A DNA stretch of 47,759 nucleotides from Clostridia bacterium. Its GTDB lineage: Bacteria; Bacillota; Clostridia; Christensenellales; Aristaeellaceae. The stretch covers positions 1 through 47,759 of the forward strand of contig JAFQOD010000079.1 in the NCBI GenBank assembly GCA_017395685.1, in the 5' to 3' direction. Shown here in pieces: positions 1 to 47,759 of this stretch (position 1 is the first letter of the stretch; the number at the start of each line of letters is the position of its first letter). The notes beneath the pieces were generated by a model. It had not been told where the DNA came from, did no database searches, and worked only from the letters and a program-made list of their open reading frames with translations. Position numbers and translations under genes: made by a program.

Positions 1-160
1 CGTCGATTTCTACAATTTCGAGCGCATTTCTCTTAAAAATGGCCTCACACCAGTTGAAATTCGGTGCAAGGCCATGTAAACTTTGTTTATCTACAACAGG
101 GTGTTTCTTTTCTCTGTCCTCTGTCCTGGGAACAGTCCAGAATTCAAGAGGGGTTTTCGT
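1..160. other. Left edge, no assignable gene
   Basis: No gene can be supported here. On the minus strand, the frame of the M28 peptidase stays open beyond its TAA for about 53 codons to the window edge and reads protein-like (for example NFNWCEAIFKRNALEIVEID). It has no ATG in frame and no clear ribosome binding site, so it could be the start of a gene cut by the window or chance. No convincing terminator for the peptidase gene is visible. Confidence 0.2.
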
Positions 161-1432
161 TTATTTATCTTTCTTGGTTTTGAAAAGGTAGTCATCCACT
201 TTATTTTTAATATCTGGGCTGATTTCCTTCTGGATGGGGAAAGAAGCTGCGGAATCCACCCGTTTTGCCAGATACAATGCCTGCTGCAGCGTAATATCCA
301 GGGATTTCGCATCAATGTATGCGCTCTTCAGATGATCCCGGCGATCATGAATGTAATTGGCGCCAGGCGCCCCAAAGCGGCACAGATTAATGGCTGGAAT
401 GCCATGATCTGCAAAAGGAATGCAATCACTGGAATAGATATCCAGGCGAACATCACAGGCTATTCCCGCTTCCTTCATCAATGCATCCACATAGCCAACC
501 ACTTTCTCTGTGGCCAGTACAGGCGCTGCATTCTGGCCCAGGGTAGCGGCAGCCACATCAATATTAATCATCAGCACATGCTGATCCAGTTCCTCTTCAT
601 GGGCAGCAACCCATGCCTTGCTTCCCAGCAATCCCTGCTCTTCAGATCCATACCAATTGAATTTCATCGTGCGATCCGGGCGATGGGCGGCAAAATATTT
701 CAGCAGCTCCATGATGATCACACTGCCGGACATATTATCATACACGCCGGTGGAAAAATACACGCTATCATAATGAGCGCCGAAGGAAATTACCTGATCG
801 GGATATTTCTTGCCTTCAATCACAGCGCAGACATTCTGGCTGATCCCCTCATAGCATTCGCTTTCCAGTTCAATATGCATGTCTGTGGCGCCGCGGCGAA
901 CAATTTCTGCTGCATCGGCTGCCCGGATATTGAGGGCAACGGCATCCCCAAAATCATTGGTCAAGGGTTCGCGCAGTTTCCTGATATCGCAGTCCGATTC
1001 GCCGATCCTGTCAATGGTGCTGCCGGAATAGGTAATGATGGCCGCTGCCCCGGCCTTCTGCAGCTTTTCATAATCTGCACGGCGCAGACGGCCATTGATC
1101 ATCACGATTTTCCCCTTGGCATTCTCCATATGTACGGGAAGCAGATTCTCAGCATAGTAAAATTTCCCGTCCAGTCCGCCATCAGGCGTAGAAATAGCCC
1201 GTTCATATCCTGTAACTTCATATTCCTTCTGATAAGGCGCGGTAACAACCAGCTTGACCTTATTCACTTTTCCGCAAGCCACAGGGAATTCTTCAATCTT
1301 TACAGATACCCCGCTCTTTTCTGCTTCTTCCAGCAGCCTCTGCGCTGCCTTCTTTTCCGCCTCAGAGCAGCTAACCCTTTCAAAAGCCAATTCCTTCAGC
1401 AATGAAAATGCCCGATTTGCCGACACCTGCAT
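161..1432 (-). CDS. M28-family zinc aminopeptidase with PA-type insert
   Basis: Predicted dinuclear-zinc exopeptidase that removes N-terminal residues from peptides. The 423-aa protein has an N-terminal helical part, a PA-like insert (about residues 100-200) and a C-terminal M28 catalytic domain (about 200-395). The expected metal ligands are visible: H220 in GAHYDSV, D232 in VYDN, the E264-E265 pair in SEEQGLLGS, D292 in INIDVA and H362 near IHDRRDH. There is no signal peptide, so it is probably cytoplasmic. The start is supported by a GGAGGA box just upstream. It lies 17 bp after azlD and probably shares the azlC promoter. Pairing a peptidase with a branched-chain amino acid exporter suggests disposal of surplus amino acids from peptides, but that is inference. 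Family is confident; substrate is unknown. Confidence 0.9.
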   Translation of the reverse strand: MQVSANRAFSLLKELAFERVSCSEAEKKAAQRLLEEAEKSGVSVKIEEFPVACGKVNKVKLVVTAPYQKEYEVTGYERAISTPDGGLDGKFYYAENLLPVHMENAKGKIVMINGRLRRADYEKLQKAGAAAIITYSGSTIDRIGESDCDIRKLREPLTNDFGDAVALNIRAADAAEIVRRGATDMHIELESECYEGISQNVCAVIEGKKYPDQVISFGAHYDSVYFSTGVYDNMSGSVIIMELLKYFAAHRPDRTMKFNWYGSEEQGLLGSKAWVAAHEEELDQHVLMINIDVAAATLGQNAAPVLATEKVVGYVDALMKEAGIACDVRLDIYSSDCIPFADHGIPAINLCRFGAPGANYIHDRRDHLKSAYIDAKSLDITLQQALYLAKRVDSAASFPIQKEISPDIKNKVDDYLFKTKKDK

Positions 1433-1449
1433 GTAATTTCCTCCTCCAT

Positions 1450-1758
1450 TTAAACAATAATCAGTTCCAGCAAGAAAACAATCAGGCTGGCTGCCATAGA
1501 AACCAGGATCAATCCTTTACCCATGTAAGACAGTGCCACAGCGACGATGAATGCCGCAAGCCCTGACCAGACAGACGCAGTGCCGGATAATATCGCAGGA
1601 AAGGTCATAACGGCTAACGTCACATACGGCACATAATACAGAAAGGATTTGATGAATCGGCTGGTAATGGTTCCACGGATCAAGGTGAGCGGCAGGGCAC
1701 GGATCAGATAAGTAACCGCTGCCATGATAAAGATGTAGATAAAAATATTCCCGCTCAT
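1450..1758 (-). CDS. azlD: AzlD-type branched-chain amino acid exporter subunit
   Basis: Small partner of AzlC in a two-component exporter of branched-chain amino acids and analogues. The 102-aa protein is almost entirely hydrophobic with about four membrane segments, typical in length for AzlD. I chose the ATG at 1758 because it overlaps the azlC stop in an ATGA arrangement, the usual sign of translational coupling in azlCD pairs. A longer reading frame upstream runs inside azlC in another frame and is a shadow. The M28 peptidase gene follows directly. Confidence 0.9.
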   Translation of the reverse strand: MSGNIFIYIFIMAAVTYLIRALPLTLIRGTITSRFIKSFLYYVPYVTLAVMTFPAILSGTASVWSGLAAFIVAVALSYMGKGLILVSMAASLIVFLLELIIV

Positions 1759-2465
1759 ACCGCTTCCTCCTTCATAGGAGCAACCCAGGCAGCAATTCCG
1801 GCAATGCTCACCGTCAGGATGATCACCCGGATACCCGAAGGAATATCCCGCAGCAAAGGCGCAAAAGTAAAAATTGTGCTCGCAAGCATAGCAATGATAA
1901 TAACCGCACTCAGAATTCTGCTCTTCTTTGCAGGAGGAATGATAATTGCGCAGAACATGCCATACAAGGCGACACCCAGGGCACTGAGCACCCGATCGGG
2001 CAATATATTTCCTGCAATACCGCCAAGCAGCGTCCCAAGCGTCCATCCAGGGATGGCCATGCTCATCAGACCATAGCTGTAATAGGGCGACAGTGGCTTA
2101 TCCTGTGCGGCAGATAGGGCGAATACCTCATCCGTATTGCCAAACGCCATAAAAAACCGATGAAAGAAAGGCGTATTTTCACCGATCTTTTGGGATAGAC
2201 TGCTGCTCATCAAGCAATAACGAAGATTAATAATCAGCTGCGACAGCGCCATTTCCACATATGTTCCCATAGTGGTGATGGTATCCAATGCAGCAAACTG
2301 ACCGGCTGACGTCAGATTCAGCATTGACATCATCACCGCTTGCGGCCAGGTTAGATTGGCTTTCAGCGCCTGAATCCCAAAGGAGAATGAAACAGCCAAA
2401 TATCCAAGCCCCACCGGAAGCCCATCCTTTAATCCTTTTTTATACCATTTTCCTTTCTTTTCCAT
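1755..2465 (-). CDS. azlC: AzlC-type branched-chain amino acid exporter subunit
   Basis: Large membrane subunit of the AzlCD exporter. The 236-aa protein begins with a short basic cytoplasmic tail (KKGKWYKKGLKDG) followed by GYLAVSFSFGIQAL, characteristic of the family, then several hydrophobic segments. It is first in an azlC-azlD-M28 operon and has a near-consensus sigma-A promoter about 40 bp upstream of its start. The leader is too short for a riboswitch or T-box. The coupled azlD overlap and family-typical length make the assignment secure; the exported substrates are inferred from the family. Confidence 0.92.
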   Translation of the reverse strand: MEKKGKWYKKGLKDGLPVGLGYLAVSFSFGIQALKANLTWPQAVMMSMLNLTSAGQFAALDTITTMGTYVEMALSQLIINLRYCLMSSSLSQKIGENTPFFHRFFMAFGNTDEVFALSAAQDKPLSPYYSYGLMSMAIPGWTLGTLLGGIAGNILPDRVLSALGVALYGMFCAIIIPPAKKSRILSAVIIIAMLASTIFTFAPLLRDIPSGIRVIILTVSIAGIAAWVAPMKEEAV

Positions 2466-2503
2466 ATTTGATCCTCGGTAATTGTGTATATTTAAACATG
2501 GGT

Positions 2504-2532
2504 ATTATATGCCTTCCCCCTTTCAATGTCAA
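2504..2532 (-). promoter_or_regulatory. Sigma-A promoter of azlC operon
   Basis: On the minus strand TTGACA (2532-2527) is followed by a 17-bp spacer and TATAAT (2509-2504), a perfect consensus. It leaves a leader of only about 30 nt before the azlC ATG at 2465. Confidence 0.8.
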
Positions 2533-2597
2533 TCAAACGGATGTATGAATTGGTATTTACTGAAAGGATGCAAAAAAAGAATACAGGAAAAATGCAT

Positions 2598-2628
2598 TAA
2601 AAAACCCTCTCCTTCGCAAAGAGAGGGT
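2598..2628 (-). terminator. Rho-independent terminator of tdh-kbl operon
   Basis: An 8-bp perfect stem (ACCCTCTC/GAGAGGGT, 2604-2611 with 2621-2628) and a 9-nt loop are followed on the minus strand by a run of six T. It lies just past the kbl stop. Confidence 0.85.
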
Positions 2629-2654
2629 GGAAAACCATAAAACTTTTGACAGGA

Positions 2655-3842
2655 TCAGATACCCATTTCCTTTTTAACCTCTCCGAAACACTGAACGGCA
2701 AAATCGATATCTTCCTTGCTGTGTCCGGCAGAAATCTGGGTGCGGATCCGGTCACGGCCCTTGGGAACAACAGGATAGCAGAAAGCAACCACATAAACGC
2801 CTTTTTCCAGCATCCGCCGTGCAAACTCATGGGCCACTTTGGGATCATACAGCATGATCGGCACGATGGGATGCTCCCCGGGCAAAAGATCAAATCCCAG
2901 CGCTTCCATCTTTTCCCGGAAATATCGTGCATTCTCATGCACTTTATCCCGGAGCGCCGTTGATTCTTCCAGCAATTCGATAGTACGAATGGTGGCCGCG
3001 CAGATGGCCGGCGCCACGGTATTGGAGAATAAATAGGGGCGTGACCGCTGGCGCAGCAAATCCACGATGGGCTGCCGTGCGGCTGTATAACCGCCGGATG
3101 CGCCGCCGAGGGCCTTTCCAAAGGTGCCAGTAATAATATCCACACGATCCATTACACCGCAATATTCCGGCGTGCCTTTACCATGTTCTCCCATAAAACC
3201 AACCGCATGGCTGTCATCCACCATCACAAGGGCGTCGAATTCATCTGCCAGATCACAGATGGCGGGAAGATTTGCGATGTATCCATCCATGGAAAATACA
3301 CCGTCGGTGGCAATGAGAATCTTTTTACATCCGGCTGCTCTGGCTTCTTCCAGTTTGACACGTAGATCATCCATATTATTATTCAGATAACGATACCGCT
3401 TTGCTTTGCAAAGCCGAACGCCATCAATAATGGATGCATGATTCAGTTCATCGGAGATGATGGCATCTTCCGGCCCAAGCAGCGTTTCAAACAGGCCGCC
3501 ATTGGCGTCAAAGCAGGAGGAATACAAAATGGCATCATCCATTCCCACAAATCCGGAAATTCTCTTTTCCAATTCTTTGTGAATCTCCTGCGTTCCGCAG
3601 ATAAAGCGGACGGACGACAGCCCAAAACCCCACTGATCATAGCTTTCCTTGGCAGCCTGAATCAATTCAGGATGGGCGGAAAGCCCCAGATAATTATTGG
3701 CGCAGAAATTGACCACGCCCTTTTTAGCAGTAGTATCAATGCGGGAACGCTGGGGCGTGGTGATAATCCGTTCTTCACGCCATGTACCGGCATCCCTGAT
3801 AGCCTGTAATTCCTGTTCAATGGCATTAAGTGCGCTTTTCAT
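2655..3842 (-). CDS. kbl: Glycine C-acetyltransferase (2-amino-3-ketobutyrate CoA ligase)
   Basis: PLP enzyme that splits 2-amino-3-ketobutyrate with CoA into glycine and acetyl-CoA, the second step of threonine degradation. The 395-aa protein fits the family length (E. coli Kbl about 398 aa). Visible hallmarks are EERIIT near the N-terminus, [10 protein letters not shown] at 45-54, NHAS around 134-137, DDSHAVGF at 209-216 and the PLP lysine K243 in [11 protein letters not shown] chose the ATG at 3842 because GGAG lies 6 nt upstream and the N-terminus then matches the family. An in-frame ATG at 3866 would overlap the tdh stop and lacks a good site. It follows tdh by 11 bp in the same operon. 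Confidence 0.95.
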
Positions 3843-3853
3843 ATCTTTCTCCT

Positions 3854-4891
3854 TTACTTGGTCCAATCCAGAACCACTTTTCCAGAATAGCCGCTGAGCA
3901 TGGCGTCGAATCCCTTCTGGAAATCGGTATAATGGAAGCGATGAGTGATCACAGGGCTCAGATCCAATCCGCCCTGGATCATATAGGACATCTGATGCCA
4001 GTTATCCATTTTCCGGCCGGAAATCCCCCGAAGGGTCAGGCCCTTGGAAATGATTTTGCTCATATCCAATTCCATGGTCGGCGCACCGAGGCCCAGCAAA
4101 GAGATCTTTCCGCCATAACGCATGGCACCGATCATCTGATTGAGGGCAGCGGCACTTCCGGACATTTCAAGGCCCACATCAAATCCTTCGCTCATATTCT
4201 GTTCCTTCATGACGGAAGGCAGATCATCCCTGGCGATATTGACAGCGGCATCGGCCCCCATCTTCCGGGCCAGATCCAGGCGATATTCATTCATATCAGT
4301 AATGACCACCCGGCGGGCACCGGCATACTTACAGATGCCGACAGCGATCACCCCGATGGGCCCCGCACCCGTAATCAACACATCTTCGCCGACCAAGGGG
4401 AACATCAGGGCAGTATGCGTTGCATTGCCGTATGCATCAAAAAAGGAAACGATTTCTTCCGGCAGGCTTTCATCAATAATAATCACGTTACGCGCAGGAA
4501 TGCATACATATTCAGCAAATGCGCCGTCACGATCCACGCCTACGCCCACATGATCCCGGCACAATTGAATATTTCCGGAATGGCAGCTGCGGCAGCGGCC
4601 GCAGGTAATATGTCCTTCCCCGCTGACCCGCTGGCCCACATACAGCCCGGTTACGCCTGCGCCCAGTTCGGCAATTTCGCCCACATATTCATGTCCAATC
4701 ACCTGCGGCGGCTTCACATGGGCCTGGGCCCAGGAATTCCATTTATAGATGTGCACATCCGATCCACAGATAGCAGTCTTGTGAATTTTTATCAATACCT
4801 CACCAGGGCCGGGAGTCGGAACGGGCACGCGACGCAGTTCAAGGCCTTCCCCGGCAATGGGCTTCACAATGGCATCCATCATTCGATTCAT
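3854..4891 (-). CDS. tdh: L-threonine 3-dehydrogenase
   Basis: Zinc- and NAD-dependent medium-chain dehydrogenase that oxidises L-threonine to 2-amino-3-ketobutyrate. With the start used here it is 345 aa. Catalytic zinc ligands C42, H67 and E68 lie in [10 protein letters not shown] and GHEYVGE, and the four structural-zinc cysteines are C97, C100, C103 and C111. The nucleotide-binding glycine motif is GAGPIGV. Several ATGs lie close together. The one at 4891 has GGAGG 8 nt upstream; those at 4897 and 4906 are less well spaced. It heads a tdh-kbl operon with its own sigma-A promoter. Confidence 0.95.
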
Positions 4892-4927
4892 TTTCATTTC
4901 CTCCATCCATCATTGGAACGTATTACT

Positions 4928-4956
4928 ATTTTACGATACTATGATTTGAAAGTCAA
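4928..4956 (-). promoter_or_regulatory. Sigma-A promoter of tdh-kbl operon
   Basis: Minus-strand TTGACT (4956-4951), a 17-bp spacer and TAAAAT (4933-4928). The leader to the tdh start is about 35 nt. Confidence 0.7.
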
Positions 4957-5016
4957 TTGCTTCATTTATTCCTACTGCTTATCGGAAAAGAAAACAAAAT
5001 TTTTCCCGAATAGGGA

Positions 5017-5045
5017 TTGACAACCTTATAAGAAAATGATATATT
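5017..5045 (+). promoter_or_regulatory. Sigma-A promoter of the tRNA-Ser pair
   Basis: TTGACA (5017-5022), a 17-bp spacer and TATATT (5040-5045), about 40 bp before the first tRNA. It is divergent from the tdh promoter. Confidence 0.75.
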
Positions 5046-5083
5046 AATTAGGCGCTTCGGCAAGGCCGTCGATCGCATAACGC

Positions 5084-5172
5084 GGAGGGATGGCCGAGTG
5101 GTTGATGGCGCTGGTCTTGAAAACCAGTGATGCTGAAAGGCACCGGGGGTTCGAATCCCTCTCTCTCCGCCA
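5084..5172 (+). tRNA. tRNA-Ser (anticodon TGA)
   Basis: An 89-nt class II tRNA with acceptor GGAGGGA pairing with TCTCTCC, a long variable arm, a GGTTCGAATCC T-arm and an encoded CCA end. The anticodon loop CTTGAAA reads UCA codons. Confidence 0.95.
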
Positions 5173-5226
5173 TTTTCCTTGTCTTGCGCCCTGTATCATG
5201 GCCTGATGCAGCACAATTGAAAGTAT

Positions 5227-5318
5227 GGAGAAGTACCCAAGTGGCCGAAGGGGCTCCCCTGCTAAGGGAGTAGTACGAGTGAATCGTAGCGAGGGTTCAA
5301 ATCCCTCCTTCTCCGCCA
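5227..5318 (+). tRNA. tRNA-Ser (anticodon GCT)
   Basis: A 92-nt class II tRNA with acceptor GGAGAAG pairing with CTTCTCC, a long variable arm and an encoded CCA. The anticodon loop CTGCTAA reads AGC and AGU. It is co-transcribed with the preceding tRNA-Ser(TGA). Confidence 0.95.
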
Positions 5319-5322
5319 GAAG

Positions 5323-5356
5323 AACGAAGATTTTCGCCGAAAATCTTCGTTTTTTC
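5323..5356 (+). terminator. Terminator of the tRNA-Ser operon
   Basis: A perfect 13-bp stem (5323-5335 with 5339-5351), a 3-nt loop GCC and a following T-run begin 5 nt after the second tRNA. Confidence 0.9.
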
Positions 5357-5420
5357 TTGCGTTGATTTCTCTTTGCTTTTTCAACTTCTATATGTTTTCT
5401 GATTTTTTCTATCCGCTTTA

Positions 5421-5449
5421 TTGCATCTATTATATATTTGCAGTATAAT
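5421..5449 (+). promoter_or_regulatory. Sigma-A promoter of the acyltransferase gene
   Basis: TTGCAT (5421-5426), a 17-bp spacer and TATAAT (5444-5449), 54 bp before the ATG at 5504. Confidence 0.65.
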
Positions 5450-5503
5450 TATTATATATTCTTTCGGGAAAACCCGATATTACTATTTCCTTGGAGGATG
5501 CAC

Positions 5504-6673
5504 ATGAGCCTGAAACGACATCAGTTCGTATGGAAAACCCTTTATGCCCTCGGCCATCGTTTTATCGAAAAGAGATTCCATTTTTCCCATGATAAAAATA
5601 TCCTTTCTTCCCCCAGCCTGATTATTGCCAATCATGTCACCAGCTGGGATCCCATTCTGCTGGCCCTTTCCTTTCCCAAAAATCATCTTCATTTTGTGGC
5701 AAGTGATCATATTTTCCATTGGGGATTCATCAGCAAAGCCATTAACTGGCTGGTAGAGCCCCTTGCCCGCCGTAAGGGCGCTTCCGGATCTGAAACAGCC
5801 ATGATCTGTCTGCGAAAATTGAGGTCCGGCGCATCCGTATGTATCTTTGGGGAAGGCGAAGTAACCTGGGACGGGCGCAGCCAACCTATCTTTCCCGGTA
5901 CCGGTATGCTGGCAAAAGCCGCCGGCGCCAATCTGGTCACTTATCGCTTTGAAGGCGGCTGCCTCACCGCTCCCCGATGGGCAAAAAAGCACAGAAAAGG
6001 TAAAATGAACGGCAGCATCGTTAACATTTACACCCCTGAAGCGATGAAGAATATGTCAACCGAAGAAATTGCCGATGCCATCAACCGGGATATTCAGACC
6101 GATGCTTTTGCGCAACAGGATAAGAATCCTATCGTCTTCCGTGGCAAAGATCTGGCGGAGCATCTTGAAACCTCCCTGTTCCTTTGTCCTCAGTGCAAAA
6201 AAATCGGTACATTGGCCAGCAAGGGCAATACTTTATCCTGTTCTTGCGGAGCAAAGTGGGAATATACGGAATATGCTACTTTCTCCCCCGAAGATCCTTT
6301 CCGTAATATCCAGCAATGGGATAAATGGCAGCACGAATGCCTGCAGAAGGGCGATTTCGATCATGATTTTGTGCTGTTTTCTGATGAAAATGTGGCTTTT
6401 ATTCAGGTTGAAGAAAATTCCCGGAAGAATAAAGGCGTTACGGTTGATATTTCCCTGAACGATCAAGGGCTTTTCAAGTGCGGCAAGGAAGCCATCTTCC
6501 TGAATGAAATCAAAGAAATGGCCATTGTTCAGGCCAACAAGCTCTTTTTCTCCACAGCTGATAATTATTATCAGCTAAAAGCAAAGAAAGGTACTGTTAA
6601 TTTTAGAAAATACCTAGCTGCCTGGAAAATTTTCAATGATGCAAAGCTAAAAAACGGTTTATTCAACGAATAA
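5504..6673 (+). CDS. PlsC-type acyltransferase with C-terminal zinc ribbon
   Basis: Probable lysophospholipid or glycerolipid acyltransferase acting at the inner face of the membrane. The 389-aa protein has the HX4D catalytic motif (H44, D49 in NHVTSWDP), the FGEG substrate motif at 115-118 and PGTG at 131-134. After about residue 215 it departs from ordinary PlsC proteins: C228, C231, C246 and C248 form a zinc-ribbon-like knuckle, followed by a roughly 130-residue beta-rich tail that may be PH-like. The ATG at 5504 is chosen because GGAGG lies 6 nt upstream. It is a single-gene unit with its own promoter and terminator. The acyltransferase core is clear; the role of the added half is unknown. 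Confidence 0.85.
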   Translation: MSLKRHQFVWKTLYALGHRFIEKRFHFSHDKNILSSPSLIIANHVTSWDPILLALSFPKNHLHFVASDHIFHWGFISKAINWLVEPLARRKGASGSETAMICLRKLRSGASVCIFGEGEVTWDGRSQPIFPGTGMLAKAAGANLVTYRFEGGCLTAPRWAKKHRKGKMNGSIVNIYTPEAMKNMSTEEIADAINRDIQTDAFAQQDKNPIVFRGKDLAEHLETSLFLCPQCKKIGTLASKGNTLSCSCGAKWEYTEYATFSPEDPFRNIQQWDKWQHECLQKGDFDHDFVLFSDENVAFIQVEENSRKNKGVTVDISLNDQGLFKCGKEAIFLNEIKEMAIVQANKLFFSTADNYYQLKAKKGTVNFRKYLAAWKIFNDAKLKNGLFNE

Positions 6674-6693
6674 TCCATCAATTTTCAATTGAC

Positions 6694-6719
6694 ATCTGCC
6701 GGAAACGGCAGATTTTTTT
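6694..6719 (+). terminator. Terminator after the acyltransferase gene
   Basis: Stem ATCTGCCG/CGGCAGAT closed by a GAAA loop, followed by a T-run. Confidence 0.9.
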
Positions 6720-6833
6720 ATCACTATTATCCATTTTTAATTCTGAATGCTTGCAGGAAAATAGGAAAGAACAGCGTATTATTTTAAGATGCGCATTTTT
6801 CCGTTCAATGCGCTTGGAAGAAGGGAGGCCGCT

Positions 6834-9800
6834 ATGCTTACCGAAGAATTTTTACGTGAACAAGCCGGCAATGAGGAATATGCTCAGGGCCAGGCCATTT
6901 TTCATAGAGCCCTTGTAAGAGAAGCCCGTCGCGGAAAAGAAGAAATTATTTATATGGTTTCCGGCGAAGAGAGGCATCTTGTGCGCGTGACCGCAGGTGC
7001 GCTTCAATGTGATTGTGGAACGCCTTATTGCCGGCATGCAATTGCTGCCGGTCTTACCGCCATGGAAAGCGGCATATTACAGGAAATGGCCAAGAAGCGT
7101 GCCCAGCAGGCTGTTCCCGCTTTATTTGATGCTGTTTCATCCATGCTTCCGGAATCAGACGGCATTTTGCTTTCCCCCATTCTCTTTCTAACCAAGGAGG
7201 GCCTGAGAATCGGGCTTCGGATGGGTGAAGAGAGATTATATGTGGTGCGTCATATTCCCAATTTTCTGCAATGCCGCGAAAACGGAACCCCTCTTCTTTT
7301 CGGAAAAGGATTTGAATATCGTCCCCAGTGGATGCATTTTGATGAGCATCAGGAAAAATTATTGGATATTCTGGCGGAATACTGTGAAACCCCTGCCATC
7401 CGTTCCCTTATTGGCGCTGAAGCCCGGGTAATGCTTTTACAGCCCCGGGCAGCAGCACGTGTCCTGGAGGCACTGCGGAACATTCCTTTTATTCTACAGA
7501 TTGCCGGCGAACAGCATACCTTGAACCGTATTAAGGAAAAGGCGCTGCCGCTGAATTTCTATCTTTCCGGAACACCGCAGAAATTGCATATGTCGGTAGA
7601 GCTGCCCCATCGTCTGATTCCCCTGACAAAGGATTACCGCTTTATCCTTGCAGATGATGAATGCATTCTCACGCCGCCGGAACAAAGGGAGCTGCTCGCC
7701 ACATTATCCCGGTATTCCATTGCCCGGGAAGCCTCCTTCGCTTTTTCAGCACAGGATACCCCTCGTGTCATGAGTGAATTGCTTCCATTCCTTCTGCATG
7801 TGGGCTGTGTTACAATTGATCCTTCACTGGAAAGCAATTTTCTGCATTTACCTCTGGAAGCAAAAGTATATCTTGACAAAGAAGGCCCTGATGTAACCGC
7901 AAAGGTTTCTTTCCGATACGGGCAGGTGGAAATCGATCCGTTTGCGCCGGATACCGTGCCGGAAGGGGCGCTGATTCTCAGGGATGCCCCAGGTGAGCGT
8001 GCCGTATTGGATGAACTTGCCCAAGATGGCTTCCATATCTGTAAAGGCGATGTTTACCTCAGCGGTTCCGATCGGATTTTTGATTTTGTAACCGAAGGCG
8101 CCATCCGTCTTTCCCAATATGCTCAAGTATTCTTTAGCAAGGATTTCAAGCGCATTGCCCCCAGAAAACCGCTGCTGAAAGGTGCCCTGCGAATGAGCAA
8201 CGGAAAGCTGTCCCTGGAATTGATGGATGGGGATACGCCCATTGAAGAATTGCTGCCCTTGCTGGAAGCACTGCGGAAAAAACGGCGCTATTTCCGTTTC
8301 AAGGAAGGAACCTTCCTGGATCTGACCGAAGCCCAGGATTGGCATCCCCTGGCGGAGGCGGTTGCTGAGGCAAGCGAGAATACAGGAAAAGAAGAGCTTG
8401 GCGCATGCTGGGGGGCTTATCTGGCCGCCCTGATCAAAGAAAATAAACTGCAAGTTGAATTGGATACCGGCGCAGCCAGAGCAGCCTCCCTTGCCTTCAC
8501 ACCTCCTGCTCCTCCCCTTGATTGCCTACGGCCTTATCAGAAACGCGGCTATGAATGGCTGCTTTCTTTGCACGCCCTGGGCATGGGCGGTATTCTGGCC
8601 GATGATATGGGCCTTGGGAAAACGGTACAGATGCTTTCCGCCCTCCTTTCCTGTGTAATCAGCAGCCCGGATAAAAAGCCTTCTCTGATTGTTGCGCCCA
8701 CGTCCCTTACTTATAATTGGCTCAGCGAATGCAACCGCTTCACGCCTCAATTGTCAGTACTCATGCTGGGGGGCAGCCAGATCGTCCGCAGTGAACAGAT
8801 CAGGCAGATCACCGGCGATAATCCCCCGGATGTTGTAATCACAAGTTATCCTCTGATCCGAAGGGATATCCATCTGATGACCGAAATCCCCTTCCGTTTT
8901 GTTGTTCTGGATGAAGCCCAGCAGATCAAGAATGTACAAAGCGTAGGCGCCCATGCCGTAAAGCAGCTGACCGCCGAAACCCGTATCGCCCTTACCGGCA
9001 CTCCCATGGAGAATCACGCCGGTGAATTATGGTCCATCTTCGATTTTGTGCTGCCTGGTTATCTGCCCCGTTATACCGATTTCCTTCGGCGCTGGGGCGA
9101 AGGGCAGAATGCGGATGATCTCCGGCGTAGAATCCGCCCCTTCCTGATGCGCAGATTGAAAACAGACGTGCTTGGCGAGCTTCCCGAAAAGATGGAAAGC
9201 GTGCTTATGGCCGATCTGCCTCCGGAGCAGAGGCGGGTATACGATGCAGCGCTCTTGCAAAAGAGGGAGAGGGTGGGCGAAATCCTGCGGGATCGCGGCC
9301 TTACCCGGGGCCGTGCCGAGGTGCTTTCCGCCATTACGGAACTTCGTCAGATCTGCTGCCATCCCGCACTTTGCCTATCCGATTATGCCGGTCTTTCCGG
9401 TAAGATGGAGCTTTTGATGGATGTGCTCCCCGGCGCGCTTTCCGCCGGCCGGCGCGCCCTGGTCTTCTCTCAGTTCACTTCCATGCTTCATCTGATTGAA
9501 AAGCGGCTTCGGATGGAAGGTATTCCCTATCTATACCTGGATGGGGAAACTCCGGCCCCCAAACGGCTGGAGCTTACCAAGGAATTCAATGAAGGAAAAA
9601 TAAATGTATTTTTGATTTCTCTGAAGGCTGGGGGCACCGGCCTGAATCTGACAGGGGCAGATCTGGTTATTCATTACGATCCCTGGTGGAATCCCACTGC
9701 TGAAGAGCAGGCAACTGGCCGAGCCCACCGCATCGGGCAAACGAAAAATGTGGAGGTGCTGCGGCTCGTGGTGCATAATTCCATCGAAGAGCAGGTACTG

Positions 9801-9917
9801 CGTATGAGCGACCGGAAGCGCCGCCTCTTCGATAAATTGATTACCCCCGGCGAAGAAATGCCCACCCGTCTTACAGAGAAAGACATACTTTCTTTATTTG
9901 ACTCAGAAGGAAAATAA
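6834..9917 (+). CDS. SWIM zinc-finger SNF2-family helicase-like ATPase
   Basis: DEAD/H-superfamily 2 Swi2/Snf2 translocase; bacterial members act on DNA-protein complexes, but the target here is unknown. The 1027-aa protein has a SWIM zinc finger (C59, C61, C66, H68), a long central region as in bacterial SNF2-associated proteins, and two RecA-like lobes. These show ILADDMGLGKT near 590, DEAQ near 691, LTGTPMEN near 720, and a C-terminal lobe with SLKAGGTGLNL and ATGRAHRIGQ near 960. The ATG at 6834 has GGGAGG 5 nt upstream. An upstream in-frame ATG at 6789 is less likely. The promoter of the next gene overlaps the last codons. Confidence 0.93.
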   Translation: MLTEEFLREQAGNEEYAQGQAIFHRALVREARRGKEEIIYMVSGEERHLVRVTAGALQCDCGTPYCRHAIAAGLTAMESGILQEMAKKRAQQAVPALFDAVSSMLPESDGILLSPILFLTKEGLRIGLRMGEERLYVVRHIPNFLQCRENGTPLLFGKGFEYRPQWMHFDEHQEKLLDILAEYCETPAIRSLIGAEARVMLLQPRAAARVLEALRNIPFILQIAGEQHTLNRIKEKALPLNFYLSGTPQKLHMSVELPHRLIPLTKDYRFILADDECILTPPEQRELLATLSRYSIAREASFAFSAQDTPRVMSELLPFLLHVGCVTIDPSLESNFLHLPLEAKVYLDKEGPDVTAKVSFRYGQVEIDPFAPDTVPEGALILRDAPGERAVLDELAQDGFHICKGDVYLSGSDRIFDFVTEGAIRLSQYAQVFFSKDFKRIAPRKPLLKGALRMSNGKLSLELMDGDTPIEELLPLLEALRKKRRYFRFKEGTFLDLTEAQDWHPLAEAVAEASENTGKEELGACWGAYLAALIKENKLQVELDTGAARAASLAFTPPAPPLDCLRPYQKRGYEWLLSLHALGMGGILADDMGLGKTVQMLSALLSCVISSPDKKPSLIVAPTSLTYNWLSECNRFTPQLSVLMLGGSQIVRSEQIRQITGDNPPDVVITSYPLIRRDIHLMTEIPFRFVVLDEAQQIKNVQSVGAHAVKQLTAETRIALTGTPMENHAGELWSIFDFVLPGYLPRYTDFLRRWGEGQNADDLRRRIRPFLMRRLKTDVLGELPEKMESVLMADLPPEQRRVYDAALLQKRERVGEILRDRGLTRGRAEVLSAITELRQICCHPALCLSDYAGLSGKMELLMDVLPGALSAGRRALVFSQFTSMLHLIEKRLRMEGIPYLYLDGETPAPKRLELTKEFNEGKINVFLISLKAGGTGLNLTGADLVIHYDPWWNPTAEEQATGRAHRIGQTKNVEVLRLVVHNSIEEQVLRMSDRKRRLFDKLITPGEEMPTRLTEKDILSLFDSEGK

Positions 9918-9926
9918 TTGTATAAT
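9898..9926 (+). promoter_or_regulatory. Sigma-A promoter inside the SNF2 gene end
   Basis: TTGACT (9898-9903), a 17-bp spacer and TATAAT (9921-9926). The -35 lies in the last codons of the SNF2 gene. It should drive the membrane-anchored protein and hemW. Confidence 0.7.
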
Positions 9927-9981
9927 AAACTGAACAGGCATTTTATGCCTTTATTACCATCTTCGAAAGCGGGTTTCATGC

Positions 9982-11109
9982 ATGCGGAAGCATCAACAGC
10001 TGCCATTAAAGCAATTTGATAAAAAGCAGAAATATATTATCCCCATCGCAGCCCTGATCATGGTCATTTTGCTGATCATGACGGTTATGGGTGCCTTCAA
10101 CGGCGGCAAGCGCACCATGAGCGCCCATCTCCTCCGCTGCGTTGCCACCCAGAATGTCACCCCCTTCGGCAATTCCATCCTGTATTATGATGGGATGACT
10201 TTGGTATGCCTTAACAGCCGGGGTGGTGAACGCTGGAGTTATCCTCTGGGGGAAAATGCCACCTTCTCCTGCAGCGACTCTGTAATCGCTGCCTGGTCCG
10301 GCACTCAGCTGCATATCATCAATCAGGACGGCCATTCCACCTATAATGAGAATCTGGCGGATGAGATTCAATTTGCCCGGGTGGGCAGCCGCTATGTGGG
10401 CGTTGTGCTGGGCGACAGCATCAGCCCTTCCCTGGTTATCAAGGATATGCAGGGAACCAGCATTGATAACGAAACTGCCGCATATACCGATATGGCCATT
10501 CTGGATATCGGCTTTTTCGGAGATGGTGAATACTTCTGGACCACCTCCATGAATGTTTATGGTACCACCCCCACCACCATTCTGCATACCTTCCGGGTAA
10601 ATATGAGCAATTCCGGCGAAATTTCCTTGGGTGACAATCTTCCCTATGCCATCGTATATGCCGGGAATGAATTGAATATTATTTCCACCCGGCAGCTTCG
10701 TCAGTTTGACTATCGGGGTACTCAGGATGCTTCCGGCACCAAACTGGTTTACGGCTGGCAACTGGTGGATGATCAGGTTTCCGGCAATCAGGCCATGCTG
10801 CTCTTTGCCCCCATCCGTCAGATCGAAAACGGCATCGCCATCAATCAGTTGCGCCTGCTCAACGGTGATACCGATAAACGCTTCACGCTGCCCTCCACCT
10901 GTGTCGGGGCAATGCTCTATAACAAGAAAATTTATGCCTTTTCTTCCGACACTCTCTATCGCGCGGATATCAGCGGCCGTCGCTTCAATGCCATCAGCTT
11001 GCCCTCCGATATGAACGGAGCAATCGTCACATCCTATCTGGGTATGCTGAAAAACGGCATCGCATTGGTTGCCTGCGATAATGACGTATATGCCGTCACC
11101 TTGCCATGA
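9982..11109 (+). CDS. Membrane-anchored beta-propeller-like protein (DUF5711-like)
   Basis: Function unknown. The 375-aa protein has a basic N-terminus and one membrane segment (about residues 18-38), then an extracytoplasmic part made of repeated short beta-strand patterns such as LVCLNSRGGERWSYPL and LYRADISGRRFNAI, as in PQQ/WD-type propellers. I believe this matches the DUF5711 family common in Clostridia, from memory. The ribosome binding site is weak. A consensus promoter lies 56 bp upstream. The stop overlaps the hemW start in an ATGA arrangement, so the two are translationally coupled. Confidence 0.7.
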   Translation: MRKHQQLPLKQFDKKQKYIIPIAALIMVILLIMTVMGAFNGGKRTMSAHLLRCVATQNVTPFGNSILYYDGMTLVCLNSRGGERWSYPLGENATFSCSDSVIAAWSGTQLHIINQDGHSTYNENLADEIQFARVGSRYVGVVLGDSISPSLVIKDMQGTSIDNETAAYTDMAILDIGFFGDGEYFWTTSMNVYGTTPTTILHTFRVNMSNSGEISLGDNLPYAIVYAGNELNIISTRQLRQFDYRGTQDASGTKLVYGWQLVDDQVSGNQAMLLFAPIRQIENGIAINQLRLLNGDTDKRFTLPSTCVGAMLYNKKIYAFSSDTLYRADISGRRFNAISLPSDMNGAIVTSYLGMLKNGIALVACDNDVYAVTLP

Positions 11110-12218
11110 TGAAGCAAATCGGGCTTTACGTTCATATTCCTTTCTGCAAACAAAAATGTGCCTATTGTGATTTTTCTTCCTATGCCGGAAGAGAATGCGA
11201 TATGGAACGATATATCTGTCATCTGATTGATGAGATTAACGAAAGAGCAAGCAAGGAATATCAGATTGATACTTTGTTTATCGGCGGCGGCACCCCGTCC
11301 CTGCTTCCGCCCGATCTGATGGAAAAGCTGCTTTCTGCATTACATTCTTCCTTTTTCTTTTCACCGGATGCGGAATGCACCTGTGAATGTAATCCCGGCA
11401 CCGTTACAAAGGATTTCCTCACCATCCTGAAACAAAACGGCATCAACCGGCTGTCCTTCGGTGCCCAGGCTTCTCAGTCCGGGTTACTTTCCCTGCTGGG
11501 GCGCATTCATACCTGGGCCCAGGTAAAGGAATCGGTTGATATGGCACATCAGGCCGGATTTGAAAATATCAATCTGGATCTGATGCTCGGCTTGCCGGAG
11601 CAGACCGTGGAAGACCTTTCCGAAACGCTGGATGCCGCCCTCGCCCTTTCCCCTTTTCATCTTTCCTGCTATGGCCTGATCGTAGAAGAAGGCACAAAAA
11701 TGTATGCCATGGTCGAAAGTGGAAAGTGGCATTTACCAAACGAAGATACCGAAAGGGAAATGTATGAACTCTGCCGAAAAAGATTAACGGATTACGGCAT
11801 GATTCAATACGAAATCAGCAATTTCGCCCTTCCAGGCCATGCCTGCAGGCACAATACTGATTGCTGGAGCCGTAAAGAATATCTTGGGTTTGGCTGTGCA
11901 GCATGCAGCTTCCTGGATGAAAAGCGCTATCAAAATCCATCTAACCTGGATGATTATTTATCCGGCAAAGCGCCGGAGATCATTCCGATTTCCCGGGAAG
12001 ATGCCCGTTTTGAAAGCATCATGCTGGGGCTTCGTATGATGAAGGGCGTTTCTCTTTCCCAATTCCAGGCAATGCACGGCGTAGAACTGATGGATATTTA
12101 TGGGGAGCGCCTGCAAAAATCATTTTCCCTTGGCCTTGTCGTTCTGCAGGATGGTTATCTGCGCCTCACCCGAAAAGGCATGGACGTCCAAAATGCAGTA
12201 CTGGTAGAATTATTATAA
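11106..12218 (+). CDS. hemW: HemW-like radical SAM protein
   Basis: Radical SAM protein of the HemW/HemN family. HemW proteins bind heme and are thought to act as heme chaperones; many are annotated as oxygen-independent coproporphyrinogen III oxidase. The 370-aa protein carries the 4Fe-4S motif CKQKCAYC (C14, C18, C21) after GLYVHIPF, then IGGGTPS, CECNPGT, RLSFGAQ and LMLGLPEQT in the expected order. The three-cysteine motif, without the extra fourth cysteine of true HemN, favours HemW. Usual family glycine-rich segments near 260 are replaced by GFGCAACSF. It overlaps the preceding gene by 4 bp. A second ATG three bases downstream is equally possible. Confidence 0.88.
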   Translation: MMKQIGLYVHIPFCKQKCAYCDFSSYAGRECDMERYICHLIDEINERASKEYQIDTLFIGGGTPSLLPPDLMEKLLSALHSSFFFSPDAECTCECNPGTVTKDFLTILKQNGINRLSFGAQASQSGLLSLLGRIHTWAQVKESVDMAHQAGFENINLDLMLGLPEQTVEDLSETLDAALALSPFHLSCYGLIVEEGTKMYAMVESGKWHLPNEDTEREMYELCRKRLTDYGMIQYEISNFALPGHACRHNTDCWSRKEYLGFGCAACSFLDEKRYQNPSNLDDYLSGKAPEIIPISREDARFESIMLGLRMMKGVSLSQFQAMHGVELMDIYGERLQKSFSLGLVVLQDGYLRLTRKGMDVQNAVLVELL

Positions 12219-12289
12219 TTTCCTTGGAACAAAATTACCCCTTTCTACGTCCTATATTATGTAAGACAGTTACAATCGGAGGGATCGTC

Positions 12290-13525
12290 ATGAAAAAGAG
12301 ACTGGGTAAATCCATTTTTGCACTGCTGTGCTGCCTGTGCCTGGCATGCTCCTGTATGCCCGCCCTGGCCACTTCTTTCAATGGAAGCTACAGCTATTAC
12401 AATACGGATTATGCGGTTGTAACCGGCACTTCTTACCTCAATCTCCGTCAAGGCCCCGGCACTGATTCCGCCTGGCTTGGCCGTGCCAATGAAAATGATT
12501 GGGTGCGTGTTCAGGGCGAAGTGGGCAATTGGTATTATGTTACCATTGTGGAATCCAATCTTTCCGGCTACATGAGTAAGAATTTCCTTACGCTCGCTGC
12601 CGCCGCTCCCTCTGTGCCTTCCGTACCTTCTGCCGGAAACGGCACGATGGGCGTTGTTACCAATCCCAAGCCCACCCAGTTTCTGAATCTGCGTCAATAT
12701 CCCAGCTACGATGCCCCTGTGCTCGGTATATTTTACAACGGCGCTGTCTGCCAGATTCTGGCCGCTTTTGACGGCTGGTATCAGGTCATTATCAATGGCC
12801 AGACCGGTTACTTCCGCCAGGAATTTGTAACTGTAAGCAACAATTCTTCCTCTTCTTCCGGCAGCCAAACAGCCACAATCCACACTCTTAACGGCGGGAA
12901 GCTGAATCTGCGTAACGCTCCCACTTATAAGGGATCTTCTATTATCGCCCAGATCCCCAATGGTCGTCAGGTGACAGTATTGCTCAAGGGTAATTATTTC
13001 TGGAAGGTGCAGGTGGATGGCAAGACCGGCTATATGGATTGTTCCTTCCTCACCGAAAAAATCGGTTCCGGCACTTCCTCCCCCACCCCCAACTTGCCTG
13101 TTACAAAACCTGTAACCAACGGCTATGCCATCGTCAATAATCCCAAGCCTACCCAATTCCTCAATCTGCGTGAGCAAGCCTCCACTTCTTCCAAAGTCAT
13201 TGCCCAGTATAAGAATGGCATTCGCTTTGAAATCATCGAACCTGGTGAAACCTGGTGCAAAGTATATGGAAGCGCTACCGGCAACATTGGATATATGATG
13301 ACCAAGTATCTCACCCTCTACGGCGTTTCCTCCTCTCCCACCAAAGTGGTGCAGAATGGCAATACTTACGTCAATCTACGCTCCGCCCCCAGCAAGCAGA
13401 CCGGAAACGTATATAACAAGCTTTATTCCGGCAGCGTCGTGGTAGTTCTGACGCCCGGCGAAGAGTGGACCCAGGTGCGTTACGGCAATACTGTAGGCTA
13501 TATGATGACGGTGTTTCTCAAATAA
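12290..13525 (+). CDS. Secreted protein with five SH3b domains
   Basis: Predicted exported, probably cell-wall-associated protein. The 411-aa product has an N-terminal signal peptide (MKKRLGKSIF, a leucine/cysteine-rich core, cleavage near PALA) and five consecutive bacterial SH3 domains of about 60-70 residues, each with the LNLR core and GYM or GYF end. Domains 2 and 4 share the segment NPKPTQFLNLR and look like recent duplicates. Linkers are Ser/Pro-rich. There is no catalytic domain, so it probably binds peptidoglycan or another wall polymer. The start at 12290 has GGAGG 7 nt upstream; an in-frame ATG at 12224 would bury the signal peptide and is rejected. A strong terminator follows. Confidence 0.88.
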   Translation: MKKRLGKSIFALLCCLCLACSCMPALATSFNGSYSYYNTDYAVVTGTSYLNLRQGPGTDSAWLGRANENDWVRVQGEVGNWYYVTIVESNLSGYMSKNFLTLAAAAPSVPSVPSAGNGTMGVVTNPKPTQFLNLRQYPSYDAPVLGIFYNGAVCQILAAFDGWYQVIINGQTGYFRQEFVTVSNNSSSSSGSQTATIHTLNGGKLNLRNAPTYKGSSIIAQIPNGRQVTVLLKGNYFWKVQVDGKTGYMDCSFLTEKIGSGTSSPTPNLPVTKPVTNGYAIVNNPKPTQFLNLREQASTSSKVIAQYKNGIRFEIIEPGETWCKVYGSATGNIGYMMTKYLTLYGVSSSPTKVVQNGNTYVNLRSAPSKQTGNVYNKLYSGSVVVVLTPGEEWTQVRYGNTVGYMMTVFLK

Positions 13526-13540
13526 TCCATATAATAAATG

Positions 13541-13566
13541 AAGCTGCCTTCCGGCAGCTTTTTTCT
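13541..13566 (+). terminator. Terminator after the SH3b protein gene
   Basis: Stem AAGCTGCC/GGCAGCTT with loop TTCC, followed by a T-run. Confidence 0.9.
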
Positions 13567-13738
13567 TTCATTGGTATGCTTTTCATCATTTTTTCGCAAA
13601 ATAAAATACCTACTTTAGCAGGCATTCCATTGCTTCTCTTAATGCATATATAGTATAGCATAAACCTCAAAAAAGAACAAGACTTGATTTTTTTGCGGAT
13701 TTACCGTATCCTTGGCACACAGAAAAGGAGTGATGGCC

Positions 13739-15952
13739 ATGAATCAACCGCAGATTCCCCTGGAAGAAAAACTGCATCTTGATAAAACGCTTTCCATCGT
13801 CCAGGCCGAATTGGATTCGGTAAGAGCCGCCACCAAAGCCCAGCAGCAGGAAATGGACAGGCTGCGCAGCGAACTGCAGACGGACCGTGAACTGGCTAAT
13901 TTATGGTCCTCCGAAGAATTTGAAGATCTGGCCGATCTGAGCCAATCCGTCCGGTTATTAACCATGCAGGAAGAAACACAGGATACCGCCGTCGCCCGCC
14001 GGATCGCCCTGGAATATCAGCAACATTCCCCTTATTTTGCCCGTCTCACCCTTCGGTTTCCCGACGAAGAGGAAGATGAGCCCATCTATATCGGGCGCTT
14101 TTCCTTGTGGAATCCGAAAGAAAAGGATCTGGCTGTCCATGACTGGCGCTCCCCCATTGCCAGTGTATTTTATCGCTTTGGAATGGAACCCGCTTACTAT
14201 ACTGCCCCTTTAGGCCGTATCGATTGCCTGGTAACAGGAAAGAGGCAATATGAAATCCGTAACGGACAGATCGTCTATTGCTTTGATGCTGATTCTGTCA
14301 TTCAGGATAAATTGCTCCGGAAGATGCTGAGCCAGAATGCATCCTCTCAGATGCGCTCCATCGTCGAAACCATCCAGAAAGATCAGGATATTGCAATCCG
14401 GGATGAAGAGCATGATCTATTGATGGTTCAGGGCGTTGCCGGCAGCGGCAAAACCTCCATTGCTCTCCATCGGGTGGCATATCTGATGTATGAGGGATTG
14501 AAAAATCGCTTGCGCAGCCACAATATCCTCATTCTTTCCCCCAATACTGTATTTGAAAAATATATCAGCAGCGTGCTGCCGGAGCTGGGCCAAAGGAATA
14601 CCGCTGCAGCAACACTGGAATATATTCTGGAAAATTTCCTGCATACCCCTGTTCAATCCCGGGTTGATCGGATTGACAGCCTTTGCAAGGCAGAATCCCG
14701 CCAGGCCGAGGCAATGCGCCGTATGCTGGATTTCAAATCTTCACCGGAGTTTGTTGCAATACTGGATCGATTTTTGCAGGAAATTCCCCGTCACTTTTCC
14801 CAATACCAGGATCTGTGGTATGGCGATCATCTGCTTGCAACTGCCCAATCCCTGAAAAACGAAATCATGCAGCGGGATGACAAATGGCCACTTGGCGTCC
14901 GGCTTCATAGATTGGAAAATATCCTTTGGGAGAAAATTCGCGCCCTTCGACCGGAAAGAATGAAAACGCTGTATTTCCGCGCCCTGCAATTGAGCCGTGG
15001 GCCCGAATGGGCAAGGGCCTATTCGCTATATGAAACGGCATCCCTTTCCCGGCAAATTCAGGCCATTACACGCCTTTCTGTGCGACAGCTATATCTTTCC
15101 CTATTTGCAGATGAAACGCGTTTTTTGCGCCTTGCAAAGGGTATTCCGCTGCCTTCCGATATTCGTTCAATTCTTACTGATACCTGTGAAGCATTGCGTT
15201 CCGATCAGCCCCTTCCCCTGAGCGATGCCTCCGCCATGGCATATCTTAAGGTGCGTCTGGAAGGCCGTTCTGCTTCCGGGGATATCAGGCAGGTTGTCAT
15301 CGATGAAGCCCAGGATTACGGCATGGCCGATTATGCCCTTCTTCATTCATTCTATCCCAATGCACGCTTTACGGTTCTCGGAGATATTAATCAATCCATG
15401 GAGCGCGGCATGGACCATTCCTTTTTTGGGAATGTTCAGAAACAACTGAAGATTGAAAAGGCTGCTTTGATCGAACTGAATAAAAGCTTCCGATGCACCA
15501 AAGAAATTCTTTCCTTCAGCGAACAATTTCTGAAGCATGCTGCCCTTCAATCCTTTAACCGCTCCGGTGAGGAGCCCAAAATCCTTCCTAACGATCAGAT
15601 CATATCCTGTATCCGGCAATGCAAAGAAATGGGCTATAAATCCATTGCTTTGATCGCCAAAACGGCTGAAATGGCTGAAAAATGGCATGCCCGCCTATCC
15701 CTCGAAATACCCATCCGTCTGATGGGCCGCGATATCAATCCCGGGGATGTTTTCATTGTTCCCTTGGCACTGACAAAAGGCCTGGAATTTGATGCTGTTT
15801 TCTTGCTGGATTGTGATGAAACGAACTATAGCACAGAAGATGACAGGCGTCTTTTATATGTCGCCTGCACACGCGCACTGCATTTCTTATCTTTCTTCTA
15901 TACCTCCAGCCCCAGCCTGCTACTGAAACAGGAGGATCAATGCAATGGATGA
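13739..15952 (+). CDS. helD: HelD-like UvrD-family helicase
   Basis: Superfamily 1 ATPase related to HelD, which in Gram-positive bacteria removes stalled RNA polymerase from DNA. The 737-aa protein has an N-terminal coiled-coil arm (about 1-80), DWRSPIASVFYRF near 135 as typical of HelD, a Walker A GVAGSGKTS near 232, VIDEAQDY near 520, LGDINQSM near 545, KGLEFDAVFL near 680 and LLYVACTRA near 705. The ATG at 13739 has AGGAG 8 nt upstream. Its stop lies 8 bp inside the next gene, so the two are probably coupled. Confidence 0.9.
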   Translation: MNQPQIPLEEKLHLDKTLSIVQAELDSVRAATKAQQQEMDRLRSELQTDRELANLWSSEEFEDLADLSQSVRLLTMQEETQDTAVARRIALEYQQHSPYFARLTLRFPDEEEDEPIYIGRFSLWNPKEKDLAVHDWRSPIASVFYRFGMEPAYYTAPLGRIDCLVTGKRQYEIRNGQIVYCFDADSVIQDKLLRKMLSQNASSQMRSIVETIQKDQDIAIRDEEHDLLMVQGVAGSGKTSIALHRVAYLMYEGLKNRLRSHNILILSPNTVFEKYISSVLPELGQRNTAAATLEYILENFLHTPVQSRVDRIDSLCKAESRQAEAMRRMLDFKSSPEFVAILDRFLQEIPRHFSQYQDLWYGDHLLATAQSLKNEIMQRDDKWPLGVRLHRLENILWEKIRALRPERMKTLYFRALQLSRGPEWARAYSLYETASLSRQIQAITRLSVRQLYLSLFADETRFLRLAKGIPLPSDIRSILTDTCEALRSDQPLPLSDASAMAYLKVRLEGRSASGDIRQVVIDEAQDYGMADYALLHSFYPNARFTVLGDINQSMERGMDHSFFGNVQKQLKIEKAALIELNKSFRCTKEILSFSEQFLKHAALQSFNRSGEEPKILPNDQIISCIRQCKEMGYKSIALIAKTAEMAEKWHARLSLEIPIRLMGRDINPGDVFIVPLALTKGLEFDAVFLLDCDETNYSTEDDRRLLYVACTRALHFLSFFYTSSPSLLLKQEDQCNG

Positions 15953-16229
15953 AATTTTCGCAATGGTTGCAAACGCAATCAATCATGTAACTGGTCTTCC
16001 CCGTGAATCCATTCGTCCCGAAACCGATCTTCAAAAACTGAAATTTGCCCAATGGGCCACACTGATCATGGCGTGCGAAAAATACTATCACATCGAAATT
16101 CCCGATGAGAAGGCCATCGGATTTACATGTGCGCAGGATCTGACATTGTGCATTCACCAGGAATTATCCGATGGCAGAAGTGATTATTCTGCTCCCACAG
16201 ATGAAGATCGCACTGACTGGTATTATTAA
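15945..16229 (+). CDS. Acyl-carrier-like protein lacking the phosphopantetheine serine
   Basis: A 94-aa acidic protein whose first 75 residues resemble an acyl carrier protein: IRPETDLQKL at 24-33 matches the loop before helix II, and ACEKYYHIEIPDEKA at 43-57 matches the helix II/III region. At the place of the DSL motif it reads LKFAQW, so the serine that carries phosphopantetheine is missing. It cannot be a standard carrier and may be a protein-interaction relic. It overlaps helD by 8 bp with GGAGG inside the helD end. The ACP relationship is inferred by eye and moderate. Confidence 0.6.
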   Translation: MDEIFAMVANAINHVTGLPRESIRPETDLQKLKFAQWATLIMACEKYYHIEIPDEKAIGFTCAQDLTLCIHQELSDGRSDYSAPTDEDRTDWYY

Positions 16230-16311
16230 AATAACCCAATCATGCTTTCACTGGTGGATATCAGAATAATTTCTGAGATTAAAGGCATACTTTTCCCAGG
16301 AGGAGAAGCTT

Positions 16312-17526
16312 ATGCCTTTTTTACATGATGATCATCCTTCATTAGAGCAAGGAATCTTTATGCCTCATTCCATCATTTTACCTGGCCTTGATTCGAGGGA
16401 ATCTCTTTTTTCCATACTTCGGGTTATTCTTGCTTCATCAGTGGAGAATTATTCAATGCTCCTTCTGGAAAACGGAATCTCCAACATTTCCGATTATGAT
16501 TGTGCCAGAGATTTTTCCTTAATGGCCCGCACAGAGCACAGGCAGTACCTTTCTTTTGTATCCGCTGCATCAAATGCCCTGCCGAAAAATGATTACCGCC
16601 ATCTGATCTATCTTTTCGTACTTGCCATGAATTGCGCCGCCAATTGGGCCCAGCAATTAAAGGATGAGCCTGTACGCCGCATTCTGGATTTTTTGCTGCC
16701 GGAATATCAGGATATGCTGTACCGCCTATCAAATCTTTCTATTCTGATCCACGAATCGGATGTAACAGAGTTTCTTTTCGGTATCGTCGAGATCATGCCC
16801 GGCAGACCAATGATTGCCTGCCACAGGCATCCCTATGACGACATCCATTCCCTAAACTCCCATCCATCCAATGCCGCTTCATTATCCTGCTTAACCATGC
16901 TCTCCGTGCTTGAAAGCATTTCCAGCCAATTGACCGCATGCAATGCTCATCCTTTACAGCATCTCAAAAGGGCATTTTTGAATGAAATGGCATTCCTGAT
17001 TCAGCAGCACAGATGCCTCTTTCTTTCTTTGCTTCCAAAGCTTCACCCCATTGAACTGATTTTTCTTTTTCAGCAGTTGGAATGCTATCTTTACGATAGC
17101 CTCCAGCAGGATGAACCAAACAGCGAAATTAAGCAGTTATTTATTCAAGAACGAGCTCATGAAGCAACACATATTCAAAAAATCTCCACCCTGATTCACG
17201 ATGAACGGCGCCTTTCCGAATATTGGCTGCCATCGCTTCCTTCCTTTCGCATTCAATCTCAAAAAGGGTATGTACGGGAAACGCTACTGAATCTTGGTGT
17301 TACCCTCCGGCACGGAAAGCCGGTGCCAGTAGGGGCGCTAAAAAAAGGGGCTGATTTTTTCCGTTACCAAAGACGCCTTTTCCCAGATCCGAATGAGGCG
17401 CCATCCCATATCATCATTCAGAAGACAATCGAGAAAAACGGAATGGATTTTCGGTATATGATCGCCCCTCATCCTATTGAGAGGCTGCGCAGCCGTGATC
17501 AGGATGCATTGGATATCGGAAGATAA
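16312..17526 (+). CDS. Unrecognised 404-aa helical protein
   Basis: I do not recognise this protein. It is 404 aa, without signal peptide or membrane segment, and looks largely alpha-helical. Acidic and histidine residues recur in helices, for example FLNEMAFLIQQHR and QERAHEATHIQKIS, reminiscent of ferritin-like metal sites, but this is only a visual impression. The C-terminal 100 residues change character and are more basic. The start has a good AGGAGGAG box about 7 nt upstream. It follows the ACP-like gene by about 80 bp and precedes the LysM gene, all on the same strand. Confidence 0.6.
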   Translation: MPFLHDDHPSLEQGIFMPHSIILPGLDSRESLFSILRVILASSVENYSMLLLENGISNISDYDCARDFSLMARTEHRQYLSFVSAASNALPKNDYRHLIYLFVLAMNCAANWAQQLKDEPVRRILDFLLPEYQDMLYRLSNLSILIHESDVTEFLFGIVEIMPGRPMIACHRHPYDDIHSLNSHPSNAASLSCLTMLSVLESISSQLTACNAHPLQHLKRAFLNEMAFLIQQHRCLFLSLLPKLHPIELIFLFQQLECYLYDSLQQDEPNSEIKQLFIQERAHEATHIQKISTLIHDERRLSEYWLPSLPSFRIQSQKGYVRETLLNLGVTLRHGKPVPVGALKKGADFFRYQRRLFPDPNEAPSHIIIQKTIEKNGMDFRYMIAPHPIERLRSRDQDALDIGR

Positions 17527-17599
17527 ATTTCAATTCTCTGCACGTTTTCCCCCATCCCGCATAAAATGGTGATGAGAAGAATGAAAGGGGGAATTTCCC

Positions 17600-18235
17600 A
17601 TGTCCAATCCTGCCAATCAGCCGTCCTGTGCATATCAGTATACCGTCAAGCGTGGCGATAGCTTTTATCTGATCGCCCATCGCCTGGGGGTACAGCTGAG
17701 GGATCTGCTGGCAGCCAATCCTGATATCCCGCCCTCCAGGCTCACCGTAGGCGATGTGCTGTGCATTCCCTATGGAAATGAAACGCAGAATCCTTCCGAC
17801 GGGAATACGCCTGGGAACAGCGGCGGCAACAGTGATTGCGTCTGTCCGGAGGTTCCGGAAACGCCCGTTCAGCCCGACGCTCCTTCTGTCCCGGAAGCAC
17901 CGGAGAATAACATCTGCCCACCCAATCGCCGCACCGTGGTACAGCAGGGGCAAACCGCCAGTGATCTTCAGCTGCGTTACGATCTGAGCTATTATACGCT
18001 GCAAGCAGCCAATGCCGATAAGGATCTGGATGCACTGCAAGGCGGCGACGTTGTCTGTATCCCGGAAAATAATCTTCCCTGCAATCTTCCTACTACGGTC
18101 ACTTTAAAGGAAAATGAAACCCTAGAATCCATTGCAGTTACATATAATCTGCCAATCGCTGCCCTGCTTCGGGTGAATCCCTGCCTTGCGCCGGAGGATT
18201 TTGCCGCAGGTGTTACCATTCGCTTGCCAAACTAA
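17600..18235 (+). CDS. Three-LysM-domain protein
   Basis: A 211-aa protein with three LysM modules: residues about 12-58 (YTVKRGDSFYLIAHRLGV to VLCIPYG), 110-153 (TASDLQLRYDLSYYTLQAAN to VVCIPEN) and 163-210 (ETLESIAVTYNLPIAALLRVN to IRLPN). A Pro/Gly/Asn-rich linker with CVCP lies between modules 1 and 2. It has no signal peptide. LysM proteins without one are common in spore coats of Firmicutes, which would suit this sporulating host, but that is inference. The start has an AAAGGGGG box about 9 nt upstream. A bidirectional terminator follows. Confidence 0.8.
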   Translation: MSNPANQPSCAYQYTVKRGDSFYLIAHRLGVQLRDLLAANPDIPPSRLTVGDVLCIPYGNETQNPSDGNTPGNSGGNSDCVCPEVPETPVQPDAPSVPEAPENNICPPNRRTVVQQGQTASDLQLRYDLSYYTLQAANADKDLDALQGGDVVCIPENNLPCNLPTTVTLKENETLESIAVTYNLPIAALLRVNPCLAPEDFAAGVTIRLPN

Positions 18236-18270
18236 AAAAATAACGCTGCAGCTCATGCTGCAGCATTTTT
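18236..18270. terminator. Bidirectional terminator between convergent genes
   Basis: Perfect 8-bp stem GCTGCAGC/GCTGCAGC (18245-18252 with 18257-18264) and loop TCAT. A T-run follows on the plus strand, and on the minus strand a T-rich tract from the plus-strand A-run at 18235-18243. It serves the LysM gene and the Spo0A-like gene, whose end overlaps it. Confidence 0.85.
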
Positions 18271-19072
18271 ATTCAGGCTGTTCCAAACGATTGCCTTTTT
18301 CCTTATTTTTCTTTATCCGTTCATTGATTATTCTGGTCATATTCCGGTATACATGGGCGGCCAGCATGGCCAGGAATTCCGCATTGGTGGGCTTCCCCCG
18401 TTCAGCATCAACGGAAAAACCAAAGTAATCCTGAATCCCTTCCAGATTTCCCTTCAGCCAGGTATTCTCTACTGCCGTCCGAATGGCGCGTTCTACCGCC
18501 TTTGGGGAGGAATTGAACCTCTGCGCCAGCCAAGGATACAGCCGGTGAGTAAATGATTGAATCAGCCAGGGCGAGCATGCCCCATAGGCAATGGCCGCCT
18601 TCATATATTCCCTTCCCTTTAATTCACTGGGAACAAGCAGACGATCCAGCATTTCTTCCGCTACACGCATCCGCACTTCCTGCCACGTTTCAGAAAGCTG
18701 CGAATAGGGAATTTCGGCAATACGCTTGGCATGTTCAAGCAACGCGGCTTCATCGCTGGGCCAGGGCAGCGCACCATCTGCGCCAGCATTCACTGCGATC
18801 TTCTGCCATTCTCCTATTCCTCTTGATAAATACAATACCTTTGGAGGTGCAACCAGATTCCAGCGCATCCATTTGAGAAGGGACAGGCTGTCAATTCCCT
18901 CTACCGCCCCATCCAGTATCATCAGATCAAGGGCCGTGCCGGAAAGGGCATTGCCGATTCCCTCCCGGCCAATGGAGATGCCAGTCACATTGAACAGCGG
19001 GGATTTTCCCAGAATCGCCATGATACTGATTGCATCAGGGGAAATAATATAGACGCTTGCAGTATTCAGCAT
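18269..19072 (-). CDS. Spo0A-family response regulator with degenerate receiver
   Basis: A 267-aa protein whose residues about 145-245 match the DNA-binding effector domain of Spo0A, the master regulator of sporulation: LKGREYMKAAI, LYPWLAQRFNSSP, AVERAIR and GKPTNAEFLAML all fit. The N-terminal half has receiver-like length but is eroded. The acidic pair near the start is missing (VYIISPDA), D54 in MILDGAVEG could be the phosphoacceptor, and the conserved lysine is replaced in ALPWP. It may be a paralogue working without phosphorylation, or a divergent Spo0A. The ATG at 19072 overlaps the stop of the exporter gene by 7 bp and has AAGGA upstream. Confidence 0.8.
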   Translation of the reverse strand: MLNTASVYIISPDAISIMAILGKSPLFNVTGISIGREGIGNALSGTALDLMILDGAVEGIDSLSLLKWMRWNLVAPPKVLYLSRGIGEWQKIAVNAGADGALPWPSDEAALLEHAKRIAEIPYSQLSETWQEVRMRVAEEMLDRLLVPSELKGREYMKAAIAYGACSPWLIQSFTHRLYPWLAQRFNSSPKAVERAIRTAVENTWLKGNLEGIQDYFGFSVDAERGKPTNAEFLAMLAAHVYRNMTRIINERIKKNKEKGNRLEQPE

Positions 19073-19503
19073 GTTCCATCCTTCTTTTTGGGTATCCTGC
19101 GCAGATTGGCGAACAGCACCGTAGATACAGTAAGCGCCAATGCAATACCGCACAGTCCCAGCAGCGTCGCGGTGCCGGTGCTCAGCGCCATCTGTGCGTT
19201 TCCCTCAACAATATACCGCATGGTGCGATAAAGGCCCACCCCAGGTACCAGCGGGATAATGGCGGCCGTCATAAATAATGTAGCCGCCCTTTTCATGATC
19301 CGGGCGCAGATTTCACACAGAACACCGATCAACAGGCTGGCCAGAAAATAGCCCATCGTGCTTTGATCCATCAGCAGATAGATGCCGTAACCGGCCGAGG
19401 CGATCAAAGCAGTAATCGCAATCGCTTTTCTGGGCAGCCTCACCAAGGCAGAATAAGCGATGGTTGCCACACAGCATGCAATCAATTGCATCCACCAGCT
19501 CAT
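19066..19503 (-). CDS. ThrE-type exporter, small subunit (YjjB-like)
   Basis: A 145-aa membrane protein with about four to five hydrophobic segments and the motif IIPLVPGVGLYRTM, typical of the C-terminal half of threonine/serine exporters (YjjB/DUF3815 type). Many Firmicutes carry ThrE as two genes, as here. The ATG at 19503 overlaps the stop of the large subunit in an ATGA arrangement. Its own stop overlaps the Spo0A-like gene. Longer in-frame reading upstream lies within the large subunit and is a shadow. Confidence 0.85.
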   Translation of the reverse strand: MSWWMQLIACCVATIAYSALVRLPRKAIAITALIASAGYGIYLLMDQSTMGYFLASLLIGVLCEICARIMKRAATLFMTAAIIPLVPGVGLYRTMRYIVEGNAQMALSTGTATLLGLCGIALALTVSTVLFANLRRIPKKKDGTC

Positions 19504-20264
19504 CCAATCACCCCTCTCCACATGGAAAGCACAAGGCCGATACCAGCCGCCAGCATAATCGCACAGAGGATCGCTTCCATGATCCTTGCGCCGCCGGATA
19601 CAAGATCGCCACGGATGGTATCCCGAATGCCGTTGGTGGTGGCAAGCCCGGGAAGCAGGGGCATAATCGATCCACTGATCACAGGCTCTACATTTGCGCC
19701 AGGGAAAACGAGGGTACCAAGCAATGCCAGCAGCGTTGTTAATGCACCGGTAATCAGGCCGGAAATCATCCCCGGCATTCTGTGCCTGGCCATCAAAACG
19801 CTGATGAACTGTACCGCTGCGCCGCAAAAAAGCGCTATAAAGAACTCAATCCAGAAGCCGCCCAGCATGACCGCAAATGCAGACGCAGATAATGCACTTG
19901 CGCCGATCATCAGCCATTTACGATCCTTGCATTCGGCCTTGATTGCTTCCAGAGCCTCCAGCGCCTCCAATGCATTCATTTCGCCGGACGCCACTTTTCG
20001 GGAGACCCCATTGCATTGATCCAGCTTCTTTAAATGAATAGAGCGTCTGTGCACCCGCACAATGCGGGTAAGACTTTTTTCTTCGCCCATTGCAAGGGTC
20101 AGCATCAGGCCTGTAGGCAGCGCCAGCACATCCACCTTGGGCACGCCAAAGCCCTTGCACATTCTTTCCACTGTATCTTCAGCGCGATAGGTTTCACCGC
20201 CGCATTCCAGGATGATCTGTGCAGCCAGGCACACGGCATCCAAGACCTGGGATACCTTTTCCAT
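19500..20264 (-). CDS. ThrE-type exporter, large subunit (YjjP-like)
   Basis: Predicted threonine/serine exporter subunit (DUF1212/YjjP type). With the start at 20264 the protein is 254 aa. It begins with ILECGGETYRAEDTVERM, the signature of this family, followed by a soluble part to about 110 and then hydrophobic segments with the family-like IMPLLPGLATTNGIRD. An in-frame ATG at 20297 would add 11 residues. I prefer 20264 because a GGGGG box lies 8 nt upstream and the N-terminus then matches YjjP in length. It starts a three-gene overlapping operon ending in the Spo0A-like regulator. Confidence 0.85.
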   Translation of the reverse strand: MEKVSQVLDAVCLAAQIILECGGETYRAEDTVERMCKGFGVPKVDVLALPTGLMLTLAMGEEKSLTRIVRVHRRSIHLKKLDQCNGVSRKVASGEMNALEALEALEAIKAECKDRKWLMIGASALSASAFAVMLGGFWIEFFIALFCGAAVQFISVLMARHRMPGMISGLITGALTTLLALLGTLVFPGANVEPVISGSIMPLLPGLATTNGIRDTIRGDLVSGGARIMEAILCAIMLAAGIGLVLSMWRGVIG

Positions 20265-20323
20265 CCATTCATCCCCCAGTTCATTATGGGTCTGCATTCA
20301 GCCCTGCAGATCCGGAAATTATC

Positions 20324-20956
20324 TTATCCAATAACCGTCGATGCGCCGATCAGAAACTGTGCCAGATAATAACAGCCAAGACACAGATAATCATATCCTT
20401 TTCCTTTTACCTTCTTTACCAGCCTGTAGCCAAGCAGAAGATCCGAAACAACAAACAGGAATGCCCCAGCCAGCAGAATCATCCTCTGCCTGGCTGCAAA
20501 AGAAAGCATCAAACACAAAACAACACCGTAAGCAATAAAGGGGGCAATATCCTTTCCTGCATGCTTCCTGGCCCAGGGAATAACGCAGCATACCGGTATC
20601 AGAAGAGCAATGAATACAATCAGCGTAAGCCATGTGGGCGGCGCAAGGAGGCAATACGCAATGCAGTAGCATACATGCCCCAGGGCAAAGCAAGCCATGC
20701 CTGGCATAAAACGAATGGCCAGCAGCACATCAGCAGCCGTGCAAACAATCAAACCGGCCCCAAGCAGCCAATACCCGGCATTCTGATGGAGCCACGCCCC
20801 GTAAAGAGCCAGGGCAGCGCAGCAAAAGGTCGCCGTTCCTTTCAGCATCAGCGCTTCCGTTCCTTCCCCCTTTGGCCCGGCCTTTTTCCATTGATATAGC
20901 AAAAAGAACTGCAGAACCGCCAGAAAGGCCACGATCATCACCGCTGCATGCTGCAT
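20324..20956 (-). CDS. YhhN/TMEM86-family membrane protein, possible lysoplasmalogenase
   Basis: A 210-aa integral membrane protein with about eight hydrophobic segments. Family motifs visible are VCTAADVLLA at about 71-80, ALGHVCYCIAYC at about 91-102 and VVSDLLLGYR at about 173-182. Eukaryotic TMEM86 relatives hydrolyse the vinyl-ether bond of lysoplasmalogens. Plasmalogens occur in many anaerobic Clostridia, so a lipid role is plausible, though unproved for the bacterial members. GGAG lies 8 nt before the ATG. Separate from the ThrE operon by about 60 bp. Confidence 0.75.
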   Translation of the reverse strand: MQHAAVMIVAFLAVLQFFLLYQWKKAGPKGEGTEALMLKGTATFCCAALALYGAWLHQNAGYWLLGAGLIVCTAADVLLAIRFMPGMACFALGHVCYCIAYCLLAPPTWLTLIVFIALLIPVCCVIPWARKHAGKDIAPFIAYGVVLCLMLSFAARQRMILLAGAFLFVVSDLLLGYRLVKKVKGKGYDYLCLGCYYLAQFLIGASTVIG

Positions 20957-20992
20957 ACACTTTTCTCCATTCCAACCTAAAATTTTCCTTTT

Positions 20993-21457
20993 TTATTCTG
21001 GATAGCGCAGTATCGGTTCTTCCAGAGCAGAAAGATACTTTCTGGCATAATAATGGGCCATATTCAGATTCTGCTCCTGATAATTACCGCATTCTACCGC
21101 AGAGGCGCCAGGGATATCCCCTTCATAATCCCGGATAAACTGGAATGTATCCCGGATCAGCGGCAAAACATCCTGGCTTGATAGATGCCCAAACATCACA
21201 AGATAAAACCCGGTACGACAGCCCATGGGACCGAAGTAAATCACCTGTTCTTTCTGTGCCGAATTGCGCAGATAAGTTGCCCCCAGATGCTCCATGGTAT
21301 GGATGGCCGGCATATCCATCACCGGTTCTTTATTGGGCTGAGTGATCCTGATATCAAACGTGGTTACTGCATTCTTTTCTCCGCCGTCCCTGCGGGAAAC
21401 ATATAAACCGGGCATTAATCTGGTATGGTCTACACGAAAGCTTTCAATCTTTTCCAT
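20993..21457 (-). CDS. luxS: S-ribosylhomocysteine lyase
   Basis: Converts S-ribosylhomocysteine to homocysteine and the AI-2 precursor DPD, recycling the methyl cycle. The 154-aa length is normal. Metal ligands H53 and H57 lie in AIHTMEHLGA with catalytic E56. C80 in GPMGCRTGFY is the catalytic cysteine and C123 the third metal ligand. The N-terminal FRVDHTRL and the C-terminal MAHYYARKYL are also typical. The ATG has AAGGAGG just upstream. It is a single gene just upstream of yhhN. Confidence 0.97.
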   Translation of the reverse strand: MEKIESFRVDHTRLMPGLYVSRRDGGEKNAVTTFDIRITQPNKEPVMDMPAIHTMEHLGATYLRNSAQKEQVIYFGPMGCRTGFYLVMFGHLSSQDVLPLIRDTFQFIRDYEGDIPGASAVECGNYQEQNLNMAHYYARKYLSALEEPILRYPE

Positions 21458-21586
21458 GATATGCCTCCTTGTTCATTGACTTTATCATTATAGCCGGAAT
21501 CTTGCCATTTGTCATCTATAATTCGAATTTTTCCCTGTATAAATCAATCAGAAATATCGCATGCTTATTACATGGAGGTGAAGCCA

Positions 21587-22642
21587 ATGAATCACGGAAC
21601 GTGGGATCAGGTGCGGGTGGTCATGTATGGCTGCGGGAAAATGGGGCGCATTATGATCCGTTATCTCATGGAAAAGGGTGCCAGGATCGTAGGCGCAATT
21701 GACACTGATGAAAGCATCATCGATCGGGATATCGGCGAAATTGCCAATCTGAATATCAGCACCGGCATCAAAGTAAAAAGACATCATGACACGGTTTTGG
21801 ATAACTGCGATGCAGACATTGCCATTCTTGCCCTGCAAAGCTATCTGCCGGATATGCACAAACCCATTCTGGAATGTGTAACCCGAGGCATCAATGTAAT
21901 CACTACTTCAGAAGAAGCATTGTTTCCCTGGACAACCTCGCCATCTATCACCAATCAATTGGATGCCCTGGCCAAGCGTACAGGATGCACCATCGTAGGC
22001 AGCGGTATGCAGGATGTATTTTGGGTCAATCTTCCTGCCATGATTGCAGGCGGAGTCCATAAAATCACAAGAATTGAAGGTGCAGTCAGCTATAATGTAG
22101 AGGATTACGGAATTGCCCTGGCCAAGGCTCACGGCGTTGGCTTTACGGCTGAAGAATTTGAAAAAACAATTTCCAACAGTCTGTCTATGCCTGCTTACGT
22201 CTGGAACAGCAATGAAGCCCTTTGTATGAAAATGGGCTGGAGTATCGCTGAAACCAAACAGAAAGCCATTCCTGTTTTTGCCGATCATGATGTCAAAAGT
22301 AGCACACTCGGCGCCACCATCAAAAAAGGGAATGCCGTTGGCATGAGCGCCGTAGTCACCACCATCACACATCAAGGGCCGATAATTGAAACACAATGCA
22401 TCGGAAAAGTATATGAACCGGATGAAGGGGATTTATGCTCTTTCCAAATCCACGGGGAACCAGATACACATTTTTCCGTATCCAAACCCGATACGGTAGC
22501 ACATACCTGCGCCACCATTGTCAATCGTATTCCCGATGTAATTCATGCGCCGGCAGGTTTTATCACAATGGATAAGTTACCCTGGGCCAGACATTTATCC
22601 TACCCCATGTTTATGAATATGGATCATTGTCTTGATCATTAA
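21587..22642 (+). CDS. DapB-like NAD(P) dehydrogenase, possible 2,4-diaminopentanoate dehydrogenase
   Basis: A 351-aa protein with an N-terminal Rossmann motif (YGCGKMGRIMIRYLMEKGA) and a C-terminal domain in the arrangement of dihydrodipicolinate-reductase-like enzymes. Length and the segments VITTSEEALFPW and GSGMQDVFWVNLP recall 2,4-diaminopentanoate dehydrogenase (Ord) of ornithine fermentation. The other ornithine-pathway genes are not in this window, so a related amino-acid dehydrogenase is possible. The ATG at 21587 has GGAGGTG 6 nt upstream. It is the last backbone gene before the island. Confidence 0.75.
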   Translation: MNHGTWDQVRVVMYGCGKMGRIMIRYLMEKGARIVGAIDTDESIIDRDIGEIANLNISTGIKVKRHHDTVLDNCDADIAILALQSYLPDMHKPILECVTRGINVITTSEEALFPWTTSPSITNQLDALAKRTGCTIVGSGMQDVFWVNLPAMIAGGVHKITRIEGAVSYNVEDYGIALAKAHGVGFTAEEFEKTISNSLSMPAYVWNSNEALCMKMGWSIAETKQKAIPVFADHDVKSSTLGATIKKGNAVGMSAVVTTITHQGPIIETQCIGKVYEPDEGDLCSFQIHGEPDTHFSVSKPDTVAHTCATIVNRIPDVIHAPAGFITMDKLPWARHLSYPMFMNMDHCLDH

Positions 22643-22695
22643 GTTGCATTTATGCGGAAGTAAAAACAGTCCGTTTATTACAAATCAGAATAATA

Positions 22696-22727
22696 AAAAA
22701 CCTTGAAACATTCGTTTCAAGGTTTTT
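22696..22727. terminator. Hairpin terminator, ancestral tRNA-Arg terminator
   Basis: Perfect stem CCTTGAAAC/GTTTCAAGG (22701-22709 with 22714-22722), extended by A and T runs, works in both directions. It ends the dehydrogenase gene on the plus strand. On the minus strand it directly follows the CCA end of the tRNA-Arg stump, as expected for the original terminator of that tRNA. Confidence 0.8.
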
Positions 22728-22774
22728 GGCGCGCCCCACAGGATTCGAACCTGTGACCTTTTGATTCGTAGTCA
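22727..22774 (-). repeat. Attachment-site copy, tRNA-Arg 3' stump (island left end)
   Basis: These 48 bp are identical to 43705-43752, the 3' part of the intact tRNA-Arg(ACG). They include the CCA end, acceptor 3' strand, T-arm, variable loop and most of the anticodon stem-loop. Beyond 22774 the match stops and the 5' half of the tRNA is missing, so no functional tRNA is made. This is the duplicated core expected from integration of an element at the tRNA. Confidence 0.88.
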
Positions 22775-22816
22775 CCTTAAAACCGGGACTCACCACTTCT
22801 TCCGTATATTAATTAT

Positions 22817-23542
22817 ATGCCTTGCCTTGCTACTCTTGCAGATGTTGCAGATAGCTTTCATAGGGAATTTTCCGTGGAATTCGCTCCGGGATGTCCCGTT
22901 AAGGTGAATGGAATTCCTGGTGGGTCTGCCACTCCTGATCTTCCCTATCCTCCCAAGAGTAAAACCGCCTATCGTATCCCTGATATCGAAAAGGTGATCT
23001 TCAACGAGGAAAGCGGCGTCACCGTTGTCCTCTGGGCGGATGATACCCGCACTGTCGTGCGTCTTGGCAAGGGCGAATCCTTTGATCGTTATGCGGGATT
23101 TTCTGCCGCCGTCATGAAGCGCCTCTTTGGCGGCACGTCCACCGCAAAAAAGGTTCTGGATTCCAAGGATGAAGCGATCATCAAGCAAAAGATTCAGCAG
23201 GCAAAGGAAGAGGAGCAGCGGAAGCTGGATGAAAAGGCAGTCGTTTTCCGTCAGAGAGCGCAGAAGCGCAAAGAAAAGCGGTATGCGGAACTGGTTCAGT
23301 ATTTTGTGGATGAATCCAAGGCCAAGGCCGATGCCGATGTCATCCTGAAGGCTGAAGCGGCAGATAAATCCCAGTTCATTGCCAATCTCTCCTCCCAGAT
23401 TGCCAAGGAAATCGTGCGCATCAATTCCGGGGTGACCCTGGGCGGCGTTCGCGCCCCTCTCATGGGCCTTTCCGATGAGGATCTGCCCAAGGTGCAGGCC
23501 GTCGCCAAAGAGATCCGGAAGGCAATCGAAAAATTCTGCTGA
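22817..23542 (+). CDS. Phage/mobile-element-type protein of unknown function
   Basis: A 241-aa protein. Residues about 52-95 (IEKVIFNEES, VVLWADDTRTVVR, ESFDRYAGFSAAVMKRLFG) match a motif I recall from small proteins in Firmicute phages and integrative elements, where it reads roughly VIFNxPATIVFWxDGTKTVVK. A Lys/Arg/Glu-rich coiled coil follows (about 110-165) and then an unfamiliar C-terminal part. No function is known to me. No ribosome binding site is seen before the ATG, which lies only 42 bp from the attachment core, so the original 5' region may have been altered. It is followed by a GC-rich hairpin. Confidence 0.6.
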   Translation: MPCLATLADVADSFHREFSVEFAPGCPVKVNGIPGGSATPDLPYPPKSKTAYRIPDIEKVIFNEESGVTVVLWADDTRTVVRLGKGESFDRYAGFSAAVMKRLFGGTSTAKKVLDSKDEAIIKQKIQQAKEEEQRKLDEKAVVFRQRAQKRKEKRYAELVQYFVDESKAKADADVILKAEAADKSQFIANLSSQIAKEIVRINSGVTLGGVRAPLMGLSDEDLPKVQAVAKEIRKAIEKFC

Positions 23543-23556
23543 TTCCATTTTATATG

Positions 23557-23593
23557 AAATCCCGGCGTTTGTAGCCTCCAGCGCCGGGATTTT
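23557..23593. terminator. Hairpin terminator between convergent genes
   Basis: Stem AAATCCCGGCG/CGCCGGGATTT (23557-23567 with 23582-23592) with a 14-nt loop, T-rich on both sides. It separates the phage-type gene from the converging M55 pseudogene. Confidence 0.7.
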
Positions 23594-23602
23594 CATATGC
23601 AT

Positions 23603-24400
23603 TTATAATACAAAATTGATCATCCGAAGCACTTCCATATAATCATCCGCCTCATATTCAATAGAAGCAGGGCTTGTCTGGATGACGCCAGGATAAGCGG
23701 CGGCAGCCTTGGCCTTGAAGTGATCTTTAAAAGAAATCTCCACCTTGAAATGATCCGGCAGGGGGGAACATACAATCTTTGGCTTGCTTTTCCATGGCTC
23801 GTTTGGCAGCAGCCTGGATCAGCTTGAGTGCCTTATTGGGATGGATGGAGATGGAACCCCGGCCGCAGCCTTCGCTCACCGCTACGGTTTCAATGTTTGG
23901 ATTGATTGCTTTCATCCAATCGCACAGGCCTTTATCCCCGGTGACCAAACGCACCGGCACATTCAGATACGCTGCCGTCAAGCTATTGAGCATCAGCTCC
24001 GGGCAGATGATCCCATTGATCTTCACATAGTTATTCCGGGTATTCATGGTATGGGAAAGCGGATTGGTATCCATCCCAGCGGCGGAATGATAGCCGGTAA
24101 AAATGACCCCGTCGTATCCCTTTTCCAGGCCCGCCATCATGCTCATAATATCGGTGCCCCAACCCCGGAAAATGCGCACTTCTTCCGGCAGCATTTCGGG
24201 GATCAGATTGCAGGCGCTGTCATGGGCATCCTTGACCAAAATCTCATCGCACCCCGCCTCCATAGCCCCCAGACAGGCTGCATTTACTTCTTTTGTCATT
24301 TGCTGCTGAAAATAAGGATAACGGTATGGCCATTTTCCGTTTCATCCCAAAGGGTAATACCAGTGGTACCTTCAATATCCGCAGAAAGAAAAAGCTTCAT
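23603..24400 (-). pseudogene. M55 D-aminopeptidase (DppA-like), two frameshifts
   Basis: Remains of a DppA-type zinc D-aminopeptidase, 798 nt, equal to 265 aa if restored. The ATG at 24400 has GGAGGGA upstream and begins MKLFLSADIEGTTG, the family start. After NGH the frame breaks (one base missing near 24325). The main body from MTKEVNAACLGAMEAG to AAAKRAMEKQ is in the shifted frame and keeps VKDAHDS and FTGYHSA. A second break lies at a run of six C on the coding strand (plus 23761-23766). With five C the frame continues through DHFKVEISFKDHF and ADDYMEVLRMINFVL to the TAA at 23603. The two indels cancel in length. It is last in an S58-aminotransferase-M55 operon. Confidence 0.8.
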
Positions 24401-24414
24401 TTATTTTCCCTCCA

Positions 24415-25252
24415 TTACTTCGTGGCTTTAAAATATTCATCCACGATGATCTGATACAGGGCCATGAACAGATCCTCCCGTTTCATCCCAGCCGCTTCCC
24501 CATCCGCCCGACAGGCACGTACGCAGGGATTGGTTGAGGAAGATGTAATGATCTCATCGGCATTTTTCAGATCTGATACCGTAAAGGGCTTTCGCTGACG
24601 GCAATGCCAAGGCCCTTGCAGGCTTTGATCAGATGGGCCCGGGCGATCCCTGGCAGGATCAGATTGTCAGTCGGCGCTGTATAAAATACGCCGTCCTTGA
24701 TGATGTGCACATTGCTATGGGAGCATTCCGTCACCCTTTCCCCCGGTCTGTACAATACGCATTCATAGCAGCCCGCCCGTTTTGCCCGCTCGTTGGCCAT
24801 GACGGCAGGAATAAGATTAAGCGTTTTGATATTGCAGTGAAGGAAGCGGGTATCCTCAGCAGTGATCAGCGAAACCGGCTCGGCGGAGGGCACGAATTCC
24901 TTAGGCGTCAGTGTCACCCACAGATTGGCCTTACCCTCCGGAAAAGCATGATTCCTCTTCCCGCTGCCATGGGTCACCTGATAATAAACCACCAAATCCC
25001 CCGAATCCATCTTCAATACCAGCGCATTAAGCAAATCTTTTAATTCCTGTTTATCCATCGGCATTTCGATTTCCAGAAGAGACGCGTTGCTAAACAGTCG
25101 ATCCACATGTTCATCCAAAGTGAAAATATGATAATTGCGGCACAGATGCGCCTCATACGCCCCATCCCCGAACCAACAGACCCGATCGCTCATGGGATTA
25201 TCATTTCACTCAGTTCACCAATTCGGCCATTATAATATGCTAGTTCCTTCAT
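24415..25252 (-). pseudogene. D-amino acid aminotransferase (class IV), two frameshifts
   Basis: Remains of a PLP fold-type IV aminotransferase most like D-alanine aminotransferase (Dat). It starts MKELAYYNGRIGELSEMIIP at 25252, loses one base before MSDRVCWFGDGAYEA, and loses another after AVSES, before KNADEIITSSSTNPCVRACRADG. Adding the two bases gives 840 nt, 279 aa, the normal family length. The PLP lysine region NIKTLNLIPAVMA and the motif VTECSHSNVHI are preserved. It lies between the S58 peptidase and M55 genes. Together they would release and interconvert D-amino acids from peptides or peptidoglycan fragments. Assembly error is possible, but backbone genes show no such defects. Confidence 0.82.
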
Positions 25253-25266
25253 GGCTTATTTCTCCT

Positions 25267-26241
25267 TTAAATAGTCCCGGAGGCAGGGAATCCTGCTGCC
25301 ATCCAGGCCATATCCGCCCCTGCATGCCACATAGATTGCAAAATAACCTCCTCCGCGCATTCGCCCACCGCACGGAAAGGGATATTCATCAAATCCTCCC
25401 GGAGGATCCGCTGCGTTTGAAAGCTATTCTCTGCTTTTTCCAAAGGAGCCGTAGTAAAGCCTATGGCAACCTCGCCGCTGCCATGGCCGATATAGGAACC
25501 AAGGCGGGCCATTCCAACGGATGTACGCCTCAATACGCGCTTTAATTGCCGGTGGGACAGGGGCAAATCAGTCGCTACGATCAGGATAATGCTGCCCTGA
25601 TCGCATTCAGCAAGATCGTCAGGGAGGCACGCCGCCCGAAAATCATCCGATGCGCCATAATTGCTTTGCACCAGCACGCCCATGGTATAGATCTTTCCTT
25701 CAATCTCCATCAGCCGTGATGCGGAGCCGATGCCGCCTTTCATGCCATAGCAGGTGGTGCCTCGTCCTGCACCTATTGCGCCTTGTTCAAAATCATCGGA
25801 GGCTGCTTCAATCGCTGCAAATACCTCCCACTCTCCTACAGGCCGTTTTGAAATATCACTCATTCTGCTGTCATTACATTCGCAAACAACTGGATTCACC
25901 GAGGTAAGCTTTATTTCATCCTGCGCACAAATACTGATCATATAAGACACCATGGCATCATGCACCTTGCCCACATTCAGGGTATTGGTAATAGCAATAG
26001 GGGTTTCCAGGGTGCCCAATTCAGCGATCTGCACAAGGCCCAGCGTTTTCCCAAAGTCATTGATCACATGAGAGGCGGCGATCAGCTTTTCAACAAAGGG
26101 GTTTTTCACCGGAGGCATCACCACAGTGACCCCTGTATGACACTCCCCCTGATCAACCGTGCAGTGCCCCACTTTCACCCCTGGCACATCGGTGATCAGG
26201 TTTCTTTCCCCATGGGGCAATTTACCAATCTTCATTTTCAT
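25267..26241 (-). CDS. S58-family aminopeptidase (DmpA/P1-like)
   Basis: N-terminal-nucleophile self-processing peptidase of family S58 (L-aminopeptidase/D-esterase type). The 324-aa protein has GVKVGHCTVD near the start, GAGRGTTCYGMKGGIGSASR near 157-176, and the expected cleavage point in DQG-SIILIVATDLPL near residue 218, where the serine after glycine becomes the nucleophile. IGHGSGEVAIGF follows. It looks intact. GGGAGG lies 7 nt before the ATG. It is first of a three-gene unit with the aminotransferase and M55 genes, which are both broken. Confidence 0.88.
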   Translation of the reverse strand: MKMKIGKLPHGERNLITDVPGVKVGHCTVDQGECHTGVTVVMPPVKNPFVEKLIAASHVINDFGKTLGLVQIAELGTLETPIAITNTLNVGKVHDAMVSYMISICAQDEIKLTSVNPVVCECNDSRMSDISKRPVGEWEVFAAIEAASDDFEQGAIGAGRGTTCYGMKGGIGSASRLMEIEGKIYTMGVLVQSNYGASDDFRAACLPDDLAECDQGSIILIVATDLPLSHRQLKRVLRRTSVGMARLGSYIGHGSGEVAIGFTTAPLEKAENSFQTQRILREDLMNIPFRAVGECAEEVILQSMWHAGADMAWMAAGFPASGTI

Positions 26242-26343
26242 AGCCTCGCCTCCCTTTCCCGAACCTATCCCTGCTTGATATTCTTCAGTTTACTACATTT
26301 CCTTTTATCGGGTAGCAAATCGCTGTTTTCTTTTCGTCACGGA

Positions 26344-26379
26344 CAAAAAAGCCCTCCATCCCTTTTCAGGATTGAGGGC
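26344..26379 (-). terminator. Terminator of the mannoside operon
   Basis: An 11-bp stem with one mismatch (26351-26361 with 26369-26379) is followed on the minus strand by a T-run, 17 bp past the GH38 stop. Confidence 0.8.
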
Positions 26380-26395
26380 CGCTTTTGTAAAGCTA

Positions 26396-29300
26396 TTACC
26401 GGATTCTGAAGGTTCTGATTTCGTAGGGCTTGATGATGAAGGAAAGTTTATTTCCTTCTTCGCCGATAATTTCCGCATCGTCCTTCTTTTCTTCGATAGC
26501 GTTGCATTCCTCGGCGCTCTGGATAGGCCAGCCCCAAGTCAGCTCCGCCATTGTGCGGGCATTATCACTTTCGTACAGGCGCACGATCCATCCATCTCCA
26601 TCCTCCGCTTGCTTGATGGTTTCGATTACCACGTTATCGCAGTTTACACGCGCCAGAGAGAATTCATCCCCCACGACGCCTCCCTTCACGGCGATGGCAG
26701 GCTGGTTGAGGCAATAGGCCTCTTCTACCGTACCGGCCCAGCGCCAATCCTCGTTATGAGGATAGAGGGCGTAGGTGAAATTGTGCTCCTCCTGGTCGGT
26801 AACGGGGTTGGGCTCGATACCGGATTTGATCAGGGTCAGGCCGATATTGCTGTTGTGCACGGAATGGCCGTATTTGCAATCATTGAGCAGGGAGACGCCA
26901 AAATGCCCTTCGGACAGATCCACCCATTTTTGCCCACAGGATTCGAATCGGGCCACATCCCAACTGGTATTTTTGTGGGTTTTGCGCTTGAGATTGCCAA
27001 ACTGGATATCAAAGGTGGCTTCATCGGTGTGCACATCCACGGGGAAATGGGCTTTCAGCAGGCTCTGATGCTCGTGCCAATCGACGTAGGTTTCAAAATC
27101 AATGCGGGGGTTATCCCCATAGAAATGAATCTTCTGTCGAATCAGGGAGCGGGAATAGCGCCATTCGATTTCCAGGGTGGCACGAACAGGGCCCATTTCC
27201 GTCCATTTCATGGAAGAAACATCCGTCACATCGTAATACTTTTCAGTGTAGTATTCATCGATATCCCAGTTGTCATAATAGATGGGCTTATCCTCATAGA
27301 CCCGAAGCAGATTTCCCTTCTGACCGGGTTGCAGGATTTCCCGTCCCAGCCGAGTGGCATAAAGCTGATCTATCCGTCCATTTTCATCCAGCACCACTTC
27401 ATAGAAGGGGGTGGTGATATGCTGGGCATCGGAAAGAAGGAAGGGGCATTCAGCATCAACCTTTTCATCCACCGGCTGATAGGTGCGCCAGCCCTTGGCA
27501 GGCAGGACACTTAGGCTCACTACAGCGCCGCCCTCCACCTGCTGCACCGGATAGAGATTTCCTTCCCGATCCCGAAGGGCCTTGGCCTGCACATCAGAGA
27601 GCCATACCACTTCATCATTTTCAAAACCCTTGGTATTGAAAACCGTCACATTTTCAGAAGGTGCTGCCAGCAATTGCAGCCTTTCCTTCTGCAGGGCGGC
27701 GATCTTTTCTTCCAGGGCGGCATATTCTGCCCTGGTCACTTCATATACCTCGTGGATAGAGGAACCGGGCAGAATATCATGGAACTGATTAATCAGCACC
27801 TTCTTCCACATAGCATCCAGATCAGCGGCGGGATAAGCCACTTTACCAGAGGCCAGCGTGGAGAGCAATTCCAGATCCATCAGATGCAATTCTGCTTTCC
27901 GGTTGGATCGCTTGTTCCGGGCCACAGAAGTATAAGTGCCCCGGTGATATTCGAAATATAATTCTCCTTCCCAGGTGGGCAGCCGCTTATGATCCTTGAC
28001 CCGTTCATTCAATTCATCAAAATATTGCCGGGCGGTGCACTGACGCACCATAGGAAGCCCCGTCACGCCCTTTTCCATGCGATCGGAGGTTTCCAGCATG
28101 GCCCGGGTGGGGCCGCCGCCACCGTCCCCATAACCGTAAGAAATCAGAATATCGTTGTTGATATCCTTATTCTGATAGCGCTGCCAGCCGCCGATGATGG
28201 CGTCGGGATGGAGCATGCCGTTATAGGTGGTGAAGAAATTCTTCACATCCTGGCCTACACCCAGGGTAGTAATCAGATGGGTGAGCACTTCGCTGCCATC
28301 GATTCCCCGCCACTTGAAGGTATCATAGGGATGCTGATTGAATTGATTCCAGGCCAGCTTTGTGGTCATGAAATAATCCACGCCGCATTCCTTCATGATC
28401 TGGGGTAGCGCACCGGAATAGCCAAATACGTCCGGCAGCCACAGGATCTTGTTATCCAGCCCAAATTCATCCTTGAAAAATTTCTTTCCGTGGATAAACT
28501 GGCGCACCAGGCTTTCACCGCTGGTCACATTGCAATCCATTTCAACCCAAGTGGATCCCTCCGGCTCCCACCGGCCTTCCTTTACCCGCTGCTTAATCTT
28601 TTCATAGACCTCGGGATACCTCTCCTTCAGGAAGACGTAAAGCTGGGGCTGGCTGGACATGAATTTATAATGGGGATATTCCTCCATCAATTTCAGCACC
28701 GTAGCGAAGCTGCGGCACACCTTTTCTTCCGTCTGGGCTACCGTCCACCACCAAGCAACGTCAATATGGGTATGGCCAATGCAGCTGGCGATCACTTCAT
28801 CATGGCCTGCCAAATCTTCATAGAGATGCTTTTTCAGATATTCCCTGGCCGCCTTGACGGACTGATGATAGGCCTCATTGGCCTCCACTACCGGCATATT
28901 TTCCGGCATAGAGGGGCCTCCATTGAGGTAATCCCGGCGATAAGGAGTGCGAAGATCCAGAAGATTGATAGCATCATTTAGCACCCGCTCCAGATCCATC
29001 CGGCTGCGGCTTTGAGGATCCAGGCGATCAAAGGCCTGCAGCGGCACCATCAGATCCCAATACAGCCCTTCCACCTCCGGATCCGTTTCCACCAGATTGA
29101 CCAGCAGATTGAATTCGGAATGAAGGGTGCCGGTGTAGGCCTGCAGATCCACACGGAAGGTTTCGCCGCCTTTGGCGCAGCGGCTCAGCAGCACTTCCCG
29201 GTGATTCATATCCACGCCCTGTACCACTTCTCCATTCAAAAACAGCAGGAATTGGGGATTTTTCCCATCATCCCATTCGTGAATCTGGGTACGGATGCGC

Positions 29301-29554
29301 AGCCACAGGGTTTTCCCATCCAAATCTTCTGGAATGATCAGATTGGTGCGGAACCAATAATGCTGATCAGGGCCGTACCATAGCATTTTCATGCTGTCAA
29401 AGGGCTCATAGGGAATGCTTGCACCATCCGCATCTTCAGGGCGCAGAAAATTCCCCTTTTTATATTCCCAGCCGGTGAGGGCCCGGGATTGGATCACAGA
29501 TTGTTTTTTTAGATGCTCACAAATATTATTGATACGCTTGTCCAGAAAATGCAT
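26396..29554 (-). CDS. GH38 alpha-mannosidase
   Basis: Retaining alpha-mannosidase of glycoside hydrolase family 38. The 1052-aa protein has an N-terminal beta-rich part and then the catalytic domain with GHTHIDVAWWW (zinc ligands H263 and D265), WEPEGSTWVEMDCN around 329-342 and the nucleophile D375 in LWLPDVFGYSGALPQ. A long C-terminal beta-sandwich follows. No signal peptide is visible, so it acts in the cytoplasm on imported oligosaccharides. It is last in the permease-permease-binding protein-GH130-GH38 operon and appears intact. Linkage preference cannot be read from sequence, but GH38 enzymes commonly trim alpha-mannosyl residues of N-glycans. Confidence 0.95.
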   Translation of the reverse strand: MHFLDKRINNICEHLKKQSVIQSRALTGWEYKKGNFLRPEDADGASIPYEPFDSMKMLWYGPDQHYWFRTNLIIPEDLDGKTLWLRIRTQIHEWDDGKNPQFLLFLNGEVVQGVDMNHREVLLSRCAKGGETFRVDLQAYTGTLHSEFNLLVNLVETDPEVEGLYWDLMVPLQAFDRLDPQSRSRMDLERVLNDAINLLDLRTPYRRDYLNGGPSMPENMPVVEANEAYHQSVKAAREYLKKHLYEDLAGHDEVIASCIGHTHIDVAWWWTVAQTEEKVCRSFATVLKLMEEYPHYKFMSSQPQLYVFLKERYPEVYEKIKQRVKEGRWEPEGSTWVEMDCNVTSGESLVRQFIHGKKFFKDEFGLDNKILWLPDVFGYSGALPQIMKECGVDYFMTTKLAWNQFNQHPYDTFKWRGIDGSEVLTHLITTLGVGQDVKNFFTTYNGMLHPDAIIGGWQRYQNKDINNDILISYGYGDGGGGPTRAMLETSDRMEKGVTGLPMVRQCTARQYFDELNERVKDHKRLPTWEGELYFEYHRGTYTSVARNKRSNRKAELHLMDLELLSTLASGKVAYPAADLDAMWKKVLINQFHDILPGSSIHEVYEVTRAEYAALEEKIAALQKERLQLLAAPSENVTVFNTKGFENDEVVWLSDVQAKALRDREGNLYPVQQVEGGAVVSLSVLPAKGWRTYQPVDEKVDAECPFLLSDAQHITTPFYEVVLDENGRIDQLYATRLGREILQPGQKGNLLRVYEDKPIYYDNWDIDEYYTEKYYDVTDVSSMKWTEMGPVRATLEIEWRYSRSLIRQKIHFYGDNPRIDFETYVDWHEHQSLLKAHFPVDVHTDEATFDIQFGNLKRKTHKNTSWDVARFESCGQKWVDLSEGHFGVSLLNDCKYGHSVHNSNIGLTLIKSGIEPNPVTDQEEHNFTYALYPHNEDWRWAGTVEEAYCLNQPAIAVKGGVVGDEFSLARVNCDNVVIETIKQAEDGDGWIVRLYESDNARTMAELTWGWPIQSAEECNAIEEKKDDAEIIGEEGNKLSFIIKPYEIRTFRIR

Positions 29555-29571
29555 ACCCCATCATCTCCAAG

Positions 29572-30561
29572 TCAGAGGGAATTCTCTTTGGTGAACTTCA
29601 CCAGATCATCCACAGTAGTAAAAGCCAGACCAGTTACTGTATCAGCGCAGCCATAATAGATGGCAATGCGTCCAGTTTCAGCATCGGTCAGCGCAGCGCA
29701 GGGGAAGGTTACATTGGGAACATCGCCCACGCATTCATACAGTTCATAGGGAGCCATGATATAATCCTTGGTGCGATACTTTACCTTCCAGGGTTCGTCG
29801 ATATCCAACAGGGCGCAGCCCATGCGATACACGAAACCATTGCAAGTAGTAATAACCCCGTGATAAATCAGCAGCCAGCCTTCATCCGTTTCAATAGGTG
29901 CTGGGCCGGGGCCTACTTTGGTGGATTGCCATGCAGAGGTATTGCCGCCTACGGTGGTCATCACAAAGCGATGTTTTCCCCAGAATTCTAGATCCTTGGA
30001 TTGGCTGAGATAAATATCACCAAATGGAGTATGCCCATTATCGGAAGGTCGAGAGAGCATCATATACATGCCGTTGATTTTACGGGGGAATAAAACACCA
30101 TTCCTGTTAAAGGGCAGGAAAGCATTTTCCAGTTGGTGGAAGGTTTTGAAATCTTCCGTCCAGGCAACGCCGATGGTGGGGCCGTGATAACCGTTGCACC
30201 AGGTGACGTAATACTTGTCCTCCAATTGGGTGATGCGGGCGTCATAACGATATTCATTTTTAGCAATTTCCGGATCAGCGCCCACAAGATTCAGCGATTC
30301 ATCATCGATTTTCCAATGCAGGCCATCCTCGCTGCGCCCCGCAAAAATATCCATGCTGATGGATTTGCTGTCGCAGCGGAATACACCGGCGAAAGCACCC
30401 TGAAAAGGAACAACCGCGCTGTTAAATACGCTATTGGACCGCTTATTACCATTTCTGCCGATAATGGGATTACCGGAAAAACGCCATACAGGATTGTTAT
30501 CGCCAGCGGGACGATCCTCCCAAGGAATATTAGGAAGGGCTTTGCCAATAATTTTTGCCAT
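29572..30561 (-). CDS. GH130 beta-mannoside phosphorylase
   Basis: Inverting phosphorylase that cleaves beta-mannosides with phosphate to give mannose 1-phosphate. The 329-aa size and motifs [29 protein letters not shown] (general acid probably D107), [15 protein letters not shown] and [13 protein letters not shown] fit GH130. Length resembles the mannooligosaccharide or mannosyl-N-acetylglucosamine phosphorylase branches. Next to GH38 it may act on Man-beta-1,4-GlcNAc from N-glycan cores, which is inference. No signal peptide, so cytoplasmic. It precedes GH38 by 17 bp and follows the binding-protein gene after a 180-bp spacer holding a large hairpin. Confidence 0.9.
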
Positions 30562-30641
30562 TCAGTTCACTCACTTTCTGCAGCATCCAAGATGAGGCAG
30601 CTGAAAGGAACGACCTTCTCGCCGCCATATGATAAGGAAAA

Positions 30642-30706
30642 GCCCCGCGCGGAAAACCAGAACAGCCAGATCAATTTTCCGTCTGTTTTCATTCGCCGCG
30701 CGGGGC
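30642..30706 (-). promoter_or_regulatory. Intercistronic hairpin between binding protein and GH130 genes
   Basis: An 11-bp perfect GC-rich stem GCCCCGCGCGG/CCGCGCGGGGC (30642-30652 with 30696-30706) encloses 43 nt that can pair further. On the minus strand it is followed by a short T-rich stretch (CTTTTCC). It may protect the binding-protein mRNA or terminate part of the transcripts, giving more binding protein than enzyme. Known precedents exist in sugar ABC operons; here it is inference. Confidence 0.6.
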
Positions 30707-30740
30707 ATTTTTCCCTTTGAGGAAAAGTTAATTTAATTGA

Positions 30741-32150
30741 TTATTTGCCAGCCCATTCGTTGATCTGTTCCTGGGCTGCGTCCACAATGGCGTCGAAACC
30801 GGCGTCCCGCATTTCCTGCATCATCTGGGGCACAGAAACTTCGGGATCGGTGGTACCGGTGAGGATTTCCCCGCGATAGCGGTTGAAGATCTCGATGCAG
30901 GAAGCCAGTTCATCCTGCACTTCACTGTTGTCGAAGAAGAAGCCCAACAGCACAGAGGGAACAGCGGCTTCATTCAGGGCCTTCACTTCATCCCACTGGT
31001 TCACGGGATCGGTATCCAGCTGGGTGACCTTGAAGAAGGTACCCTGAGTGTAGCCAGCCATGGTCCATTCAGAATTGTGCTTGGTCAGGCGGCCATCTTC
31101 GGTGTAATCCCAGTTGTAACCCTGTTCGCCATAGTAGAAGCTATCGCGGACATAAGCATCAGTGTTGACCAGATTGAGGAACTGCAGGGCCTTTTCAGGA
31201 TTTTCGCAGTTGATGGAGATGCTGTTGAGGGATCCCTGAACGGTGCCGTTGGAAACCAGGGTTTCGCCCAGCTGATAAGCAGCGGCATTCACGCCCATGT
31301 TGGGGCCCCAGGTGGAGATGGCGGCATAGGGCCAGCCCTGAGCCACGGAGCAAACGGCATACTTGTTGGTTTCAGCCTTGGTGGCAGCGTCGGAATTGAT
31401 CAGGCCTTCGTTATACCACTTGTGCAGGATCTTCAGGTCTTCCATGATATCGGCCTGTTCCAGGGTGGCAACAACCTTCAGTTCCTTATCGTCATGACGC
31501 ACGCTGACAGCGGGCAGACCAGAAGAGAAGGAGTCATAGTTAGCCAGCAGCCAGGAAGCGCCGCCGCTGGTGAGGGGGAACACGGATTCAGCAGTCTTAT
31601 CCTTGAGGGTATTGAGGACGGGTTCAATATCTTCCAGGGTATGGGCGTTGGAAGCGTCCAGATTGTTGGCATCCAGCAGATCCTTGTCCCATACAAAATA
31701 CTGGCTCATGGAAGAATCCTTGTAGGTGGGAACGGCGTAGATGGCGCCATTCACACGGCAGGCATCCCAATAACCGGCGGGAATCAGCTCCAGCAGGCCG
31801 GGGGCATTTTCTTCCAGCATTTCCTGGGTGATTTCCATATAGGCGCCCAGGGTAACGTCGTTCACATAAGTGCCGTCGTTGCCGAAGATGATGTCATAGG
31901 GTTCGTTGGTGTTGACGATGGTGTTGCGGCGATTATCCCAATCGCCCCAGGAGACGACTTCCATTTCGATGTTGACGCCAATCTTTTCAGCCAGATAGCT
32001 GTTCAGCTGAGCGGCCCAGGAATCATAGTTGGCAGGCATGCCGGAACCGACGGTGACCCACTTGAGGGTGACCACGTCTTCGGCGGCGACAGTGCCCATC
32101 ATGCCAAGTACCATCATCAGACCAAGGAGCAGAGCGAGTACCTTTTTCAT
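30741..32150 (-). CDS. Sugar ABC transporter substrate-binding protein
   Basis: Extracellular solute-binding protein, 469 aa, with an N-terminal signal peptide (MKKVLALLLGLMMVLGMMG, likely cleavage after TVAA). The mature part reads as a family 1 sugar-binding protein; the C-terminal half resembles the LipO/DUF3502 type found with LplB/LplC-like permeases. There is no lipobox cysteine, which is unusual for Gram-positive binding proteins. Recognisable segments include NTNEPYDIIFGND, GAIYAVPTYKDSS and ENPEKALQFLNLV. It follows the two permease genes in the mannoside operon. The ligand is inferred from GH130 and GH38 to be a mannose-containing oligosaccharide. Confidence 0.88.
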   Translation of the reverse strand: MKKVLALLLGLMMVLGMMGTVAAEDVVTLKWVTVGSGMPANYDSWAAQLNSYLAEKIGVNIEMEVVSWGDWDNRRNTIVNTNEPYDIIFGNDGTYVNDVTLGAYMEITQEMLEENAPGLLELIPAGYWDACRVNGAIYAVPTYKDSSMSQYFVWDKDLLDANNLDASNAHTLEDIEPVLNTLKDKTAESVFPLTSGGASWLLANYDSFSSGLPAVSVRHDDKELKVVATLEQADIMEDLKILHKWYNEGLINSDAATKAETNKYAVCSVAQGWPYAAISTWGPNMGVNAAAYQLGETLVSNGTVQGSLNSISINCENPEKALQFLNLVNTDAYVRDSFYYGEQGYNWDYTEDGRLTKHNSEWTMAGYTQGTFFKVTQLDTDPVNQWDEVKALNEAAVPSVLLGFFFDNSEVQDELASCIEIFNRYRGEILTGTTDPEVSVPQMMQEMRDAGFDAIVDAAQEQINEWAGK

Positions 32151-32217
32151 GTGATGAAACCTCCTAAGAATTTTTATTGCTTATTCTTCATTCTGAAGAA
32201 TTATGCACATATTGATT

Positions 32218-33144
32218 TTACCCCTTCACAGCGCCGATAGTCAGGCCGGAGATAAAATATTTCTGGAAGAAGGGATAGGCGCAGGCGATGGGGATAACGA
32301 TGACTACCGCGATGGCCATGCGCACCGATTCGCTGGGCATGGAATTGCGGTATTGCTGCAGGGAAAGGCCGGCAGATGGATTATTGGCCAGATAATCCAG
32401 GCTCTTCATCATGTTATTGAGCAGCGCCTGCAAGGAAATCAGATTGGCATTGCTGATGTAGAGAGAGGATTGGAACCAATCATTCCAGTAGCCGAAGGTA
32501 AGGAAGAGGGCAATAGTAGCCAGCACAGGGGTAGAAATCGGAATGACGATGGTGCTGAAAATTCGAAGCTGGCTGGCGCCGTCAATCTTAGCCGATTCGA
32601 TGATTGAATCGGGTATGGTCGACCGGAAGAAGGTTTTGCATATGATGATATTGAAGGAGGATACCGCAAGCGGCAATATCAGCACCCCCAAGGTATTCTT
32701 GAGCCCCAGAATATTGGCATTTACCACATATGAGGCCAGCATACCGCCGTTAAAAATCATGGGAATGAAAACCACCCAGGTATAAAAGCTTTTCAGCCGG
32801 AAGTAGGGCCGGGAAAGAGAATAGCCCATGGTAGTGGTCAGCAGCAGTCCAAGCAGCGTGCCCAGAATGGTAACAACCACCGAAATCCCCAGCGCCCCAA
32901 AGATCGTTCCCTTTTCATTCCAGAGGAATTGATACGCCGCGCCCGAAAGGCTGCGGGGAAGGAAGGAATAGCCATACAGTCGGATGGATTCCTCAGAGGA
33001 GATGGATACGATGAATACAAAAACAACAGGAATGATAGCGATAGCCGCCAAGAAAGTAAACAGAAAATTAAAGGATACATTGGTGAACGGCTTGACCCGA
33101 TTCATTTTCATGGAATCAGCCATGTTTTCTCTATTACCAGCCAT
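32218..33144 (-). CDS. Sugar ABC transporter permease (MalG/LplC-type)
   Basis: A 308-aa integral membrane protein with six hydrophobic segments and the cytoplasmic EAA loop ESAKIDGASQLRIFSTIVIP, through which it would contact the ATPase. The C-terminal FFQKYFISGLTIGAVKG is typical of the MalG/LplC branch. An internal ATG cluster at the N-terminus (MAGNRENMADSMKMN) leaves the exact start uncertain; the one at 33144 follows AAGGAGG. It lies between the LplB-type permease and the binding protein. No ATPase gene is present in the window, so a shared MsmX/UgpC-type ATPase elsewhere is expected. Confidence 0.9.
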   Translation of the reverse strand: MAGNRENMADSMKMNRVKPFTNVSFNFLFTFLAAIAIIPVVFVFIVSISSEESIRLYGYSFLPRSLSGAAYQFLWNEKGTIFGALGISVVVTILGTLLGLLLTTTMGYSLSRPYFRLKSFYTWVVFIPMIFNGGMLASYVVNANILGLKNTLGVLILPLAVSSFNIIICKTFFRSTIPDSIIESAKIDGASQLRIFSTIVIPISTPVLATIALFLTFGYWNDWFQSSLYISNANLISLQALLNNMMKSLDYLANNPSAGLSLQQYRNSMPSESVRMAIAVVIVIPIACAYPFFQKYFISGLTIGAVKG

Positions 33145-33175
33145 GATAATAACCTCCTTTCTTCATCCTTCCCCA

Positions 33176-34147
33176 TCAGATAATGGCGCTTTCGGGATCA
33201 ATCTTGGAAACAATGAAATTGGCCAGCAGGATGGTGGCGCAGCAGCAGACAGACTGGAACATGGAAGCCGCCGCCGTACGCCCGATGGGGGTGGAGCCCT
33301 GAAGAGCAGAATAGATGAAGGTATCGAAGGTGGAGGCCACTTTATGCAAGGAATTGGGAAGTCCCTGCGTTACCTGCCAGAACAGACCAAAGTCCGAATA
33401 GAAAATCTTGCCGATGTTGAGGATAAACATGGTGATCAAGATGGTCTTCATCAGGGGCAGGGTGATATACTTTGCCTGCTGCCATTTGCTAGCCCCATCC
33501 AGCATAGCTGCTTCATACAAACTGTGATCGATGCCGGTGATAGTGGCCAGATACACCACCATGTTATAACCCACGCCCTTCCACAGATTCATGAAGACAA
33601 GAATGAAAGGCCAGTATTGGGGGGAAGAATACCATTTAATGGATTCACCACCCAGGGAAACGATCATGTTATTCAGAAGGCCCTTATCAGGATTGAGGAA
33701 AGCATACACAAAATAGCTAACCACAACCCAGGAGAGAAAGTGAGGGAAGAACATAGCCGTCTGATATACCTTGGATTTCCTGCGGGAATATAGTTCATTG
33801 ATCATCATGGCCAATCCAACAGGAATCACGATATTCAGCACAATAAACACCAGGTTATACAGCAGCGTATTGCGCAGCAGCATTGTGAAGGTATTATTCT
33901 TCAGAAAAAACTCAAAATTATCCAGCCCTACCCAATCGGATTGAAGCAGATTGCCAAGGAAGGATTGCTTTGGGAAAATCCTGTATTTCTTAAAGGCAAT
34001 GATCAGGCCGAACATGGGCAGATAGCTGAACAGAGCAAACCAGGTAAAAGTGGGCAAGCCCAGCAGACTCAATTCCACATCATCCCGCGTCCATTTCCAC
34101 CAGCTCCGCTTCCGGGCCTTTTGGGGTTTCTTCGTCACGCTATCCAT
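33176..34147 (-). CDS. Sugar ABC transporter permease (MalF/LplB-type)
   Basis: A 323-aa membrane protein with a basic N-terminal tail (KKPQKARKRSWWKW), about six hydrophobic segments and the EAA loop EAAMLDGASKWQQAKYITLP. The LSYLPMFGLIIAFKKY-like segment near 40-56 is typical of LplB proteins. It is first in the mannoside operon and is transcribed divergently from the LacI-type regulator. TCGGAGG precedes the ATG. The neighbouring MalG-type gene starts 31 bp downstream. Confidence 0.9.
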   Translation of the reverse strand: MDSVTKKPQKARKRSWWKWTRDDVELSLLGLPTFTWFALFSYLPMFGLIIAFKKYRIFPKQSFLGNLLQSDWVGLDNFEFFLKNNTFTMLLRNTLLYNLVFIVLNIVIPVGLAMMINELYSRRKSKVYQTAMFFPHFLSWVVVSYFVYAFLNPDKGLLNNMIVSLGGESIKWYSSPQYWPFILVFMNLWKGVGYNMVVYLATITGIDHSLYEAAMLDGASKWQQAKYITLPLMKTILITMFILNIGKIFYSDFGLFWQVTQGLPNSLHKVASTFDTFIYSALQGSTPIGRTAAASMFQSVCCCATILLANFIVSKIDPESAII

Positions 34148-34197
34148 TGTAATGCCTCCGAAAAAATTAATAATATTAATACCAGCTTTATATTCTT

Positions 34198-34226
34198 ATG
34201 TTAACACATTTTCCGTTTATTTGCAA
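34198..34226 (-). promoter_or_regulatory. Candidate promoter of the mannoside operon
   Basis: Minus-strand TTGCAA (34226-34221), a 17-bp spacer and TAACAT (34203-34198). A small palindrome TGTTAACA overlaps the -10 and could be an operator. Confidence 0.45.
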
Positions 34227-34305
34227 TAGGCTTTCCAAAATATTTATACTTTTCGGTTATTTTATTCCCATTTACGTCCCAAATCGCCAATTATTTCAGA
34301 ATTAT

Positions 34306-34321
34306 ATTAACATATGTTAAT
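34306..34321. promoter_or_regulatory. Palindrome ATTAACATATGTTAAT, candidate LacI-type operator
   Basis: A perfect 16-bp palindrome lies 8 bp upstream of the -35 of the regulator gene, between the divergent promoters. A half-like TGTTAACA recurs at the -10 of the mannoside promoter. Position suggests autoregulation; the binding protein is inferred. Confidence 0.45.
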
Positions 34322-34328
34322 TTTGCAA

Positions 34329-34357
34329 TTGACATACATTCATTTTTATGCTATACT
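34329..34357 (+). promoter_or_regulatory. Sigma-A promoter of the LacI-type regulator
   Basis: TTGACA (34329-34334), a 17-bp spacer and TATACT (34352-34357), about 40 bp before the ATG at 34399. Confidence 0.7.
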
Positions 34358-34398
34358 TTTTCCACAATTCAAAATCACCCGCACAAAGGATGATGATC

Positions 34399-35412
34399 AT
34401 GTCGAAAATGACCATGCAGGATCTGGCTGATGCGGTTGGCGTCTCCCGAATTACTGTCTGGAAGGCGCTGACTGGCCGCCCCGGAGTATCAGAGGCAAAA
34501 CGACGCCTGGTGCAACAGAAAGCTGCAGAATTGGGTTATCACGCCAGCCCGGAATCCTTTTCCGAGCAGGAAAAATCCTACACCTTTGCTCTGGCAGTAT
34601 CCAGGCCGGAATCATCGAATTTCTGGATGTCCATTATCCATTATATTGCCAAGGAATTATCCAAGTATAATATCAATCTGCTCTATACCTATATTCCCTC
34701 CGCCTATCATGAGGGCTATCATCTCCCCTCCACGCTTTTTTCCGAACATGTGGATGGCTGCATCGTGCTGAATATATATGATGAAACGCTGCTACGCATG
34801 CTAGCCGAAACTCCAATTCCCACCGTATTTCTGGATACCGTACCTCAATTAATGCCTGATAAGCTCAAGGGTGATCTGGTGCTCATCGACGGTCGCTCGC
34901 AATTAATGGAGATTACAAAGCGTCTTTTGGAATTGGGCTATCGCAAGCTGGGCTTTATCGGGGATGTGGATTATGCCCAAACAAATGCGGAGCGGTATCA
35001 TGGATTTCTGGATGCTCACAAGCAAATTGGGATCAAGGCGTCCTCCTCCCTCAGCCTGACAGGCAGCCTGTCCCTGCAATCCCATTATGAAGAGATCAGC
35101 GCTTTTCTAGATTCCCTTCCTGTCCTTCCGGATGGTTTTGTCTGCGCCAGCGACTTTATTGCCAATTTTATCAGCCGTTATCTGCACGAAACCAATCGCC
35201 CCGTGCCCGAACGCTTTATCCTTACCGGCTTTGATAATAACAGTGAATATTCCTTCGTTGCCAATTCCATCACCACCGTGCAAGTGGATACAGCATCCCT
35301 GGGCCGTCAATTGGCAAGAAAGATGATTTTCCGTGCCGATTATCCTGATGCACCCACTGAAGTATCCTATATCCGCACCGATATTCTCTGGCGGGGAGAA
35401 TTGGCAGAATAA
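34399..35412 (+). CDS. LacI-family transcriptional regulator
   Basis: A 337-aa regulator with an N-terminal helix-turn-helix (TMQDLADAVGVSRITVWKAL) and a hinge-like GYHASPES segment, then a periplasmic-binding-protein-like ligand domain (LAVSRPESSNFW, VDGCIVLNIY, LGFIGDVDYAQT, LTGFDNNSEYSF). The recognition helix reads VSRITVWKALTG, where most LacI proteins have TVSRVLN, so its operator may be unusual. The ATG at 34399 has AAAGGA 8 nt upstream; an ATG at 34348 would lie within the promoter. It is divergent from the mannoside operon and is the likely repressor or activator of it. A bidirectional terminator follows. Confidence 0.9.
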   Translation: MSKMTMQDLADAVGVSRITVWKALTGRPGVSEAKRRLVQQKAAELGYHASPESFSEQEKSYTFALAVSRPESSNFWMSIIHYIAKELSKYNINLLYTYIPSAYHEGYHLPSTLFSEHVDGCIVLNIYDETLLRMLAETPIPTVFLDTVPQLMPDKLKGDLVLIDGRSQLMEITKRLLELGYRKLGFIGDVDYAQTNAERYHGFLDAHKQIGIKASSSLSLTGSLSLQSHYEEISAFLDSLPVLPDGFVCASDFIANFISRYLHETNRPVPERFILTGFDNNSEYSFVANSITTVQVDTASLGRQLARKMIFRADYPDAPTEVSYIRTDILWRGELAE

Positions 35413-35430
35413 TTCCATATTACCAAAATA

Positions 35431-35482
35431 ATACCCTCCTTGTGCCGAGCAATCTGCCGGATGCAAGGAGGGTATTTATCTA
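35431..35482. terminator. Bidirectional terminator between lacI-type gene and GH29
   Basis: Perfect 12-bp stem ATACCCTCCTTG/CAAGGAGGGTAT (35431-35442 with 35464-35475) with a 21-nt loop, followed by T-rich DNA on both strands. Confidence 0.8.
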
Positions 35483-36763
35483 TACTTTTTCGTAATAAGC
35501 TTTCATATTGCGGATTTCCGCATCGCCATTCTTCTTTAAAATCTGCAATACAAGCTTTCCGGTTCGGATGGTAGGAAAAGTACAGATGCATTTATGCCCA
35601 ATGCTTGCCCCCCCCCGATACAGGCATACCCTTTGGCCCCAGCTATGAGGCAAATGAGCATACAGGGCAAATTCCTCCACGCTCTCCACCATTTCCAGAT
35701 TCTCCTCAATCACCACCCGATTGACCAGCACAGGCTGATCACCTGCGTTCTGGGGTGGAAAGGGCGTAATTTGGATGCCCCATTGATCCTCCGTCTCTTT
35801 TTGAACAGGCCCAAATTCCATTAACGCATTGCCATATCGCTTTTCCAGCAACGCCCCAAATTCCCTTAAGCGCTGCGTATCCTTTTCCGGCAGCAATCCG
35901 TTTCGATCAGGACCTATATTCAAAAGGAAATTCGCACCCCTGCCGACAGACATTTCATAAATCCCCAGCAATTCATCCGCTTCCTTGGTGGTATCTTCAT
36001 TATCCTCACAGTCAAACCATGTGGAGCGCATTTTAAAATCACATTCAGTAGGAAGGAATTTCTCCGTCTCCATTTCTTCCTTTTCCGTTGTATTTACTGA
36101 AAAATCCACTGCCTTTATAGAGCTGAAATTGGGCATCGGGGCATAACCATCCTCATTGCCAACCCAGCGGGTATCGGGATCCCACATATTAAAAATCAAA
36201 ATTTCCGGCTGCATGCTGCGGATGGCCGCCAAGATCCGATTTTGATCATATTGATGGCCTTCCGATCCGCAGCCATCAAACCACAGATAATCAATTTTTC
36301 CATAATGGGTCAGCAATTCGCTAATCTGATTGATAAAATAATCATCATATTCCTTACCATCGCTGAAAGGCACCGTCCCCTACTGCTGAGCAGGGGAATA
36401 ATACAAGCCTACCTTCAAATCATAAGCGCGGCATGCCTCCACAAATTCCCTAACCACATCCCCTTTTCCATCCTTCCAGGGAGTATTGGCCACGGAATAG
36501 GACGTATATGCCGAGGGCCAATTGGCAAAGCCATCATGATGCTTGCATACCAGCACTCCATAGCGGGCGCCCGCTTCCTTGATTTCCCGGATCCATTGCA
36601 TGCAATCCAGTCGATCAGGATTGAAAACGGATGCATCCATCCTTCTCTGATCCCAATCCTGATAGCCCTTATAAAAGCTGCGGATTCCGAAATGAAAAAA
36701 TACGCCGAATTCCCATTCCATAAACTCCAGTTGCTGTCGGGTTGGAATCAATTTTTTCTTCAT
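35480..36763 (-). pseudogene. GH29 alpha-L-fucosidase interrupted by an amber codon
   Basis: A 1284-nt alpha-L-fucosidase-like gene. The N-terminal part has WEFGVFFHFGIRSF, CKHHDGFANWPS and LKVGLYYSPAQ. A TAG at 36382-36380 then stops the frame, and the same frame resumes with GTVPFSDGKEYDDYFINQISELL and the nucleophile region YLWFDGCG. The family usually has tryptophan at the stop (SPAQW-like), so TGG to TAG is the simplest explanation. The gene also ends in TAG at 35482-35480, so TAG is a real stop here. It probably worked on fucosylated oligosaccharides. Internal GTG at 36373 could start a fragment but without the N-terminal half. Confidence 0.85.
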
Positions 36764-36792
36764 GATATAATCACCTCTGATCTTTCATTCTG

Positions 36793-36841
36793 TAAAAACA
36801 CCGCCTTTCTTTCCGGATTTTTGCACCGAAAAGAAAGGCGG
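36793..36841 (-). terminator. Terminator after truncated permease
   Basis: A long stem CCGCCTTTCTTTCCGG paired with CCGAAAAGAAAGGCGG (36801-36841, one mismatch or bulge) followed on the minus strand by GTGTTTTTAC. Confidence 0.75.
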
Positions 36842-36877
36842 CAGACAATCAAGTATTCATCCAGAGAGACACGCCTA

Positions 36878-37687
36878 TCATCCTACGATACCGCTGCGTT
36901 CCACGCCCTGAACGAACTTGCGCTGCACAAACAGATACAGCACAACCAGGGGCATGAATACCAGCAGGGCCGCCGTCTTGGCGATAGCGCTTTCGTATAC
37001 AGGGCTTTTGAGCAGGAAGGCATAGTTGACGGGCACCTTGGAAGAAATGGAGGCCAACGCTTCATCCACCGATCCGGTAGCCTTATTGAAGGCCAGCATC
37101 AGGAAATTCACATTGTTCTGATCAAACAGCCGGACATAGTAGGGATCATTCCAGGACCATACGTAGCTGAGCACAGCCACCGTGAGAATACCAGCCCCGG
37201 CAGAGGGAATCACGATGTTGGTGAAAGTGCGCAGGAAACCGGCGCCATCCATATAAGCCGCCTCTTCCAGTTCCTTGGGCAGACCACGGAAGGTTTGACG
37301 GAAAATATAGATGTACAAACCGCTCTTTAATCCCATGCCCAGTGCATTCATAATGAACAGCGATACGCTGGAGCCCAACAGATTGATGGATTTTCCTGTG
37401 AACAGCTTCACCAGCCCGAAAATATCAAATTCTTTGAAGAACAGATACTGGGGCAGCATGAACATCTGAGGCGGCACCACAATGGTGAAGATGGCCAGGG
37501 CAAAGAGGATGCTGCACCCGGGGAACTTGAGCCGTGCAGAGGAATAGACCGCCAGCATGGCGCTCACCGTCTGCAAAAAGGCGATAATCGCTGTGAATAC
37601 CAAAGTATAGGGCAGCGATTTGCCATAATTGAGCATCAGGGAACTTACATGCCAGTTTTCAATAGAGATCCGTGCGGGAATCCACAT
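36878..37687 (-). pseudogene. MalG-type sugar permease, N-terminally truncated
   Basis: A 269-aa membrane protein with the EAA loop EAAYMDGAGFLRTFTNIVIP and the C-terminus VQRKFVQGVERSGIVG of MalG-type permeases. It begins at MWIPARISIENWHV, which normally follows a first membrane segment of about 50 residues. The frame upstream hits a TAG about 16 codons before, and no permease-like sequence follows. The 5' end appears lost at a junction near 37.69 kb, and no binding protein or MalF partner is next to it. The protein might still be made from the ATG at 37687 but would lack its first helix. It lies upstream of the GH29 gene, separated by a terminator. Confidence 0.65.
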
Positions 37688-37706
37688 GGAAGAGGAGAAG
37701 GCAAAG

Positions 37707-37853
37707 ATGGAAAGGGAATCTTTTACCTACGCTGGGATAGAAAATTTTCCTAACGATAAATGCTTTAGTCCGGAAATCACTCATTTTGATGCGGTGTATG
37801 ATGGAAGGCATTGGTATATCACCGATTTGCATCATGGTGGATTCATGACATAG
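37707..37853 (+). CDS. Possible 48-aa protein at a rearrangement junction
   Basis: Short reading frame (MERESFTYAGIENFPNDKCF to HHGGFMT) with GGAG 9 nt before the ATG. It reads protein-like (THFDAVYDGRHWYITDLHH) but I recognise no family. It starts just outside the truncated permease, so it may be a remnant of the DNA that replaced the 5' end of that gene. Confidence 0.3.
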   Translation: MERESFTYAGIENFPNDKCFSPEITHFDAVYDGRHWYITDLHHGGFMT

Positions 37854-38152
37854 CGTTTCCGCATATATTTTTCCCATAGCAACTGCTAATCCTGCCGCAA
37901 CGCCTGCACAAGCAGCCCTGACGAAAAACTCATTTTTTCCCCCACATTCAGTTCCCTTCGTAATATTATATCATATCATACCTCTGATTCAAAGCACAAG
38001 CAGGATCATCTGCATCAGGCGTGACTGATGCCCTGCGAAAAAGAAGATTGAAGGTATTCCTCCTTTTTGATATAGCACAAGGCGACTGAAGTTTAAAAAC
38101 TACAGCCGCCTGCATATTATGCAATTGATTATCCGATCAAGCTTTTTACGTG
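37854..38152. other. Spacer without an assignable gene
   Basis: About 300 bp without a supported gene. On the minus strand a short frame (KNEFFVRAACAGVAAGLAVAMGKIYAETLC) runs toward the permease junction and could be debris. An imperfect hairpin (about 38082-38112) precedes the end of the isomerase gene but lacks a T-run. Confidence 0.4.
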
Positions 38153-38947
38153 TTATGTCATTGTCATAATTTCCCTAATCTTCTGTGCAGTATCTTCTAT
38201 GGCACAGATGCCGCTTTCCACCTCGCTGATCAAATATCCATCATATCCAATAGCACGCAATTCCGCCATCACTCTGGCAAAATCAATGGTACCCTCCAGC
38301 AAAGGCGGCCAGCAGCCATTGGTGGCATTCCCTTTCCAATCCTTCATATGTACCATTTTGATATGATTGCCAAGAATACGCACCCAATGATGAGGATATT
38401 GGAATACAGCCATATTCCCCGGATCAAAGTAAAATCCGATGGCCTGGCTTCCCACTTCATCCAACAGACCTTTCATTTCCAGCGGGCTGAACAGAAAGCC
38501 GCTCCACACGAACTCAATCGCCAGTGAAACGCCTGCTGCCTCCGCCCTGTGGGCAAGGGCACGCAAGCCCGTTACCGCATTTTCATAAGCCTTATCATAA
38601 AAGAGATCGGGCTGCAAATAGCCAAAGGTATACAAAGTGGTTTTCACACCAAGTTTGCGGGCAATTTCCAGTTCAGCGCAGGTTTGCTCAATATTTCTTT
38701 TCTGCTCCTCGCCTCCGGCAAGCAGATTGGCGCTACACAGGCTATGCACCAGAGAAGTCACAGGCAAAGCATATCGTTGGGACAATTCCTTAATCTTGGA
38801 AATGCTCTCTTCAATATTTGCCAATTGAAGCGGGCTTTCTCCCCCCAGACACAACTCTACCCCCTCATAGCCGGCAGCTGCACTTTGGGCAAAAAATTCT
38901 TCCAGAGATAACGCCGGCACTATCAGTTGGCTGATTCCTACCTTCAT
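38153..38947 (-). CDS. Sugar phosphate isomerase/epimerase-type TIM barrel
   Basis: A 264-aa protein of the xylose-isomerase-like TIM-barrel superfamily (AP endonuclease 2 domain). Typical points are MKVGISQL at the start, GYEGVELCLGG near 26-36, LAIEFVWSG near 140-148, IGFYFDPGNMA near 169-179, HMKDWKG near 199-205 and YLISEVESG near 237-245, carrying the likely metal-binding residues. The substrate cannot be read. GGAG lies upstream of the ATG. It is the third gene of a leftward operon with a Gfo/Idh/MocA oxidoreductase and an aldo-keto-reductase-like gene, a common partnership in inositol or unusual sugar catabolism. Confidence 0.85.
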   Translation of the reverse strand: MKVGISQLIVPALSLEEFFAQSAAAGYEGVELCLGGESPLQLANIEESISKIKELSQRYALPVTSLVHSLCSANLLAGGEEQKRNIEQTCAELEIARKLGVKTTLYTFGYLQPDLFYDKAYENAVTGLRALAHRAEAAGVSLAIEFVWSGFLFSPLEMKGLLDEVGSQAIGFYFDPGNMAVFQYPHHWVRILGNHIKMVHMKDWKGNATNGCWPPLLEGTIDFARVMAELRAIGYDGYLISEVESGICAIEDTAQKIREIMTMT

Positions 38948-38963
38948 ATTCTCTCTCCCTTGC

Positions 38964-39926
38964 TTACAGCACGATTATTCTGCCCGTTGCAGCCGCCTGG
39001 TCGATCGCCCGGGTCGTCTTCAGCGATTGCAGCACGCTGGATATATCGCTTTTATCGGGGTACCTGTTTTGCTCACAGCAATCAATGAAGTAACGCAATT
39101 CTTCTGCATACGGATCTGTTTCTTCCAGCGAGACCTTTCGGTTTCCTTCATGATCTGTCCAGGTAAACGCCCCGGCAGAATCACAAAATACCATGCCCTT
39201 CCCACCGATTACCTCCATGGTGGCATAGAAATCAAAGGACTCTGGCATCCCCCAGGATGCAAACAAATCTACGATGCAATTTTCATACCGCAGCTGTGCC
39301 TTGGCATGAAGCGGCACCTGATCATTATCGTGCACGATATCGCCGACCACGGCCTTGGGCACACCCAGCAGCCATACCACATAATCGATATCGTGTATCA
39401 TCAGATCATACACCAGTCCACCGCTGAGGGAGGACTGATATAGCCAGTTGCTGGCGGACCACACCGGCCGTTTCTGGCGTCTGGTACAGCCGATGGAGCT
39501 CACCTCTCCAAGGGTTTGATTTTTTACCATATCCCGAATCTTATCGTAACAATTCCAGAAGCGAAGAACATGGGCTGTCATAAGACGCAGATCATACTGA
39601 CGAATCAGAAGGCTGATCCCACTGATTTCTTCTTCCTTTATCACAAGAGGTTTTTCGCAAAGGATATTTTTTGTGAATCTGCACGCCTGGCTGATAGCAG
39701 CAAAGTGCAGATGCGTAGGCAAGCAAATATCCACAAAATCAATCTTGTCAAAGCGCAACGCAGCCAGATTGGGAGCCCAGCTGCAACCCAGCCGGCCAGC
39801 CAATGCCTGGCCTTTTTCACGGTCAATATCAACTACCGCTGTAATTTGCACATTCTCAAGTTTTTGATACGCTTCCCCGTGACAAACTCCCATTGAGCCG
39901 CAACCCATGATTACTCCGTATTGCAT
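38964..39926 (-). CDS. Gfo/Idh/MocA-family oxidoreductase
   Basis: NAD(P)-dependent oxidoreductase of sugars or cyclitols. The 320-aa protein has a Rossmann start (YGVIMGCGSMGVCHGEAY), IDFVDICLPTHLH near 65-77, the conserved CEKP motif near 93 and a C-terminal substrate domain with GGLVYDLMIHDIDYVVWLLG. The ATG at 39926 fits the family N-terminus. A TTG at 39932 has AGGGTG at better spacing and would add two residues. It lies between the AKR-like and isomerase genes in the same operon, under the AraC-type regulator by position. Confidence 0.9.
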   Translation of the reverse strand: MQYGVIMGCGSMGVCHGEAYQKLENVQITAVVDIDREKGQALAGRLGCSWAPNLAALRFDKIDFVDICLPTHLHFAAISQACRFTKNILCEKPLVIKEEEISGISLLIRQYDLRLMTAHVLRFWNCYDKIRDMVKNQTLGEVSSIGCTRRQKRPVWSASNWLYQSSLSGGLVYDLMIHDIDYVVWLLGVPKAVVGDIVHDNDQVPLHAKAQLRYENCIVDLFASWGMPESFDFYATMEVIGGKGMVFCDSAGAFTWTDHEGNRKVSLEETDPYAEELRYFIDCCEQNRYPDKSDISSVLQSLKTTRAIDQAAATGRIIVL

Positions 39927-39944
39927 AGGCAATTTTCACCCTAT

Positions 39945-40792
39945 TTACTGATCCAGATCTTCCAGAATCTTATTGATAATACGCACGTCCTGTGCCAATT
40001 CATCATGATTTTCCTGGTATACACCGATTACACCGATATCCTGAGGCTTCATATTTGCGTAAGCATCCCGGAATTCCTTTTCCAGAATGGTTTCATATTC
40101 GGAAGGGTCCTTACCGGCAAAAACCTGACCGCCGGCCAGCATCTTGAATACCAGGCAAGTCTTTTTCACCTGCTTGATAACCGGGAACATTTCATACTTA
40201 TCATCCGGATACATTTCGAGCGCTTTGGATTTGCCGGTGATAAAGCCGCTCTGCTGGCCGCACTGCTGCTTGCGAGCATTATACAGGCAGGTCATATAGA
40301 AATCGGCGCCCAATCTTCCTCTTCCGCACACATGATAATTTCCGGTTCATGGGAACACAGACCGGTGGGCAAGCTAGATTCTTCCTTGATCCTTCTGATT
40401 CGGGCCTTGGCTTCTTCCACATTTCCGGTTTCGATCATATAATCAAAGTTGCCGCCCTGATGATAGATAACAATGGGGCCGCAACCCTTCATCTGCATGA
40501 TGTTGGCGCCCAAATCCATTGCAGGATAGGATTGGAACATCAGATTCATACTGCCGCCTTCATTGACATACTGCCGCCACACGCGGAAAGTAAAATCATT
40601 GGCCAGGCCCAAGTAAGCATTGATTCCCAATTCCTCTGCATGGCGCAGCAGCTTCAGGAAATTATCTGCAGTATAATAATCCATCATTTTTGATCCAGGT
40701 GTGGTATCCTCAATGTAGGAATGTCCATGTACAGGGTTATCCCCTAAAATCAGTTTCGATACCTGTGTGCCAAAAAAATCTACAGTTTTCAT
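39945..40792 (-). pseudogene. Aldo-keto-reductase-like TIM-barrel protein, one frameshift
   Basis: Two partial frames form one 848-nt gene that needs one more base to be 282 aa. The first half starts MKTVDFFGTQVSKLILGDNP and reads to MCAEEEDW. The second half starts GADFYMTCLYNARKQQ in the next frame. Adding one G to the GGG run at the junction near 40307-40309 restores DWGADFYM. It recalls aldo-keto-reductase-like proteins seen in sugar gene clusters, though I cannot name a reaction. It is first in a leftward operon divergent from the AraC-type regulator. Confidence 0.75.
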
Positions 40793-40863
40793 GCAAGTTT
40801 CCCCTTTCTATCGACAGTCGTCGGTGTATAAATCTTTAAGCACGATTTGTGCCCGTTTTTATT

Positions 40864-40892
40864 ATGATAATAGACCGGCCTGGAAACCGCAA
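40864..40892 (-). promoter_or_regulatory. Candidate promoter of the isomerase operon
   Basis: Minus-strand TTGCGG (40892-40887), a 17-bp spacer and TATCAT (40869-40864). Confidence 0.5.
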
Positions 40893-40893
40893 T

Positions 40894-40910
40894 AAATACA
40901 CGTTGTATTT
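40894..40910. promoter_or_regulatory. Palindrome AAATACACGTTGTATTT, candidate operator
   Basis: A perfect inverted repeat (7-bp arms, 3-bp centre) abuts the -35 of the isomerase operon and lies 13 bp upstream of the AraC-type gene's -35. It is well placed to act on both, but the binding factor is inferred. Confidence 0.45.
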
Positions 40911-40923
40911 TTTTGCACATATT

Positions 40924-40952
40924 TTGTTATTTTGGCAATGATGTGTTATGAT
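40924..40952 (+). promoter_or_regulatory. Candidate promoter of the AraC-type gene
   Basis: TTGTTA (40924-40929), a 17-bp spacer and TATGAT (40947-40952). Confidence 0.45.
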
Positions 40953-41033
40953 GGAATGTAGAAAAACCACAATCTTTTTCTCTAAAAATCCGCAAAACAT
41001 CACCATAAATTATTGTACACAGGAGCGTATCCC

Positions 41034-41858
41034 ATGCGGAAAGAATACTATAATACCGAGAATCAGATGCTGGATCTGTATATGATCAATTGTGGCTATG
41101 AAGACTGCATTGATAATTTTGTCAGTTTCTCTTCCATCCGGAATTATTATCTGATCCATTACATTACAAAAGGATCCGGATATTACGAAACCAACGGACA
41201 AAAAACCCACATTGCCGCAGGCGATATTTTTCTGATATCGCCTGGGCAGCTTGTCCGCTATACCTCCCCGGATCCAAAGGATACCTGGTCATTCTGCTGG
41301 ATCGGTTTTTCCGGAAACAAGGCAAAAGAATATCTGAATCTGACCGGTATCACCGCTGATATTGAACGATCGGTCAATATCCTGTTCTACAGAAATATTA
41401 TGGAATGCCTTGCTTATATCGAAGATAACAAAAATAATATTTCACAATTGAAGCTGAATACCTATGTGTTGAATTGTCTGCTGTCGCTGACAAAGAATAC
41501 CGTTTCCAAGCCGGTACGAGCGGAAACACATGCTGAAAGGGCACTCAGCTACATTGAATATAATTACGGCAATGAAATCACCATCAAGGATGTATGCACC
41601 TATCTTAATCTGGATCGCACGTATTTTTACCGGATTTTCAAAAAACACACTGGTATGGCCCCGGAACAATATATCATGCATTACAGAATCAGAAAATCGC
41701 TGGAATTGCTGCAATACAGCAAGCACTCCATTTCGGAAATCGCTTCTTCGGTAGGGATCAATAATGTGTATTATTTTTCCCGGTTATTCCGGAAAATCAT
41801 GAATATAAGCCCCACTGAATACAGAAAAACGCTGGATAAAACAAAAATACTGCAATAA
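41034..41858 (+). CDS. AraC-family transcriptional regulator
   Basis: A 274-aa regulator with an N-terminal cupin-like sensing domain (IHYITKGSGYYETNG, GDIFLISPGQ) and a C-terminal double helix-turn-helix (IEYNYGNEITIKDVCTYLNLDRTYFYRIFKKHTGMAPEQY and SISEIASSVGINNVYYFSRLFRK region). The ATG at 41034 has AGGAG 8 nt upstream; an in-frame TTG at 41013 is rejected. It is divergent from the isomerase operon and probably activates it in response to a sugar. It appears intact. Confidence 0.9.
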   Translation: MRKEYYNTENQMLDLYMINCGYEDCIDNFVSFSSIRNYYLIHYITKGSGYYETNGQKTHIAAGDIFLISPGQLVRYTSPDPKDTWSFCWIGFSGNKAKEYLNLTGITADIERSVNILFYRNIMECLAYIEDNKNNISQLKLNTYVLNCLLSLTKNTVSKPVRAETHAERALSYIEYNYGNEITIKDVCTYLNLDRTYFYRIFKKHTGMAPEQYIMHYRIRKSLELLQYSKHSISEIASSVGINNVYYFSRLFRKIMNISPTEYRKTLDKTKILQ

Positions 41859-41997
41859 TATCATCTCAAGTTAAGGCAAAAAGACAAGAACAGCCTCATG
41901 TTTTCAGCATCGTCTTTTCCTCCTCAGATTCCCCTTACCCAATCAATAACCATCAGAATTTTCTGATTATTCGTCAATAAGTAAAGGAGAGATTCCT

Positions 41998-42347
41998 ATG
42001 CTTGCAATTACTCGTAAGCCCAAGGGCACCTCTTCCCGTGAAGAATAGGAAACAACCATTATCATCGACCCGACCACAAAGAAGGCTTCCATCTTTTCTA
42101 CCGTCCCTGCCATGATCCGCAAACTATATGATTTTGCAGAGCAAAGCGAGGAAGTGAAATTAACCTCGATAATGAATTTTGCCTCGGCATTCTTGTCCCC
42201 ATGAATTGGATTCGCGTCCGTCCTCCCATCAAGCGTGAACTGAGCGAGGAACAAAAGGCTGCCGCCGCAGAAAGATTGTCTGCATTAAGGCAAAAAATAA
42301 GAGCTGCAGTTCCCCTTGACAAAGGAGTCCGCAGCTCTGTATGTTAA
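41998..42347 (+). pseudogene. Phage-type small protein gene, nonsense and frameshift
   Basis: Starts MLAITRKPKGTSSREE with AAAGGAG upstream, meets a TAG, and continues in frame with ETTIIIDPTTKKASIFSTV and MIRKLYDFAEQSEEVKLT. It then shifts frame near 42164 and continues with DNEFCLGILVPMNWIRVRPP and ELSEEQKAAAAERL to a TAA at 42347. The pattern (ETTI, EDGI/NEF, W+R+PP, EEQ+KAAAERL) recalls a small protein found upstream of integrase genes in Firmicute phages and islands, from memory. At least two lesions make it a relic. Confidence 0.65.
42316..42345 (+). promoter_or_regulatory. Weak candidate promoter of the integrase
   Basis: TTGACA (42316-42321), an 18-bp spacer and TATGTT, overlapping a GAGCTGC/GCAGCTC stem (about 42301-42337) that could be regulatory. 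Confidence 0.3.
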
Positions 42348-42381
42348 AAACTAAGCCAGTATCTGGCGGAAAGGACACTAT

Positions 42382-43530
42382 TTGGAACGAGAAGAGCTGC
42401 AACAGCTAATCGCTTCAGCGGCCACGCTTGCAGCCGCTACGATCTTTGACAATTATATGTGGAATGATGATGTGGAAACGAAATCGAAAGGAGAATCGAA
42501 TATGGCCTCCACAAGACAACGATTCCACATCACACTCCCCAATGGCGAAAAGGTCTGGCTCACAGGCAATACAGCCGCAGATGCATTCTCCTCTGGCTTA
42601 CAAAAGTATGGAGCCATGTTTTCAAAGCCCAAAGAAGAAAATACTCCTGAATTTGGCACCTATGCCCTTGAGTGGCTTCATACATATAAAAAGCCAAAGC
42701 TTCGCCAAACCACCTATCGCTCGTATGAAAGCCAGCTTACCAAACACATCATTCCCTTCTTCAAAGGAAAGCCGGTGGGCACGGTGGCAACAGCAGATAT
42801 CCAAAGCTTCTTCAATGAACGCGGTCATCTCTCAAAGTCCAGTGCCCGCCAGATGCGTATCATCCTTCATGAGATATTTACAGGGGCAATCGAAGATGGC
42901 TATTGCTCGAAGGATCCCACCCAAAGCAAACGCCTCTCCCTGCCAGAAAAGGTCACTAAAAGAGAGGCACTTTCCACCGGTGACTTCAGGGACATCATAA
43001 GCAATCTGCAAAATCTAAAAGCTGATGATGCCCGATTGCTTGCTCTCCTGATGTTCACCGGAATGAGAAGAGGCGAAGTCCTCGGCTTGCACTGGGATGA
43101 TATAGATTTGGAGGATGGATTAATCTATGTCCGGCGAGGCGTCACCTTCAAATCAAACCAATCAATCGTTGGCAAGACGAAAAGCAAGGCTGGCATTCGC
43201 AGTATCCCCATCTCCCACCAGCTCCTGCCTTATTTGTCCCAGCCGGAAGAAGGCTACATTGTTGGCGGAGGAGATGAACCCATCACCGAAAGCACATTCG
43301 ATAGGACGTGGCAACGAATTGAGCGAACCATTGATCTCCATGGCGCCACCCCTCACATTTTCCGCCACACCTATCTTACACAGCTCTCTTCGGCAGGTGT
43401 TGCACCTAAAACGATCCAGGCAATCGCCGGTCATTCTGACATCAATATCACCATGAATCGCTATGTCCACAAGCTGGATGAAGGGATTCTGGATGCGGGT
43501 AAAAAGTTCAGTGAATTGACATTTTGTTGA
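42382..43530 (+). CDS. int: Tyrosine-family site-specific integrase
   Basis: Phage-type tyrosine recombinase that should join the island to the tRNA-Arg site. From the TTG at 42382 it is 382 aa. A DNA-arm-binding N-terminal part and a core-binding domain (about 90-190) precede the catalytic domain, with R229 in TGMRRGEVLGLHW, H325 and R328 in PHIFRHTYL, H351 in AGHSD and the nucleophile Y361 in MNRYVH, so the catalytic set looks complete. Start is uncertain: the TTG has AAAGGA upstream, while an in-frame ATG at 42502 has AAAGGAG about 8 nt upstream and gives a more usual N-terminus. It lies 174 bp from the intact tRNA. Confidence 0.93.
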   Translation: MEREELQQLIASAATLAAATIFDNYMWNDDVETKSKGESNMASTRQRFHITLPNGEKVWLTGNTAADAFSSGLQKYGAMFSKPKEENTPEFGTYALEWLHTYKKPKLRQTTYRSYESQLTKHIIPFFKGKPVGTVATADIQSFFNERGHLSKSSARQMRIILHEIFTGAIEDGYCSKDPTQSKRLSLPEKVTKREALSTGDFRDIISNLQNLKADDARLLALLMFTGMRRGEVLGLHWDDIDLEDGLIYVRRGVTFKSNQSIVGKTKSKAGIRSIPISHQLLPYLSQPEEGYIVGGGDEPITESTFDRTWQRIERTIDLHGATPHIFRHTYLTQLSSAGVAPKTIQAIAGHSDINITMNRYVHKLDEGILDAGKKFSELTFC

Positions 43531-43617
43531 CAGTCTCAAAGTGCCGCAAACCCTTGTGGCATAAGGCTTTCCGGGCTTTTTTCTACGGCGTTTTTTGACA
43601 AATCGTTGACAAAATCG
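43516..43617 (+). repeat. Two paired TTGACA repeats, candidate integrase arm sites
   Basis: TTGACA occurs at 43516 and 43527, and again at 43595 and 43606, each pair spaced 11 bp, near one helical turn. The second pair shares TTGACAAATCG and TTGACAAAATCG. They lie between the integrase and the attachment core, where tyrosine integrases often have arm-binding sites. They could instead be promoter-like sequences, and the first pair overlaps the end of the integrase gene. Confidence 0.4.
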
Positions 43618-43672
43618 CACTTTTCACCAAAAAAGGTCTTTTTTCAGGCGTTCTTTCGTTTCCCAAAAAACG

Positions 43673-43698
43673 AAAAAACCCTTGATTTACAAGGGTTT
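43673..43698 (-). terminator. Terminator of tRNA-Arg carried by the island
   Basis: Minus-strand stem AAACCCTTG/CAAGGGTTT (43690-43698 with 43676-43684), a 5-nt loop, then TTTTTT. It begins 6 nt after the CCA end and differs in sequence from the hairpin at the other island end. Confidence 0.8.
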
Positions 43699-43704
43699 CC
43701 TCTC

Positions 43705-43781
43705 TGGCGCGCCCCACAGGATTCGAACCTGTGACCTTTTGATTCGTAGTCAAACACTCTATCCGGCTGAGCTAGGGGCGC
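43705..43781 (-). tRNA. tRNA-Arg (anticodon ACG), island integration site
   Basis: A 77-nt tRNA: acceptor GCGCCCC pairs with GGGGCGC, D-arm AGCTCAGCCGGATAGAGT, anticodon loop CTACGAA (anticodon ACG), T-arm GTTCGAATCC and an encoded CCA. It reads CGU and related codons after A34 modification. Its 3' 48 bp (43705-43752) are the right copy of the attachment repeat. The gene is intact because the element restores its 3' end. Confidence 0.97.
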
Positions 43782-43879
43782 TCATTGCCGCTCTTCTCAC
43801 GCGGCTTGTACATAATACCACAACCATTTCGAAAATGCAAGTACTTTTTTTAAATTTTTCCGCTTTTTTTCAAAAATAA

Positions 43880-43921
43880 TTGTCCTTTCCCTGGCTATTC
43901 GTTTGCCAGGAAAAGGACAAT
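43880..43921 (-). terminator. Terminator of degV
   Basis: Long imperfect stem TTGTCCTTTTCCTGGC with GCCAGGGAAAGGACAA on the minus strand, followed by TTATTTTTG. Confidence 0.8.
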
Positions 43922-43924
43922 TCC

Positions 43925-44767
43925 TTATTTTGTCAAAAACAACACGCCCAAAGTGCCGGGGCCGCAATGGCAGGAAATCGTGCATCCGGCATTGGTTTCA
44001 TAAATTTCTTTGAAATTGCCGTATTTTTCCAATGCTTCCCGGGCAGCCTGCACCGCTTCTTCATCTACCGGAGTATGGGTGATGAATACCCGATCGTTTC
44101 TTACATCCTTCCGGTCCTTCAGCACCTCTTTGACATACTTTTCCACACACTTGGAAAAATTGCCGCGATACTTATCTACCATGCCCATAGATCCGTCTTT
44201 CACAGCGATGCAGGGCTTGATCTTAAGCAGTTTACCGCCAAGGGCGATCACTGCAGAGCATCTGCCGCCTTTCTGCATATAATCAAGCCGATCCAGAATG
44301 AAGCTGGCATCCACCCGATTCCGCATGGAAATCAGATGGCTTTTAATCTCTACACCGCTCATTCCTTTTTCAGCCAACTGGGCAGCCTCAATGACAAGAT
44401 GCCCCTGGCCGGTAGAAAGATTCATGCTGTCCACCACATATACATTATTGAAATTAGCGGCGGCAATAGATGCATTCTGATAACAGGAAGAAAAATTGGA
44501 ACCGATGTTGATATGAACAACGGCATCGTATTTTTCAGCGAGATCAGAAAAAAGTACCCTGTAGTCTTCTACATTGACGGCAGATGTGCTGCAAAGCGCC
44601 CCGCCGCCATCCACATGGCGGAAAATATCATCTGGCTTGATGTCAATGCCATCCCGATACATCTTTCCATCCATAATCACCGTGAGGGGCACAGTGGTGA
44701 TATGATATCTCTCCAGCAGCTCTTTGGATAAGTCGCACGTACTGTCAGAAGTAATCTTTATGTTCAT
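43925..44767 (-). CDS. degV: DegV-family fatty-acid-binding protein
   Basis: A 280-aa DegV protein. Members bind a fatty acid and in some Firmicutes serve as FakB, presenting it to the kinase FakA. Family points: ITSDSTCDLSKELLERY at the N-terminus, GALCSTSAVN near 55-65 (usual TSQPS-like region), NIGSNFSSCYQNA near 85-97, LDYMQKGGRCSA near 163-174 and the final CHCGPGTLG. FakA is not in the window. It has its own promoter and terminator and is the first backbone gene right of the island. Confidence 0.9.
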   Translation of the reverse strand: MNIKITSDSTCDLSKELLERYHITTVPLTVIMDGKMYRDGIDIKPDDIFRHVDGGGALCSTSAVNVEDYRVLFSDLAEKYDAVVHINIGSNFSSCYQNASIAAANFNNVYVVDSMNLSTGQGHLVIEAAQLAEKGMSGVEIKSHLISMRNRVDASFILDRLDYMQKGGRCSAVIALGGKLLKIKPCIAVKDGSMGMVDKYRGNFSKCVEKYVKEVLKDRKDVRNDRVFITHTPVDEEAVQAAREALEKYGNFKEIYETNAGCTISCHCGPGTLGVLFLTK

Positions 44768-44805
44768 TTCTTTCTCCTCATTACATTAATCTTAATGCGT
44801 ATCTA

Positions 44806-44834
44806 ATTATATCACACGCAAACATGCAGATCAA
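44806..44834 (-). promoter_or_regulatory. Sigma-A promoter of degV
   Basis: Minus-strand TTGATC (44834-44829), a 17-bp spacer and TATAAT (44811-44806), 38 bp before the ATG. Confidence 0.7.
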
Positions 44835-44873
44835 GATCAGTGGATTGCTGTAAATATTTTTTCCATGATCGGC

Positions 44874-45638
44874 TCATTTCATTTCAAGCAGCCGTTTCAT
44901 CTTTTCTATTGTTTCTGTTCCGGCAGAAGTCTGAAATAAAACGCTTCCTATCGAGCCTTCCGGTGCCAGCAGATTCACTTCCTGCAGTCGGCGGATCAAT
45001 TGTCTGACAGTGCCCAGATTGCCGTCAATAAGTGCCGCATCCGGAAAATGCTGCTGTATGGCATCCCTGAGGAATACATAATGGGTACATCCAAGCACAA
45101 TTGCCTCTACCGGCTGATCCCGGTAAGGAAGAAAGAGTTTCTTTAGATACTCATTCAGCCTCTCCCCATCCATTTCGCCGTTTTCTGCAAATTCCATAAG
45201 TCCAGGACAGGGCAGCGATACCACGCCCTCCCCATACAATGAAACCAGATGCGCATATTTTTCACCCGCTATCGTGCCTGGCGTCGCGAGAGATAGCACA
45301 ATGCCTTTTTTTCGTATCAGCGAAGCCGGTTTCAGGGCAGGCTCCATCCCGATGATGGGTAGATCATATTTTCCCCTCAGATATGCCGCTGCTGCACTGG
45401 TGGCTGTATTACAGGCAATCACAATTGCCTTTACATGCTGATCAAGAAGCCTTTTGACCACATTTTCAGATAGCGAAACCACAGTTTCTCTGGGCTTTGT
45501 GCCGTAAGGGGCATTACCGGTATCACCATAGAAGATGAATTTTTCATCAGGCAGCAGCTTTACAGCTTCCCTGAGCACGCTGATCCCGCCTACGCCGCTA
45601 TCAAAAATACCAATGGGAGCATTTTTGTGTTCATCCAT
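44874..45638 (-). CDS. murI: Glutamate racemase
   Basis: Interconverts L- and D-glutamate for peptidoglycan. The 254-aa protein has IGIFDSGVGGISVL with D13, the catalytic cysteines C76 in ACNTAT and C184 in LGCTHY, and FYGDTGNAPYG near 36-46. Length is normal. A sigma-A promoter lies 34 bp upstream. It stands alone between degV and spoIIP. Confidence 0.96.
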   Translation of the reverse strand: MDEHKNAPIGIFDSGVGGISVLREAVKLLPDEKFIFYGDTGNAPYGTKPRETVVSLSENVVKRLLDQHVKAIVIACNTATSAAAAYLRGKYDLPIIGMEPALKPASLIRKKGIVLSLATPGTIAGEKYAHLVSLYGEGVVSLPCPGLMEFAENGEMDGERLNEYLKKLFLPYRDQPVEAIVLGCTHYVFLRDAIQQHFPDAALIDGNLGTVRQLIRRLQEVNLLAPEGSIGSVLFQTSAGTETIEKMKRLLEMK

Positions 45639-45671
45639 CTGTTTCCTTCTCCTGTATGAAAGGTCTGTATC

Positions 45672-45700
45672 AGTATATCACAAATATCATTTCCATGCAA
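45672..45700 (-). promoter_or_regulatory. Sigma-A promoter of murI
   Basis: Minus-strand TTGCAT (45700-45695), a 17-bp spacer and TATACT (45677-45672). Confidence 0.65.
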
Positions 45701-45701
45701 T

Positions 45702-46544
45702 TCATTTCAATGTGTCCAGATAGACACAGATGGCATGAGCAAGATACGGAACTGTGTGCAGCATTTCCGATAGTGTATTCTGATTATTACCTGCTTCAAT
45801 CAAAATAGACGGCATCGCCGCATGCTGATTATATCTGCCGCTTTTATATTTTATCCCGCGGCTCAGGCCTGTTGCCTGATCATTCAGCGCATCGGAAATA
45901 ATCTGGGCTGCTTTTGCATTTGCTTCCCAGTCAGGCTTTTCGTCAAATCCGGTTCCCGTTCCTTTACCGATAAGAAAAAGAAAGCGGCCGAGGTTTTCTC
46001 CCTTCTTTTCAATGGTATTCGGGCCATTGTTCTCTGAATAAGAATCACGATGCAGATCGATATACAGATCATATCCCACTTTTGCAGCTTCTTCCAATCC
46101 TTTGAGTGAACGAGAATATGCGGATGATAATTTGGGCATTTCATAATCACTTAAATCATGCATTACCTCTATCCCCGCATTTTCAAGTGCCTTCCTTAAT
46201 TCCGATCCCAGCCGTACCACACTATAGTTGCTATCAGCCGTCCGCCATTTTTCTGTTTCTTTGTATTCATTTCCATCCCGAGTATCATATGCTTCATGGG
46301 TATGTGTATGGTAAATATATACTTTGAATTTTCTTTCTTCAGCTGCATGAACAGCAATTACTTCTATATGGAAAGAGGACGGATTTGGCTGTTCTTCGAA
46401 CAAATTGATATGGATTTCCTGCGCTGATGCAGAATAAGCCAAACTCCATATAATGCTGAAAATGAAGGCAGCACACAAACATACTGCCGCTCTTTTTATT
46501 CTTCCCGAAAAATTCATATCATCACCCGGATCTAATCTATGCAT
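45702..46544 (-). CDS. spoIIP: Stage II sporulation protein P (SpoIIP) amidase
   Basis: Membrane-anchored N-acetylmuramoyl-L-alanine amidase that works with SpoIID and SpoIIM in engulfment. With the ATG at 46544 it is 280 aa. A signal-anchor helix (RAAVCLCAAFIFSIIWSLAY) is followed by the catalytic domain with IYHTHTHEAYD, YDLYIDLHRDSY, RGIKYKSGRYNQ and SILIEAGNNQNTL, the metal-binding pattern of the family. It is shorter than Bacillus SpoIIP. The start overlaps the gpr stop (TGATG). An alternative ATG at 46517 gives MNFSGRIKRAA. Gene order gpr-spoIIP is the conserved one in spore formers. Confidence 0.9.
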   Translation of the reverse strand: MHRLDPGDDMNFSGRIKRAAVCLCAAFIFSIIWSLAYSASAQEIHINLFEEQPNPSSFHIEVIAVHAAEERKFKVYIYHTHTHEAYDTRDGNEYKETEKWRTADSNYSVVRLGSELRKALENAGIEVMHDLSDYEMPKLSSAYSRSLKGLEEAAKVGYDLYIDLHRDSYSENNGPNTIEKKGENLGRFLFLIGKGTGTGFDEKPDWEANAKAAQIISDALNDQATGLSRGIKYKSGRYNQHAAMPSILIEAGNNQNTLSEMLHTVPYLAHAICVYLDTLK

Positions 46545-47473
46545 CAAACAAGATGATCATTCGAAAGAATAGCAATTTCTTCGTCGGTCAACCGCTCATG
46601 CAACGCTTTATTGATCCCGTCTGCGATGATTCTGCCCACTCTTCCTACCAGATCATCCACTTCCCTGGGAGTGACCACCAGATCCCCCATGCCATCATCT
46701 GCCACTCTCCGGATTAATACATCGATCGCCGATTGATGCTCATCCTCATTCATACCAATATCCTTCATCATCATAGCAAGAGCGTCCCTGGCAATCACTG
46801 AGGCATATACTACCATTGGCACACCAATAGCAATTACCGGTACGCCAAGTGTCTCTCTATTCAGCCCCTGCCGATGATTGCCCACGCCGCTTCCAGGGCG
46901 TATTCCGGTATCGGTAATCTGAATTGTGGAGCAGATTCGGCTGCATTCTCTGGCCGCCAGTGCGTCAATTGCGATTACTGCAGATGGGTGTATCTTTTCT
47001 ACGATACCATGTACCATTTCAGCCGTTTCAATGCCTGTAATTCCCAATACTCCCGGTGCAACTGCACATACGCTTCTTAACTTTCCCTTAAGTCCCGGCA
47101 TGGCAATTTCACTCATGTGCCTGGTAACCATCAGATGATCTAAAACACGGCTGCCCAGTGCATCGGCAGTAATATGGCGATTCCCCAAACCAATGATAAG
47201 AATATCGCCTTCAGCCGGTATCATATGTCTGATCGTTTCCGCCAGGATCCTTACCAGTTCTTTCCGTTCACCAGTTTCCTGATATAAAAGGTTCGGATAT
47301 GTCAAAGTGATGTATTTCCCGCAGTCCTTCATCAAAATTTTTGCAGCTTCTTTTGTTTCCACATGCACATGGATTTCTTCTATTTTTCCATGCTGAAATA
47401 TGTAAGAGGATACGCCGCTTTTTTTATTCAGGAATTCCCGGCTCTCCATTGCCAAATCAGTTCTGATCTGCAT
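46544..47473 (-). CDS. gpr: Germination protease (GPR)
   Basis: Endoprotease that degrades small acid-soluble spore proteins at germination. With the ATG at 47473 it is 309 aa and starts MQIRTDLAMESREF, the usual family beginning; GGAGGG lies 6 nt upstream. An in-frame ATG at 47491 is rejected for that reason. Conserved stretches are LIIGLGNRHITADALGSR, APGVLGITGIET, VIAIDALAARE, QITDTGIRPGSGVGN and GVPMVVYAS. Presence of gpr with spoIIP is strong evidence of a spore-forming host. Confidence 0.96.
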   Translation of the reverse strand: MQIRTDLAMESREFLNKKSGVSSYIFQHGKIEEIHVHVETKEAAKILMKDCGKYITLTYPNLLYQETGERKELVRILAETIRHMIPAEGDILIIGLGNRHITADALGSRVLDHLMVTRHMSEIAMPGLKGKLRSVCAVAPGVLGITGIETAEMVHGIVEKIHPSAVIAIDALAARECSRICSTIQITDTGIRPGSGVGNHRQGLNRETLGVPVIAIGVPMVVYASVIARDALAMMMKDIGMNEDEHQSAIDVLIRRVADDGMGDLVVTPREVDDLVGRVGRIIADGINKALHERLTDEEIAILSNDHLV

Positions 47474-47575
47474 CTCTATCCCTCCAATCATTTTTATTCT
47501 TTCTCTGATCCTTTCAATTATTCATTTTCAAGGCTGGAGAGTATAGCGTATTCTTTTGCTGAACGAATTTGGCAA

Positions 47576-47606
47576 GAAAAAACCGCTGAAGTTTCCTTCA
47601 GCGGTT
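47576..47606 (-). terminator. Terminator of tuf
   Basis: Perfect 11-bp stem AACCGCTGAAG/CTTCAGCGGTT with loop GAAA on the minus strand, followed by TTTTTTCTT. Confidence 0.9.
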
Positions 47607-47623
47607 GAAAATTCAGTTATGAA

Positions 47624-47759
47624 TTATTCGGCGATACGGGCCACAGCGCCGGCGCCCACGGTACGGCCGCCTTCACGGATAGCGAAGCGGAGACCCTGTT
47701 CGATGGCGATGGGGGTGATGATTTCTACTTCCATTTCCACGTTGTCACCGGGCATTACC
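47624..47759 (-). CDS. tuf: Elongation factor Tu, C-terminal end (partial)
   Basis: Only the last 44 codons lie in the window. They read [29 protein letters not shown] and [13 protein letters not shown], the unmistakable end of EF-Tu, which delivers aminoacyl-tRNA to the ribosome. The 5' end is beyond the right edge. A strong terminator follows the stop. Confidence 0.97.

Follow-up and report, generated by a model that had tools for sequence, protein, structure and literature searches.

The window, by which we mean the whole 47,759-nucleotide stretch of DNA analysed, very probably contains a tRNA-targeted genomic island of 20,978 bp (start to start) with mosaic cargo, integrated by its own tyrosine integrase and decaying since. 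The uncultured host bacterium is probably gut-dwelling. The element belongs to a familiar class of genomic island, part of its content has already broken down, and among catabolic islands it is unremarkable. It is a case, from a single uncultured lineage, of glycan-use genes reaching a chromosome through tRNA integration and of second-copy cargo then breaking.

Boundaries and integrase

A 48-bp sequence occurs twice in direct orientation (22727-22774 and 43705-43752, 48/48 identical) and is the longest direct repeat reported within the window, where about 1.5e-20 such pairs are expected from base composition. It corresponds to nucleotides 30-77 of a tRNA-Arg(ACG) gene, from the anticodon stem through the encoded CCA; one copy completes the gene (67.1 bits with the Rfam tRNA model, also checked with ARAGORN) and the other is a stump. 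Neither ARAGORN nor Rfam calls a tRNA at 22727-22774, so the fragment does not lie inside a full tRNA gene, and it overlaps no ORF of at least 80 aa, the neighbouring ones being 21509-22642 and 22790-23602. Terminator-like hairpins are present behind both copies, and the one behind the stump may be the original tRNA-Arg terminator. The integrase ORF is unbroken, convergent with the tRNA gene, and lies 174 bp away from the 3' end of the tRNA (Table 1). An earlier sequence-only reading had given exactly these repeat coordinates, the division into a complete tRNA and a stump, and a complete recombinase 174 bp inside the intact copy, and its view that repeat, tRNA orientation and integrase agree with site-specific integration is borne out.

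Table 1. Features of the island and its ends (strands and positions refer to the window).
Feature	Coordinates	Strand	Basis
Terminator-like hairpin immediately behind stump	22696..22727	-	14-nt perfect inverted repeat around a 4-nt loop, with T run
attR, displaced 3' fragment (nt 30-77) of tRNA-Arg(ACG)	22727..22774	-	48/48 match to 43705-43752
Chimeric ORF, 241 aa	22817..23542	+	C-terminal part dihydrodipicolinate synthase family, remainder weak phage match
M55 D-aminopeptidase, frameshifted (1 deletion, 1 insertion)	23727..24299	-	PF04951; alignment with C59 copy
Class IV aminotransferase (AT4), frameshifted (2 deletions)	24567..25193	-	PF01063; best NCBIfam model D-amino-acid transaminase TIGR01121, below cut-off
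S58 peptidase, 1-base deletion near 3' end	25267..26241	-	PF03576; alignment with C59 copy
GH38 alpha-mannosidase, open, 1052 aa	26396..29554	-	PF01074/PF07748; full-length homologues of about equal length
GH130 mannoside phosphorylase, open	29572..30561	-	PF04041; nearest solved relative Uhgb_MP (4udg, E 6.3e-148)
Solute-binding protein (DUF3502)	30741..32150	-	PF12010; role from synteny
ABC permease 1	32218..33144	-	PF00528
ABC permease 2	33176..34147	-	PF00528
LacI-family regulator	34348..35412	+	PF00356, PF13377
GH29-type alpha-fucosidase, in-frame TAG at codon 128	35480..36763	-	PF01120 in both pieces
Lone ABC permease	36878..37687	-	PF00528
Sugar-phosphate isomerase/epimerase-type TIM barrel	38153..38947	-	PF01261
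Gfo/Idh/MocA oxidoreductase	38964..39932	-	PF01408
Unknown-family ORF, two overlapping pieces in different frames (probable frameshift)	39945..40792	-	No match in Pfam, PHROGs or NCBIfam for either piece
AraC-family regulator	41013..41858	+	PF12833, PF02311
Small gene, possibly phage-type, reads as broken by stop and frameshift	41998..42347	+	
Tyrosine integrase, 382 aa, catalytic motifs present	42382..43530	+	PF00589 5.2e-26; phrog_1; motifs
Integrase-side region: two TTGACAAA repeats 11 bp apart, terminator-like hairpin directly behind tRNA	43531..43704		
tRNA-Arg(ACG), restored; attL core 43705-43752	43705..43781	-	tRNA call, repeat, Rfam

In the passages describing its rules, Islander recognises such islands by a tRNA gene (tDNA), a tDNA 3' fragment downstream in the same orientation, a tyrosine integrase between the two and a length of 2-200 kb (PMC4383910). 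All eight checks drawn from these rules gave a positive result. A complete tRNA gene lies at one end; the fragment reaches the tRNA 3' end and is not internal; both are on the minus strand, with the fragment at lower coordinates and hence downstream in the same orientation; the interval is within the length range; and it holds a PF00589 integrase that is not of the Xer or integron type, since the NCBIfam models for those types score far under their cut-offs (e.g. 89.8 against 220, 61.9 against 329.6 and 48.3 against 265 bits), whereas Islander itself works with HAMAP profiles and an HMM. Compared with the type as outlined in those passages, nothing essential differs; several cargo genes are broken here and the end genes are remnants.

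Relatives of the integrase were found in 16 other genomes of the family, and among the 18 loci fetched a called tRNA lies at most 320 bp away in 13, with the tRNA 3' end facing the integrase in ten and the 5' end in three; no tRNA was called at the remaining five, which counts against the island reading. A search of IMG/VR with the integrase returned one distant contig (26%). Composition also speaks against an island, as its G+C content (0.485) does not stand out, and dinucleotide bias exceeds all left-flank windows in the mannoside block and in the integrase region but in none of the three other modules.

An attP on the element would carry the 3' 48 bp of tRNA-Arg(ACG) and a terminator, and the tyrosine integrase would recombine it with the chromosomal tRNA gene, rebuilding that gene with element DNA and moving the original 3' end, together with the terminator behind it, 21 kb away. 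Pfam was run on 20 ORFs, namely degV and 19 island ORFs of at least about 95 aa (two probably not genes), and recognised no family of conjugation, relaxase or phage-structural proteins; the earlier statement that no transfer genes are in view stands for those 19, which also gave no type IV secretion family. Because no transfer gene was recognised, the island would have to rely on a helper phage, an ICE or general DNA transfer to pass between cells. Several genes have broken since arrival, most of all the second-copy D-peptide cluster, whereas the reading frames of the mannoside operon and the integrase are still open. The integration event, its donors, helper transfer and a present ability to excise are what we infer from this arrangement.

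Cargo

The GH38, GH130, ABC transporter and LacI genes form a predicted mannoside operon that may serve the use of N-glycan mannose. Uhgb_MP and BT1033 are described, where PMC8950772 treats them, as mannoside phosphorylases of N-glycan breakdown; Uhgb_MP is the closest solved structure to the island GH130, whose gene adjoins the alpha-mannosidase gene, with 5ayd, a beta-1,4-mannooligosaccharide phosphorylase, not far behind (9.1e-136) and all three NCBIfam GH130 models below cut-off. Many Clostridia have operons of this type: the order LacI, permease, permease, binding protein, GH130, GH38 recurs in five operons (L166, L167, L168, L169 and L250), and a sixth locus (L229) keeps it up to GH130, where the locus ends. 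Searched by tblastn at E<=1e-15 with the integrase of the window, the stretches fetched for these loci showed no relative of it. In the GH38 tree the nearest rows are two of genus g14 (SH-aLRT 90), separate from four rows of the host's own genus; the own-genus row G028 stands next to this group (84), which counts against the island reading, as does GH130 being closer to G028 (84%) than to g14 genome G220 (79%), opposite to the trend of the other operon genes. The placements of S58 and GH38 in their trees have moderate support. MT836258.1 is labelled a bacteriophage, but its identities across the mannoside operon are nearly those of Gemmiger formicilis (L250), and it is probably bacterial.

The M55, AT4 and S58 genes form a D-peptide cluster of which the genome holds a second copy on contig C59; it is not certain that so short a contig (5850 bases) belongs to the genome. 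Five indels are unique to the island copy among the four cluster copies compared. The island cluster stands near the one found in the subgroup of the genus to which the host belongs. A recent duplication within the genome was considered and rejected, as a direct count gave 75.5% DNA identity between the two copies, about as distant as the island copy is from G001 (74.7%). That several cargo genes, these included, are broken was not mentioned in the sequence-only reading.

The fucosidase stop is specific to the window among the 11 loci checked, none of which has a stop at this position, the sole inner stop (L312) lying at the gene end. Flags for an inner TGA in relatives had raised a recoded TGA as a candidate, which was dropped as the window stop is TAG. 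Beside the lone permease no second permease or binding protein was recognised, and 37600-38200 has no match among the loci compared. The oxidoreductase has no match at E<=1e-70 in the 307 other genomes of the family (its own being 1 of 308), and the sugar module is partly foreign to the family.

Phage-type genes had been proposed at both ends of the island, and what stands of this is weak traces, the matches being poor and the genes remnants at best. In the chimeric ORF the final ~47 residues come from the C-terminal end of a protein of the dihydrodipicolinate synthase family, as seen from PF00701 in two full-length homologues, and a 76-aa piece matches phages at E 3e-4. Phage origin of the whole 241-aa ORF by homology was rejected: its best PHROGs value is 0.095, NCBIfam and PADLOC gave no significant family, and it has no phage match at 1e-5 and no IMG/VR relative.

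The site in related genomes

Surroundings of tRNA-Arg(ACG) were compared in 22 stretches of 3-20 kb from other genomes of the genus, 6 of the 28 such genomes giving none. The sequence-only reading had named close relatives with the same 21 kb in place but lacking the repeat or integrase, or vertical descent of all cargo, as observations that would speak against it. The mannoside operon is absent from all 22 stretches, and not every cargo gene has the look of vertical descent (oxidoreductase, GH38). The reading had also predicted an empty site at which a DapB-like gene (DAPDH), tRNA-Arg and degV are contiguous. In relatives, degV adjoins tRNA-Arg in G001, G009 and G017, where no integrase is recognised, and in G010. 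None of 18 other DAPDH loci in the genus has tRNA-Arg beside the gene (up to 1.5 kb each side, some cut by contig ends); no empty site was seen among the 28 other genomes, where the two flanks are never contiguous in the stretches compared. DAPDH instead lies beside a tRNA-Ser pair in G001 and G002 and 1.4 kb from one tRNA-Ser in G028; in the window the tRNA-Ser pair is 16 kb away. The relatives differ from one another downstream of tRNA-Arg; this and the missing empty site count against the island reading.

An integrase HMM found a hit downstream of tRNA-Arg(ACG) at two of the 22 loci; its training set included both integrases, and Pfam recognises both too. G008, another species, has at the same tRNA a different integrase (25% identical) with a perfect 46-bp repeat, and G010 has an integrase there without a stump, so the site has been used repeatedly. 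Three further genomes (G020, G023 and G027) show, by eye, repeats resembling integrase arm sites, and no integrase was found in them by the HMM, or for one G027 ORF by Pfam as well. The M55, AT4 and S58 genes lie near tRNA-Arg(ACG) in G000 and G010, with different integrases. That this tRNA is a genus-wide docking site where catabolic cassettes, this cluster included, are swapped among species by integrases alone, a helper providing the transfer, as 'metabolic satellite' islands of gut Clostridia, seems quite improbable. One tRNA used by different integrases is nonetheless a handle for mapping exchange across the genus.

Alternative explanations

Stepwise accretion is possible though doubtful: a small integrase element, perhaps a prophage, would have integrated once and lost most genes, with catabolic modules inserted later by other recombination; in that case the repeat would mark the old element, and no unit carrying the cargo would ever have moved. 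The broken small gene adjoining the integrase, the chimeric ORF at the far end and the differing affinities of the modules are in keeping with this, as is phage record MT840047.1, which shares the order small gene, integrase (small-gene match at E 0.2). Mosaic cargo is, however, usual as well in islands moving as a single unit, and the island contains no further direct repeat of at least 20 bp. It is unlikely that the island was a prophage or conjugative element with cargo from which one large deletion removed the transfer genes. The integrase family is frequent in phages (phrog_1; 1879 records matched at 1e-5, all below 60% identity) and both ends have their weak phage matches, but no prophage structural or packaging gene was recognised among the ORFs scanned with Pfam and PHROGs, nor any relaxase or secretion gene. 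Plasmid records gave no near match and phage records a single one, the probably mislabelled bacterial contig. Whole metabolic operons are unusual as prophage cargo.

Far less credible is chance enclosure of ordinary chromosomal genes between the tRNA and a fragment made by rearrangement, with the integrase a bystander. The flanks are indeed rearranged among genus members, S58 is present in 14 of the 28 other genomes, and 5.8 kb separates the M55-AT4-S58 cluster of G010 from this tRNA-Arg; yet a 3' fragment that is downstream, in the same orientation and identical at 48 of 48 positions, with an integrase where expected, is the full signature of integration. We give as little credence to an artefact in which assembly joined two loci at the 48-bp repeat or the frameshifts are sequencing errors. 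The genome is a draft in 79 contigs, and several indels lie, by eye, in short C runs, but the integrase and the restored tRNA are immediate neighbours on one contig, neither the mannoside operon genes nor the 10 flank ORFs given to Pfam show a split, and the broken frames cluster in five island genes and the small gene beside the integrase.

Attachment site and island class

A repeat search of the window, which is C78 of the 79 contigs in a draft genome of 2.83 Mb, confirmed the 48-bp direct repeat of the sequence-only reading as perfect. The bacterium probably lives in the gut. The repeat spans nucleotides 30-77 of tRNA-Arg(ACG), starting in the 5' strand of the anticodon stem and running through the terminal CCA, and about 1.5e-20 such pairs are expected by chance from base composition. 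In this att structure each copy is followed by a separate terminator-like hairpin, a pattern consistent with an element that carried in a tRNA 3' end with its terminator and displaced the native 3' end and terminator; tRNA restoration and fragment displacement by islands are established (PMC4383910). All eight Islander-type features tested were found, so the island belongs to a known kind, and nothing in the evidence indicates a new mechanism. The tRNA-Arg genes of G002 and G003 differ from that of the window solely at nucleotide 17, outside the repeat, and a donor from that subgroup would therefore yield two identical repeats.

Coordinates of the island, its modules and compared loci
Feature	Coordinates	Content	Source
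Island	22727-43752		
tRNA stump	22727-22774	far end	
orf241	22817-23542 (+)		
D-peptide cluster	23.6-26.3 kb	M55 D-aminopeptidase, class IV aminotransferase, S58 peptidase	Pfam, NCBIfam
Mannoside operon	26.4-35.4 kb	GH38, GH130, DUF3502 binding protein, two permeases, LacI; all frames open	Pfam
Sugar module	35.5-41.9 kb	fucosidase, lone permease, TIM barrel, oxidoreductase, probably frameshifted ORF, AraC regulator	
Small gene	41998-42347 (+)	beside integrase	
Integrase ORF	42382-43530 (+)		
tRNA-Arg(ACG), complete	43705-43781 (-)	integrase end	
tRNA-Ser pair	5084-5318	left flank	
G008 element (L090)	C30 5067-13752	432-aa integrase, DUF3799 (PDDEXK-like) gene, 46-bp tRNA repeat	
G010 locus (L073)	C86 3116-11502		
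G021 locus (L095)	C70 1832-3209		
Own genome (G000)	C24 65574-99054	three tyrosine recombinases	

Integrase and island ends

The integrase is a 382-aa protein with PF00589 (5.2e-26) and N-terminal SAM-like domains (Pfam). Its motifs TGMRRGE, HIFRHTY and AGHSDINITMNRY begin at residues 226, 325 and 349, and we take them to contain the active-site Arg, His-x-x-Arg, His and Tyr. Matches at E<=1e-30 occur in 29 of 150 family genomes, own genome counted. Among 18 loci taken around such matches from 16 other genomes, 13 have a tRNA called by ARAGORN no more than 320 bp from the integrase, with the tRNA 3' end towards the integrase in 10 (including Arg-CCG, Arg-ACG, Pro, Asn, Met and Val) and the 5' end in three (L182, L183, L197). 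No tRNA was called within that distance at L181, L184, L185, L195 and L196; L195 has a tRNA-Arg-like 46-nt fragment near its integrase. The own genome also has integrases at L163 and L164, turned towards the 3' ends of a tRNA-Ala and a tRNA-Met. On its contig C24, three tyrosine recombinases lie within 34 kb.

The small gene beside the integrase reads as broken, with one stop and one frameshift. Its second half is weakly like phrog_15660 (0.0069) and weakly like a stretch of phage record MT840047.1 (E 0.2) that precedes an integrase matching that of the island. At the other end, the terminal residues (about 47) of orf241 are a DHDPS-family C-terminus, an assignment made from two homologues, with 79-80% identity to stretches in G000:C23 and G003, and its middle part matches phage sequence weakly (E 3e-4). 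We read orf241 as a putative recombination scar.

An integrase lies within 6 kb downstream of tRNA-Arg(ACG) in two of 22 other loci of the genus (four with <2 kb of sequence; the other six genus genomes fall outside the count), namely in G008 and G010, and Pfam agrees for both. The G008 repeat is perfect, lies 8.6 kb away and extends to 48 bp with the two following bases; this is therefore a second island at this tRNA. In G010 the integrase lies about 170 bp behind the tRNA and an M55-aminotransferase-S58 cluster like that of the island 5.8 kb from it; a tRNA stump was not found on the stretch examined. At the G021 locus an integrase lies on the 5' side of a tRNA-Arg fragment of 45 nt, a polarity unlike that of the usual island. 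Outside the genus, integrase relatives lie downstream of tRNA-Arg(ACG) in G147 and upstream in G140.

Cargo

The aminotransferase of the D-peptide cluster is closest to a D-amino-acid transaminase model. A second copy of the cluster, on contig C59 of the own genome (L162), has open frames of 328, 279 and 265 codons; DNA identity is 75.5% between island and C59, 74.7% between island and G001 and 73.9% between C59 and G001. The island copy carries five one-base indels (S58 one, aminotransferase two, M55 two) absent from C59, G001 and G010. With G001 as reference, substitutions at codon positions 1/2/3 number 38/35/145 on the island branch and 36/18/193 on the C59 branch, 136 more differences being unassignable to either; the island branch is enriched at second positions (Fisher p 0.003). 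Divergence would thus have been mostly under selection, with later decay, assuming G001 as outgroup, which the tree leaves undecided. The S58 tree (21 rows) gives the island row the longest terminal branch and groups it with C59 and G001 (83/81), then G002 (81/93), none starred.

The gene order of the mannoside operon recurs in other Clostridia. The closest solved relative of GH130 is Uhgb_MP (4udg, 6.3e-148), followed by a beta-1,4-mannooligosaccharide phosphorylase (9.1e-136). Since Uhgb_MP is a phosphorylase linked to N-glycans (PMC8950772), and GH130 enzymes are able to take off the N-glycan core beta-1,4-mannose (PMC9522356), use of N-glycan-derived mannosides is the likeliest predicted role. 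GH38 at >=67% identity occurs in at least seven of the 28 other genomes of the genus, with two candidates scored in each. An unverified record named Bacteriophage sp. (MT836258.1, L315) carries the operon, its GH38 cut by the record's end; its operon identities nearly equal those of Gemmiger formicilis (L250), and it is probably a bacterial contig.

In the sugar module, the fucosidase has a TAG at codon 128, a stop absent from all 11 relatives checked, and its relatives reach at most 66% identity (one piece searched). The oxidoreductase was found at E<=1e-70 only in the own genome among 308 family genomes, with up to seven candidates scored in each genome listed.

Origin of the island

The att structure, the integrase, the broken reading frames and the second copy of the D-peptide cluster are observed directly. 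Insertion would have been made by the island's own integrase, and as no transfer gene was recognised in the island, passage between cells would have relied on a helper or on general DNA uptake. Modules that are second copies or incomplete would then decay and the mannoside operon be retained. That the cargo instead accreted after integration is a serious alternative. The GH38 tree places the island beside two rows of another genus, g14 (SH-aLRT 90), then own-genus G028 (84), with four further own-genus rows apart; the binding protein shares 75% identity with G220 (g14) and 66% with G028, whereas GH130 shows the opposite trend (79% and 84%), and its tree (67 rows) pairs the island with locus L222 (97). 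Counted against this account is that no empty site was found in 28 other genus genomes, where both flanks were never contiguous in the stretches examined; also counted against are the unremarkable GC of the island, a compositional signal limited to two of the five modules, and the moderate tree support.

In the window the tRNA-Ser pair lies 16 kb from DAPDH, the left-flank gene beside the stump, and adjoins it in G002 and G001 (L024, L030), so the left flank has been rearranged.
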